From: Phymorhynchus buccinoides
Lineage: Eukaryota > Mollusca > Gastropoda > Neogastropoda > Raphitomidae
Length of the DNA stretch: 64,000 nucleotides
Direction of reading: 5' to 3'
Assembly: GCA_017654935.2 (NCBI GenBank)
Contig: CM065701.1
Span: forward strand, 1,928,609-1,992,608
The notes below the pieces were generated by a model, which saw nothing but the letters and a program-made list of their open reading frames with translations, was not told the DNA's origin and did no database searches. Made by a program: the position numbers and the translations under genes. Below are positions 1 through 64,000 of the stretch, piece by piece; the stretch's first letter is position 1; each line of letters starts with the position of its first letter.

Positions 1-194
1 TTTTATGTGCGTAAAGCGCATGGGTATAACTAGAAGTCCTTATCTGAAGGACTCATCGTTCAGTTCAATTTTCCCATCGAATTAGAAAGACAGGGAGAGT
101 CCTGGATTCGATCCAGGGTCACTCGCGCACTGAAATTGGCATGGGAACTGTACCCACTTTGCCACATTCCTTCCTAAAAGGGAAATTCTCATAC

Positions 195-305
195 CTCTTC
201 AAAGCCGCCATAGGTGGTCTTGTAGAACTCGTCCTCATCCTCCGCCTCCAGAAGATGCGTCATGCGACTGCCCGCGTTCCCTCTGCGCGCCCGCTCAGCC
301 GCCAT
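195..305 (-). CDS. VPS72: VPS72/YL1 homologue, first coding exon (gene continues beyond left edge)
   Basis: Seen: the minus strand opens with ATG at 305 and reads 37 codons to a GAAGAG|GTATGAG donor after 195 (phase 0). The product starts MAAERARRGNAGSRM and continues through an acidic stretch to EFYKTTYGGFEE. Known: animal VPS72/YL1 begins with a short basic leader, then LLEAEEEDEFYxTTYGGF, then an acidic region that binds histone H2A.Z-H2B. YL1 is a subunit of the SRCAP and TIP60 chromatin remodelling complexes, where it acts in the nucleus to deliver H2A.Z. The ATG is the only one upstream of the conserved block in this frame and sits in a GC-rich segment typical of a first exon. All later exons, including the YL1 C-terminal domain, lie outside the window. 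Confidence 0.88.
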
Positions 306-1100
306 GGTGCGCCCTCGCTGCTCAACTCAATGGGCTGCTGGGAATAATAAAGTACATGCACTACTAGCTTTAGGCCTATAAGTATAACTCTCTTTTACAA
401 TCATGAATCAGATCTGTACAGCAAAATATGGGTCGATATCCTGGCAATATCTAGAACATTCCGTCATTTATTTACATACATTATTCCTCATAATGTATGA
501 ATGCAGCCATTGTATGCCTTTGTATGCAGACAATGAGACATTGGTCGATGGGGCATTAGTAATAACAAAGTACCTACATGTAGTATGTACTATCGGTTTA
601 GTTAAACAATCATGAATCAGAATCAGATCTGCAGCAAAATGTTGGTTGATATCCCGATAATAGCTACTTTCCCTCTCCATGATCGCTCAGATGCTATAGT
701 TTGCCCAAGTAGGTTCTTCTTCTTCTTCTTCTTCTTCTTCTGTGGTGGTGACCAACTTCTTTATATAGAAGTAATTGTACACACTTTAGGGGGTGACCAT
801 AGAAAAAGAATCAGAAGAGAGAGAGAGGAAGAGAAAGTGAATACACATACAAAACTATCAGAGTGGCTTAGAATCAATAGGAAAAATCAAGTAAAGGAAA
901 CAGATTTTTTTTTTTTTTTAAACACCTAGTTCTCGGCTGGGAAGGAGAAAACTACAGGGAGCTGCTGGCAGCTACGAATTTAATACTGTTGATGGGCTGT
1001 AAATGTAAAAAAAACAAATACAGCACTTGAGGTTTAGAAATTCGACCTTCTAAGTTCTACATTGAGACCTTAGTTTTTACTATCATTAGATCTGCAGCTA
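306..1100. other. VPS72 upstream region
   Basis: This holds the presumed promoter and 5'UTR of the minus-strand VPS72 gene close to 306. Beyond that is AT-rich DNA with a (TTC)n tract at 716-740. A segment beginning AATCATGAATCAGATCTG recurs near 398 and near 608, with a weaker match near 1090. I see no TATA box or coding potential I would defend. Confidence 0.4.
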
Positions 1101-1253
1101 AAATGTGGGTTGATATATATATTGCCCCCCCCCCCCCCCCCCCCCCCCCCCTCATGTACACAGTACAGGCCTCTCCCTCAAATTAAGCCCACTCCCTCCT
1201 CCCCCCCCCCTCCCCTATCTTTTCTTCTTTGATTAAACAACCACCGTCTTATT

Positions 1254-1320
1254 GATCTGATCATCTGGGCAGCATGCCAAACTCTCTGGAAATTTGGCAT
1301 GCTGCCCAGATGATCAGATC
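1254..1320. repeat. Perfect 28-bp inverted repeat (hairpin)
   Basis: Arms at 1254-1281 and 1293-1320 are exact reverse complements, separated by 11 bases. It lies just after a long poly-C tract and just before a LINE fragment. It may be the terminus of a foldback element; no function is evident. Confidence 0.85.
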
Positions 1321-1377
1321 ACCAGATGATATGATCAGATGATGAAGAGTCCCCTGATCAAGAATTACCAACTCCAT

Positions 1378-1850
1378 GGCCAAAACATACATTACAACGA
1401 GTAGAGGAAACATATCTGGGAGTCACCATCTCACAAGATCTTAGATGGGACTCCCACATCTCCAAATTGTGACCAGTCACTGCCGGGTATGCATAAAACA
1501 CGCTATCGCCCGAAGCCATACAATACCGCCCAAAACCACGTAGTTATACTCAAGCATTACAAAAACTGTAATTACGAAGGGAGACTTAAAACTAAATATG
1601 CCAAGTTTAGAATACCGCCGGCTAAGAGGTGACATGATAGAAACGTTTAAAATTTACATAAGTAATACCTATGCAAATTTTTTCACTAACATTGTTATTA
1701 ATCCTTGGAATTCCTTACCCAGTAATATAGTAACTGCAGGAACACTCAATAGTTTTAAAAACATGTTAGATAGACATTGGGAGGATTATAGCTTCCAGAC
1801 AAACTTTACTATTATTTAAATGTAAGAAGCAATACGGTGCCGCGCTTTGT
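1378..1850 (+). mobile_element. LINE reverse transcriptase remnant (Jockey/CR1-like), C-terminal part
   Basis: At about 1380-1470 the plus strand reads WPKHTLQRVEETYLGVTISQ followed by DLRWDSHISKL, matching the YLGV block at the end of the non-LTR reverse transcriptase. After a degraded stretch, 1598-1819 reads PSLEYRRLRGDMIETFKIY and then VINPWNSLPSNIV, the usual C-terminal tail of CR1/Jockey-type ORF2 proteins. Frameshifts and an internal loss separate the two pieces, and the front of the element is missing. It is a dead 5'-truncated copy. Family-level assignment is tentative. Confidence 0.8.
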
Positions 1851-3190
1851 TGCGCCGGAATAATACTTTTTTTTTTTAAACAACCAATCACGAATGACTT
1901 GAAAAAGCAGGCAAAAGGCTATCTAAGCCTATATGCTGTACATCTGATATGATATAATATAAGTTAGGAAGTCATTGATATACTACACAGGTCTTGGTGA
2001 TGGTGCTAGGTATTTCTAGTAATTCTACCAAGTTTCATCCGCATACAGTGATACACCCAGGATTTATGTGATAAAAGCAATATTATTATTAATCCCAACA
2101 AAACCAAGATGGTTTCGCCTTCCGACATTCAGTGGCCTACTGTGTTTGTTGTCTGCTGTCACCAGGGGGAGTAACTTTGCTGCGCTTTTTTTTATCTCTC
2201 TTTCTCTCTCTCTCAGTCTCTGTATCTCTCACACACATTTTTATATAAAATAAAATGACATAAAATTTATTAAACTGACATTATGTAAAATAAATTTAAA
2301 TAAAATAAAATAAGCTAAAATGAGATGAAACACAATAAAATGCCGTGTGTGTCAGTGTGTGTGTCACTGACAGTGACACTGTGTCACTGTGTGTGTGTCA
2401 CAAACTTATGCCCTAAGACTAAGTTTTAAAGTAAACATGAAACAATCTATAAAAACTATACCTCGTGGGGTTTTTTTCAAAAGCTACTATCAAGTCTCGG
2501 TTTTTGCTGCCTAAATACCGTAACACACTTCTTTCGCTTTCTTCAGCCGCTAGACTTTCTGCAACAGACCCCAAAATGTGAATCTTGATAACGAGCACAT
2601 TAGCGGAAGTTGACCAGTGACCGCTTTTTCTTGTTTCAAAAAGCAAAAGAAGACTGGTACACTGCCTTACCTCCCTTTCTTCTTCTTCTCTTTAGGCAGC
2701 CAACTTCAACACGCTGAAGGTTCTGCTGCTCTTTAGGGGGTAGTACGAAAAAGAGAAAAATAGCAAAAGATAGAGTACAAAGCGAAATAATAACATTATG
2801 GGGAAATAGAAAGAAAGAAATGATTGCAAGACAGTCAGGAAATAACTGCGTATTCACAGATACACAGTTTACCATGTAGAAAGAATTAATGAAATTTAAA
2901 ACAGGAGAAGAAAAAAAAAAGTGAAATATGTGAGGATTTTATTTGGGAAGGGGGGATGGAGGGGGGTTGGGGTGGGTGGGTGTGATAGAGGGAAAGACGA
3001 GTTAGAGGTCATGCCCGACCGTTAAATGTACCCAGACTGGCCAGGGACACCCGGGCCCCACATGATGCATGTAGAGTGTCATGCACGACCGCTTAGTCCC
3101 CCCAGATCAACCGGGGAAACACGGGCCCCACATGATGCATGCACAGGAGTATTTGTATTTAGGGGACAATACATGCATGGAAAAAAATAT
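1851..3190. other. Intergenic DNA with simple repeats
   Basis: AT-rich sequence with a short CT tract near 2195-2235 and a (TGTG)-rich foldback near 2345-2400. Around 3010-3140 a roughly 80-base segment is imperfectly duplicated (CATGATGCATG occurs twice). No supported gene. Confidence 0.5.
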
Positions 3191-3194
3191 TTTA

Positions 3195-3410
3195 AAATGT
3201 GGCTACGCTGCTCTGTCCCACTGGACACTTATACAGCGCTGTGCGTTGCGACAGAAAGAAAAATAAACCAAACTAAAAATCAACACAAAAACAACGGAAC
3301 TAAAAATAGAATTCACCCCAGCGTTTCATGTCTCGGGTCAGGCCAATCCGGCTACCGTAGCGGTCCCCGGGGACGTACCCCGACCGGCACAGCCCCAACC
3401 ATCATTGTCA
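3195..3410 (+). repeat. Left arm of a 0.2-kb inverted repeat pair
   Basis: This segment runs from GGCTACGCTGCTCTGTCCCA through a GTAGCGGTCCCCGGGGACGT block and reappears in reverse complement at about 5183-5397, with small indels. The two arms enclose 1.77 kb containing a LINE fragment and a GT microsatellite. They could be terminal repeats of one element or two opposite copies of a dispersed repeat. Confidence 0.8.
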
Positions 3411-3455
3411 CTTTTTGCTGGGGAGGGAGTGATACAGCTAGAATGACAGAATGTT

Positions 3456-4362
3456 AAGCTCCTGCTTAAAATACCAAGCAAGAAGCTTCTGCTGCATATG
3501 TTGGGAGCGCGTTCCAGATTGGAACCGTCCTCGGGAAGAAGCTGAATTTGAAACAGTTTGTATTCTGGGGGAACTGCCGAAATTTGTTTGAGTGATTCAT
3601 TCTTGTTCGTGTTGGCATGTTGGTAAGATATTGGTTACATTTGATGTTAACAAGGTTGTTGATGATTTTTAAGAATACTGTGAGCTGGATCTTAATTTTT
3701 TTTTGTCTCCTAGATTCTAGTGTTTCCCAGCCTATAGTTCATCCAGCATTGATGTGGACGCTGCTGGCCGGTGTTGTGGTAGCGGTTGGTTGCATACCTG
3801 GCTGCTTTGCGTTGTACCATTTCGATCTTAGATATCTGGTCCTGGTGATATGGATTCCAGACTGAGCAGCAGTAGTCAAGGTGGGGATGAACGAGGGTCT
3901 TGTATGCATTGGCTTTTGTTTCTGTTTTGGGGCTCTTCAGATTTCGTCTTAGAAATCCTAATACACCATTTGCCTTTTTTGACACACAATCTATATGGGT
4001 CTTCCAGCTGAGGTCAGATGATAAATGGACCCCTAGATATTTTAATGAGTTTGTCTGCTCTAAGATGTGCCCTTTCAATTTGTAGGTAAACGCTTTGGGA
4101 GATCTGGATCTGGTGATGGTCATGATGTTACATTTACCTGGGTGAAAATCCATTCCCCAGGTTCTCTCCCATTTCTCCAAATGGTGAAGATCTTCCTGCA
4201 GGATGGAACAGTCGTCATGAGATTTTATCTCCCTGTAGACGATGCAGTCATCCGCAAAGAGACGGACTGAGCTTCTGAGCTGATCTGGCAAGTCGTTGAT
4301 GAACAGTAAGAAGAGCACTGGTCCGAGTACGGTGCCCTGAGGACCGGCTACTTTGATGGCGC
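3456..4362 (-). mobile_element. LINE ORF2 fragment: reverse transcriptase C-terminal half
   Basis: The minus strand reads GPQGTVLGPVLFLLFINDLP, then the catalytic-site block FADDCIVY (F/YADD motif), then KYLGVHLSSDLSWKTHI and WNPYHQDQISKIEMVQRKAA. These are fingers-to-palm and thumb motifs of a Jockey/CR1/Rex-type non-LTR reverse transcriptase. A frameshift near 3790 moves the reading frame, after which the tail (KFSFFPRTVPIWNALP) can still be followed to about 3460. The 5' part, including endonuclease and the first RT motifs, is absent. The break coincides with a GT/GC microsatellite at 4355-4420. Not functional. Confidence 0.9.
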
Positions 4363-4737
4363 GCGCGTTTGCTCGCGTGCGTGCGTGCGTGCGTGCGTGT
4401 GTGTGTGTGTGTGTGACAAACAAAAAGCCAAGTGTGTGTGTCTGTCTGTGCGTGTGTCTGTCTGAAACACAAAACGGGCCTTATAACTCCGCCGTTTTTC
4501 GACGGTAGTACCGCTGATGAGGTTTATCCGAGGCGTGGTTACTACTACACATCTGTATTATTAAAAAATCGGGACTTTACTGGTTTAGCACTGCCTCCGG
4601 GCATTGCCTCCAGTATTGTACCCACCATCTTTGTAATTACAAATGCCTCACATGGCAGGCCGAAGAGGGCGTAAAACCCTATATTTTCTTATTCGTAGGG
4701 GGATGGTTGGGTGTGGTGTGGTGTGGTGGGGAGTAGA

Positions 4738-5060
4738 ACGCAATGAGAGAAGAAGATCGAAGGAAGGAGAGACACAAAAGTAATAGCGGATGGGTGGGGG
4801 TGGGGCGTAGGGTGCGGTGTGAGGGCGGGGGATGGTGGGGGAGGGGGTGCGGTGGGGGGTAGAGCAGGATGACAGAAGAAGATGGAAAGAAGGAGAGACA
4901 CAAAAAAGAAGATCGAAGGAAGGAGAGACACAAAAGTAATAGCGGATGGGTGGGGGTGGGGTGTAGGGTGCGGTGTGAGGGCGGGGGATGGTGTGCGGTG
5001 GGGGGTAGAGCAGGATGACAGAAGAAGATGGAAAGAAGGAGAGACACAAAAGTAATAATA
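4738..5060. repeat. Tandem repeat, about 170 bp x 2
   Basis: A GA-rich block (GAAGATCGAAGGAAGGAGAG) followed by a G-rich block (GGTGGGGGTGGGG) occurs at about 4745-4860 and again at about 4910-5010, with further partial GAAGATGGAAAGAAGGAGAG copies. Open frames on the minus strand here are proline/histidine/serine low complexity and are not credible proteins. Confidence 0.75.
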
Positions 5061-5182
5061 TAATATTTCGTGGACCCAGAAAAACTACTGCTCAGCATTA
5101 CCGGTACTTGGCATTACCAATACTAGGCATTACCGGTACTCGGTATTTCAGGCGTTGCGCTAGTTATTAATTAAAACTAAAA

Positions 5183-5397
5183 GCATGGTTGGGGCTGTGC
5201 CGGTCGGGGTACGTCCCCGGGGGCCGCTACGGTAGCCGGATTGGCCTGACTTGAGACATGAAACGCTGGGGAGACTTCTATTTTAAGTTCTTTTGTTTTT
5301 GTGTTGATTTTTAGTTTGGTTTATTGTTCTTTATGCCGTTACAGCACAACGCTGTACCGGCCTGTGTAAGTGTCCAGTGGGACAGAGCAGCGTAGCC
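5183..5397 (-). repeat. Right arm of the 0.2-kb inverted repeat pair
   Basis: Reverse complement of 3195-3410, including the GGGGCTGTGCCGGTCGGGGT block and the AAGTGTCCAGTGGGACAGAG block near the outer end. Confidence 0.8.
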
Positions 5398-6860
5398 AGA
5401 TTCAGAGAAAACAGAAATTTAATTATATAACATGCAGTTCTCACTCCACACCCAATCATTCTTCTGCCCTCCGATGGATCTTGCTCACTGATCCACTCAA
5501 CTTGATGCCGGGGGTCTTTTGTATAAATAGTTCCCCCACCTTCTGGAAATTCTATGCATCTGTATCGTTAAAAATTCGGGACTTTCCTGGAGTTGCACTG
5601 CCTCCAGGATCGTCCCACCATCTTTATATCTACTATTGTTCCATATGTGTCTGTTTCAGACCGGATTACGTTAAACGGATTTTCATCCTGGAAGTTCTGT
5701 ACGTGCTTGCAACTTCCTCTAATCTGTCACTCCCTTTGACTCTGCCTTTTCCCTTTGTTTACTGCCATCTACTATCTTTCTGCCTTACCGGTCCATTCTA
5801 CTGCCTTTTGTCAAGAAATAGTTTCAAAAAGATATCCTCCAGCCGAAGTCTGGTCGACTTGCTAGGCCTTACTATTTTTTAGGCGCTTAACGGCGCAACA
5901 TGACGCATCTGCGCTCATAATTGACAGCCACACTGAGCGATGAAAGAAGAAAAAGAAATAGGCTATGTCACAATTAGGGATAGAAAAGATAAATAATTAT
6001 GAAAATATTAATGTCACAGTCCTCCGGTCTGGAACATATAATAATTATGTGAACATATAAATAAGTGTGTGTGTGTGTGTGTGCGTGTGTGTGTGTGTGT
6101 GCGCGCGGGCGTGTGTGTGTGTACAAGATTTTATAACTACATGTAGTGGCACAGTAGTAATTCATGAGTGCGTCTTAGAGTCCATATTAGTATAGTAGTA
6201 TGTAAATTAGGCTAAACTCCCAAACCACGATTGGCTGTTTAGCCTAATTTACATATGTACATGTACTACTAACCGTTAAGATTAAAATAAAAATTATAGC
6301 CCGGTCGACAACAAAGGCCATGTCAGGGCTTTCACCACATTAAATCTTACCACGTATTGTGGACTGTCTAAGACGCACTCATGATTACATGCCCTGGGTT
6401 CTTCTTCTGATGATAATAATAATAATTAGAGGGCTTACGCTTGCCTTTGAGAGCAAACATGACAGGATTCTCCCCCTAAACAGCCATATCTCAGTGGTAG
6501 TTTTGTTTTGACTCGTGAATAAAATAACGTCACTTTACACTTGTGTGTAGTTGTTTGTATGTTGTATCACGGTTCCAGTGACGTTGCAGTCTGTTTCAGT
6601 TTGGTTTTTTTACTTGATGGACTGGCGGTTAATTTAATGGTGCTATAAATGGGCGCCATAAAGAATGTTAAAGTATTATGCTTTTTGGAGTGAAAATATC
6701 GATAGGACAACAAGCTCCATGCGGTATTAATTAACAATTAAAGAAAAACAAAAGCAGAACAATAATGAAACACTACACGCGTACAATGCTTTTATTGACA
6801 TAGAATGCATTAACAGAAACATATCCCGAAGGGTGTCATTATCAACAGAGAAAAAGTGCA
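5398..6860. other. Intergenic DNA with a GT microsatellite and a hairpin
   Basis: A (GT)n tract lies at 6066-6121. An 18-bp inverted repeat has arms at 6200-6217 and 6237-6254 (ATGTAAATTAGGCTAAAC and its complement). No open frame here looks like a conserved protein. Confidence 0.5.
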
Positions 6861-6867
6861 GCAAGGT

Positions 6868-7206
6868 ATGTTCTGAATAGACAGGAATACATCTAGCGTC
6901 AACGCAATGCTCCACCATCTGCAGTGGTCTACCCTGGCTGAACGCCGCCATGCAAGCATGCTTGGCATGTTCTACAAAATGATGAATGGACAAGCCTGCA
7001 TCAGGTGCACCTCCCTCCAACCTCTACCCCCATCAGCAGAAGACACAACCACAATCTACAATTCCAAAGAATCCCCTCAAGAACTGACTACAGAAACTTC
7101 CTTCTTCCCCAAAACCATCCGAGACTGGAACTCCCTGACCCCAGAAATCATCCGGTGCCCCACGCTCAGCTCCTTCATCTCGAGGGTACTGAAGCAGTTT
7201 GCATAA
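6868..7206 (+). mobile_element. LINE ORF2 C-terminal tail
   Basis: The plus strand reads AARYVLNRQEY, shifts frame near 6893, then continues MLHHLQWSTLAERRHASMLG, FYKMMNGQ and PKTIRDWNSLTPEI to a stop at 7206. This order (QRRAARF, LxWxxLxxRR, RDWNSLP) is the standard end of Jockey-like ORF2. The upstream body is missing, so it is a truncated dead copy. It differs in sequence from the copies at 1378 and 3456. Confidence 0.85.
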
Positions 7207-8988
7207 ACACACACCGACCCCCCCCCCTCTCCTTCCCTTCCGATTAAAGGCTTGGAGACATATTTATATCCACCAAGGACACTTTTTATTGTCACTGGGT
7301 ACTTTGACTTGCGTAAAACGTGTGCAATCCCAGGGGACCTCAGGTTTACCATCTTTTCCAATCTCTCTCTTTCTCTAGATGTTGGTATTCCCAGCCCCAA
7401 TCCTTGGTACGTCTGAACCACTCAGCTCAATTTCATTGAAATCAGTGCAGAAAGTTAGGCTGTGTAAACTGCACCATGTACTTTCTTCACACACACAGGA
7501 CAACAAGAGGATCACAGGGACACACACGCACGCACACACACACAAATGAGAGAGCAGAGAGAGAGAGAAATGGTCCTCTGGAGCCAGCAGAACTGGAAGT
7601 ACACACACGCACACAAACACACATTAAAAATGCTTCCACACCTTGCAACTTTAATACTAATTTAATTCATGTGTAACTTTAGTTTCAATCATCTATTTAT
7701 ACGCAATCTCACAGCATTTTACGAGCCAAACATTACAACAAAAACTATTAAAAAAACCAAACAAACACAAATTAAATCTATGTCGATTCACTGATTTGAA
7801 AACATATTTATAGTACAGGGGGAAAGGCAAGCCAAAATATTGTTTGAAAGGGAAAACAACAAAAACTGAGGAAGCAAAGCGACAACAATGGATGACCGAA
7901 GCAAAGAATAATGTCAAAAACAAATAAAAGGACATTGATCACAATCTCTGTTAAACAACCCCCCCCCCCCCCCCCCCCATTGCAACGCACCAAGAAGATA
8001 ACCTGTGCAGCATAACGGACAGACGAGTGCATTATAATGTCATTCTCTGCGTAACCAGCTTCTAACATACAAGCCCCCATTCCAACAAAATGCTATAGCA
8101 ATAGTTCATGCCACACTTTCTTAACACGTAGCATACTCAAAGGTTTTATGTTCAAACAAATATTCATAACAAAACAGTCAAAAAATGTTGTGTGCAGATC
8201 ATATGGAAATTACAAGATAATGAAAGAACATGAAATAATGAAAAAAGTCGTGAAAACAAAAAGTTTGATCACAAAAGCAGTGCAGACAAATAGAGAGCGA
8301 TTAAAAAATGTCTTATAATCAATCACAGTACAGTCACACATATTTCTCAGCAATTTAAAGGAAACTAATATCGCCTAACAATGGCAAGACAGCTCATAAA
8401 CCTGTACACGCACATACACAACTTAAAACAATCTTGAGAAAAGTGTTTGGGCAAAAATAAAAAAATTAATTGAAACAGCAAACAAAAATTAATGAAAGAA
8501 AGTCAACATTTCAACGATTAATATAATAAACACACACACATGTTGCGCATGCATGCACACACACACATGCACACACACAAACAGCAACAACATGACAAAA
8601 CAATTTTTGTCAACAAAAAGGTGACACTTGAAGACAAAAGAAAACCTCAAAGAAAATGCATAAGAATTATGAATAAATCAATAAATCAATAAATCAATAA
8701 CTACAAACAACAGTCTGTGTTAATCATTGGACACAGTGTTCAACAATTTCACCAACAGTTCCTTGACATTTTCAATTTCATTTCGATACTTTCAAAAAAC
8801 AAACAACAATAACAAACATCTTAATCAGAACAATTCCTTTCAAGCAATAATGCTAAATATCAAAACTCCTAGCACAAGATTAGCTATAACCTACCAAAAA
8901 AGTGGTTTTCCGGCAAAATGCGATGATTGTTTCAATGGCACCCACGAATCAATTCACAAATACAGGAATTCTAACACAAAAATGGACA

Positions 8989-9232
8989 TTAACCCTTTCA
9001 CCGCCAATGTGGCATTTATGCACCACAATGGTTTAACACCCATGTCACTAAAAGACATGAAATCAGGGCCTGTTATCCAAAGACCCTATTTTCTTAATTT
9101 TGGGAGGTAAGGATAGGCCTAATGCTTTACATGTCACAGAGGAATTCCCAACATTGCAGATGTTTTGTCTCTACCCAGTTAAGTTTAATGGTATTTTGGG
9201 GGCTGGAAAATGGCAGGCGGCGAAAGGGTTAA
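8989..9232 (+). mobile_element. TTAA-flanked MITE, family A (piggyBac-like ends)
   Basis: The element is bounded by TTAA on both sides and its ends are inverted (CCCTTTCACCGCCA and its near complement GGCGGCGAAAGGG). It is about 240 bp and non-coding. TTAA target duplication with CCC-starting termini is the known signature of piggyBac transposons, so this is inferred to be a non-autonomous derivative. Six further copies lie in this window. Confidence 0.85.
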
Positions 9233-9880
9233 CTAAACATAAATAGGAACAACATAATGCGGAGGGCCATTTGTCAAAGACACTATCAATTCTGCAGTCA
9301 TTTACAACCGCAGTAATCGCCACAGAGTGCACAAAATAGAGACAAGAGAAACGGGTGTGAAAAAATTGATGGTTTCAGGATAGAGAGGTATGGCATGCAG
9401 AAATGACTTCACGTTACCGTAACTCATTCAAGTCGTTCTGGCCATTTATGTCCGGAATTATATATAGCTGTCAATTTGATGCATTTTTTTTCTCTCAAGG
9501 GAAGTAAATCTGTGTGCACACCATACCTTGGTCACTTCTAAACTCGCTTTGCTCACTTAGACCACAATTTTGCCTCTGACTTTGCTTTTGTAGTGGTTTG
9601 TTGTGGGGGACCAATCGGTGTAGAGTTTTTCTATATAAAGTCTATATATAAAAAAGTCTGATCTACCACTTCCTTTTGTCTAAACCTGAAGTAAAAACCC
9701 GTAATCTTCTTTCATTTCTCCTTTTGTTTATGTATGTTTTGTTTGTGTGCATGGCTGGAGTGATTTGTGAGTTTTTTTAATAATTCAAAATTGTTGCGAT
9801 GCGAATGACTTAAGCACATACATTTTGTTCGGTCAGTTTTACACGAGTTTTCTTTTTCTTTCTTTCATGGAACAACCGCC

Positions 9881-10084
9881 TTAACCCTTTCACTGCCAGA
9901 GGAAAACAGATCAATTATTGATTTTGTTAATATAAAATTTAAAAGAGACCCGTTAGACTCAAGTGGTCTAGAGAGATATCCTTCCTGACTTGTCTAAACC
10001 ACAAACCATCAATCCAGGGCTATGACATCAAAAGTTATGACATCATCGATGACATCACACAGGACTGGGCAGGGAAGTGGTTAA
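9881..10084 (+). mobile_element. TTAA-flanked MITE, family B
   Basis: It starts TTAACCCTTTCACTGCCAG and ends GGGAAGTGGTTAA. The interior differs from family A and carries a TGACATCATCGATGACATCA palindrome. Termini resemble family A. A second probable copy is at 28838-29080. Confidence 0.65.
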
Positions 10085-12994
10085 TCCTGTTGATGATTCG
10101 GTTGTAGTTCTTCTTCTTCTTCTGTGTTCCCAGGCCATATGGCCATAATGGTTATGGTATGTGTCCGGTTTTCCGTCCTCACGAGAACTATATAAAAATT
10201 ATTTTTTACATCGGATCAATCTTTCTCAATCTGCTGCTACCCCCCTCTTCTGCCGAGTCAGTTGATCTAGTTTCAACTTCGACTAGTTTCAACTTCGACT
10301 GCCCGTCTTTGCTTCGATTCAGCTACATTCTAAGTATGATTCCTCCAAAAAGTACATCAATCCTTTCATCATCGCCTATCAACTCCACTCGTGACCAGTC
10401 ACCACCACCAATCCCACCAAATCCGTTTTTTTCCACTCAACTGTAAACGGTTAGAGCCGCTACTCGACAAGGCGGAAGGCCATTTTATTTTGACTGCGCA
10501 TGTGCGTCAACGACGAAAATGCAATGATGTAAGCGTCTAAAACTAGGAAAGCACATGGGCAACCACATAGCAAGCCTGCCGCATCGGTAGCTACTGCCGA
10601 TGGCGTAAGAAGAGTTAAATATCCACACATGATAAAATACACAGGGAAGAGTGATTTGTTGTTGTTGACCCACACAGCTCTTTAAATTGTCGACGGTCAA
10701 CTTTCATAGGAAAAAAACCCTGACGGTTTGACCTTTAAAAAGAAGAGAAACTATCGACACTTCAAAACAAAACAAAACAATAAAGAAAGTCTGTCAATGA
10801 TTGTCGCCCAAATCCTGTATGGTGGATCAGTGCATAAGAGTCCTTTGCATGTTCAGGACATGTACTCTTTTCGTCAACATTATCAAATAACACAACAAAC
10901 CAACAACAAATCAATCAAACAGATGACACGCTGATTACAAATAACACATATTACCCTCTCTCCCACCCCTCTTTTAGCCACAATCCAACTCCCCATAAAC
11001 CTTCTGTGTATCATTCAATTTTTTTTTTAAAAGTACAAAAAAAGAACAACATGCTACAAAACACAAACGCAGCAAAAAAAGGATGTAATTGCAAAGCGAA
11101 TAATGAGACACTCGTCGTGAACGACCTATGGTACCCACACAAAGCAAAGCAGAACCTCAACACTCATCTCTAACCACACCCCAAATTCCATTCTTCTACA
11201 ACGCAACACTGTGATGTTATTGTGCACTTAATAACAGGAGCACAATAAACTCATGAAAATACCCAAACGTAAGTACATGCGTAACGTTTTCAAAAGGTAA
11301 CAAACTTCAAGGTAACCCTTTTCCATTGGTTTAAGCCAGCAATGAAATGAACCCATCACTTGCATTCTGTTCCTTTTTTTTTAATACTGAAAGTCACCCT
11401 AGTGGTGGCATTCTTTTATTAATTAACATGCGGCTCCTTTGACAAAGGCCATTCACTCCTCGCCAGCACAGCAGTCAAGAATGCCCAGTGCACACTTCAG
11501 TGTCAAACCTAAAACTCTATGTGCAGCTGCATGCATGCGTGTGTGTGTACAAATGTGCACATGCATGTGCATCCTTTGATAGCATGCATACCTTCTTAAC
11601 CATTTGTTCATGAATCTCCGTGTGAGCCTGACTGCCTCCCTGAGTCCATACCCACTCACACAATAAATAATCCCTTCAACCCCACCCACCTTCAACTCCA
11701 CCCGCTGCATAATTACAATGGCAATATCAAATCATTATATATCAACAGATTTTTCCATAAACAAAAATTCATTTCACATACCTCTTGACACCAACAATTC
11801 ATTTCACCTACCTCCCGACACAAACAATTCATTTCACCTACCTCCTGACACCAACAATTCATCCTATTCCCTCGTTTGCTTCAACAAACATCCTAATTGT
11901 ATCTTCTCCAAAATGGATAATAGATTTTCTAAAACTAGGCATATTCTCAAAACCAATAAGGCATTTGCCACGAGTGTTCGTTCTCTATACTAGACCACTA
12001 ATTTGCCCGCGCTCAATCTGCCCGAGTTACGCTGACCTTTCTAATTCAACTCTCTAAATTCAACTCAATGAAATTCAAGGTCGCCAGCACACAGCAAATG
12101 CCCTATTCAATTTCTTATAAGTGAATACGTACTCTCTAACAGAAAGCTTCTCTCGAGAAGTGCGTTTTCGTCAAAACGAGTTCTCCAAAGAGAAAGCACT
12201 CTCATCCAAAAATGAATGCCCATGCTCAAACTGAATACCTTTTTCGTAAAACAAAATACCACAAGTGCCCCCCCACCCCCAACCAGACTTTACAACCGCC
12301 TACACATACACACGTAACAGGTTGTCGGGATTAAAGGCAACATCCACAGTTGTCGCCGGTAAAAGGAAATAACTATATACTGAGTAAAGCCTACAAAGGT
12401 TTTTGTTGTTTCTTCCCCAACCAGCTAAAGAACATGAAACCAACAAATCTAAAGAAGGTTAAAAAAGAAGGTTGGTATGAAATTTAAACATAAGACAACC
12501 GTCTTCAAACAGATGTTGTAGCATGAAAATCAACATGGCTGACTGTGATAGTGTAAAGTAATGCAGAGGTACCGTAAATGTATCTCTCCCTACCCCCACA
12601 CCCATCCTTTTTTAAAACAAACAGGTTCTTTCTTTTTAATGACATTTCTCTGACAATTTATACCAATCCCCCAAAATCCTTGGACCATAGAAAAAATCCT
12701 CTGACCTGCTTGACAGGCTATCTCTTAATCAGCTAGCACACACGGGGCAGAAATCCAACCACGGTTTGCCTCCACCGAGACATCCTCTCCTTCTACAGGG
12801 GATCATCAGGGATGCTACTGCAAAGAACCCCTGACATCTCCAGTCTCTGTTCACAGGCAATCGCACTGATGAATGGTCTTGAAACACACCACGGCTTCTT
12901 CCAAGGACGATGACACCGGGTGGGCAGCATCACCGGCTTCCCCCCGAGTAAAGCCTCCCCGGCTGACCACAGCCAGAGAAGCCGGCACCGTCAG

Positions 12995-13162
12995 TCATGG
13001 CTTCAGGCCCAGCTCTCTCTGCTCCGCCTCGTCGGTTTCCTCGTCGTACAGATGGTCCTCGTCCTCGTCCTGTTCGTTGTCAGAGGGCAGGGGGGTGGAG
13101 GAGCGCGACTGGGAGGGGGAGGGGGGTGCAGAGCCCGGCTTGGTGTACCTGAAGCTCTTTTC
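12995..13162 (-). CDS. GYS: GYS exon 15, regulatory tail and stop (residues 637-691)
   Basis: 168 nt including TGA (12995-12997); acceptor CCCACAG|GAAAAG. It encodes [55 protein letters not shown]. Ser647, Ser651, Ser655 and Thr659 are spaced four apart, ahead of Ser663 in an SDNE context (CK2-like). This reproduces GSK3 sites 3a, 3b, 3c and 4 plus the priming site 5 of mammalian GYS. The acidic end is also typical. Thr replaces Ser at the site 4 position. Confidence 0.95.
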   Translation of the reverse strand, partial: EKSFRYTKPGSAPPSPSQSRSSTPLPSDNEQDEDEDHLYDEETDEAEQRELGLKP

Positions 13163-16100
13163 CTGTGGGGTGTAGAGGAAGCAATAAGAGATTAAACATG
13201 ATGGTTAAATGGGCAAGACAGCGTCAAACAAAGGATAAACCGTAGTGACAAACTATGAGACAATGTTTGAGTTTAAACAACAAAACGTAGTCACAAAATG
13301 TACAACACACACAAAAAAACAACAACTGACAAACGAACAATGAAACAGTCACAAAATGTACAACACACACAAAAAAACCCCGACAAACAGTAATAAAATA
13401 CAACATTAAGTCGGACAATGAAACACAGTCACAAAATGAGTGACATAACTTTGACTCTCCTACTGTCTTGGGCGCACGTGCGTCATGACGTTGCCTGTAC
13501 GACATTTGCCCAAATTAAACAGACCAACTGACATAAGCTAGAACACCAAGGCTACATCAAAAGGTTGCTATGTTCTGCAAAGTTATGCGGGGGTTGTCTT
13601 TAGCCTTGGCAAGTTTCTAGCATAACATCATCAGTCCAAAATCCTCCTAAGTCGGAGTGTGGCTGCCCATGTGGCGGTGTAATCAAAAAGTCACACACGT
13701 AATATTATCATCCCTAGCTGGTGGATTTGTACCATAGTGTTCAAGTGCTTCGGCTGTTGGGATGATCCCTGGAGTCTTTTAGCCAGGGTAAGACAACAAC
13801 AAACCAGAAGAACTATGCCATAGGTGACTTACAGACACGTTGTCATCGGCCACCTGATCAGGATAGAGTTTGGCAATGGCCATGTTTCGGGCCTTGCGGT
13901 AATACTGTGGAAAGAGAACACACACACACACACACACAGACACACACACACACACAGACACACACACACAGACACACACACACACACACACAGTCATGCA
14001 CATTCAACAAAGAATGAATGAAATAAAATCAAGCTTATAAAATGCAAAACATAAACCACTCTTAAAATTATCCAAAAGAAAAAAGTCAATTCAGCTGAGA
14101 TATTTTCTGGGGAGTTTGTTGCAGTTTTGTTGCAATGTTTTCCAAACCATTATTAACGACAACAAACAACAAAGAAAATAAAGCCAACAACACCCACCCC
14201 AACCAACAAAACCAAAGACTCTGAGCCTACAAGGGCGCAGGCAAAAGAAGATAATGCCCAGATATTAAACATAAAAATGTAAACAATAAAACGTAGACAG
14301 ACATTGGTGTTCAAATTGTAGAAGACAACAAAAGACAGCGACACTATAGCATACTGACAGTATACATACTGAACTAATTGTAGAAGACAACAAAAGACAG
14401 CGACACTATAGCATACTGACATTATACATACAGAACTAATTGTAGAAGACAACAAAAGACAGCGACACTATAGCATACTCACAGTATACATACTGAACTA
14501 ATTGTAGAAGACAACAAAAGACAGCGACACTATAGCATACTGACAGTATACATACAGAACTAATTGTAGAAGACAACAAAAGACAGCGACACTATAGCAT
14601 ACTGACATTATACATACTGAACTAATTGTAGAAGACAACAAAAGACAGCGACACTATAGCATACTGACATTATACATACTGAACTAATTGTAGAAGACAA
14701 CAAAAGACAGCGACACTATAGCATACTCACATTATACATACTGAACTAATTGTAGAAGACAACAAAAGACAGCGACACTATAGCATACTCACAGTATACA
14801 TACAGAACTAATTGTAGAAGACAACAAAAGACAGCGACACTATAGCATACTGACATTATACATACTGAACTAATTGTAGAAGACAACAAAAGACAGCGAC
14901 ACTATAGCATACTGACATTATACATACTGAACTAATTGTAGAAGACAACAAAAGACAGCGACACTATAGCATACTGACAGTATACATACAGAACTAATTG
15001 TAGAAGACAACAAAAGACAGCGACACTATAGCATACTCACAGTATACATACAGAACTAATTGTAGAAGACAACAAAAGACAGCGACACTATAGCATACTC
15101 ACATTATACATACTGAACTAATTGTAGAAGACAACAAAAGACAGCGACACTATAGCATACTGACATTATACATACTGAACTAATTGTAGAAGACAACAAA
15201 AGACAGCGACACTATAGCATACTGACATTATACATACTGAACTAATTGTAGAAGACAACAAAAGACAGCGACACTATAGCATACTGACAGTATACATACA
15301 GAACTAATTGTAGAAGACAACAAAAGACAGCGACACTATAGCATACTGACAGTATACATACAGAACTAATTGTAGAAGACAACAAAAGACAGCGACACTA
15401 TAGCATACTGACATTATACATACAGAACTAATTGTAGAAGACAACAAAAGACAGCGACACTATAGCATACTGACATTATACATACAGAACTAATTGTAGA
15501 AGACAACAAAAGACAGCGACACTATAGCATACTGACATTATACATACTGAACTAATTGTAGAAGACAACAAAAGACAGCGACACTATAGCATACTCACAG
15601 TATACATACTGAACTAATTGTAGAAGACAACAAAAGACAGCGACACTATAGCATACTCACAGTATACATACTGAACTAATTGTAGAAGACAACAAAAGAC
15701 AGCGACACTATAGCATACTCACATTATACATACTGAACTAATTGTAGAAGACAACAAAAGACAGCGACACTATAGCATACTGACAGTATACATACAGAAC
15801 TAATTGTAGAAGACAACAAAAGACAGCGACACTATAGCATACTGACAGTATACATACTGAACTAATTGTAGAAGACAACAAAAGACAGCGACACTATAGC
15901 ATACTGACATTATACATACTGAACTAATTGTAGAAGACAACAAAAGACAGCGACACTATAGCATACTGACAGTATACATACTGAACTAATTGTAGAAGAC
16001 AACAAAAGACAGCGACACTATAGCATACTGACAGTATACATACAGAACTAATTGTAGAAGACAACAAAAGACAGCGACACTATAGCATACTGACATTATA

Positions 16101-17336
16101 CATACAGAACTAATTGTAGAAGACAACAAAAGACAGCGACACTATAGCATACTCACAGTATACATACAGAACTAATTGTAGAAGACAACAAAAGACAGCG
16201 ACACTATAGCATACTGACATTATACATACTGAACTAATTGTAGAAGACAACAAAAGACAGCGACACTATAGCATACTCACAGTATACATACTGAACTAAT
16301 TGTAGAAGACAACAAAAGACAGCGACACTATAGCATACTCACAGTATACATACAGAACTAATTGTAGAAGACAACAAAAGACAGCGACACTATAGCATAC
16401 TCACATTATACATACAGAACTATATCTAAAGCAAATTGGAAATTATACCTTTTTTAATCATAAAATAGAAAAAGAGAACCGTTAAACTCATTCAGGCAAA
16501 TTGATTTGAAGATGTATATTTTCCGACTGTTCTAAAGCAAAAATCAGCATCCCACAGTTGTGACATCAAAAATCATCAGAGTTACTTATAGAACGCACCA
16601 TCCCAAAATGTACGCCACATTGTTTCCAACTGTACTACTAGTGACATCATGAGGCAGGGAGTCTGCAAAACAGTACCACTGTATGCTCCATGAAATACTA
16701 CAGTAGAACCTCCCTATAAAGACCTGTACTACTAGTGACATCATGAGGCCGGGAGTCTGCAAAACAGTACCACTGTATGCTCCATTAAATACTACAGTAG
16801 AACCTCCCTATAAAGACCTGTACTACTAGTGACATCATGAGGCAGGGAGTCTGAGTCTGCAAAACAGTACCACTGTATGCTCCATGAAATACTACAGTAG
16901 AACCTCCCTATAAAGACCTTCCCTATCTCACTCCCTCTAAGATGTGACCAAAAACTGTGTTCACTGATTTTCCCCATTCACGTCTGGCCTACTGAGAGTC
17001 CACCTCCCTATTAAGACCACTCCCTTTTACTAAAGACCCACCACATCCATGAGTGAAAATCATGGTCTTCACGCGTTTCCATCTCTCGCTGGTAAGATAT
17101 CTTATTTTGGCCAGGTGTGACTCCTATACAAATTCCCCCACATTCAAAACGAGACAGACTTTGAAGAGCAGCCTCGTTTGCCTATGAGGGAATTTGTATG
17201 TGGGTCACACCTGGCCAGCAAAAAAACCCAAGGGACTTAATCGTGCTGGGTGTCTTTAAGACATATTTTGACTGATTTTTCAAGGTCTTGGTAGGTAGGT
17301 TCCACTGTGGTATAGATGCAAAGATTGAGAGAGAGA

Positions 17337-17405
<69 letters not shown>

Positions 17406-20400
17406 GGGGGAGAGAGACAGAGAGAGAGGAGAGAGAGACAGAGAGAGAGTGGGAGAGAGAGAGAGAGAGAGACAGAGAGAGAGGAGAGAGGAGAGAGAGA
17501 GAGGGAGAGAGAGAGATAAAGCTAATGTTCATTATTGATAGTTCCACATACCACTCCCAGGTTTCTCCAGTCGAGCAGTTCGCTGAGGCGCTCCGTCCTG
17601 TTTCTCTGAATGATGCGCTGACGGCGAGAGAGACACGTGAAGTCGAACATGTACTGAAACACACATCAACACAATCACTGACTATCATCGACATTCTGTC
17701 TGTATTAGTGTATATGAATATGCACATTTCTAATCATATATGATATGATGTGAAGACACATGAAGTCGAACATGTACTGAAACACGCATCAACACAATCA
17801 CTGACTATCATCGACATTCTGTCTGTATTAGTGTATATGAATATGCACATTTCTAATCATATATGATATGATGTGAAGACACGTGAAGTCGAACATGTAC
17901 TGAAACACGCATCAACACAATCACTGACTATCATCGACATTCTGTCTGTATATGAATATGCACATTTCTAATCATATATCATATGATGTGAAGACACGTG
18001 AAGTCGAACATGTACTGAAACACGCATCAACACAATCACTGACTATCATCGACATTCTGTCTGTATTAGTGTATATGAATATGCACATTTCTAATCATAT
18101 ATGATATGATGTAGGTATTCCAAAGCCCTGCCTTGCAGCTGTGACAAACTGCCCAGAATGCCGATTTTTGCTTGTTTTCAACTTTCATTTTTTCCTTCCT
18201 GAATGAAAATTATGAATAAAAACTCATACCAAATTGTACTTCTGTCTTTTGTGGTTCTATTGGTGTGCTTTTTATTCTTGTGTATGATGTGTTATTATTT
18301 TAAAACATTTGTTGAAAATACCAACCGTATTGGAGTTTTTGGCCGCCGACAAGCCTTCTAACTAAGGCCGTCGGCACCCCCCGGCACTTCATGGCTTTGG
18401 ATGAGCCTGCCCATTTACTCAATATTAACTAAAGTGGTTCTATCTAAAAGGAAATTGAATGCTCTTTAAAACCATGCACTTTTTGAAAGGGTGGGGTAAT
18501 GTTAAGCTGGTTAAAATTTAGTTCAAACTTTTCAAAGTAAAATTTCTTATCGAAAATGACAACATTTTTGCGTAAAAGTTACACCGATCGAAAGCTTGGA
18601 GTTTTCTCTTCCCGTGACGACATGTTCTATTTGTATCCGACCAATGGGCACGCTCATCCACGAACCCAAACTCCGCGGAGTGCGTGACGTCATTCATTCA
18701 TTTACAACTGGCCGGCAAAAATGGCGCACGCACGACAACGCTAACAGAGGCTCAGTTTCATCGCGAAAATATTGCCCATCTTGAAATTATCTACGATATT
18801 GATTCCATGCTAGGTGAGTATTGCTGTTTAAGATTGTTTTCGTGCATTTTTTATGCATATATGATGTTGTAAAGTTTTATATTTCCGTAAAACATGACAT
18901 CATTCTGGAGCTAGAAATCAAATCTTTGACACGGCGAGCAGTCGAGTACTATCGAAGCCGAGCTAATTTTTTCTCATCATGTAAACCGATCATAACCATT
19001 ATAGATGTTTTGGAAAAAGCCTATTATTAACGCTTAAAGATGTAATTAGGAATAAAATTGGAAGATTTTAAAGAAATCGATCAAAATGTGAGATCACGTG
19101 ATGTTGAAAAAATGGTCTGTCCGACTAGTTAGACTGAGTGACTTCCCTTGGCAATATTCTCTTCTGTTTTTCGATCAGCCTAGGCCTAGGATCAGAATTA
19201 TATTTCCTCGTTTTTTGCCCAATACTTATTCAAATCAGTAATTGTTTTGGTTAAAATTATTGCGCTTCTAGACTTCTGCATGTATTTTGCAAAAGATTCA
19301 ACTGTTTGTTTCTGAATTGAAAACCTTTAGTCAGTAAAGTGAAGCATCTTCAAGTTCAACCCAGATTCTGAGATAGAGACTAAGAGAGGAATATCATCAT
19401 GCTAGGCCTAACTAAACGTTGTCTTGGCCTAGACCTACGGCTACCAACAAAATCGAAACTAGTTAATGCTAAGCAAAACTACAAAAAACAGTCAATTGTT
19501 CTCAATATTGTGTTTCATTAACAATTAACAGATACTGGAGAATGCACACACACTAACAATACATTGAATGATTGATAAAGGTCTGCTGTTTCTCATTCAC
19601 AAACATGAGATTTTGATTTCTGCACGCTTTATTTTACACACACACACTACAAGGAACTTAACTCAAGCACCTAGCAACCCAATAATAAACATACAATTAA
19701 AGACCCAACTGGGTTATATGCACACACACAACACACAATGCATGTGGATGTACCTGAATTAAGACAATTTGATGCAGTTTCAAGTTTCAGGCAACTGACT
19801 TCCTAAAACTCTCTCTCTCTCTCACTCTCTCTCTCTCTCTGCAGGCATGGGAATTGTCCGCAAATTTTTTTTTTTTAAGGCAAACTTTTAGTTACTAAAT
19901 ACTTCAATTTTTAGAATATTATATTTTAATGCTGTAAAAATGAGGGGGGGGGGGGGGGGGGGGCTTTTCAGATTTTTTTGTCTCTGACAATTCCCATGCC
20001 TCTCTCTCTCTCGCGCACACACACACACACACACACACTAAGGGGAGAGAGAGACTAAATATGCGCTTAAAATTTTAAAAACGAAGTTCAACAAAGACAT
20101 AATATAATTATAATAATTTTATTAATAGCTCACACACATGCAAATATGCATGCACATACGCACATAACCTTTCTCTCGTTCTGTGTGTGCGACTAAATTA
20201 ATACAATGTTCTATTGCATTGCCTGACCTAGGGCCCAACATACGTGGTCGTCAACGACTGACAGGAAGTCAACTACCACCTGATGTGATTCATAATCACC
20301 GTACTGGGAGTGAGCCAATTAGGAGTTTTCAAATAAATTTTGGAGATTCGTTTCAGATTATTTAAATATTAGCTTCATTTTACTTTGTCTTTGAAAAAAA

Positions 20401-22366
20401 AGATGGGAAAATTATATTTCAGGTGGGGAAAAAAATTGGACTGTGGATTGAAGTTTTTTTTTTCCCTCAAGTTTAAATTCATGTAAGGATTTCACAACAG
20501 AATCTTAACACAAAGCACTTGTGTCTTGCTTAGTTGCTAAAGATGAAAGTATATGGAAGTATTCATTTCGGAAAATAAAAGTTAAATCAAAGAACTGACG
20601 CATATATTCTGTTTTATTATGCTGCAGGTGGTGAAATGGTTCCAAGATCTGATTCCTGGTTTCCACCTGAACGTGCCAGGAACCTCTCAGGACTGAGGGA
20701 AACTCACCTGTCAAAGCATTGCTTGTCAAAGAATTTGACATTGTCACTTTGAATAATGCATTACGGCATAACTCAATCAAGTCTATGTGCATCATGCAAA
20801 AATATTTGTTTTTTGTTCCTTGTTGTATTGTTGTCCGCCAGATAGTGAATGATCACTTGACGTCACGCGCTGCACGCCTTTTGGGCAATTGTTTGAGCGT
20901 GCCCATTGGACACGCATCAACATGTACTGAAACACGCATCAACACAATCACTGACTATCATCGACATTCTGCATCAACACAATCACTGACTATCATCGAC
21001 ATTCTGTCTGTATATGAATATGCACATTTCTAATCATGTGTGATATGATGTGAAGACACGTGAAGTCGAACATGTACTGAAACACGCGTTAAAACAATCA
21101 CCGACTATCATCGACATTCTGTCTGTATATGAATATGCACATTTCTAATCATGTGTGATATGATGTGAAGACACGTGAAGTCGACCATGCACTGAAACAC
21201 GGGTCAACACAATCACCGACTGTAATCAATATTCGTCTGTATATTCCCTATCCTCCCCAACACACAGAGAGTACTGGAGCCAGCTCTTTGATGGAGTCAC
21301 CTGATCCTTTGAAGTACCTGTCCAGCACCCCCCCCTCACCCACCCATCGCCACCCCACCCCACACACATACACACAAACATCCATACCCTTTCACCCCAA
21401 CACATTTGTTACTTTGTTGCCTGCTTATATTTCCTTCATAATGCTTGAAAGAGACCAAAAGTGGAATTTTATGTTTTCTACTGAACTGGTTTTTAAAAAT
21501 AATATTTCATAAATATTGCCCTGTTATATCTTTTATGCTATTGTATATATGAATTAGGATGTATATGTGCGTGTGTGCATGAGAGAGAGAGAGAGAGGGG
21601 TGTGTGTACATATTGTGCGAGTCCGGGCATATTTGCAAGCATATAGTTTGTTTACGCTTTGTTGTTGTTGGGTGGTTATTGTTTATTTATTGTATGCTCA
21701 TTTCTCCTAATTTATTTATTTTTTTGTGTTATAGATGGCTTGATGTAAAAAAGCAAACATTATTGCTTATTCAATGTACCATCTGAAAATAAAAACTTTG
21801 ACTTGACACACACACACACCCAGAGTACCTGAGCGAGTTCCTTGATGGAGTCCTCGGAGCTCTTGCGGTGGCGATCCACGATGTAAATGCCGTAGGACTT
21901 GGGGTCCTGGATGTGGTCGTGCATGAAGCAGCCGAACCCCGACAAGTTGGTGGTGATGCTGGGGATACCCATCACCGTGCACTCCGCTGAAACCATCATC
22001 ATCACCATCATCATCATCCACAGCTCACATTCTCAGCATCAGAAAGTTAGACCCAGATTTCACTGCCTAGGCCCTAAGCTTTCCCATTTTCCAGCAGCAG
22101 TGAGCCTGCCAAAAATAGACCTCTCCCTTTTTTTTTCTCCTGCTGCCTTCAAGGCCTTTTAGTTACCTCTCCCTTACTGGCTAACACTCTCTCTCTCTCT
22201 CTCTCTCTGGTAGCATAGGTAGCGAGTTTAAAATTAGAACAGCAGTGGTGCTGGCTCAGATGAGAAGCAGGCAGGAAAAAGGAAGGGTAAGTGGCTAGAG
22301 TGGGCCAAACTTTATGAAGCCAGAATGCGGCAGAAAAACATGCTGTGTATCACCATCATCGTCATC

Positions 22367-22398
<32 letters not shown>

Positions 22399-25300
22399 CA
22401 TGAAGCAGCTGAACCCCGACAGGTTGGTGGTGATGCTGGGATTGCCCATCACCGTGCACACCGCTGAAACCATCATCATCATTGTCATCGTCATCATGAA
22501 GCAGCCGAACCCCGACAGGTTGGTGGTGCTGCTGGGATTGCCATCACCGTGCACACCGCTGAAACCATCATCATCATTGTCATCGTCATCATGAAGCAGC
22601 CGAACCCCGACAGGTTGGTGGTGATGCTGGGAATGCCCATCACCGTGCACACCGCTGAAACCATCATCATCATCATCATGAAGCAGCTGAACCCCGACAG
22701 GTTGGTGGTGCTGCTGGGATTGCCCATCACCGTGCACACCGCTGAAACCATCATCATCATTGTCATCGTCATCATGAAGCAGCCGAACCCCGACAGGTTG
22801 GTGGTGATGCTGGGAATGCCCATCACCGTGCACACCGCTGAAACCATCATCATCATTGTCATCGTCATCATGAAGCAGCCGAACCCCGACAGGTTGGTGG
22901 TGCTGCTGGGATTGCCCATCACCGTGCACACCGCTGAAACCATCATCATCATTGTCATCGTCATCATGAAGCAGCCGAACCCCGACAGGTTGGTGGTGAT
23001 GCTGGGGATACCCATCACCGTGCACACCACTGAAACCATCATTATCGTCATCATCATCATTGTCATCGTTATCATCACCATCACCATCATCATCGTTATC
23101 ATCATCATCATCATCATTGTCATCGTTATCATCATCATCGTCATGAAGCAGCCGAACCCTGACAGGTTGACACACACACACACCTGGCGTGTACCCCCAG
23201 GGCTCATAGTAGGAAGGGAAAACGCCCAGGTGACATCCCCGCACAAAGTCCTCATAGTCCAGGCCAAACAGAGGGTTGGTGGAGTTGAGGAACTCTGGAT
23301 GGAAGACCACCTGAAGCAGACATCAGTACGTCTGTTAATACATCATATCATGTTCATTACATCAGTACGTCTGTTAATACATCATATCATGTTCATTTCA
23401 TCAGTACGTCTGTTAATACATCATATCATGTTCATTACATCAGTACGTCTGTTAATACATCATATCATGTTCATTACATCAGTACGTCTGTTAATACATC
23501 ATATCATGTTCATTACATCAGTACGTCTGTTAATACATCATATCATGTTCATTACATCAGTACGTCTGTTAATACATCATATCATGTTCATTACATCAGT
23601 ACGTCTGTTAATACATCATATCATGTTCATTACATCAGTACGTCTGTTAATACATCATATCATGTTCATTACATCAGTACGTCTGTTAATACATCATATC
23701 ATGTTCATTACATCAGTACGTCTGTTAATACATCATATCATCATGTTCAGTACGTCTGTTAATACATCATATTCATCATGTCCAGTACGTTTGTTAACAC
23801 ATCATATCATCATGTTCATTACATCAATATGTCTGTTAATACATCACATCATCATGTTCAGTACGTCTGTTAATACATCACATCATCATGTTCAGTACGT
23901 CTGTTAATACATCATATCATCAATCATGTTCATTACATCAATACATCTGTTAATACATCATGTTCATTACATCAGTACGTCTGTCAATACATCACATCAT
24001 CATGTTCATTACATCAGTATGTCTGTCAATACATCATATTCATTACATCAGTACGTCTGTCAATACATCATATTCATTACATCAGTACATCTGTTAATAC
24101 ATCATATCATCATGTTCATTACATCAGTAAGTCTGTTAATACATATCATCATGTTCATTACATCAGTAAGTCTGTTAATACATATCATCATGTTCATTAC
24201 ATCAGTAAGTCTGTTAATACATATCATCATGTTCATTACATCAGTAAGTCTGTTAATACATATCATCATGTTCATTACATCAGTAAGTCTGTTAATACAT
24301 ATCATCATGTGTGTCACGAGTTTGTGACATTGTTCTTCTGAACAGACAGAGAAAGGCACAGTCTACCACTCGATCACAAAGGACCCCGAGATCTTTCTCC
24401 TTCTTTGAACCTAATCGAGACAACCTACTTGTGAAATCCGTGCAACCCGTGTTAGCTCTGACCTCTCGCGAGACTCCACATTCAACTGGCGACTTCATGA
24501 GTTTCGACCGGTCAAACGTCACTCCATATTTTTCCTTCAGTTAAGCAACATCGCTTCATCGCTTCATCCTTTCTCCTTTTCATCGTTCTGTCCACCTACG
24601 GCCGCCCAGTGCTGAGGTGTGGTGAGGGCCACGTCCCTGAAGGATCCTGTTATCAACTCTTTATCCTGCACGAGTCCTAGACGTGGGGATAGCGAAGCTG
24701 TAGAGCTTCGGCTGACATCGTTTCTCCTCTTCATCCTCATCGCCATCTTCACCCCTTTTTATTTGGTTCCTCATTGTCCTCCCTTCCCCGTCATCGTCCC
24801 TGGCGTTCACTGGAGTCCTGGAAGAAAGCTGTGGCCGGTCCGGAACCCCTTCCACCTGCTCGCGCTTACCCCGAGCCCTTGGCGAGACCAGAGCTGCGAC
24901 TGTCTTGTGGGGAGGATTCTTCTTCTTCATTCCGCCACTTGGAAGTTTGGTCAGTAGCTGCATAAAATTAGTATTAATCCCGTTAAAACTCGTACAACAA
25001 CGCGCGCGTAACAATGTAGAATAGCTAGTTATAGGTTTGCTAACATGTATATTTGTGTGCGTTTTCTTTGGTTCATTTTTCTTATTATTTTCTTGATTTT
25101 TGCATAAGGGGCTAAGGAACTGACTGGCTGGGTCATGACTTGTCAGTTGGATAGGTTTTTGCCGGTCGTAGAATTTGGTACTTGAACTCGGCACATATTT
25201 TTGAATCAATGTTTTGGCTCGCCATTGTGTGTTTAGGCCGTGCAAATCGTTTTTCGGTGCAAAGCGTATTTGAGTTCACAGAGATTCAGAATCCTAAATG

Positions 25301-28300
25301 CGTGCACGCGCGCGCATTATTCCTTGTTGCGGTATATGTTTAGCCTCGCGGCCTATGTTTAGCCTCGCGGCCTATGTTTAGCCTTGCGGTATATGTTTAG
25401 CCTCGCGACCTATGTTTAGCCTCGCGGTCATCGTCCTAGCTTAATTAGGTATTAAGAGACTCTGCGGAGAGCTGGATAACAGAGGGTTATTCCAGTCGCG
25501 CTTCTAGCTATGCTGATAGGGGCTTTGTAAAGCGTTCATCCCCGTTTCTGTTTTTATTTTTGAGAGAAAGTGTAATTAATGTTTTCAAGGCTTTTTGACC
25601 TTTTGAAGTACATTGTGAATGCTATTTTGGGGAAATACATTCTTTGCCTGTAGTTCGTCCGCCTTCTGGAAGAAATGAGAATGGAAAGGACATATTTTTG
25701 GTGGTGAAATTTTATGTGATATTTTCAGAAGAATTTAAGTGTCCATTCTTGTACCTGAAAAGCTGTGAAATTTTCAGAAGAATGTAATTGTTAATTTTTG
25801 TATTTGAAAGGCTAGAATTTTCTAAATGTATGAAAGCCTTGTTGTTCCAGAAAAAGTGAAACCTTTTAGTTAATCCTTTTTGATGAAATATTACCCCTAG
25901 ACTGAGTCGTGTGAAAAGGATTGTAAAGAAAGTGTTTTTCAGCGTTTTGGGGTTCTTGGAGAGAACCAAGTTTAAAGAGGGTGGGTTTTTACATCCCTGA
26001 AGAGGACTGTTGGGGAATTAGTTTTTGGGTAAACACAAAACTGTTGTTACTCTAGGTGTTCAAAACTAGGTTTTTGTTTTGGTTTTTCATACAGTCCTGA
26101 TCCTGAGCCTGAACCTGACCTGACCTGTTGCTGCCTGGTTGACCGCCCGGTCAACCGCTCTTTTCTCCGTTTCCGGCTGTGGGAGGCCGCCCGCCTTTCT
26201 GTCTGGCCCCGTGTTAGGCCCGATCTGTGGGCCTGTCTGTGCGTTCGGGCCAGGCTTCGACGTTCCTGTTGAGGAGTCTGGGGGCGACCTCTGCCGTCTC
26301 TCTTCTTTTGTTTCTGCTGCTGTAGCCTGCCCCAGGAGGGGGAGCAGTTTTTCTACTGACTTTTGTTTTCCCCTTTGTCTTCTTCTTCGGACGCTCTGCT
26401 GTTTTTGTTGGACTTCTTTTCTTCGTCTGCCCTTTCGTCGTTTTTCCCTTCGATTTTGTGTTTCTGCTTACAAACTCTCTTTTAGTTATTCAGTTAAGTT
26501 GCCGGCTTTAGTTTATTCTTTGGACAAACTTTTGAATGCCATGTATATTGTGTAGATAATTTGTTAAACATTGAGTGTATTGAATTGTGTAAGTGTGTGT
26601 GTGTGCTTGCTTATAATAAATAGTCTTGTTTTGAATTGTACTTCTGGTGTGCGCGTGTGCCTTCTCCTGCGAGTTTGTCTGTCTGGGCGTGCGAGACTCT
26701 CCTCGGGATTCGCGATTTCCCTCTCCCGATCTCTGATCAGGATCGAGCGGGGGATTTCGTGACAATGTTCATTACATCAGTAAGTCTGTTAATACATATC
26801 ATCATGTTCATTACATCAGTGAACCAAACCCTTAGACCGTTTACATCCCCACTAACCTTGATTCTGTCGTGTCTGTTGTTGAAGAGCTGGCATCGTGGCA
26901 GGGTATTGGTAAAGCCCCACTAACCTTGATTCTGTCGTGTCTGTTGTTGAAGAGCTGGCATCGTGGCAGGGCATTGGTAAAGCCCCACTAACCTTGACTC
27001 TGTCGTGTCAGTTGTTGAAGAGCTGGCATCGTGGCAGAGTATTGGTAAAGCCCCACTAACCTTGACTCTGTCGTGTCTGTTGTTGAAGAGCTGGCATCGT
27101 GGCAGGGCATTGGTAAAGCCCCACTAACCTTGACTCTGTCGTGTCTGTTGTTGAAGAGCTGGCATCGTGGCAGGGCATTGGTAAAGCCCCACTAACCTTG
27201 ACTCTGTCGTGTCTGTTGTTGAAGAGCTAGCATCGTGGCAGGGCATTGGTAAAGCCCCACTAACCTTGACTCTGTCGTGTCTGTTGTTGAAGAGCTGGCA
27301 TCGTGGCAGGGCATTGGTAAAGCCCCACTAACCTTGACTCTGTCGTGTCTGTTGTTGAAGAGCTAGCATCGTGGCAGGGCATTGGTAAAGCCCCACTAAC
27401 CTTGACTCTGTCGTGTCTGTTGTTGAAGAGCTGGCATCGTGGCAGGGCATTGGTAAAGCCCCACTAACCTTGACTCTGTCGTGTCTGTTGTTGAAGAGCT
27501 AGCATCGTGGCAGGGCATTGGTAAAGCCCCACTAACCTTGACTCTGTCGTGTCTGTTGTTGAAGAGCTGGCATCGTGGCAGGGCATTGGTAAAGCCCCAC
27601 TAACCTTGACTCTGTCGTGTCTGTTGTTGAAGAGCTAGCATCGTGGCAGGGCATTGGTAAAGCCCCACTAACCTTGACTCTGTCGTGTCAGTTGTTGAAG
27701 AGCTGGCATCGTGGCAGGGCATTGGTAAAGCCCCACTAACCTTGACTCTGTCGTGTCAGTTGTTGAAGAGCTGGCATCGTGGCAGGGCATTGGTAAAGCC
27801 CCACTAACCTTGACTCTGTCGTGTCTGTTGTTGAAGAGCTGGCATCGTGGCAGGGCATTGGTAAAGCCCCACTAACCTTGACTCTGTCGTGTCTGTTGTT
27901 GAAGAGCTGGCATCGTGGCAGGGTATTGGTAAAGCCCCACTAACCTTGACTCTGTCGTGTCTGTTGTTGAAGAGCTAGCATCGTGGCAGGGCATTGGTAA
28001 AGCCCCACTAACCTTGACTCTGTCGTGTCTGTTGTTGAAGAGCTGGAAATCGTGGCAGGGTATTGGTAAAGCCCCACTAACCTTGACTCTGTCGTGTCTG
28101 TTGTTGAAGAGCTGGCATCGTGGCAGGGCATTGGTAAAGCCCCACTAACCTTGACTCTGTCGTGTCTGTTGTTGAAGAGCTAGCATCGTGGCAGGGTATT
28201 GGTAAAGCCCCACTAACCTTGACTCTGTCGTGTCTGTTGTTGAAGAGCTGGCATCGCCGCAGGGCGTTCAGCACCTGGTCGTTCTGATCCTCCGCCACGT

Positions 28301-31300
28301 TGTGGGTGCAGATAGGGGGCAGGCTGTGCCGCTGCAGCCACAATTACCACTGAGTTAACCCTTTCACCGTAAAGTCGCATTTTAGCACCACAGTGATTTA
28401 ACCCTTTCACCGCCAATGTCGCATTTATGCACCACAATGGTTTAACACCCATGTCACTAAAAGGCATCAAATTAGGGTCTGTTATCCGAAGACTCTATTT
28501 TCTTAATTTTGGGAGGTAAGGACAGGCCTAATGTTATTCATGTCACAGAGGAATTCACAATATTGCAGATACAAATTTGTTCTCTACCCAGTTAAGTTTA
28601 ATGGCATATTTTGGCTGAGAAATGGCTGGCAGCGAAAGGATTAACACCTATGTCACTAAAAGGCATCAAATTGGGGTCTATTATCCAAAGACCCTACTGT
28701 CTTAGTTTTGGAAAATAAGGATAGACCTTATTTTATATATCACAGAAGAATCCCCCAATACTGCAGATGGATTTTGTTCTCTACCCAGGTAAATTTAATG
28801 GACATTTTTGGCTGAAATATGGCTGGCAGTGAAAGGGTTAACCCCTCAACTGCTGCAGAGGCAAAAACAATCATTGTTCATTATAAAGTGGAAAAGACAA
28901 CTTCAGAGTTAATCGGGCAACATGAGATGGAAATATTTTAACCGTTTTAGAGCAACAAAAATAAAAATAAATGAAAACTAATGTTTTAAAAAGCATAAAA
29001 TCTGCATCCCAGTTATTCACTCCATGTAATTATCTCATCAAGCACATAACTGACGCATTAGATGGCAGTCAAATGGTTAATGTCGTTTAATGATGGCTTA
29101 GCCGATGACACAGGATCTTGTCATTCAAGGTTATTACAATAACCAAGATTGAGCAACCCTCACAAATGACATTGAGTCTTGGGGGGGAGTTCATCCTAAA
29201 ACACAAGCACACAGGTATGCACACGCACACACACACACACACATAAACACACACACACATTTGCATGCGCACACACACACACACAACACATGCATACGCA
29301 CACATGCACATTAGCACCCAGGCATGCACATCCACACACGCACATCCACACACGCATATGCAGCATATTTTTCAAACTATAAGGCGATGTTTTGTTATCA
29401 GACCAACAGCCCTGCGCCTTATAACGTGACAAATAATAGAAGAAGAAAATCATAATTTTATGCACAATTTGAGGGATGAGCCTTATAATGAGGTGCGCCT
29501 TATAGTCTGAAAAACCTGGTCCACAATGGTCTGTTGACTTAATCTGTGGGTGTTTACCTGAGCGGTGTATATGCACCTCTTGAGTCTCACCATGTCGTCC
29601 TGCTGTAAAATGTCGTCACCGTTGGGAAGGCTGCCCCTGTTCACAGAACAGAGTCTCCGTAACATCATCTTCTTCACCATCATCTTTATCACCTTCATTA
29701 TCATCATCATTTGCCTTGGCATATAAGGCTGTGTCAGACCAATTAACATAGGCTAGAACACCAAGGCTACATCAAAATGTTGTTATGCTCTACATAGTTA
29801 TGCGGGGATTGTCTTTAGCTCCTAGCATAACATCATCAGTCTCCAAAATCCTCCGAAGTCGGAGTGTGGCTGCCCACGTGGCGGGGTAATCAAAATGGTC
29901 ACACACGTAATGTTCTTATCCCTAGCTAGTACATTTGTACCATAGTGTTCATTTAGCATGGTGGGAACAAGAAGTACCATAGTGTTCAAGCGCTTTGGTT
30001 GTTGGGATGATCCCTGGAGTCTTTTAGCCAGGGTACGATAACAATAACATCATCATCATCATCATTATCAATATCATCATCATCCTTTATCATCATCACC
30101 ATCTTTATCATCATCATTCATCAGTATCACCTTCATCATCATCAATACTATTGTAGCAGTTAGGTTTGCAGGGGCTCGCTGTGTAGTCAACTGTGAATGC
30201 TTAACTCTTCCACTGGCCGGGGAGCAGATGTGTGCGCCATGACGTTGCCTTTACGTTATTGTCATCGTTCCAAGTGTGCGCTGGGAAACATCTTCCAAGT
30301 GATTGTCTGTTCTTAGAGCACTTAGGTTAATTTAACACATTCAGTACAGTAGGTGCTCAAGTTTGAGTGGAATGGGGCTTTATACTACGTCTTGGGCGAT
30401 CATTTTCTGACTGACTTGACCATGCCACCTCGGGACTACTCAGGGGCAGATAATTTGATGTGGCTATATACTACAAGTTCCTGACAGGCAAGGGCGATAA
30501 TTGTAAGCAGGTGGCGTTCGCATCTCAGGTCACGAGACAGGGGCAGATAATTTTCTGTGGCTATATACTACAAGTTCCTGACAGGCAAGGGTGATAATCT
30601 TAAGTAGATGGCGTTCACATCTCAGTGCACTAGTCAGGGGCAGATCATTTTCTGTGGCTATATACTACAAGTTCCTGACAGGCAAGGGCGATAATCTTAA
30701 CCCTTTCATCGCCACTGTCGCCTCTTGGCACCACAATGATTTGACACCCATGTCACTGAAAGGCATTAAATGAGGGACTGGTATCCAGTGACCTTATGTT
30801 CTAAATTTGGGAGGTAAGGACAGGCCCTATGTTATGCATGTCACAGAGGAATCCCCAATAATGCAGACAGAATATTTTCTCTACCCAGATAAGTTCAATG
30901 GAAGGTTTTAGCTTAAAAATGGCTGGCGTTGAAAGGGTTAAGTAGGTGGCGTTCGCAGCTCAGTGCACTAGTAAGGGGCAGATAATTTTATGTGGCTGTA
31001 CACTACTAGACAGGCAAGGGCGATAATCTTAAGTAGGTGGCGTTGGCATGCATGAGACAGGGGCAGTACAAGGAAGGCCCACCTGAGGCAGATCTCGAAG
31101 ATGCGTTTGCCGATCTGGTTCTGCACGTGATGCACGGTCTCCTTGAGCTGCTTGGCGATGGCCTGCCCGCGCAGGGACTCCACGTTGAAGTTGTTGGTGC
31201 GCGCCGGGAAGATCAGGAAGGCCACCACCGTCATCTCCGTGTTGCATGACTGGGGAGGGAACAGAGGAGCACGCAACATCACACCTCGCATGGGCCTGGG

Positions 31301-34300
31301 CTTAACCCTTTCACCGCCACCAAAGTCGCATTTTAGCACCAGTGATTCAACACCTATTTCACTAAAAGGCATCAAATTGGGGTCTATTATCCAAAGACCC
31401 TATTGTCTTAGTTTTGGGAAGTAAGGATAGACCTTATCTTAGATATGTCACAGAAGAATCCACAATACTGCAGATGGATTTTGTTCTCAATAGTAAATGA
31501 TAGTAACAAAGGGAAAAGGTGGAGTAAAAAGAGTGATAGATTAGAAGAAGCTGCTAGCACAGAAATTCCAGAAGGTGCAGAAGATATTCTGTTAAGCTCG
31601 GCAGAAATTTGGGATTGTATGTTGTGCGAGCCCACGACCGATATTCTGTTAAGCTCGGCAGAAATTTGGGATTGCATGTTGTGCGAGCCCACGACCGATA
31701 TTCTGTTAAGCTCGGCAGAAATTTGTGCAAAGGCGGACTTTAGTCACCCCCTCATGTTTACCACCCTCAATCTCAAAGTCTGATTCTTAATATAATCCTA
31801 GGCTAATCCTAACCCTTGCAAAAATTTGAGAGGGGTGGTGTGTGACTAAACTACGTGATAGCCGAAATTTGTTCATAGTAAAAGATGCCTTGCCCGTGGG
31901 CACATCCTCACACTCTCACCATAACAAATGAACCAGAAAGACACAAAAATGGACAGTACCTTCATGTAGCAGTTGAGGTGGGCTTTGCCCCAATGGAGTA
32001 CTACCCCCCCCACTCTATGCCAACAAAACACAAACTGCGAAAGGGACGACACAGCTGGATGCTACCTTCATGTAGCGGTTGAGGCCCCAATAGAGTACTA
32101 CCCACACTCTATGCCAACAAAACACAAACTGCGAAGGGGACGACACAGCTGGATGCTACCTTCATGTAGTGGTTGAGGCCCCAATAGAGTACTACCCACA
32201 CTCTATGCCAACAAAACACAAACTGCGAAGGGGACGACACAGCTGGATGCTACCTTCATGTAGTGGTTGAGGCCCCAATAGAGTACTACCCACACTCTAT
32301 GCCAACAAAACACAAACTGCGAAGGGGACGACACAGCTGGATGCTACCTTCATGTAGTGGTTGAGGCCCCAATAGAGTACTACCCACACTCTATGCCAAC
32401 AAAACACAAACTGCGAAGGGGACGACACAGGGACGACACAGCTGGATGCTACCTTCATGTAGCGGTTGAGGCCCCAATAGAGTACTACCCACACTCTATG
32501 CCAACAAAACACAAACTGCGAAGGGGACGACACAGGGACGACACAGCTGGATGCTACCTTCATGTAGCGGTTGAGGCCCCAATAGAGTACTACCCACACT
32601 CTATGCCAACAAAACACAAACTGCGAAGGGGACGACACAGGGAAGACACAGCTGGATGCTACCTTCATGTAGTGGTTGAGGCCCCAATAGAGTACTACCC
32701 ACACTCTATGCCAACAAAACACAAACTGCGAAGGGGACGACACAGGGAAGACACAGCTGGATGCTACCTTCATGTAGTGGTTGAGGCGGGCCAGAGCCTC
32801 GATGAACATGTCCGCCCCCTTGTTGGAGAACTCGTATCGGCCGGCCGTGAAGAAGTACAGCGTCTTGTCCAGGTCAAAGTCGTAATGCCTGAAAACAAAA
32901 CATCCCCATGATGCACAACACACGTCCTGTTTGGTTGTTTTTTGTTATATTACAGTCCAACCTCTAACAAAGGGCCTCCTAAAGACTGTCACTGGCAGGG
33001 TCAAAGGGCCTCTTAAAGACTGTCACTGGCAGGGTCAAAGGGCCTCTTAAAGACTGTCATTGGCAGGGTCAAAGGGCCTCCTAAAGACTGTCATTTGCAG
33101 GGTCAAAGGGCCTCCTAAAGACTGTCACTGGCAGGGTCAAAGGGCCTCCTAAAGACTGTCATTTGCAGGGTCAAAGGGCCTCCTAAAGACTGTCACTGGC
33201 AGGGTCAAAGGGCCTCTTAAAGACTGTCATTTGCAGGGTCAAAGGGCCTCTTAAAGACTGTCACTGGCAGGGTCAATGGGCCTCTTAAAGACTGTCACTG
33301 GCAGGGTCAATGGGCCTCTTAAAGACTGTCAATGGCAGGGTCAATGGGCCTCTTAAAGACTGTCACTGGCAGGGTCAATGGGCCTCTTAAAGACTGTCAC
33401 TGGCAGGGTCAATGGGCCTCTTAAAGACTGTCAATGGCAGGGTCAATGGGCCTCTTAAAGACTGTCACTGGCAGGGTCAATGGGCCTCTTAAAGACTGTC
33501 AATGGCAGGGTCAATGGGCCTCTTAAAGACTGTCACTGGCAGGGTCAAACAGCCTCTTAAAGACTGTCACTGGCAGGGTCAATGGGCCTCTTAAAGACTG
33601 TCACTGGCAGGGTCAAACAGCCTCTTAAAGACTGTCACTGGCAGGGTCAAACAGCCTCTTAAAGACTGTCACTGGCAGGGTCAAAGGGCCTCTTAAAGAC
33701 TGTCATTTGCAGGGTCAAAGGGCCTCTTAAAGACTGTCATTTGCAGGGTCAAAGGGCCTCTTAAAGACTGTCATTTTCAGGGTCAAAGGGCCTCTTAAAG
33801 ACTGTCACTGGCACGGTCAAACAGCCTCTTAAAGACTGTCACTGGCAGGGTCAGACCTCACGTCCAAACATCTCACCCATATGCCTAAAATGTACATATT
33901 TCCGTCCAATCATCTCACCCATATGCCTAAAATGTACATTATTTCCATCCAATCATCTCACCCGTATGCCTAAAATTTACATATTTTCGTCCAATCATCT
34001 CACCCATATGCCTAAAATTTACATATTTTTGTCCAATCGTCTCACCCGTAGAAGTGTCCCCTGACGAAGTCGTTGAGCTTCTCCTTGTTGATGGCGTGCA
34101 GATTCTGAAACTCATGGAGAGCGCTGAACTTCACCACGTTCAGACCGTTTGGCGTGATCACGTCTAAAAGAAACCATGACCACATGATGTGTGAATAGGT
34201 AACAGTATTTTTCTCCACTATAATGCGCACCTTACTATAGCATAAGGCACCCAAAAATATTTTTTACACAAAATTCAGATTATGTTCTATTTTCTTCCTG

Positions 34301-37300
34301 TCTAATATTATTTGTTATGTTATAAGATGCCGGGGTCTCAATCTGAGAAAAAAGTCTCGCCTTAGGCCGTGTACACATAAGCGGAGATTCCGTGCGAAAA
34401 CCCGTGCGCAATCCATAAATAAGTGAAACAAAGAAGGGAAAAGATTTGCGCATGTGTCCGAATTTCCCCTATATACATAAACTTTTATCCTTTTTCTTCC
34501 ACTTATTTAGGGTTTTCCGTACGGAACTTGCGTGTTTAATGTGAACCCGGCCTTATAGTCCAACAAATATGGTATGTGTTCTGGCAGTGAGTGGATACCT
34601 CAAGCCTCCGTTCGTGCAGGTGGACAATCCTGCCCTTCCACAACTCTCTCCTCGTGAGAATACTGGGGGAGGGGGGGTCTGTTGTATAAATAGTTTCCCA
34701 ATCTTCTGGAAGTTCTGTGCTTGTTACTTCATGCATGCACGCACACGCACACACACACACAGAGAAACTAACCAGGTTTTCGTTTCAGTAGGTACTCGGC
34801 CTCAGTGCCAGTGATTTCAGACACAGTGGTGAACACGTGAGCGCAATGCACGGCGGCTCGCTCCATACAGTACCGGTGATAGATCTGCCTGTCTCCTGCC
34901 TCCTTGTCCAAATTGAACTGCAAATCATAATCATATATACAATATTTATAAATTTGTGTGAACACGTGAGCGCAATGCACGGCGGCTCGCTCCATACAGT
35001 ACCGATGATAGATGCCTCCTTGTCCAAATTGAACTGCAAATCATAATCCCATATAATTATACAATACGTATGTACTATAATGTAGTGATAAATTTGTGTG
35101 AACACGTGAGCGCAATGCACGGCGGCTCGCTCCATACAGTACTGGTGATAGATCTACCTGGCCCCCACCTTCTTGTCCAAACTGAATTGTAAAAGCCGCC
35201 TCACATTATCCAACCATTTAGTTGGAAGAAAATTCAGCTGTGAACTCTATTCAACTACTTGCGGCCGTATGCCGAATTTACTCTATCAGCAAGCCTTGGC
35301 TGTATTCCCACAACCGCCTGAGTAAGTTGGAAGTAAATGGCACAGTCGCCAGTTCCTTCTGACCTGGTTGGAAGAGTTCCATCCGATCAAATTTTGCATT
35401 TGTGATTTCTACTCACTGTCAAATGAAAAGAAAACAAATTTTCTTCCAACTAAAAGGTTAGATAGTGTGAGGTGGCCTTAAAGACAATGGGTAAATGGAA
35501 AGTTGAAGCCCCCGTTCACATTCCTAACAATCTTGGCTGTGCTAATCAATTGTGGACATCAGGGTGACGTGCAAAGCAGGAATGTACTTTTGATATCGCC
35601 CACTACATTTTTCTAGTTTTCACTACGAAACAACATTTTGCATAGGGCTGAAAGTCTGATTTGGCATCGAGTGGCACCCTAGCCTCTTTTAGTTGTTTGT
35701 TTAGCTTTGGTGTTTATTTTTGTTCATGTAAGTTTGATCCCAATGGACAGAGGAGTATCTAAACATGAAAATAAAAGGCCACATACAAAGAAAATGTTTA
35801 GATATGTTCTTAAAATAACGAAAAATCGGAACGAAACTGGTGTATTCTGACGTCATAGAGCGCTACACGTTTTGGGGTGGCTTTAGTCAACTTTGTTTTT
35901 CAGCATTAAAAAGCCTTGTCTGTGAATGTTAGCGTATACACTGTTTATGAAATAGATCCCCCCTTCAGCTGTTATGATTTTGCATGGTGTACGTGCTGCG
36001 AAAAAAAATAAAAATCTGGTCCTTTCTATTTTGTGGTCGAGTGTGATACTGTTTCGTGATGGCTACATACTGACAATAAACAGTCGCTGCCAGCTGTCAG
36101 TTGTCTTTTAACGGACCACTCCTAGGTGTTGAAACATTCAATTGTGGCAAGGGAGCTCAACAAAACACACTGCCGGGGAAGAAGGGGCAAAGTTTATCAA
36201 GCAATTAAACATTGCACCCCCCTATCGGGACATCGTGATTCCGGGAAAAGTTTGGCGGGAATGAGGGTTTTGGGTTTTTTCAACCCAGCCGCGTTCCCCC
36301 CCCTGGCTAGAATTAGAGGGCTGTGGTGGTATCCCATCTTTTCATTTATGCACAGAAAGCTATGGATTACACGGGTCACAGTGAAGAAAATGATGAAGGT
36401 TGGTGGCGACCGTTTTTAGCTTTCTGTAACGTACTACGTCCATTTACTCTTGATCTAGCGCACACATAGACCTGTTCATTGACGTTTTATCTTTCCTTCA
36501 CTTACGGATCATTTGCAACAGATTTGAATGAACAATGTCAGTTCTATTCAATGAAAAATTACTTTAAATACGAGCACGTTCTCTTCACCAATTACATTTG
36601 GTGTTGTGTAACGTAATTGCCATTTTTCATTTTTATCCTGAAAAGGCAACCATTTGTATTGGTTTTATAACCGGTTGACGTTACAGCAGACATAAAGAAT
36701 GTCCTCTATTTAATGAAAGGAGTTATCACACAATTTGGGTTACATATCATGAGCAGGCTACATTCACAATGACGGTTTCATCATGCTCATGAAGGCTAAC
36801 GCACACAGAGTGTTGTGATTGAACAATGCGTTAGATTGAAACACTTAAATACTTATTGTCTCTAAAAAAAACTATTGGTATTATTAATTTGACCTTTGTT
36901 GAATATAGGCTATTGTGAACAAAGGAATGTTAGTGTGATGGGTACGTTATACATCACTACACAGGTGTAGTTTTTGGTGTGGGTAGCGTTCTCATAGACC
37001 CGTCTTCTTTCATAGCAGGCATTTCTACACAAATGCGCGCTCTCAGTTTTTGTTGCGTTGTTTCAGTTACTGACATTGAATACAAACATGAAATTTAGAT
37101 TTGAACAAGGAAAATACACACAGACAGTAAAAACAGAAAGTGTAGGTTACGTGTCACGTCGGTGGTGAAAACGGAGAGAATGAAACGCGCACACACAACG
37201 TCCGTTTTTTATTCAGCGACTGGACTTATTTCTTCACGAGTCCGAGTCCGCTGTAAGCTATCATTGCCCCAAGCACACGTGTTGCCCTGCTCCAAAGTTC

Positions 37301-37637
37301 AATCAGGGTCATGCACTTGCAAACCATGAGCACTGACTGTGGCCTTAGCCCAGTCGTCATGGCAACAGCGGCAGGAGTGGGGAGGGTGGTCGCAGTGCGA
37401 TAGGAAATAGTCACAGTAGGGGGGGGGGGGGGGGGTATCATACTGAAATTACAAGAGACGTCTATCTCTCTCTTCATCGTCACACATTTAATTAATTCTA
37501 GTTAGTGTAAAATACCCCCCACCCGTCTTCCTTTGCATTGCACGTCATCATTCTAGTCTCTCCTCTCTTTTCCGCCCCCCCCCCTCCCTCTCTCTCTCAA
37601 AAATCTCAATCCTTACATAATAAAGTTTTCAAGTGTC

Positions 37638-37672
<35 letters not shown>

Positions 37673-38717
37673 ACACACACACATAGAAAGATAAACTGGA
37701 TACCTTGAAAATTTCTTATAAGTCAAAATTGAAGGGACTGAAAAGACTTTTCAACATAAAGGTTATTAAACTGGGACACACACAAAATACTGTGAGTTAT
37801 CCAGTGGTTTTGAGTTACCCCTTGCAACAAGAAAAGCTACAGTTGCCTTTGAAGAAAAAGTTGCAGAACAGAAAAAAAGCACACAACCCCCCCCACCACC
37901 AGAGGCAGTGTGCTGCTGAGCAATCACTGTGGAATAATTGTTTTGGTGACGGGTAACGTACCCACAGCCAAATTTGCATGTTTATTTCACTTTAACTTTT
38001 ATCTATTTAGTTTGTTCAGTGCATCTGTATCCAGATATGTAAACTGATGTACCAGGTTTAACTTTACAGTTGTTTTAAGTACAATCTTGAGAGTTAACCC
38101 AAGTTTATATAAAAACTTTAACGGCTACGGTGAAGTGTAACTCACTCATCTTTGTAAATACTTACTGTTCTCTTCAGTACATGCTGCAAACGAAGCGAGA
38201 ATGAGGGACTAACAAATTCATTTTTGTGTCTGCTTTTGTTTTGTAGCTTCAAGCTAGTGAAATGGAAGTGTGCAGCAACATAGAAAGTGTGTAAAAGCTA
38301 TTTTAGTGAAGCGTAGCCTACACATAACCCAATTTTCATGTTTATTTCACTTTTCATGTTCCCTCTGCAGCCTATCCCCTGGGTTGGTGCCCAGAACTCT
38401 TCATAGCTGTTCTGCATTATGTCTCCCACACAATTGTTTGTGATTTTATCCATAATACCATGGGTGCTACTGTGAAATGTCAAAAATCCTGAAAGGCAGG
38501 GATCCAGGGGCCGCCCAGGCCCCGGCGGGGTGCAGGGGCAGAGCCCCTGTTGGGGGGCCAGGGGGGCCACGCCCCCCTTGAAGCTGAAGGAAAAATTTGT
38601 TTTCAAATGGTATTTCCAGGCTTTTGGGTGCACTTTCAGTTAAAAAAAACCAATCTCTTGTTCTACTCACAGTCACAATCTATGATCAAAACAAAACAAC
38701 AAAGGGACAAGTGATCA

Positions 38718-38781
<64 letters not shown>

Positions 38782-38896
38782 TACACAATCATGAAAGCAC
38801 AAAGCATCCCCCTCTATTCTCTTTTTTTTTCCCCTCATAATTATGTGAACGGCTCCATAAAACTACCCAAGATACCCTATTTTATTGAGATGAGTC

Positions 38897-38938
<42 letters not shown>

Positions 38939-41900
38939 GTAAACCACTGTAACAAGCTAACAAACAACTGTGCCGAACGAAAATCATACCTTGAGGTTTT
39001 CTTGATGACGCTGGTTGGAAGCGTGTAGAAGAAAAACCTTCTTTCCACTGCTTCCGTACTTGATAGCTTTGGAACAAACCAAGCAGAAGGCTTCGCCTGG
39101 TCGGTCGATTTTTCTCAACCATCGTTCGTGAGCAACTCCATTCACGTCTTCAATTTTTAATCAAGTGAATGACCACTTATTCTTAATGCCTTCCTCCTCC
39201 TTTTCAATCTGCCCTGAATCGGGCTGAAAAAGAAAACGCATTTTCCTCACGAATTTGGCAAGAGCAGTTAGCGTCGTGGAGACTTTAGGTAGGAAAAATG
39301 GCGCCCGGAAAGCGTGACGTCCGCAAATTCTAAATCAGCTAAAACGCGCTTTTAGATTTTGAGAACGTTGCTTGTCAATTTTTCAAAATCCGGAATTTTC
39401 CGGATTCAGAATTTTTTAAAAACGGAAATCCGGCAAATCCGGAACCCAGTAGCACCCATGTAATACCCAATATTAACTTAAAAACATAACCTTGATTGTT
39501 GAAGTGTAACCTGCTCGGCAAGAGCCATGAAACGGCATTGTTATGAAATGTCTAAACTTCGGCACATCATATCGTAACTGACAACATTTACAGAACTACA
39601 TCGCAGCAATACTGTTGTTCCACAAATTAACATATTTTAAAGTCCGATTCATCGGACAGTACTAGATGTTCTAATTGCGTTTTCACTCGTTAGCAAGTTA
39701 GTGCTGTACCTTTTATATTGTTTGTTCCAGAAAATGTGTAATATATAACACATAATGCAGAATTGTGTTACATACTGGAGATTGTTACAATGTAGAAATG
39801 GTTTTTATTTACTGTATGGTTCTAAAATAGTTACGATTTTCATACATTTTGGTGTAACTGTAACATACTCTGAAGTCTGAAGTCCAATGATCAGTGATGG
39901 TATCTTTCTAAATTTGTTTGTGCAAGAACCTCAGTACAGACACAAATTAAATCAAAGCAGTTTAAATCATTGCTGCTTAGGGTTTTTTTAATGTATGGGT
40001 GAAAACACTGCGTTACATGGTGATGTGTAACACTCATTTAAATTTTATTTTTATGTACTGCTGACCGCGCCAATCAGATATTGAACTTCTTGTGCATGCT
40101 CTTAAATCTGCCCCTGGTAATGTACATCTGGTGATAAAAACAGAACAGTTGGAAGTTATTTATTTTAGGCCTTGTGTGTAACACGATTTAGACACCAAAT
40201 CAGATTCTTGACCTTAGATTATGTAAAGAATAGGGTTAGTATGTTGTAAGTCATTTTTATGATATGAAAAAGCAATACCTTGTGACTGAGACTGACAGCC
40301 AGAGGTTGGAAGCATGGTGGGATAGGTAAACTAGACCTTTGCCCACATTTCTCCCCGGACAGAAAAGATAGCATCCTTTACGGACTATAAGGTGACACTT
40401 TCTTTTTCCCCACTTGGACCAATGCGCTTCATAATATGACTAATAACGTCACAAGAAACTATCAAAACAAAATCAGGATTTTGTGTAAAATTTAGTGGGT
40501 GCGACTCATAATATAATGCGCCTTATAGTCCGTAAAATGTGGCATTAAAAAATATGAAAAGTTGTAAACATTTCCGTGCGTACACTGTCTAGGTTGTTGT
40601 AGAAGTCGGCACTGCCGGCACACAGGTATCGGCCCAGCAGTGTGGCGTGGGTGGTGAACATGAGGCACACGTTCAGCTGACGAAGCCGCTCCAGGATCAA
40701 CCCTGCACCCGCCAGCCACTCATGGAAATGGTTGATCACCACCGGGTCACCGGGCAGGTTCTTGATGAACTGAGTGCAACACAGAGAAACAAACAGAGAA
40801 ACAAACAGAGAATACAGAGAAACAAACAGAGAATACAGAGAGAAACAAACAGAGAATACAGAGAAACAGAGAATACAGAGAAAAACAAAAAGAGAATACA
40901 GAGAAACAAACAGAGAATACAAAACAAAAAAAACAGAATACAGAGAAACAAACAGAGAATACAGAGAAAAACAAACAGAGAATACAGAGAAAAACAAACA
41001 GAGAATACAGAGAGAAACAAACAGAGAATACAGAGAAACAAACTGAGAATACAGAGAGAAACAAACAGAGAATACAGAGAAACAAACAGAGAATACAGAG
41101 AAACAAACAGAGAATACAGAGAAACAAACAGAGAATACAGAGAGAAACAAACAGAGAATACAGAGAGAAACAAACAGAGAATACAGAGAGAAACAAACAG
41201 AGAATACAGAGAGAAACAAACAGAGAATACAGAGAAACAAACAGAGAATACAGAGAGAAACAAACAGAGAATACAGAGAAACAAACAGAGAATACAGAGA
41301 GAAACAAACAGAGAATACAGAGAAACAAACAGAGAATACAGAGAAACAAACTCAGAATACAGAGAAACAAACAGAGAATACAGAGAAACAAACAGAGAAT
41401 ACAGAGAAACAAACAGAGAATACAGAGAAAAACAGAGAATACAGACAAAATAAGTCAGCCACTCATGGAAATGGTTGATCATCACCGGGCAAGTTCTTGA
41501 TGAACCGAGGCAAAGAGAGACATCTTCATGAACCGAGGCAAAGAGAGACTTCTTGATGAACCAAGGCAAAGACAGATTTCTTGATGAACCGAGGCAAATA
41601 TATTTTTCTTGATGAACCGAGGCAAAGAGATTTTTCTTGATGAACCGAGGCAAAGAGAGACTTCTTGACCGAGGCAAAGAGAGACTTCTTGATGAACCGA
41701 GGCAAAGAGAGACTTCTTAATGAACCGAGGCAAAGAGAGACTTCTTGATGAACCGAGGCAAAGAGAGACTTCTTAATGAACCGAGGCAAAGAGATACTTC
41801 TTGATGAACCGAGGCAAAGAGAGACTTCTTGATGAACCGAGGCAAAGAGAGACTTCTTGATGAACCGAGGCAAAGAGATACTTCTTGATGAACCGAGGCA

Positions 41901-44900
41901 AAGAGAGACTTCTTGATGAACCGAGGCAGAGAGACTTTTTAATGAACCGAGGCAAAGAGAGACTTTTTGATGAACCGAGGCAAAGAGAGACTTCTTGATG
42001 AACCGAGGCAAAGAGAGACTTCTTGATAGAACCGAGGCAAAAAGAGACTTCTTGATTAAATGAAATGCAAAGAGATTTTTGGATGAAATGAAATGGAAAG
42101 AGATTTCTGGGTGAAATGAAATGCAAAGAGATTTCTGGGTGAAATGAAATGCAAAGAGATTTCTGGGTGAAATGAAATGCAAAGAGATTTCTGGGTGAAA
42201 TGAAATGCAAAGAGATTTCTGGGTGAAATGAAATGCAAAGAGATTTCTGGATGAAATGAAATGCAAAGAGATTTCTGGATGAAATGAAATGCAAAGAGAT
42301 TTCTGCAAAGAGATTTCTGGATGAAATGAAATGCAAAGAGATTTCTGGGTGAAATGAAATGCAAAGAGATTTCTGGATGAAATGAAATGCAAAGAGATTT
42401 CTGGATTAAATGAAATGCAAAGAGATTTCTTGATGAACTGAGAGCAACACAGAAAAACAAACAGAGAATACAGACTAAATAAGCCAGCCACTCATGAAAA
42501 TGGTTGAAGAAGAAGAAGAAGAAGAAGAAGAAGAAGAAGAAGAAGAAGAAGAACAACAACAACAACAAGAAGAAGAAGAAGAAGATAAGAAGAAGAAGAA
42601 GAAGAGAAGAAGAACAACAACAACAACAAGGAAGAGGAAGAAGATAAAAAAAGAAGGAAGAGGAAGAAGATAAAAGAAGAAGAAGAAAACTGCTCAACCG
42701 ATTACAATTCATATAAAAAAATAAAGGAAGCGACAAATAAGAACAATATTTTACTTGTGACGATGTCAAGCGAATGCAGTCAAGTTAAACACAAACCAGT
42801 CGGTGTCGTTGGACTTTTCTGTACAAATAAATTCCCTCACCCTCCGGTAGTGAATCTCACACTGACCTCTGCCATGAACCATGTGACGAGGGCACCAAAG
42901 ATGACGGCATCGTTGGACTCTCGATCGTGCCACGGAATGCCGATGCCGGCCAGCTCCCAAAGCTCATGTTTGAACTCGTCCAGCTTCCAGGCCGCTGACC
43001 CAATGTCAAACAGGATCACCTTGGGATAGCCGTCGATAAGCCACCGACCAAAAAACACCTGTAGACAGAGAGATATCATGTGCCTATTGTCAGACAGGAT
43101 CACCTTGGGATAGCCACCGAGCAAAGAACTCCTGTAGACAGAGAGATATCATGTGGCTATTGTCAGACAGGATCACCTTGGGATAGCCACCGAGCAAAGA
43201 ACTCCTGTAGACAGAGAGATATCACGTGGCTATTGTCAAACAGGATCACCTTGGGATAGCCGTCGATCAGCCAATGATAAAAAAAAAACCTGAAAGTTTA
43301 ACAATACCCTTTCTGACTTGTATGCATAAACCAGCAGAGCCATTCAACAATACCCCTTACGATTTGCATCAGTATGTCTGCAAAATACACCACTACATTA
43401 AGGTTTGATTTATTAACACGCACTGCGCCATTGGCACACTATTTTTGAAAATGACCCATCAGATTTGGTGGCATGTGTGCCAAGTGTATCCTCCGCAGTC
43501 CCCTAGTCAGCCCCCACCTCCCTTCATCATACAATGCATTTGACAAAAGTGCACATTTGAACATTATAAGTGCAGGGACAAAAATCATACCGAAGCATGG
43601 CATTTTGTCAATGATAAGCTCAGGTTTTTCTTCCATAGTCTGCACCTTTCTTGTCACAGCAGGTCGATGGTCGATGGACACTTCAGCACCTATAACGTAT
43701 GTTCTTCTTCTTTGTTTCCGATTGGGGATGTTTATCCTGCCCCGCATCCAAAGTCTTCGCTTAGATTGCTATTGGCGCTCAGGATGCATGCTTTGTGAGT
43801 TCGTGACATCCATTCCACCGGCACAACACGGCCTACTCCTACCGAGTGGAATGGGCTTTAATGTGTGCGCAAGATCTTGTGCGTGCGTTCGCACACGGGA
43901 CCTCGGTCTCATCCGAAGGACCAGGAAATAGGAGTAAAGTATCTTTCCCAAGGACACAATACCGTGAACGGAGCTGGGTTCGAACCAACGAACTCATGTT
44001 GAGGAGTGAGAGAGAGAAAGGAAAGGTGGTATATACCTAAATGATATATCATGCTGTCATTGTAAAAAACCACTGAGTTTTGTCAAACCATTCTGTGATA
44101 TCCACATGGCATTGACCATGATCAGCAGGCAGACCTGTATGTTAATGTGTCCCCTCCATGGTTCTGACATGAATGACCTGAGCATGCTGGTTTGAAAAAT
44201 ATCCAATGAAAATCTGGTATACTGTTAAAACTATAAAGACTGAAATTTGAAGTAGACATTTTGAGATTAAAATAAAGTTTTGGGCTGTACAGTGGCGTTG
44301 CTCCCATGCCGCTCATTCCAAGGTATTGCAGTAGACTAAATAGTATGACTTCGCCAGGATCTCAACCTTCACTCTCTCGCTTTCACTTGCCTCCCCCTTC
44401 TCTTCGGCAATCACCCAGTCCTCCCACACTTCCCTTCACAATGGATGCCCCAGCCCCAAGACATCCATCCATGGGTACATCACAGCATGTATGACGATGC
44501 AAATCTCTGCTTGAACTTGTCTTCAGCTATAAACCCAGTCCTCACTTCAAGAGTTGTGGAAATTAGGTTCTCTTCGGGCAGAACACTGCCTGAACCTGCG
44601 CATCCAATTGCCTCAATTGAGGCATGCCCACATACACCTCTACCCACTTCAGGCATGGGATTAAGAAATTATGATTTGGACTGAAAAGAGGCAGGCAGAA
44701 TAAGGCTGAAGAAAGCCTAAAGCCACTAGAAACTGAAGCCCCCCCCCCCCCCCCCCCCCCCGTAATTTGAGCTTTAAAACCAGCATTAGATGTAGAATTG
44801 ATATTAACCATTTCGCCGCCGATGTCACATTTCTGCACCACAAGGATTTAACACCTTTGTCAGTAAAAGTCATGAAATTTGGATCTGGTATCCAATGACC

Positions 44901-47900
44901 GTATGTTGTTTATTTTGTGAGATTGTGAAAGATGTTATCTGATACACGTCACAGTGGGATTCATAGTATAGCAGACAAACTTTTCTTTACAAACTTTTCA
45001 GATAAGTTTGACAGAACATTTTGACTGAAAAAAGGCTGGTGGCAAAAGGGTTAAGTTTATCAGGAGCGAAGCGACTTGGTATCCCACAGCACAGTGAGCC
45101 AAAGAAGGACCGTGTCTGTCTGTGTGTCTGTCAGTCTGTCCATCCCACGTTAAAGTCAAGAAAGCCTTAACCGATTTTAATGATATTTGGATGTTAGGTC
45201 CGTTGCGTTACCGTGATGGTTTTAGACTATTTTGCAGAAATAAAACATAACAAAATAACCGTTAAATGGCAGTTATTTTCTGTTTTTAACACCTTTCCGC
45301 CAATTTCATCCAAACTATTTCACAGAATGTCGTAGAATTTTGAAGTAGATACTTTTTTTTCTTAACAAACATAACCCCCAAGTTTGGAAAGCATGACTTA
45401 ACATTTTGTCGGTTAAAAACGGTTATTTTTTAGTTTTGCAGTGATCGTAATGAAAATTGGTGGGTAGGTTCATGTTTTAATTCTGGAAATTATAGTACCC
45501 TCTTCATAAACGACACTTAACTTTTGACAGTTAAAAACCGTTATTTTTTAGTTTTGCAGTGATCGTAATGAAAATTAGTGGGTAGGTTCAGCTTTTCATT
45601 CTGGAAATTATAGTGACCTTTTCATAAACGACATTTAACTTTTGACAGTTGAAAACCGTTATTTTCTATTTTTGCAGTGATCTTGATGAAAATTGGTGGG
45701 TAGGTTCAGTTTTACTTTCTAAACATGATAATGAACTTTTTGAATAACGACATTTTAGTTTTGACAGTTAAAACCCGGTTTTTTAAACTTTCACGGTTCT
45801 GTCTATCTGTCTGTCTGTCCTCTCTCTCTCTCTCTCTTTCTGTGGTGGTGACCAGCTTCTTTTTATAGAAGTAAATGCACACACTTTATGGGGTGACCAT
45901 AGAAAAAGAAGCAGAAGAGAACAAAAGGAAAGAAAAGAGAATAAGGAAAAGAAAAGAGAACGATTAAACAGAAAAGTCTCTCTCTCTCTCTCTCTAGAAG
46001 CTCTCTCTCTCTCTCATCCACATAAACAAATGACGTATAATTATGACGCTGCAAGGCAACAATACTGACGTAAAGTGCCATACTAGTTCATTACGTCATG
46101 ACGTCATTTTGTTTCGTCAAGGTCAAAAACTGTAGGCTTTAAATTCTAGATTTACAGAACAAAGAAAACAAATTTTTATAGCTCGACGCAAAAAAAATCA
46201 TCTTTAGGAAGAAAATCAAAGACAACGTTGAGAAAGGAAGCGTACAGACAGGGAATGGGGGGATGGCAACGAATGAAGGCACAGGAAAGGAATATGGAAG
46301 GGAGAAGCAAGGAAGGACCATGAAAAGAGAGAGAAAGAGAGGGGAAAAAATGTGGAAGAAAAGAAACGTGCTAGAGAAGACAACGAAAAGAGAGAGAAAG
46401 AGAGGAAAAGGAATGTGGAACGAAAGAAACGTGAAAGAAAAGACGACGAAAAGAGAGAGAAAGAGAGGAAAAGAAATGTGGAAAGAATGAAACGTGCTAG
46501 AGAAAACAACGAAAAGAGACAGAAAGAGAGGAAAAGAAATGTGGAACGAAAGAAACGTGAAAGAAAAGATGAGGAAAAGAGAGAAAAAGAGCGAAATATT
46601 TGTACAGCATGCAACGGAAAAGCCAGGCGAGAGATGTTTTCCCCCCTGAACAGCCTCACACCTAGCCCTGCGCCACACTGCCTTTCTGATCTCACTCAAG
46701 TCGAGAAATCAGCCATATCAATCATTTGCCCATCAATAGCCATTTAGAAGAAAGGAGCCAGCACTGCATCCAAAGGCCACACCATTGCTTTCTTTCAGGA
46801 TGTTGAACATTTTGCAAATTTTTTGCCTAGGGTTCCTTGTCGTTGAGTTGAGTCTCTCTCTCTCTCTTTCTCTCTCCCTCCATCCCTCTCTCTATGTTTT
46901 TCTCTATCACCCCCCCTATCTCTCTCTGTTTATCTTCCTCCCTCCTCTCTCTCTCTCTCTCTCACTCTCTACAGCTTCACTCCTGGGTGTGCAGTGCCAA
47001 AACAGAATCTCAACATGTGCCAAAGGCACTGCACGAGGAGAAATAATGCTTTACGCCCTCTTTGGCCTTTCGGCCATGTGGGGCTAAGGCACTGCACGAG
47101 GAGAAATAATGCTTTACGCCCTCTTTGGCCTTTCGGCCATGTGGGCCAAAGGCACTGCACCTCTACTTAATTTTTATTTATTCATAGTCATGTATACAAA
47201 GTATTTCTATACTCAATCTCTTTTTGATATCAAACATGACCTTTGGGGCCATACAAAAAAAGCCTGAAAGTCTGAAAAATCTCATGCCAGACCTTGATGC
47301 CGGCCTGCCGCATGGTGGCAATGGTGTCTCGGTATACGTAGTGGTGTGGCTCCAGTATCTCCACCTCGGTGCGCACACAGGCCTCGTTGTAGGGCCCCAT
47401 CAGGCAGTACTGCTCCCCCCATTCCTCCACTGTCACCGGGGCCTTGGTCTTGATCACCGTGTAGATCCCGCCCACTGGAAGGGGGAAATGCATGAATGTA
47501 TACATGTACACATGTGAGAGTGTATAATGTAAATCCCTCCCACTGGAAGGGGGAAATGCATGAATGTATGTACACATGTGAGAGTGTATAATGTAAATCC
47601 CTCCCACTGGAAGGGGGAAATGCATTAATGTATGTACACATGTGAGAGTGTATAATGTAGATCCCTCCCACTGGAAGGGGGAAATGCATGAATGTATGTA
47701 CACATGTGAGAGTGTATAATGTAGATCCCTCCCACTGGAAGGGGGAAATGCATGAATGTATGTACACATGTGAGAGTGTATAATGTAGATCCCTCCCACT
47801 GGAAGGGGGAAATGCATGAATGTATGTACACATGTGGGGGTGTATAATGTAGATCCCGCCCACTGGAAGGGGGAAATGCATGAATGTATGTACACATGTG

Positions 47901-50900
47901 AGAGTGTATAATGTAGATCCCTCCCACTGGAAGGGGGAAATGCATGAATGTATGTACACATGTGAGAGTGTATAATGTAGATCCCGCCCACTGGAAGGGG
48001 GAAATGCATGAATGTATGTACACATGTGAGAGTGTATAATGTAGATCCCGCCCACTGGAAGGGGGAAATGCATGAATGTATGTACACATGTGAGAGTGTA
48101 TAATGTAGATCCCTCCCACTGGAAGGGGGAAATGCATGAATGTATGTACACATGTGAGAGTGTAGAATGTAGATCCCTCCCACTGGAAGGGGGAAATGCA
48201 TGAATGTATGTACACATGTGAGAGTGTATAATGTAGATCCCTCCCACTGGAAGGGGGAAATGCATGAATGTATGTACACATGTGAGAGTGTATAATGTAG
48301 ATCCCTCCCACTGGAAGGGGGAAATGCATGAATGTATGTACACATGTGAGAGTGTATAATGTAAATCCCTCCCACTGGAAGGGTTTTCAATGCTTAACAA
48401 TTAAAAAATTCAGTCAACAAGGAAATGCATGAAATGCATGAATTGCATTTTGACTGTGGTGAACAGTGCACCACTTGGAAGGCTTGTGGTTCCAAATAGA
48501 TGCAAATAGCAAAAATCATGTACACATGTGAGAGTGTATAATGTAAATCCCTCCCACTGGAAGGGGGAAATGCATGAATGTATGTACACATGTGAGAGTG
48601 TATAATGTAAATCCCTCCCACTGGAAGGGGGAAATGCATGAATGTATGTACACATGTGAGAGTGTATAATGTAAATCCCTCCCACTGGAAGGGGGAAATG
48701 CATGAATGTATGTACACATGTGAGAGTGTATAATGTAGATCCCGCCCACTGGAAGGGGGAAATGCATGAATGTATGTACACATGTGAGAGTGTATAATGT
48801 AAATCCCTCCCACTGGAAGGGGGAAATGCATGAATGTATGTACACATGTGGGGGTGTATAATGTAGATCCCTCCCACTGGAAGGGGGAAATGCATGAATG
48901 CATCATGTACACATGTGAGAGTGTATAATGTAGATCCCGCCCACTGGAAGGGGGAAATGCATGAATGTATGTACACATGTGAGAGTGTATAATGTAGATC
49001 CCTCCCACTGGAAGGGGGAAATGCATGAATGTATGTACACATGTGGGGGTGTATAATGTAGATCCCTCCCACTGGAAGGGGGAAATGCATGAATGCATCA
49101 TGTACACATGTGAGAGTGTATAATGTAGATCCCGCCCACTGGAAGGGGGAAATGCATGAATGTATGTACACATGTGAGAGTGTATAATGTAAATCCCTCC
49201 CACTGGAAGGGGGAAATGCATGAATGTATACATGTACACATGTGAGAGTGTATAATGTAAATCCCTCCCACTGGAAGGGGGAAATGCATGAATGTAGGTA
49301 CACATGTGAGAGTGTAGAATGTAGATCCCTCCCACTGGAAGGGGGAAATACATGTGAGAGTGTAGAATGTAAATCCCTCCCACTGGAAGGGGGAAATGCA
49401 TGAATGTAGGTACACATGTGAGAGTGTAGAATGTAGATCCCTCCCACTGGAAGGGGGAAATACATGTGAGAGTGTAGAATGTAAATCCCTCCCACTGGAA
49501 GGGGGAAATGCATGAATGTATGTACACATGTGAGAGTGTAGAATGTAGATCCCTCCCACTGGAAGGGGGAAATGCATGAATTTATGTACACATGTGGGGG
49601 TGTATAATGTAGATCCCTCCCAATGGAAGGGGGAAATGCATGAATGTATGTACACATGTGGGGGTGTATAATGTAGATCCCTCCCACTGGAAAGGGAAAA
49701 TGCATGAAGTGAATATATGTACACATGTGATAGTGCATAATGTAGATCCCTCCCACTGGAAGGGGGCAGACACACTGCATACAGTATGATCTAACAGTAC
49801 ACATGTGATAGTGCATAATGTAGATCCCTCCCACTGGAAGGGGGCAGACACACTGCATACAGTATGATCCAACAGTACACATGTGATAGTGCATAATGTA
49901 GATCCCTCCCATTGGAAGGAGGCAGACACACTGCATACAGTATGATCTAACAGTACACATGTGATAGTGCATAATGTAGATCCCTCCCATTGGAAGGGGG
50001 CAGACACACTGCATACAGTATGATCCAACAGTAACATTTGTGAAATTGTGAAATGAGGTCTACATTATATAAGTGAACGAAAACAGTATAATTATTTTAA
50101 GACAGAAGTATATTTTACATTAACCCTTTCGCCGCCAGCCAATTTTCAGCAACAAATTTCCATGAATCTTACCTGGGTAAAGAAAAATATCATCTGCAAT
50201 AGTGGGGATTCCTCTATGACATGTATAAAGTAAGCCCTATCCTTACCTCCCAAAATAAAGAAAATTGGGTCTTTGGATAACAGACCCTGGTTTGATGCCT
50301 TTTAGTGACATGGGTGTTAAACCATTGTGGTGCATAAATGCGACATTGGCGGTGAAAGGGTTAATCATGTACATGTGTGTACATCCATGTGCAAGTGTGT
50401 GCATGTTTGCACACACATGTGCAATATTTGAAATTTTGGGTCAAATATGGTCCATGAATTTTTAAAACAAAGCTCTGTTGGTTAGAGGTGGGGGGAAAAA
50501 CCGGTTTGAACCGAAAAACCGGTGCAAAACTTTTGCGGTTCGAAAAACCGTTTCAAGTTGCTGTAAACCGTTTTTTTTAACTGCAAACTGAAAGTAAATT
50601 TGTCTTAGAATAACGCATTCTTTTCGAAAAACAACACTAATTCTCAGCACAGAGTGGGTGTTTCGAAACCAAGAGTAGCTGTTTCTAGTTTGTGGTGGTC
50701 TCTCTCTTGCCTTTAGGTTTGTTTCTGGTTTATACAATTTATGTCAAACGTGTGTGTTCGCTTTGCATTGCATTTTTGTTTGAATGTGTTACTGTTATGA
50801 ATGCTAACGTGTGTGTGCGCTTTGATTTGATTTCTATCAAGATTCAGACTCAGAGCGGTATAAATACTGTATGTTGTTGTTGTTGATTGAGTTCAGTGTG

Positions 50901-50931
50901 TGTGTCATACTCATAAGTCATAAGTTTCTTT

Positions 50932-50983
<52 letters not shown>

Positions 50984-51761
50984 CGTGCGTGTGCGTGAAT
51001 ATTCTGACAAATGAATATGTGATTGCATAGGTGAAACTAGTGATGCAAGTACTCTACTGGTTAAAAAAAAAACGGTTTGGTAAAACCGATTCGAAGAGGG
51101 AAAACCGGTTCAGATTTTTTAACCGGTTCTCAACTCTACTGTTGGTGGGGGTAACTGAACAACATCTTTGCCAATTCTTTTGACATACCCTCCCTTTACT
51201 CCCCCATCCTCTCGTCTTTCAACTGATTACACACATGACACACATGTGCAGTAGACCGTTGCTTCGATTTCATCGTGGGAAATGGAATGCCAAGTGGCGA
51301 GTGCTACAATAATCAAGAATGAGAATGCCCAGGCCCTGTCCCCCATCATATCCGGCCCATGCAAACTGGCAACTACCAAGCAAAGTAATTACTTTGCACG
51401 AAGAAACCAAAATGAATGGTTTGCAGTAATCTCTCAAAACACTTAAATACACCCATGGACAAAAAGAGACCAAAAGCATACGTGCGGAAAGCCTAAGGAG
51501 TGATGACTGAGCTGATTTAGTCTACTATTACAGTATTAGCCCTACATTTTGGTTGCACGAACAAATCAGTTCGTGAAGGTTAAACTGTTGGCATGACAAT
51601 TAACAGCAATGCTCACCTTTATTTGCAACTTCCCATGCAATTTCGAAAAGCCATCTATTTCCTGCAGCGGCTGAGGCTCCTCTGTCAAGATAATAGTCGT
51701 CCACATCGGGCTCAACATTTTTCAACGTTCGGAAAAAGCTTCCTCTCCTCCGCAGCGCCAT
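12995..51761 (-). CDS. GYS: Glycogen synthase (GT3), complete gene, 15 coding exons
   Basis: Role: transfers glucose from UDP-glucose to the non-reducing end of glycogen by alpha-1,4 linkage; cytosolic, rate-limiting for glycogen synthesis. Exons on minus: 51617-51761, 47293-47474, 42867-43058, 40584-40769, 34773-34917, 34046-34163, 32768-32888, 31083-31249, 29558-29636, 28218-28331, 23184-23310, 21829-21986, 17552-17653, 13833-13904, 12995-13162. Together they give 2,076 nt, 691 residues, close to vertebrate GYS2 (about 700) and GYS1 (about 737). Seen: EVANKVGGIYTV at 44-55, HFHEWLAG at 186-193, catalytic E519-X7-E527, [14 protein letters not shown] at 587-600 (G6P-binding arginines), Ser8 in RRRGS, and a proline/serine ladder in the tail. 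No stop or frameshift. It is one gene where vertebrates have two, so GYS1 versus GYS2 is not assigned. The introns are unusually rich in exon-derived tandem repeats. Confidence 0.97.
13163..13832. other. GYS intron 14 with SINE-like repeat copy 1
   Basis: From about 13519 to 13806 lies a dispersed repeat (GCTAGAACACCAAGGCTACA ... GGGATGATCCCTGGAGTC) also present at 29730-30040, 62645-63125 (interrupted) and, partly, 63785-63955. It ends in a small hairpin (CCCTGGAGTCTTTTAGCCAGGG, partly self-complementary). A two-copy short tandem (GTCACAAAATGTACAACACAC) is at 13285-13375. Confidence 0.6.
13833..13904 (-). CDS. GYS: GYS exon 14 (residues 613-636)
   Basis: 72 nt, phase 0 both ends; acceptor TCCACAG|TATTAC, donor GTGTCT|GTAAGT. 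It encodes [24 protein letters not shown], matching YYxxARxMALxxxFP at the end of the catalytic domain. Confidence 0.94.
14314..16424. repeat. 62-bp minisatellite, about 34 copies, in GYS intron 13
   Basis: The unit begins AACTAATTGTAGAAGACAAC and ends near CATTATACATACTG. Copies differ mostly at three positions: GACA/CACA, ATTATA/GTATA-type and ACTGAA/ACAGAA. This gives a readable variant map. No exon sequence is recognisable in the unit, unlike the boundary arrays of the same gene. Confidence 0.95.
16627..16925. repeat. About 95-bp tandem repeat x 3
   Basis: The block GTACTACTAGTGACATCATG ... AACCTCCCTATAAAGACC recurs at about 16632, 16728 and 16819. It lies in intron 13. Confidence 0.85.
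17031..17260. mobile_element. Foldback MITE with TAAAGACCC-type ends
   Basis: It starts TAAAGACCCA and ends GGGTGTCTTTAAG, with internal inverted segments (GGCCAGGTGTGACTC and GGGTCACACCTGGCC). It resembles the shorter element at 53339-53470 in ends and in the AAAATCA-GG-TTC-ACG-GTTT segment. Confidence 0.65.
17322..17518. repeat. (GA)n microsatellite
   Basis: Long interrupted AG tract in intron 13, 30 bases from the exon 13 donor. The open frames across it are RE/SL low complexity and not proteins. Confidence 0.95.
17552..17653 (-). CDS. GYS: GYS exon 13 (residues 579-612)
   Basis: 102 nt, phase 0 both ends; acceptor TTTCAG|TACATG, donor GGAGTG|GTATGT. It encodes [34 protein letters not shown]. 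Arg588, 589, 591, 595, 597 and 600 form the regulatory cluster that binds glucose-6-phosphate and senses phosphorylation in eukaryotic glycogen synthases. The first 23 or so bases recur in the array upstream. Confidence 0.96.
17654..18112 (-). repeat. Exon 13 acceptor-derived array, first block
   Basis: Three further copies (about 117-122 bp) of the acceptor TGTTTCAG, the first 23 or so bases of exon 13 and about 95 bases of upstream intron follow the true exon directly. In each copy the exon fragment TACATGTTCGACTTCACGTG is intact, then turns into intron-type sequence (TCTTCACATC). Confidence 0.9.
18113..20917. mobile_element. 2.8-kb insertion splitting the exon 13 array
   Basis: The array stops at 18112 and resumes at 20918, with about 18 bases of a unit missing, so this block was inserted within it. 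Near its two ends are inverted segments: CCAATGGGCACGCTCA followed by TGACGTCA at about 18644-18692, and the same motifs reversed at about 20858-20910. A GTGAGT donor-like site at 18815 follows a coding-like stretch ([20 protein letters not shown]). Unassigned coding-like stretches lie near 20190-20360 and 20630-20720. It could be a transposon with long inverted ends or a nested gene fragment. No transposase was recognised. Confidence 0.5.
20918..21250 (-). repeat. Exon 13 acceptor-derived array, second block
   Basis: Three more degenerate copies of the same unit (at about 20921, 21060 and 21178). They are separated from the first block by the 2.8-kb insertion. The last copy has base changes in the exon fragment (GACCATGCACTG on plus). 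Confidence 0.85.
21640..21808 (+). mobile_element. LINE 3' end
   Basis: The plus strand reads GATGGCTTGATGTAAAAAAG, CATTATTGCTTATTCAATGT, then an AATAAAAACTTTGACTTGAC tail. The same ending, in reverse, is at 53941-54035 and more weakly at 56480-56515. It stops 20 bases short of exon 12, within intron 12. Confidence 0.65.
21829..21986 (-). CDS. GYS: GYS exon 12 (residues 526-578)
   Basis: 158 nt, acceptor GTTTCAG|CGGAGTGC, donor GCTCAG|GTACTC. It encodes [40 protein letters not shown] and [12 protein letters not shown]. Glu527 (GAG) is the second E-X7-E glutamate. The 5' third of the exon is copied seven times upstream at 22330-23160, each copy with GTG in place of this GAG. Confidence 0.96.
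22330..23160 (-). repeat. Exon 12 acceptor-derived array (7 decoy exon fragments)
   Basis: Seven units of about 87-97 bp each contain a GTTTCAG acceptor and about 64 nt of exon 12 (reading [21 protein letters not shown]). They are joined by ATG/ATC-type trinucleotide tracts. All have GTG where the true exon has GAG. One unit (about 22540) has a one-base deletion. The units lack the 3' part of the exon and its donor, so each is a dead-end fragment. Confidence 0.95.
23184..23310 (-). CDS. GYS: GYS exon 11 (residues 484-526)
   Basis: 127 nt, acceptor CTTCAG|GTGGTC, donor GCCAG|GTGTGTG, phase 0 in and phase 1 out. It encodes [42 protein letters not shown]. Glu519 in YYEPWGYTP is the first glutamate of the GT3 E-X7-E catalytic motif. 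The donor lies in a short (GT)n run. Confidence 0.97.
23322..24306. repeat. 39-bp minisatellite in GYS intron 10, main block
   Basis: The unit is ACATCAGTACGTCTGTTAAT plus CATCATATCATGTTCATT-type sequence, about 25 copies, becoming more divergent away from exon 11. It begins 11 bases from the exon 11 acceptor but contains no exon sequence. The array is interrupted at 24307 by an LTR and resumes at 26770. Confidence 0.93.
24312..26764. mobile_element. Solo LTR, 2.45 kb
   Basis: It starts TGTCACGAG and ends TTTCGTGACA (8-bp inverted TGTCACGA). It is inserted in the 39-bp array, which continues on the other side. Flanks ATGTG (24307-24311) and ATGTT (26765-26769) look like a 5-bp target duplication with one change. 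Inside are an AATAAA near 26617 (R/U5 side) and a short direct repeat (TATGTTTAGCCTCGCGG, about 5 copies, 25334-25425). No gag, pol or second LTR is present. TG...CA ends and a 4-6 bp duplication are the known pattern of Gypsy/BEL-type LTRs; a solo LTR arises by LTR-LTR recombination. Confidence 0.8.
26770..26821. repeat. 39-bp minisatellite, remnant beyond the solo LTR
   Basis: GTTCATTACATCAGTAAGTC and one further partial unit. Same subtype as the units just left of the LTR (CAGTAAGTC, CATATCATCATG), confirming that the LTR split one array. Confidence 0.9.
26849..28217 (-). repeat. Exon 10 donor-derived array, 68 bp x about 20
   Basis: Each unit has the last 37 nt of exon 10 (ending GACAGAGTCAAG), the donor GTTAGTGGGG and 21 or so more intron bases. 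Units are 95-99% alike; variants are CAGTTG/CTGTTG, AGCTAG/AGCTGG and GGGTATT/GGGCATT. This gives about 20 decoy 5' splice sites with a sequence identical to the real one. Confidence 0.96.
28218..28331 (-). CDS. GYS: GYS exon 10 (residues 446-483)
   Basis: 114 nt, phase 0 both ends; acceptor GCTGCAG|CGGCAC, donor GTCAAG|GTTAGT. It encodes [45 protein letters not shown] and LFN...DRVK are conserved. The last 37 nt plus donor are the repeat unit of the 68-bp array that follows on the minus strand; this copy is chosen because it alone is joined to the 5' part of the exon. Confidence 0.96.
28355..28841 (+). mobile_element. TTAA MITE family A, outer copy of a nested pair
   Basis: It opens TTAACCCTTTCACCGTAAAG, is split after CAGTGATTTAA by the inner copy, then continues CACCTATGTCACTAAAAGGC to GTGAAAGGGTTAA. 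The split falls at an internal TTAA that other family members have intact (GGTTTAACACC). Confidence 0.88.
28398..28644 (+). mobile_element. TTAA MITE family A, inner copy
   Basis: A complete copy (TTAACCCTTTCACCGCCAAT ... GCGAAAGGATTAA) lying inside another copy of the same family. TTAA is duplicated on both sides. The left end is 67 bases from the exon 10 acceptor. Confidence 0.88.
28838..29080 (+). mobile_element. TTAA MITE, family B-like
   Basis: Runs from TTAACCCCTCAACTGC to GCAGTCAAATGGTTAA, and shares its first TTAA with the preceding element. AT-rich interior, non-coding. Confidence 0.55.
29364..29519. mobile_element. MITE with GACTATAAGGCG-type inverted ends, copy 1
   Basis: Left end CATATTTTTCAAACTATAAG, right end GCGCCTTATAGTCTGAAAAA. 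Related copies at 34205-34572 and 40372-40542. It lies within intron 9, 38 bases from the exon 9 donor. Confidence 0.7.
29558..29636 (-). CDS. GYS: GYS exon 9 (residues 419-445)
   Basis: 79 nt, acceptor GAACAG|GGGCAG, donor GCTCAG|GTAAAC. It encodes [26 protein letters not shown], aligning without gaps to the GSLPDxxxxLxxEDxxxxKR region of vertebrate enzymes. It is the second-shortest exon and has no adjacent exon-derived array. Confidence 0.94.
29725..30045. repeat. SINE-like dispersed repeat, copy 2
   Basis: Matches 13519-13806 over most of its length (ACACCAAGGCTACATCAAAA, GGGATGATCCCTGGAGTC), with an extra small internal duplication of ACCATAGTGTTCA. It is followed by an (ATC)n tract to about 30150. 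Confidence 0.75.
30443..31060. repeat. About 98-bp tandem repeat x 4 in intron 8
   Basis: The unit starts GGGGCAGATAATTT and includes ACTACAAGTTCCTGACAGGC and CGATAATCTTAAGTAGG. A partial unit reaches 31061-31070, only about 13 bases from the exon 8 donor. The third unit is interrupted by a TTAA MITE (30697-30941). Confidence 0.88.
30697..30941 (+). mobile_element. TTAA MITE family A, inside the 98-bp array
   Basis: Inserted exactly at the TTAA of CGATAATCTTAAGTAGG. Neighbouring array units keep the empty site. TTAA is duplicated at 30697-30700 and 30938-30941. Confidence 0.9.
31083..31249 (-). CDS. GYS: GYS exon 8 (residues 364-419)
   Basis: 167 nt, acceptor CCCCAG|TCATGC, donor CTCAG|GTGGGC (weak), phase 0 in and phase 2 out. 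It encodes [40 protein letters not shown]. The [12 protein letters not shown] block is characteristic of animal GYS. Confidence 0.96.
31302..31488 (+). mobile_element. TTAA MITE family A, truncated copy
   Basis: Starts TTAACCCTTTCACCGCCACC and follows the family to TGCAGATGGATTTTGTTCTC, then breaks off. The right end is missing. Confidence 0.8.
31565..31727. repeat. 61-bp tandem repeat x 2.7
   Basis: GATATTCTGTTAAGCTCGGC ... GTGCGAGCCCACGACC, in intron 7. It is followed at about 31738-31850 by a weak foldback (CTTTAGTCACC and GTGTGACTAAA). Confidence 0.85.
31955..32767 (-). repeat. Exon 7 donor-derived array, about 94-105 bp x 8
   Basis: Each unit carries the end of exon 7 (CTCAACCACTACATGAAG), the donor GTAGCATCCAGC and intron sequence with CAGTTTGTGTTTTGTTGGCA. 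Eight decoy donors precede the real one in coordinates. The leftmost unit is the most divergent. Confidence 0.95.
32768..32888 (-). CDS. GYS: GYS exon 7 (residues 323-363)
   Basis: 121 nt, acceptor TTTTCAG|GCATTACG, donor ATGAAG|GTAGCA. It encodes [52 protein letters not shown] is diagnostic for glycogen synthase. The donor deviates from consensus after GTA, and eight near-identical decoy donors with the last codons of this exon follow at 31955-32767. Confidence 0.96.
32968..33853. repeat. 34-bp minisatellite, about 26 copies, intron 6
   Basis: Unit GGGCCTCTTAAAGACTGTCA plus CTGGCAGGGTCAAA. Variants (CTCCT/CTCTT, CACTGG/CATTTG/CAATGG, CAAAG/CAATG/CAAAC) are ordered in blocks. No exon sequence recognised. 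Confidence 0.95.
33868..34045 (-). repeat. Exon 6 donor-derived array, about 43 bp x 4
   Basis: The unit includes the donor context GGGTGAGATGATTGGA of exon 6 and the intron sequence AAATATGTAAATTTTAGGC. In the copies the exon end reads ATATGGGTGAG rather than CTACGGGTGAG. Confidence 0.8.
34046..34163 (-). CDS. GYS: GYS exon 6 (residues 284-323)
   Basis: 118 nt, acceptor TTTTAG|ACGTGATC, donor TACGG|GTGAGA, phase 1 in and phase 2 out. It encodes [39 protein letters not shown]. TPNGLNVxKFSA is a highly conserved hinge segment. The donor-side sequence is repeated as a short array at 33868-34045. Confidence 0.95.
34205..34572. mobile_element. MITE with ACTATAAGGCG-type ends (copy 2) split by another MITE
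   Basis: Outer ends (TTTTCTCCACTATAATGCGC and CTTATAGTCCAACAAATATG) match the family of 29364-29519. A second foldback element at about 34373-34554 (TAGGCCGTGTACACATAAGC and its reversed partner TTTAATGTGAACCCGGCCTT) is inserted inside. Confidence 0.65.
34773..34917 (-). CDS. GYS: GYS exon 5 (residues 236-283)
   Basis: 145 nt, acceptor TTTGCAG|TTCAATTTGG, donor AAACCTG|GTTAGT, ending phase 1. It encodes [40 protein letters not shown] and EYLLKRKP. Two truncated copies of its 5' half lie just upstream (34918-35185). Only this copy has a donor and the full conserved sequence, so it is taken as the functional exon. Confidence 0.95.
34918..35185 (-). repeat. Two partial copies of GYS exon 5
   Basis: Copy 1 (about 34958-35037) and copy 2 (about 35098-35190) repeat the acceptor and the 5' half of exon 5 up to the codons for AHVFT, then jump into ACACAAATTTAT. 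Copy 1 has a 9-base deletion in the AGDRQ region. Copy 2 has several substitutions and a changed acceptor (TACAATTCAG). Neither has a donor. Confidence 0.93.
35194..35478. mobile_element. Foldback MITE with long inverted ends
   Basis: Left arm GCCGCCTCACATTATCCAAC ... TTGGAAGAAAATT. The right arm is its reverse complement with a few changes (AATTTTCTTCCAACTAAAAG ... GTGTGAGGTGGCC). 285 bp, non-coding, in intron 4. Confidence 0.75.
35479..38300. other. GYS intron 4, central part
   Basis: Mostly unique AT-rich sequence with a poly-G run near 37420, C-rich and CT tracts at 37500-37680, and probable transposon debris. A coding-like stretch at about 37835-37905 ([18 protein letters not shown]) could be part of a dead transposon gene, but I could not extend it. 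Confidence 0.4.
38480..38620. repeat. GC-rich transposon-like segment
   Basis: GGCCCCGGCGGGGTGCAGGG and CCACGCCCCCCTTG stand out in an AT-rich intron. A related segment (GGGGCTTCGCCCCCCTGGAC ...) lies at 53530-53680. Probably ends of one dispersed element family. Confidence 0.45.
38720..38780. repeat. Poly-C tract, 61 bases
   Basis: An uninterrupted C run; its true length is uncertain because homopolymers of this size are hard to sequence. Confidence 0.9.
38990..39241 (-). pseudogene. Broken first exon of a BED-like zinc-finger transposon gene
   Basis: The minus strand opens ATG at 39241 and reads 84 codons to a CTCAAG|GTATGA donor after 38990. The order is an acidic leader, [17 protein letters not shown], then [20 protein letters not shown] and [12 protein letters not shown]. 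Cys53-x2-Cys56 and His73-x5-His79 form a C2H2 finger of the type at the front of many invertebrate transposon-derived proteins. Codon 27 is TGA (39161-39163), one base from the Trp expected there. Later exons are not recognisable nearby. Family-level assignment (hAT-like or other) is open. Confidence 0.65.
39300..40371. other. GYS intron 4, part adjoining exon 4
   Basis: AT-rich, no ORF of interest. A palindromic cluster of CCGGAATTTTCCGG and AAATCCGG motifs lies at 39388-39445. I see nothing else. Confidence 0.4.
40372..40542. mobile_element. MITE with GACTATAAGG-type ends, copy 3
   Basis: Left CATCCTTTACGGACTATAAG, right GCGCCTTATAGTCCGTAAAA. Same family as 29364-29519. It ends 41 bases from the exon 4 donor. 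Confidence 0.7.
40584..40769 (-). CDS. GYS: GYS exon 4 (residues 174-235)
   Basis: 186 nt, phase 0 both ends; acceptor GCACTCAG|TTCATC. The donor is read as GACAGT|GTACGC, because this keeps the length identical to homologues ([11 protein letters not shown]). It encodes [31 protein letters not shown] and [15 protein letters not shown] and THATLLGR line the active-site cleft in GT3 enzymes. Its first codons seed the 28-bp array in intron 3. Confidence 0.95.
40771..42510 (-). repeat. Exon 4 acceptor-derived composite array
   Basis: Three zones. 40776-41455: about 22-bp units of AGAGAATACAGAGAAACAAAC, derived from the bases next to the acceptor. 41456-42050: a partial exon 4 copy (CACTCATGGAAATGGTTGAT) then about 19 units of 28 bp, CTTCTTGATGAACCGAGGCA plus AAGAGAGA. 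42051-42430: about 13 units of a diverged 28-bp form, ATTTCTGGGTGAAATGAAAT plus GCAAAGAG. 42431-42510 is a second partial exon 4 flank with an intact CTCTCAG acceptor. Long open frames here are repeat translations only. Confidence 0.93.
42506..42690. repeat. (GAA)n/(CAA)n tract
   Basis: Interrupted GAA repeats with ACAACA islands, in intron 3. Confidence 0.95.
42867..43058 (-). CDS. GYS: GYS exon 3 (residues 110-173)
   Basis: 192 nt, phase 0 at both ends; acceptor CTACAG|GTGTTT, donor GCAGAG|GTCAGT. It encodes [20 protein letters not shown], then [20 protein letters not shown] and WFMAE. These match the conserved FGRWLI and NDAVxFG blocks of animal glycogen synthase. Partial copies of its 5' end follow at 43059-43300. 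Confidence 0.96.
43059..43300 (-). repeat. Exon 3 acceptor-derived array, 73 bp x 3
   Basis: Copies 1 and 2 contain the acceptor CTCTGTCTACAG and a shortened exon 3 start (GAGTTCTTTGCTCGGTGGCT then ATCCCAAGGTGATCCTGT). Copy 3 is less shortened, with acceptor CTTTCAG. An internal 11-base deletion in copies 1-2 distinguishes them from the true exon. Confidence 0.92.
43690..44010 (-). mobile_element. tRNA-derived SINE-like element
   Basis: The minus strand has a Pol III B-box-like GGTTCGAACCC (about 43975-43985), followed by TGTGTCCTTGGGAAAGATAC, a motif common in SINE bodies of marine invertebrates. No A-box was located with confidence. It lies in intron 2. Confidence 0.6.
44804..45054 (+). 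mobile_element. TTAA MITE family A, intron 2 copy
   Basis: TTAACCATTTCGCCGCCGAT to GTGGCAAAAGGGTTAA, more diverged than other copies. The preceding poly-C run is at 44740-44761. Confidence 0.85.
45405..45790. repeat. About 117-bp tandem repeat x 3
   Basis: AACCGTTATTTTTTAGTTTTG ... CATAAACGACA units; the first part of the repeat family starts near 45060 with CAGGAGCGAAGCGACTTGGT. Intron 2. Confidence 0.8.
46315..46600 (+). repeat. 63-bp minisatellite with an open coding-like frame
   Basis: About four units of GAAAAGAGAGAGAAAGAGAG plus a GAAACGTG-type half. The unit length is a multiple of three, so a frame of E/K/R repeats stays open (46352-46747). It would be a single charged helix, but nothing else marks it as a gene and it lies in intron 2. 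Confidence 0.75.
46985..47160. repeat. About 75-bp tandem repeat x 2
   Basis: AAGGCACTGCACGAGGAGAA ... GGCCTTTCGGCCATGTGGG twice; includes the palindrome GGCCTTTCGGCC. Intron 2, about 130 bases from the exon 2 donor. Confidence 0.85.
47293..47474 (-). CDS. GYS: GYS exon 2 (residues 49-109)
   Basis: 182 nt, acceptor CTTCCAG|TGGGCGGG and donor ATCAAG|GTCTGG (a weak donor). It completes Val49 and reads [20 protein letters not shown], then [27 protein letters not shown] is the N-terminal UDP-glucose-binding loop of GT3. The first 15 or so bases of this exon, with the acceptor, are the core of the 64-bp array directly upstream. Confidence 0.96.
47475..50033 (-). repeat. Exon 2 acceptor-derived array, 64 bp x about 33 plus 4 longer units
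   Basis: Each unit has a pyrimidine-rich tract, acceptor CCCCCTTCCAG, the exon 2 start TGGGAGGGATCTACA and intron bases. First block 47475-48383 (about 14 units), unrelated 136-base interruption, second block 48520-49737 (about 19 units), then four about 75-base variants to 50033 that add GATCATACTGTATGCAG. Because 64 is not a multiple of three and no frame has a stop, the minus strand is open for hundreds of codons; this is repeat translation, not a gene. Confidence 0.97.
50120..50364 (-). mobile_element. TTAA MITE family A, intron 1 copy (reverse orientation)
   Basis: Read on minus it begins TTAACCCTTTCACCGCCAAT and ends GGCGGCGAAAGGGTTAA. The only family A copy in this orientation in the window. 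Confidence 0.9.
50475..51145. mobile_element. Possible element with AACCGGTT-rich ends
   Basis: Both ends are rich in AACCGG motifs (AAAAACCGGTTTGAACCG on the left, GGGAAAACCGGTTCAGATTT and AACCGGTTCTCAACTC on the right), arranged roughly as inverted repeats. The middle holds a (GT)n tract at 50935-50998. No coding part. Confidence 0.45.
51617..51761 (-). CDS. GYS: GYS exon 1 (residues 1-48)
   Basis: 145 nt, ATG to AAATAAAG|GTGAGC, ending in phase 1. It starts [19 protein letters not shown] and ends with the conserved [12 protein letters not shown]-Ser8 matches the PKA/AMPK site 2 (Ser8) of animal glycogen synthases; phosphorylation there lowers activity. The ATG is chosen because it puts this serine at position 8 as in homologues, and the next upstream region is GC-rich promoter. 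Confidence 0.95.
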
Positions 51762-51930
51762 GTCTGCTTTCTGCCCGATGTCAACTTAAGGTGAAGGTTG
51801 TTGTCGGGCTTAGAGGGATTCTCTTACTTTTCCTATGACGTCAGGTGTGTCTTGATTGGCTACTTTCGAGGGGGGGGGAAGCGATGAGGTCAGGTCAGTC
51901 AGGGGGAGTGAATGAGGGGCACGTGATGGG
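51762..51930 (-). promoter_or_regulatory. GYS proximal promoter / 5'UTR
   Basis: Immediately upstream of the ATG on the minus strand are a full palindromic CRE (TGACGTCA, 51836-51843), a CCAAT box in AGCCAATCA context (ATTGG on plus, 51855-51859) and an E-box CACGTG (51920-51925). The first two lie about 75 and 94 bases from the ATG. CRE and CCAAT elements are typical of TATA-less promoters and would suit cAMP-responsive control of glycogen metabolism. The transcription start is not identifiable. Confidence 0.5.
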
Positions 51931-52083
51931 ATGAGGGGATGGGCATTTCTTTCATCAAGTTTTCACAGCATTTTGCTCTTATCATGGACAGACCGTCTGC
52001 AAACAGCGTGACAACGTTTCGGTTTGATGTTTAATCTAGGACGTTGGCCTAAATATTCTAAGCACTTTTCTGTTGCCAGGTTA

Positions 52084-52138
<55 letters not shown>

Positions 52139-53338
52139 TAGTCTGTTATAGTCCCGTCGACAGCTATGGTTATCTCAGGACTGTCACCACATAACATTCG
52201 ACCACGTATAACAAAACACACATCAATGATTCTTAACAACGTCCCCAAACCTGAAAACAACACACACACAAACCAGTACAATTCACCACATGGCATCTTC
52301 ATCATTGTACCCTATAGGCCTAGCTCATAATTTCACACATAACAGTGCACACACACACACTGGAAACGTTGAGCCACTCTACTTTTCTTATATCGGATCC
52401 GACTTTTTTTTTTAAGTAAAAAGGAATAACAAACACACCCTAGTTTTAAACAAATATATATGAAAGGCCATAAAGGAAAAAATGCGCTGCAGAATGGGCA
52501 AAAAATGTATATAAAAGGCCATAAACACTGGCGTAGGAACGGGGGGGCAGGGGGGCAGCTGCCCCCCCCCCCCCCCTGACTTCGAGGAGGGGGGGCACAC
52601 GTATCTCTCTGCCCCCCCCCCCCCCCCCCCCAATCAGTATAACGGCAAAAAAAACCACACACACAAAAAACAGAAAGGACACAAGGAAACGAAAGAGTTA
52701 ATAATCTCAGCCCATTCACTACACATTGCTGTCATGGACTTGGTACTGCATCAAAGATGGATTTGAGGGGGGTTACAGGGGTTCCACCCCCTCAGACAAA
52801 AAAAATGGAAAGAAAAAGAGGAAGACAATTAAATTGTAGTTCCATGCTACAGTTATTCTCTCACGAGAAGCCTTGATTGCATCTTTTACATTCAAATTAT
52901 CATCAGCTTCTGGGAGGCAATCCCCCCAGACCCATCACCCCACCCCAACTGACCACTTGGAGCTACCCCCTCCCCTCTTCCATGACTGGCTGATCCGCCC
53001 CAAACATGGTTGTATTTTTATGCTTTTTTGTTGTCTCCTTTCAATTCACATCATGTTTTATTTCATTCATAGATTTTTTTATATAATTGATTATGATTAT
53101 GTTTAAAAATAACAATAATAAAGTATTTTTGTAGGATTTACTAAGTCATGTAATTTAACCTATCCATCCATTCGTCTTGTCCGTGCACTTGCAGCACCCC
53201 CCCACCCCCCACCCCCCTCGCCGCTGGCTGTCCAAAAAAAAAAAAAAGGAGATGCTCTTGCAATAAGGTGATAATGTTTGATTGTCTTTTGTGTGTTATG
53301 ACTGCAAGCTAAGTAAGGTGCAAAACTGATAAAACGCT
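51931..53338. other. Upstream of GYS: intergenic
   Basis: A (GA)n tract at 52086-52133, C/G homopolymer runs around 52540-52632, and G-rich transposon-like debris. A proline-rich open stretch at 52900-52990 has no recognised homology. Confidence 0.45.
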
Positions 53339-53470
53339 CTTAAAGACCCAGTACGTCACGTGTCAAAATCACGGTTTCCACGTGTTTTCCCTCTTATAGC
53401 TAGTAAGGAATCTTAAGAAATATTCCTAGTATAAGAGGGAATGTGACACGTGACGTGCGGGGTCTTTAAG
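53339..53470. mobile_element. 132-bp foldback MITE
   Basis: Perfect 11-bp terminal inverted repeats CTTAAAGACCC / GGGTCTTTAAG, with inner arms containing ACGTCACGTGTCA and TGACACGTGACGT. Related to 17031-17260. Confidence 0.85.
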
Positions 53471-53840
53471 AAGTTCTGTTCTGAGCTCACAGGAGATGCC
53501 ACAAAACAGTTTTAAAATCAGTGTTGAAAACTCGTTTTCGGACTGGGGGCTTCGCCCCCCTGGACCCCCCACCAGGGCTATGCCCCTGGACCCCACCAGG
53601 GCCTAGGCCGGCGGCCCCTGGACCCCGGCCTAAAAACATTTCAGGCACACCCCCCCCCTTCGAAAGTCTGTGATCCGGCCCTGTCAAGTGCCTATAAGGT
53701 CTCACGCGTAAAAGCCGGTGAACAAAATTTTTAAAAAACTAGCATGTCATAAATTGTAAATGAGGATGGAGAGAATGAAAAATGGAGATGAGGGGCTACT
53801 CTTTGTTTAAAGCTGCCCCACCACGACAAGGTGGAAGTCC

Positions 53841-56480
<2,640 letters not shown>

Positions 56481-56579
56481 GTTTTGTTTATTGATGGTAC
56501 AGAATAAGCAGCATGGTCTACAGTGGCGGCATTGGTTGGTTGAGTGCGGGTTGTAGTACTATACAGCCTGTTTTTACAC

Positions 56580-57480
56580 AACAGTCTCAAGGTCAAATGT
56601 CGAAGTCAAAGTCAAAAGGATTCAAATGTCTCCCACTGCATTCCTTAGGTCCTGCTGATCAAGAATATATATGGTTATGTGGGTGTAAATCCAGCGGTGT
56701 CTGAACAACTAGCAGCCACTGTTAAAAAAAGAGAAGTTCAGAAGTTCAAAAGTCAAGGTCAAGGTCATTATGATAATCAATACTTTGCACCACACATGAC
56801 CTTGAGGCAGTCAACATTGAAGCCTGTAACTAAAAAAAAAATGTGGAAGCACTTAGTCATGAAGTGAAGACAGCAAACAAAGTTGACAGGTTGTAAATTT
56901 TCTTCTTGTGAGCACAGTTCACAATCAGTCCAAAGGTCAGTGGGAGAGAAACAGTGGGAGTTTTTACCAATTTGACACCTCCAAGGCCTATGTCCTTGAC
57001 CTTCATTGGCATCCAATATTCAGAATAACCGTGAGCCAATACTTCCCCATACCAAGTTTGAACATTGTAAATCAAACGATGTGAAAGAAGAAATGTCATT
57101 TTCAAGGTCAAAGTTCAAGGTCAAGTCAGCATGTTATGTGTGTTTTTCTATGGGACCATCCCTACACCCTGATATACCATCCCACTAAACTGATTTCAAG
57201 CCATTCTGTCCAGAGGTACAGCTTGGACATGAAATATATAGCAGAAAGGAACATTCGGTTTTATGAGTCTCCCTTGGCGGATATTTGTACTCAAAGTTCA
57301 AAATTCTGGATCTGAATAGGTTGCGTGATGTTGATCAAGAATATATAGGTTATAGGGGTCTACAGCCAGCGGTTTGGGCACAATCGCCTGGACAGACAGA
57401 CAGACACCGACACACACACACCACCGACACACCGACACACCGACACACACACACACACACACATATATGACTGTCTGTCC
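56580..57480. repeat. Dispersed repeat rich in AAGGTCA half-sites
   Basis: AGGTCA/TGACCT half-sites occur near 56590, 56757, 56763, 56797, 56934, 57000, 57105 and 57117, several as TCAAGGTCA. The phrase CTGATCAAGAATATATATGG recurs near 57331 as TGATCAAGAATATATAGG, so the region contains two or more diverged units of about 680 bases. It ends with a CA tract. Confidence 0.6.
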
Positions 57481-57799
57481 CGCGTCCAAGGCCAAAAGCC
57501 GAAATATTGGGAATAGTCTACATTCTTTCTTGTTAGTTTTCATTCTTTTTTTGTTGGAGGCTGTCAAGAGACAGCCTCCTATTAGCATTGGGTAAGGAAT
57601 CATGTGACTTTTGCTCGTGGAGATCACGTGATTTTGGCCAGTTCTACAGGGTCATGGAGGGTCACGTGACTTGCTTGGCGTATCAGAGTTGTCTTCCCTT
57701 TGTCACTGCAGTTGTCTGCCCTTGATAACCTCATGAATATGCATTAGCCTAACAGACTCGTGACCAGAAACATGTTAGCCTTGAGAGTGCTGTGACTGC

Positions 57800-58041
<242 letters not shown>

Positions 58042-58619
58042 AAAGTCTCCATCTGTCTCTCAGGTTCCTTGTTTCATTACTCAGAAACAAAACTCTTTCT
58101 TTCTCCCCCCCCCCCCCCACCCACCCTGGGTGTGTGCCTGTGTAAGTGTTAGCCTACTGTGCTGTGATGTTGAACCATGCTTTTTCTATGCCTAAGTCTC
58201 TTATAGCTTACAACAATGCTTGCGTGTGTGCGTTGTGCGTTAGCAACCTTGTTTCCACTGGAGTTCGTGTCGTCTGCTTAAACTTGCATGTCCACACTGC
58301 TAAACAATTATGATGTATAGCATACGAACAGCATGCAAAACATTTGCAGAATTTTGAAAGCCAAACGATTTTACATTAAAGTTGTGTATTACGCTTCTGC
58401 AAAGAGTATTGTGAAGAAAACAAATTTTGTGTTGTCTTATAGTAAAAACCAGGCGTGAATTGTATGATAATAAAACCACAAAGGTACTATAAATAGAGTT
58501 ATCGTGACCTCATTTTCTTGAAGCCACTGCTCACGTCGCGGGTCAAATAGACCCAGACTTTTATATAGTCAAAAGTAGCACTTAGCTGTTCATTCCTATT
58601 CCAAATGTGCGGGTCTAGG

Positions 58620-58684
58620 CTGCACACACATCCGTGTGTGTGTGTGTATGCACGAGCGCGTGTTTGTGTATGTGCGCGCATGCG

Positions 58685-58723
<39 letters not shown>

Positions 58724-59605
58724 TATGTGTGTGTGTGTACATGTGTGTGTGTGAAACGTGCGCATGTGTGTGTGTGCACATGCATGTGTGTGCGCACGTG
58801 TGTGTGAGTGTGTGCGTTTGCACGTATGTGTGTTCGCGCGCGCATGTGTGTGCGCACATGTGTGTGTGTGTGTGCTCGCATGTATGTGTGTGTGTGTACA
58901 TGTGTGTGTGTGTGTGAAAGCGTGCGCATGTGTGTGTGCACATGCATGTGTGTGCGCACGTGTGTGTAAGTGTGCGTGTGCACGTGTGTGTGTGTTCGCG
59001 CGCGCACGCGTGTGTGTGTGTGTGCGCACATGTGTGTGTGTGTGCGCGCACGTGTGTGTGTGCGCGCACGTGTGTGTGTGTGTGTGCATGTGTGTGTGCA
59101 TGCATGCCTTTCTTTGCGTGTGTACGTGTGCACGCGCGCGCAAGCTTGTGCCTGTGTGTGCACGCATGCGTGTATGCGCATGTGTGTTTGCACGCGCGTG
59201 CGTGTGTGCACATGTGTGTGTGTGCGCTTGCGTGCGTGCATGTGTGTGCGCTTGCGTGTATGCGCATGCAAGCCAGTGTGTGTGCGTGTGTGCATGAGCA
59301 CGTGTGCGTGTGCATGCGCGCACGTGTGTGTGTGCATGTGTGTGTGTGTTCGTGCGCACGCGTGTGTGTGTTCGTGCGCGCGTGTGTGTGTGCACACGCA
59401 CGTGTGTGTCACTGTGCATGTGTCGTGTGTGTGTTCGTGCGCACGCGTGTGTGTGTTCGTGCGCGCGTGTGTGTGTGCACACGCATGTGTGCGAATGCAC
59501 ACGCACGTGTGTCAGTGTGTGCATGTGTGTGTGTGTGTTCGTGCGCACGCGTGTGTGTGTGTTCGTGGTGCGCGCGTGTGTGTGTGCACACGCATGTGTG
59601 CGATT
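58620..59605. repeat. Compound (GT)/(GCGC) microsatellite, about 1 kb
   Basis: Alternating purine-pyrimidine sequence (TGTGTGCGCGCA-type) throughout, open in several frames on both strands as Cys/Val or His/Thr repeats. Strong potential for Z-DNA. A 36-base flanking phrase (ATTTTACATTAAAGTTGTGT ATTACGCTTCTGC) occurs on both sides, at 58369 and 59602. Confidence 0.93.
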
Positions 59606-59835
59606 TTACATTAAAGTTGTGTATTACGCTTCTGCAAAGAGTATACTCAGTACTGTTAAGGAAAGCTGTTCATTTTGCTATTACTCGGATATTAGAAACA
59701 AAACGCTTTCTTTCTATATTACTTGGCATTTATAAATTCATCAAACCCTTTATTTTGAAGAAATACTTACGGATGGATTTTACATTCTTCTATCCTCACG
59801 TTCTTTTATCAGTTCACAATTCCTTGACCCCCACC

Positions 59836-59866
<31 letters not shown>

Positions 59867-60116
59867 CTTTTTCATTGATGCACACACTACCATTGAGAGA
59901 CTCATGAATATGCGTTAGCCTAGCAACTGACCAAAACAGTTAGGTAGGCTTAGTGATGCGACTCTCTTTGTGCTGTGGTGTTGAGCTATGGAAGCAGGGT
60001 CAGTCCCTGTAGGCCTAGGCCTAGTACAAAGGTTAGCAGACGGACACAATCAGTTGGCAGTGAAAGATGAATACGAGCCAAGTTGGTTCTTTTCAGTTTT
60101 ATTCACACAACTGTAG
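59606..60116. other. Intergenic DNA with a poly-C run
   Basis: Poly-C at 59827-59860. No gene seen. Confidence 0.5.
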
Positions 60117-60372
60117 TCTCTCTCTGTGTCTTTCTCTCTGTGTCTGTCTTTCTCTGTCTCTCTCTCTCTCTCTGTGTCTGTCTGTCTCTTTCTCTCTGTG
60201 TCTCTGTCTCTCTCTCTCTCTCTGTCTCTCTCGCTCTGTCTGCCTATCTCTGTCTCTTTCTGTCTCTCTGTCTGTCTCTCTATCTCTCTGTCTGTCTGTC
60301 TCCCCTGCTCTCTCTGTCTGTCTCTCTGTTTGTCTCTCTGTCTGTCTGTCTCTCTCTCTGTCTGTCTCTCTC

Positions 60373-60404
<32 letters not shown>

Positions 60405-60470
60405 GTCTGTCTCTCTTTCTCTCTCTGTCTCTCTATGTGTGTCTATGTGTATCTCTCTCCGTCTCCGATG
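60117..60470. repeat. (CT)/(CTGT) microsatellite
   Basis: TCTCTCTGTCTGTC-type tract; open frames are low complexity. Confidence 0.95.
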
Positions 60471-60541
60471 ATTAATCTTCCGTTCCCAGGAAATCAAAAA
60501 CTAGTCGTTTGTTATAGCCTGTTCTTTCATTTTGTCATTTT

Positions 60542-60694
60542 AAGGGCCAGCCACACGTCCAGTAAAATCGCACGACTGTACGATACGATTCGATCACGTG
60601 ATCTCGAAGAACACATGTGATTCGGGCTTCGAGACCACGTGATCGAATCGTATCGTAAAGTCGTGCGATTTTAGTGGACATGTGGCTGGCCCTT
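60542..60694. mobile_element. Foldback MITE, family C copy 1
   Basis: Near-complete palindrome: arms AAGGGCCAGCCACACGTCCA ... CGATACGATTCGATCACGTG and reverse complement. A second copy is at 62319-62481. Ends AAGGGCC/GGCCCTT. Confidence 0.9.
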
Positions 60695-60764
60695 AATTTT
60701 ACCCTACCAGTTTTGTATGCGAACAGGCAGGTTAAGTACGCACACACTGAATTAGAACAAGGGC

Positions 60765-60838
60765 CAGTGTGTGTGTGTGTTGAGTGAGTGGGTGTCACAC
60801 TGTGTGTGTGTGAGTGGGTGTCACACTGTGTGTGTCAC

Positions 60839-60878
<40 letters not shown>

Positions 60879-61020
60879 ACACTCTGTGTGTGTGTGTCAC
60901 ACTCTGTGTGTGTGTGTGTGTGTGTCACACTGTGTGTGTGTGTGTTGTTCTTCAGTTTGACATCCTTCCACTAAAAGTGTGTGTGTGTGTGAAGACAATG
61001 TGTGTGAATTCTCTGTGTGT
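60765..61020. repeat. (GT)n tract with CACACTGTGTG palindromes
   Basis: GT repeats interrupted every 20-40 bases by GTCACACT, giving small hairpins. Confidence 0.9.
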
Positions 61021-61333
61021 GAGTGCATTAAAATCTAGTCGTAGCTTATGGCATACCGAACGGATTTAGTGACATGAGAGTTTAGTACCGTCTTTACTAG
61101 CCTATATTTACAGCCAAGTGACTATATAATACGCACTTATACAGTACAGGGATTCGTCTGGGGTTCAAACCCTCACAAAAGTGTCATTTCTTCCCCCCCC
61201 CCCCCCCAATAAATCTTTCATTCTTACCAAGCCTTCAATAAATATCACTTTTATTTGTATTGTAAACAAAGATGTAAGGTCTCTTTCTACATCTCTGTTG
61301 TAAACTATCCCCTTGGTGTCCGGGAGTGCTTGC

Positions 61334-61336
<3 letters not shown>

Positions 61337-61395
<59 letters not shown>

Positions 61396-61450
61396 CGTGC
61401 GTGTGCGTGCATGTGTGTTTGTGCATGCGTCAGTGTGTGCGTGTGTGTTT
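61337..61450. repeat. (GT)n/(GC)n microsatellite
   Basis: About 50 bases of GT then GCGCGCGCGTGCG. The rest of 61021-62318 is unique-looking AT-rich DNA with a second GT tract at 61995-62042 and no supported gene. Confidence 0.93.
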
Positions 61451-62318
61451 GCAAAGGTGCGTACGTTCGTAGGTGTGTCAACATTCCTGGCGATGTTGCC
61501 TAGAAAGACCTAGTCTAGGCCTATTGTAGTCCACACAAAACTTCACATGTTTGATCATTTATTCCACATTGGCTACGGGTACGGCGTTGCTGCAACACTC
61601 AGACCATGTTCAGGGATAGTAACTCTTCCTATTCAAAATTTTTGTCAGCAAATGTATTTTCTTATTTCGTATATTTAGCGCATCTTGGTCAGGAATAGGG
61701 ATAGGGCTAGGAACATCAGTGTCAGAGTGAATGTTAGTAGTTTTTAAGACTGACATTTGCGCACAATGTATGCGTCCCGTGGATTGAGCGACGTACCCGT
61801 AGCGGAATGTAAAATACGGGCCCGTACTCCTAGCCCCTGCCAATTTATTTATTTTCCATTTCATTGGACTTTACTGGCACTCTGGTGCTTATGCATTTAT
61901 TAAATCAATTCAGATTATGAAAAACGTGTTTGGTGTGTTAGTTCTTATTTTCACATCTTTTCGTCCAAAGGTGGTATTAGGCGGGGGAGAGAGAGTGTGT
62001 GTGCGTGTGTGTGTGTGTGTGTGTGCGCGCGCGCGTGCGTGTTATGTTTGTCTGTCTGCCTGTGCAGCCTTTTTCCATTACCCTGTGGTAGGCAAGTCTT
62101 GATTTTGTGTGTTACTATTAATGACGACACACTTTAATTGACCCTTATCACCAGGCCTTCTAGTTCTAGATAACGTTAACAGATTTTGCGCACATTATTA
62201 TTCGTGAACTCGAACCAAAGCTTTCCAGGCGATAGCAAAGTGAGACCTGGTACAGTTTGTTCTTTTTGTGAATGATAACGACTCTCAAACTATGATGAGG
62301 AATTTGCATTGGCTTCCA

Positions 62319-62481
62319 AAGGGCCAGCCACACGTCCAATACAATCGCGGCACGACTATACGATACGATGATTCGATCACGTGTTCTCGATGCGCGCGCC
62401 AATCACATTTGTTCTTGGAGACCACGTGATCGAATCGTATCGTACAGTCGTGCGAATTTAGTGGACATGTGGTTGGCCCTT
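62319..62481. mobile_element. Foldback MITE, family C copy 2
   Basis: Same termini and arms as 60542-60694, with small insertions in the left arm and a different loop (GATGCGCGCGCCAATCAC). Confidence 0.9.
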
Positions 62482-62644
62482 TAGCGCTGCAACCGAGAGG
62501 GGTTACGTACGTGTAGCTGGCCTTTGGGGACCTCCACAAGAATCTGAAATATGACGAGTAGAGAGTCCCAACGCCAGAGTCCTGGAGTCCTCTTTGCCCA
62601 GAGAATCGGGATGTAGCCTACTCAAAACAAGGCTTCTCTGCCTT

Positions 62645-63125
62645 GGCATAAGGCTGTATCGGACCAATTAACAAGCTAAAACTCCAAGGCTACATCAAAA
62701 TGTTATGTTCTGCATAGTTATGCAGGGGATTGTCTTTAGCCATGACAAGCTCCTAGCATGACATAAATCAGTCCAAAATCCACGTGGCTGGGTAATCAAA
62801 AGCGGTCACACACGTACTGTTCTCATCCCTAGCTGGTGCATGGGGAAGACGGGGTAAAAAGCGCATGGGCGGGTAAGAAGCCCACCCCAATTATCTCATG
62901 AAATGAAGCAAATTTCAGTCTCATTTTGCCCATGAGACGAGCGTTAATGTCTAGCATTCGTCTCATGGGCAAATTTGACTGAAATTTTCTTTATTTCATG
63001 AGATAATTGGGGTGGGCTTCTTACCCGCCCATGCGCTTTTTACCCCGTCTTCCCCTACCTTAGTGTTCATGTGATTCGGCTGTTGGGATGATCCCTGGAG
63101 TCTTTAAGCCAGGGCACGACAACAA
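62645..63125. repeat. SINE-like dispersed repeat, copy 3, split by a palindrome
   Basis: 62645-62841 and 63056-63125 together match the repeat at 13519-13806 and 29725-30045. The break lies between GCTGGTGCA and TTAGTGTTCA and holds the 214-bp palindrome. Confidence 0.8.
62842..63055. mobile_element. 214-bp near-perfect palindrome (foldback element)
   Basis: Arms of about 97 bases begin GGGGAAGACGGGGTAAAAAG and end with its complement CTTTTTACCCCGTCTTCCCC. A loop of about 15 bases is centred near 62950. It sits inside SINE-like copy 3, so it inserted later. Confidence 0.9.
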
Positions 63126-63710
63126 CACAAGGCTTCTCCACCACAAAACAAACATTCCAGCCCAGCCCTCCGGAACAGCATATAATATGCCTTCTCTGCT
63201 ATCTGGATGTCATAGTCGGTCACGAAAGACCGCCGTACAGGAAGGAAAAGATAAAGGGGGATAAGCGACTCTTGAACTCTACATGAGCACATTACTAGTG
63301 ATGCTCTCCCTTTCACATTTTCATACATAAGCCTGCCTACCAGTGCATAACGTGTGTGCTCCTCCCTCACCACTGGGAGTCGTTGGACTTACAGGCTGAC
63401 AGGACGTACAGCGACTTGGATCAACTCTGCACACCGGGGCACCCAAGCAGTGGACTCTGGCTGTGTTTGGTGATGGCACAGGGACCCGGATCGACTATTT
63501 CTTCAGCCCATCTGCGACGACATCAACTCCCCGCGGGTACGGAGCAGGATGCCTGGTGGTCCTGAAGACAGCCTTTGGAGGGGAGGTTTGCTCACCAACA
63601 CCAGCGACAAGACGAGCGGTCTACAGGAGCATTGTCCCCCCTGGCTCAGAGGAGGGGAGGCAGACATGTCTTCCTGCCCCAACAAAATTCGAGCAAGCCA
63701 GCAAGCGAAA

Positions 63711-63715
<5 letters not shown>

Positions 63716-63760
<45 letters not shown>
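63716..63760. repeat. (GA)n microsatellite
   Basis: Short AG tract. It is followed at 63785-63955 by a partial fourth copy of the SINE-like repeat (GTGTGGCTGCC, CCATAGTGTTCAA, GATCCCTGCAGTC). Confidence 0.9.
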
Positions 63761-63762
<2 letters not shown>

Positions 63763-64000
63763 CAATGACTCAAATGACTCAAATTCCCCCGAAGACAGAG
63801 TGTGGCTGCCTATGTGATGCGCGGCGGGGTAATAAAAAACGGTCACACACGTAATGATGTTCTCATCCATAGCTGATGCACTTGCACCATAGTGTTCAAA
63901 TGTTTCAGCTGTAGGTATGATCCCTGCAGTCTTATAGCCAGGGTACACCAAACAAAACAAACAAACAAAAATGACTCAAATGTTTAATGACGAAAGCCAA

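Follow-up and report, generated by a model that had tools for sequence, protein, structure and literature searches.

Here, we identify a glycogen synthase gene (GYS) and a pyruvate kinase gene (PK) of Phymorhynchus buccinoides in which intron–exon junctions are accompanied, within the adjoining introns, by near-copies of themselves, many of them in tandem arrays that begin at the exon. Because their anatomy is the same as that of the mirage minisatellites of amphioxus, we class these arrays, which are known here from genomic sequence alone, as mirages. We consider it likely that they arose by tandem duplication of stretches straddling exon edges, followed by turnover of the resulting arrays, while selection preserved the copy that belongs to the exon. 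Thus, the kind of structure is already known; what is new is its extent and density, in both of the genes whose sequence was read. In the literature covered, as far as its text was accessible, mirages have so far been a curiosity known from a few genes of lancelets. Here, they accompany 13 of the 46 junctions in two genes that are unrelated to each other, which suggests that decoy splice sites may be commonplace in this genome of 2.12 Gb. Two questions thereby become directly testable: by what means splicing finds the true site when tens of nearly identical sites lie nearby, and whether new introns do arise from tandem duplications that span exon edges.

The window (the whole stretch of 64,000 nucleotides that was analyzed) lies on scaffold C22 of an assembly of 2,119,302,774 bases in 3,962 pieces. 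The coding part of GYS occupies positions 12995..51761 of the window on the minus strand and consists of 15 exons with a 2076-nt coding sequence of 691 codons plus stop. The exons were located by tblastn with a query protein, and their junctions were then placed by hand on AG/GT dinucleotides and reading phase. This places exon 1 at 51761-51617, exon 2 at 47474-47293, exon 3 at 43058-42867, exon 4 at 40769-40584, exon 5 at 34917-34773, exon 6 at 34163-34046, exon 7 at 32888-32768, exon 8 at 31249-31083, exon 9 at 29636-29558, exon 10 at 28331-28218, exon 11 at 23310-23184, exon 12 at 21986-21829, exon 13 at 17653-17552, exon 14 at 13904-13833, and exon 15 at 13162-12995. The reading frame is open with no internal stops, and the product matches the structures of human muscle glycogen synthase (GYS1) in the PDB over residues 35-683 (E 1.2e-291), bearing out an earlier claim, made in a first-pass annotation of this DNA, that every true exon is intact. 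The donor of exon 2 is weak or unusual (GTCTGG, 47292-47285).

Junction copies were scored with a 24-mer spanning each exon edge (12 + 12 bases), of which at least 20 of 24 positions had to recur on the same strand within 6.5 kb. By this test, 8 of the 28 GYS edges have junction copies. They number 78 in total, 75 of which keep the AG or GT, and are distributed over acceptors 2 (36 copies), 3 (2), 4 (1), 5 (1), 12 (7), and 13 (4) and donors 7 (7) and 10 (20). A 30-mer test returned the identical eight edges, and a 40-mer test returned seven, with acceptor 4 dropping out. Ungapped extension gives the exonic slice carried by the copies a median of 11-65 bases, depending on the edge. Donor 6 fails at all three word lengths but is the site of an array detected by TRF (33863-34050) that overlaps exon 6 by 5 bases, making it a marginal ninth edge. 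Thus, of the nine edges at which the first-pass annotation had reported repeat units with an exon slice and, usually, the splice site, eight stand and donor 6 is marginal. Its further statement that in nine introns an array begins exactly at the exon boundary holds for six edges (acceptors 2, 3, and 13 and donors 6, 7, and 10), but not for acceptors 4, 5, and 12, where the copies are detached or do not form an array.

All of these features lie, like the gene, on the minus strand. The acceptor-2 array (47460..50037, delimited by TRF and edge copies) has a unit of 64 bp, or 78 bp at its far end, made up of the 3' end of intron 1 and the first 15 bases of exon 2, and 33 of its 36 copies carry the AG. 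At acceptor 3 (43039..43261), the unit is 73 bp, with two copies in addition to the real edge and a 20-base overlap with exon 3. The acceptor-13 array (17631..18112) has units of 115-123 bp with 23 exonic bases and three junction copies, and a second, detached block of the same family (20936..21244) contains one more, at 21076. Elsewhere in intron 13, a 62-bp unit is repeated 34 times with a 97% match and without any exon edge (14314-16422). At donor 6 (33861..34050), the 42-bp unit combines a GTGAG donor with ∼5 exonic bases; at donor 7 (31987..32787), units of 94 and 105 bp include 20 exonic bases and the GT is present in 7/7 copies; and at donor 10 (26847..28265), the 68-bp unit consists of ∼48 exonic and 20 intronic bases, with GT in 20/20 copies.

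Among the edges without a contiguous array of junction copies, acceptor 12 has an array (22375..23060) 389 bp upstream of the exon, with a 96-bp unit composed of 65 exonic bases and (GAT)n and with AG in all seven copies. Acceptor 4 is accompanied by a complex nest of arrays (40793..42502), recognized from TRF, tblastn, and edge copies together. A pyrimidine-rich 21/44-bp array adjoins exon 4, a 28-bp array has a unit that starts like exon 4, and partial exon-4 copies lie near 41455-41505 and at 42461-42502; the sole AG-bearing copy is at 42437, 1.67 kb upstream. Upstream of exon 5, two decayed partial copies of the 5' part of that exon are found at 34945..35213, with the edge of the AG-bearing copy at 35033. 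The stretch at 35091-35213 in intron 4, a decayed extra copy of the first part of exon 5, contains an in-frame stop.

The array units at the GYS edges measure 28, 42, 64, 68, 73, 94-105, 96, and 115-123 bp, and their sequences differ from edge to edge. On these grounds, we set aside a single spreading repeat, and the earlier proposal of an independent event at each edge is supported. At the seven GYS edges compared (acceptor 4 left out), the consensus of the copies differs from the exon edge by 0-4 bases over 31-81 columns, i.e., by 1-4 bases at six edges and by none at donor 7. The differing junction slices, unit lengths, and sequences, together with these slightly divergent consensuses, fit separate local duplications followed by turnover.

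PK, which lies on a different scaffold of the same genome, was chosen as a second gene before any of its sequence had been seen. In a table of protein matches, the end of one PK exon is repeated five times downstream. Within the 14 kb of PK sequence read, there are nine exons, numbered here by their order within that piece. In the 24-mer test, 5 of the 18 PK edges have junction copies, 24 in total and all with the splice dinucleotide: nine at donor 2, three each at acceptors 3 and 4, five at donor 6, and four at donor 8. The arrays are tandem and adjoin the boundary at acceptors 3 and 4 and donors 6 and 8, but not at donor 2. Accordingly, the phenomenon is not peculiar to one gene, as had been supposed when GYS alone was considered. 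PK is present as two inverted multi-exon copies ∼116 kb apart (C31:12554671-12568186 on the plus strand and 12684483-12703080 on the minus strand), and the match table for the second copy has repeated partial matches to that same exon end. Intronless PK matches are found at C13:44762307-44763875 and C3664:8417-9973, with 63% and 61% identity to human; the latter sits in an open frame of 3076 codons on a small piece, and we suspect that it is a contaminant or of other origin. For enolase, viewed by match table only, the table lists nine exon matches on scaffold C19; at E values of up to 1, it lists no copies of parts of exons. This null says little because the match table misses most known edges, revealing 2 of 8 in GYS and 1 of 5 in PK.

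Are exon edges hit more often than expected? Introns rich in arrays invite coincidence: of the non-simple 30-mers in GYS introns, 40.8% are repeated within 5 kb, as compared with 6.1% elsewhere in the window. An edge, however, can contribute to an array only as its terminal unit, and a fair yardstick therefore counts each distinct intron sequence once (weight 1/copy number). On this yardstick, 8.4% of distinct GYS intron sequence is repeated versus 28.6% of edges (binomial P 0.0016). In PK, the background is 28.9% raw and 9.05% distinct, giving P 0.019 for its 5/18 edges, and for both genes combined the 13/46 edges compare with a repeated share of 8.6% among distinct intron sequence (binomial P 9.4e-5). 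From units placed by simulation on collapsed introns, 1.3-1.8 of the 23 GYS array families were expected to carry an edge and 7 do (P 8e-5 to 7e-4), and among the 8 PK families 1.2-1.3 were expected and 5 do (P 0.002-0.003); these families had been merged by hand beforehand, and the unmerged form, with array pieces counted separately, gave 16 versus 2.8. By the 24-mer test, 16/23 GYS and 3/8 PK families are without an exon edge. A test of TRF contiguity, on GYS alone, was not significant (4-5 edges versus 3.0 expected, P 0.17-0.34); in this test only the best-scoring period is kept, which in many cases is a multiple of the unit, and neither donor 7 nor the detached arrays are detected. Because GYS was picked for its oddity, no single P value stands alone. 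Thus, the preference for exon edges put forward in the first-pass annotation is upheld by two of three GYS tests and by both PK tests but not by TRF contiguity, and it comes from two genes only. In both genes, edges are apparently hit three to five times above uniform seeding.

Tandem repetition is not confined to these genes. Over the 18 of 20 spaced 10-kb regions of C22 that contained readable sequence, it accounted for 21.5% of sequence windows (3.8% distinct), and the values of individual regions spanned 3% to 63% in the 13 listed that were more than half readable. In the flanking pieces, including a second copy of part of GYS, it reached 28.8% (8.9% distinct). The mirages here thus belong to a tandem duplication that is generally abundant, with what seems to be additional weight at exon edges.

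We infer a mutation mechanism, its neutrality, splicing at the true sites, and seeding by simple sequence as follows. A stretch of ∼30-160 bp straddling an exon edge would first be copied in tandem, through slippage during replication or through unequal exchange. The extra copy would become intron, and the exon would keep its complete sequence and its own splice site. Because one complete exon with its own site is left, such a duplication should be nearly neutral and tolerated like duplications that are entirely intronic. Later unequal exchange would grow and shrink the intronic array, and purifying selection would hold the exon's own copy; selection of this type, keeping the exon-proximal copy, is consistent with the intact exons. 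Splicing at true sites can rest on exon definition, in which the true acceptor and donor are paired across a short exon, and in GYS and PK this pairing would let the splicing machinery bypass the decoys. The seed of the first duplication may plausibly have been simple sequence beside the splice site, such as GT-, GA-, or GAT-rich tracts. Judged by eye, at least 4 of the 13 units contain simple sequence, namely those of PK donors 2, 6, and 8 and of GYS acceptor 12. In each of the four, a microsatellite makes up the intronic part, with GT, TGA, and GA at the three PK donors, respectively, and GAT at GYS acceptor 12.

Tolerance explains why edge arrays can exist but not their three- to fivefold excess at edges; since uniform neutral seeding under-predicts edges, something beyond tolerance may favor them. 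That tandem duplication truly has hot spots at exon edges, e.g., through R-loops, splice-adjacent simple sequence, or a step in base composition, we regard as nearly an even call, with the balance tipped slightly against it. The share of array families with an edge is some four to five times that under uniform seeding, also in the blindly chosen PK, and the combined edge count points in the same direction. However, only two genes are involved, one of them chosen for looking odd, the families were merged by hand, and TRF contiguity on GYS alone gave no significant excess; moreover, other insertions turn over introns and the edges stay, so that a diluted interior could inflate the ratio. A stronger proposition concerns the genome as a whole, i.e., that exon edges are true hot spots duplicated three to five times above introns, that they are seeded by splice-adjacent simple sequence, and that at least a quarter of all junctions carry decoys. 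We advance this tentatively, and rather doubt it; if true, the genome would keep supplying new introns and altered exon boundaries, and it would offer a natural experiment on splicing by exon definition. The retention of AG or GT in nearly all copies of both genes (75/78 and 24/24) might instead suggest that the arrays are selected for a role, e.g., in splicing regulation or splice-site buffering. Yet, the copies were defined by their resemblance to the junction, and retention of the dinucleotide is therefore expected. In the acceptor-2 array, the only one large and varied enough to judge, the A is lost in 0/36 copies and the G in 3/36, and the other columns have a mean of 1.28 mismatches; the dinucleotide is thus not clearly better kept than other columns and gives no sign of selection on decoys, an idea that we set aside. 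Copy number also differs between two assembled copies of this array, and altogether a selected role is very unlikely. Somewhat less remote, but still improbable, is the idea that some of the arrays represent steps on the way to intron gain or to a shifted exon boundary. The units do consist of an exon part with intact-looking splice sites, and such a model is stated for amphioxus globins in the accessible text of that report (PMC3087553), but no gained intron is among the evidence from GYS and PK.

Duplication and turnover at exon edges must also be weighed against an origin of the arrays in the assembly itself, from collapsed or stuttered long reads, and a second assembled copy of part of GYS bears on this in both directions. 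The stretch that runs from exon 3 past exon 1 (window 42895-64000) recurs on C22 from position 2009451 onwards, outside and upstream of the window, with 98.2% and 97.0% identity over 5.5 and 5.1 kb. This second copy starts at the fifth base after a run of 500 N, and the matching is colinear until the first copy reaches that run. We read the run as a scaffold gap and, from the run and the overlap together, conclude that the second copy is probably the other haplotype, with overlapping contigs left unmerged; a real tandem duplication is the less simple reading. The neighborhood thus seems to hold an unmerged overlap, and to this extent the assembly is imperfect here. However, the two assembled copies agree on the junctions at which arrays occur. 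Both have the same two acceptor-3 copies, and the acceptor-2 array has 36 units in the window and 47 in the second copy, counting the one at the exon itself, with the longer array interrupted by 1.7 kb without units. In addition, the copies within an array differ by substitutions, PK on another scaffold has the same anatomy, and in the comparable case of amphioxus PGBD5, resequencing spoke against assembly error, according to the accessible part of that report (PMC3902484). Because the two copies of exons 1-3 agree and a second gene shows arrays, we give almost no credence to the assembly artefact that had been listed among the possible explanations.

Several known systems resemble the arrays described here in part. 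Ordinary intronic minisatellites, which are common in this genome, also have tandem units of 20-160 bp; the GYS and PK edge arrays are distinguished by carrying the exon edge. Intronic minisatellites have been described in abalone TSSK1 and, together with exon duplications absent from transcripts, in earthworm metallothionein; the accessible parts of these two reports do not state that units span an exon edge. In the accessible text of a report on intron gain in gastropod hemocyanin, the words repeat and tandem are absent. Minisatellite expansion affecting gene structure has likewise been described for human genes in segmental duplications, which are modified by internal tandem repeats (PMC2812944, as partly accessible). 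Intron gain by tandem genomic duplication (the Rogers model, with potato RdRp as a case in the accessible part of PMC4974935) also involves a tandem duplication that carries splice signals within a gene; however, the new intron there forms within an exon, whereas the GYS and PK copies lie within existing introns and the GYS frame is unchanged.

The closest match is the mirages of amphioxus, described for Adh3 and the globins BflGb6 and BflGb9 (PMC3087553), and also for PGBD5 and troponin C (PMC3902484). In the accessible text of the globin report, these are boundary-spanning tandem copies at acceptors or donors, with units of 10-160 bp, many copies with splice signals, and length differences between haplotypes, and regular splicing is reported (PMC3087553). 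The same text calls their mechanism unclear and proposes mirages as a route to new introns, in which one unit is recruited as an exon and the remainder becomes intron (PMC3087553). Because amphioxus mirages have been described, the initial view that no described process seeds such arrays is not supported as worded. In searches of open-licence literature, two of which listed the best 15 of 209 and the best 15 of 268 matches, boundary-spanning tandem copies described as such were found among the matches listed only for amphioxus, and absence elsewhere is unproven. As in amphioxus, the units in GYS and PK span the intron–exon boundary of the host gene and the authentic GYS exons are intact, and the arrays are tandem and adjoin the boundary at GYS acceptors 2, 3, and 13 and donors 7 and 10 and at PK acceptors 3 and 4 and donors 6 and 8. 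The lancelet genome is about one-quarter the size of the 2.12-Gb genome studied here. In contrast to amphioxus mirages, those described here occupy eight to nine edges of one gene and five of a second, with up to 36 copies at a single edge.
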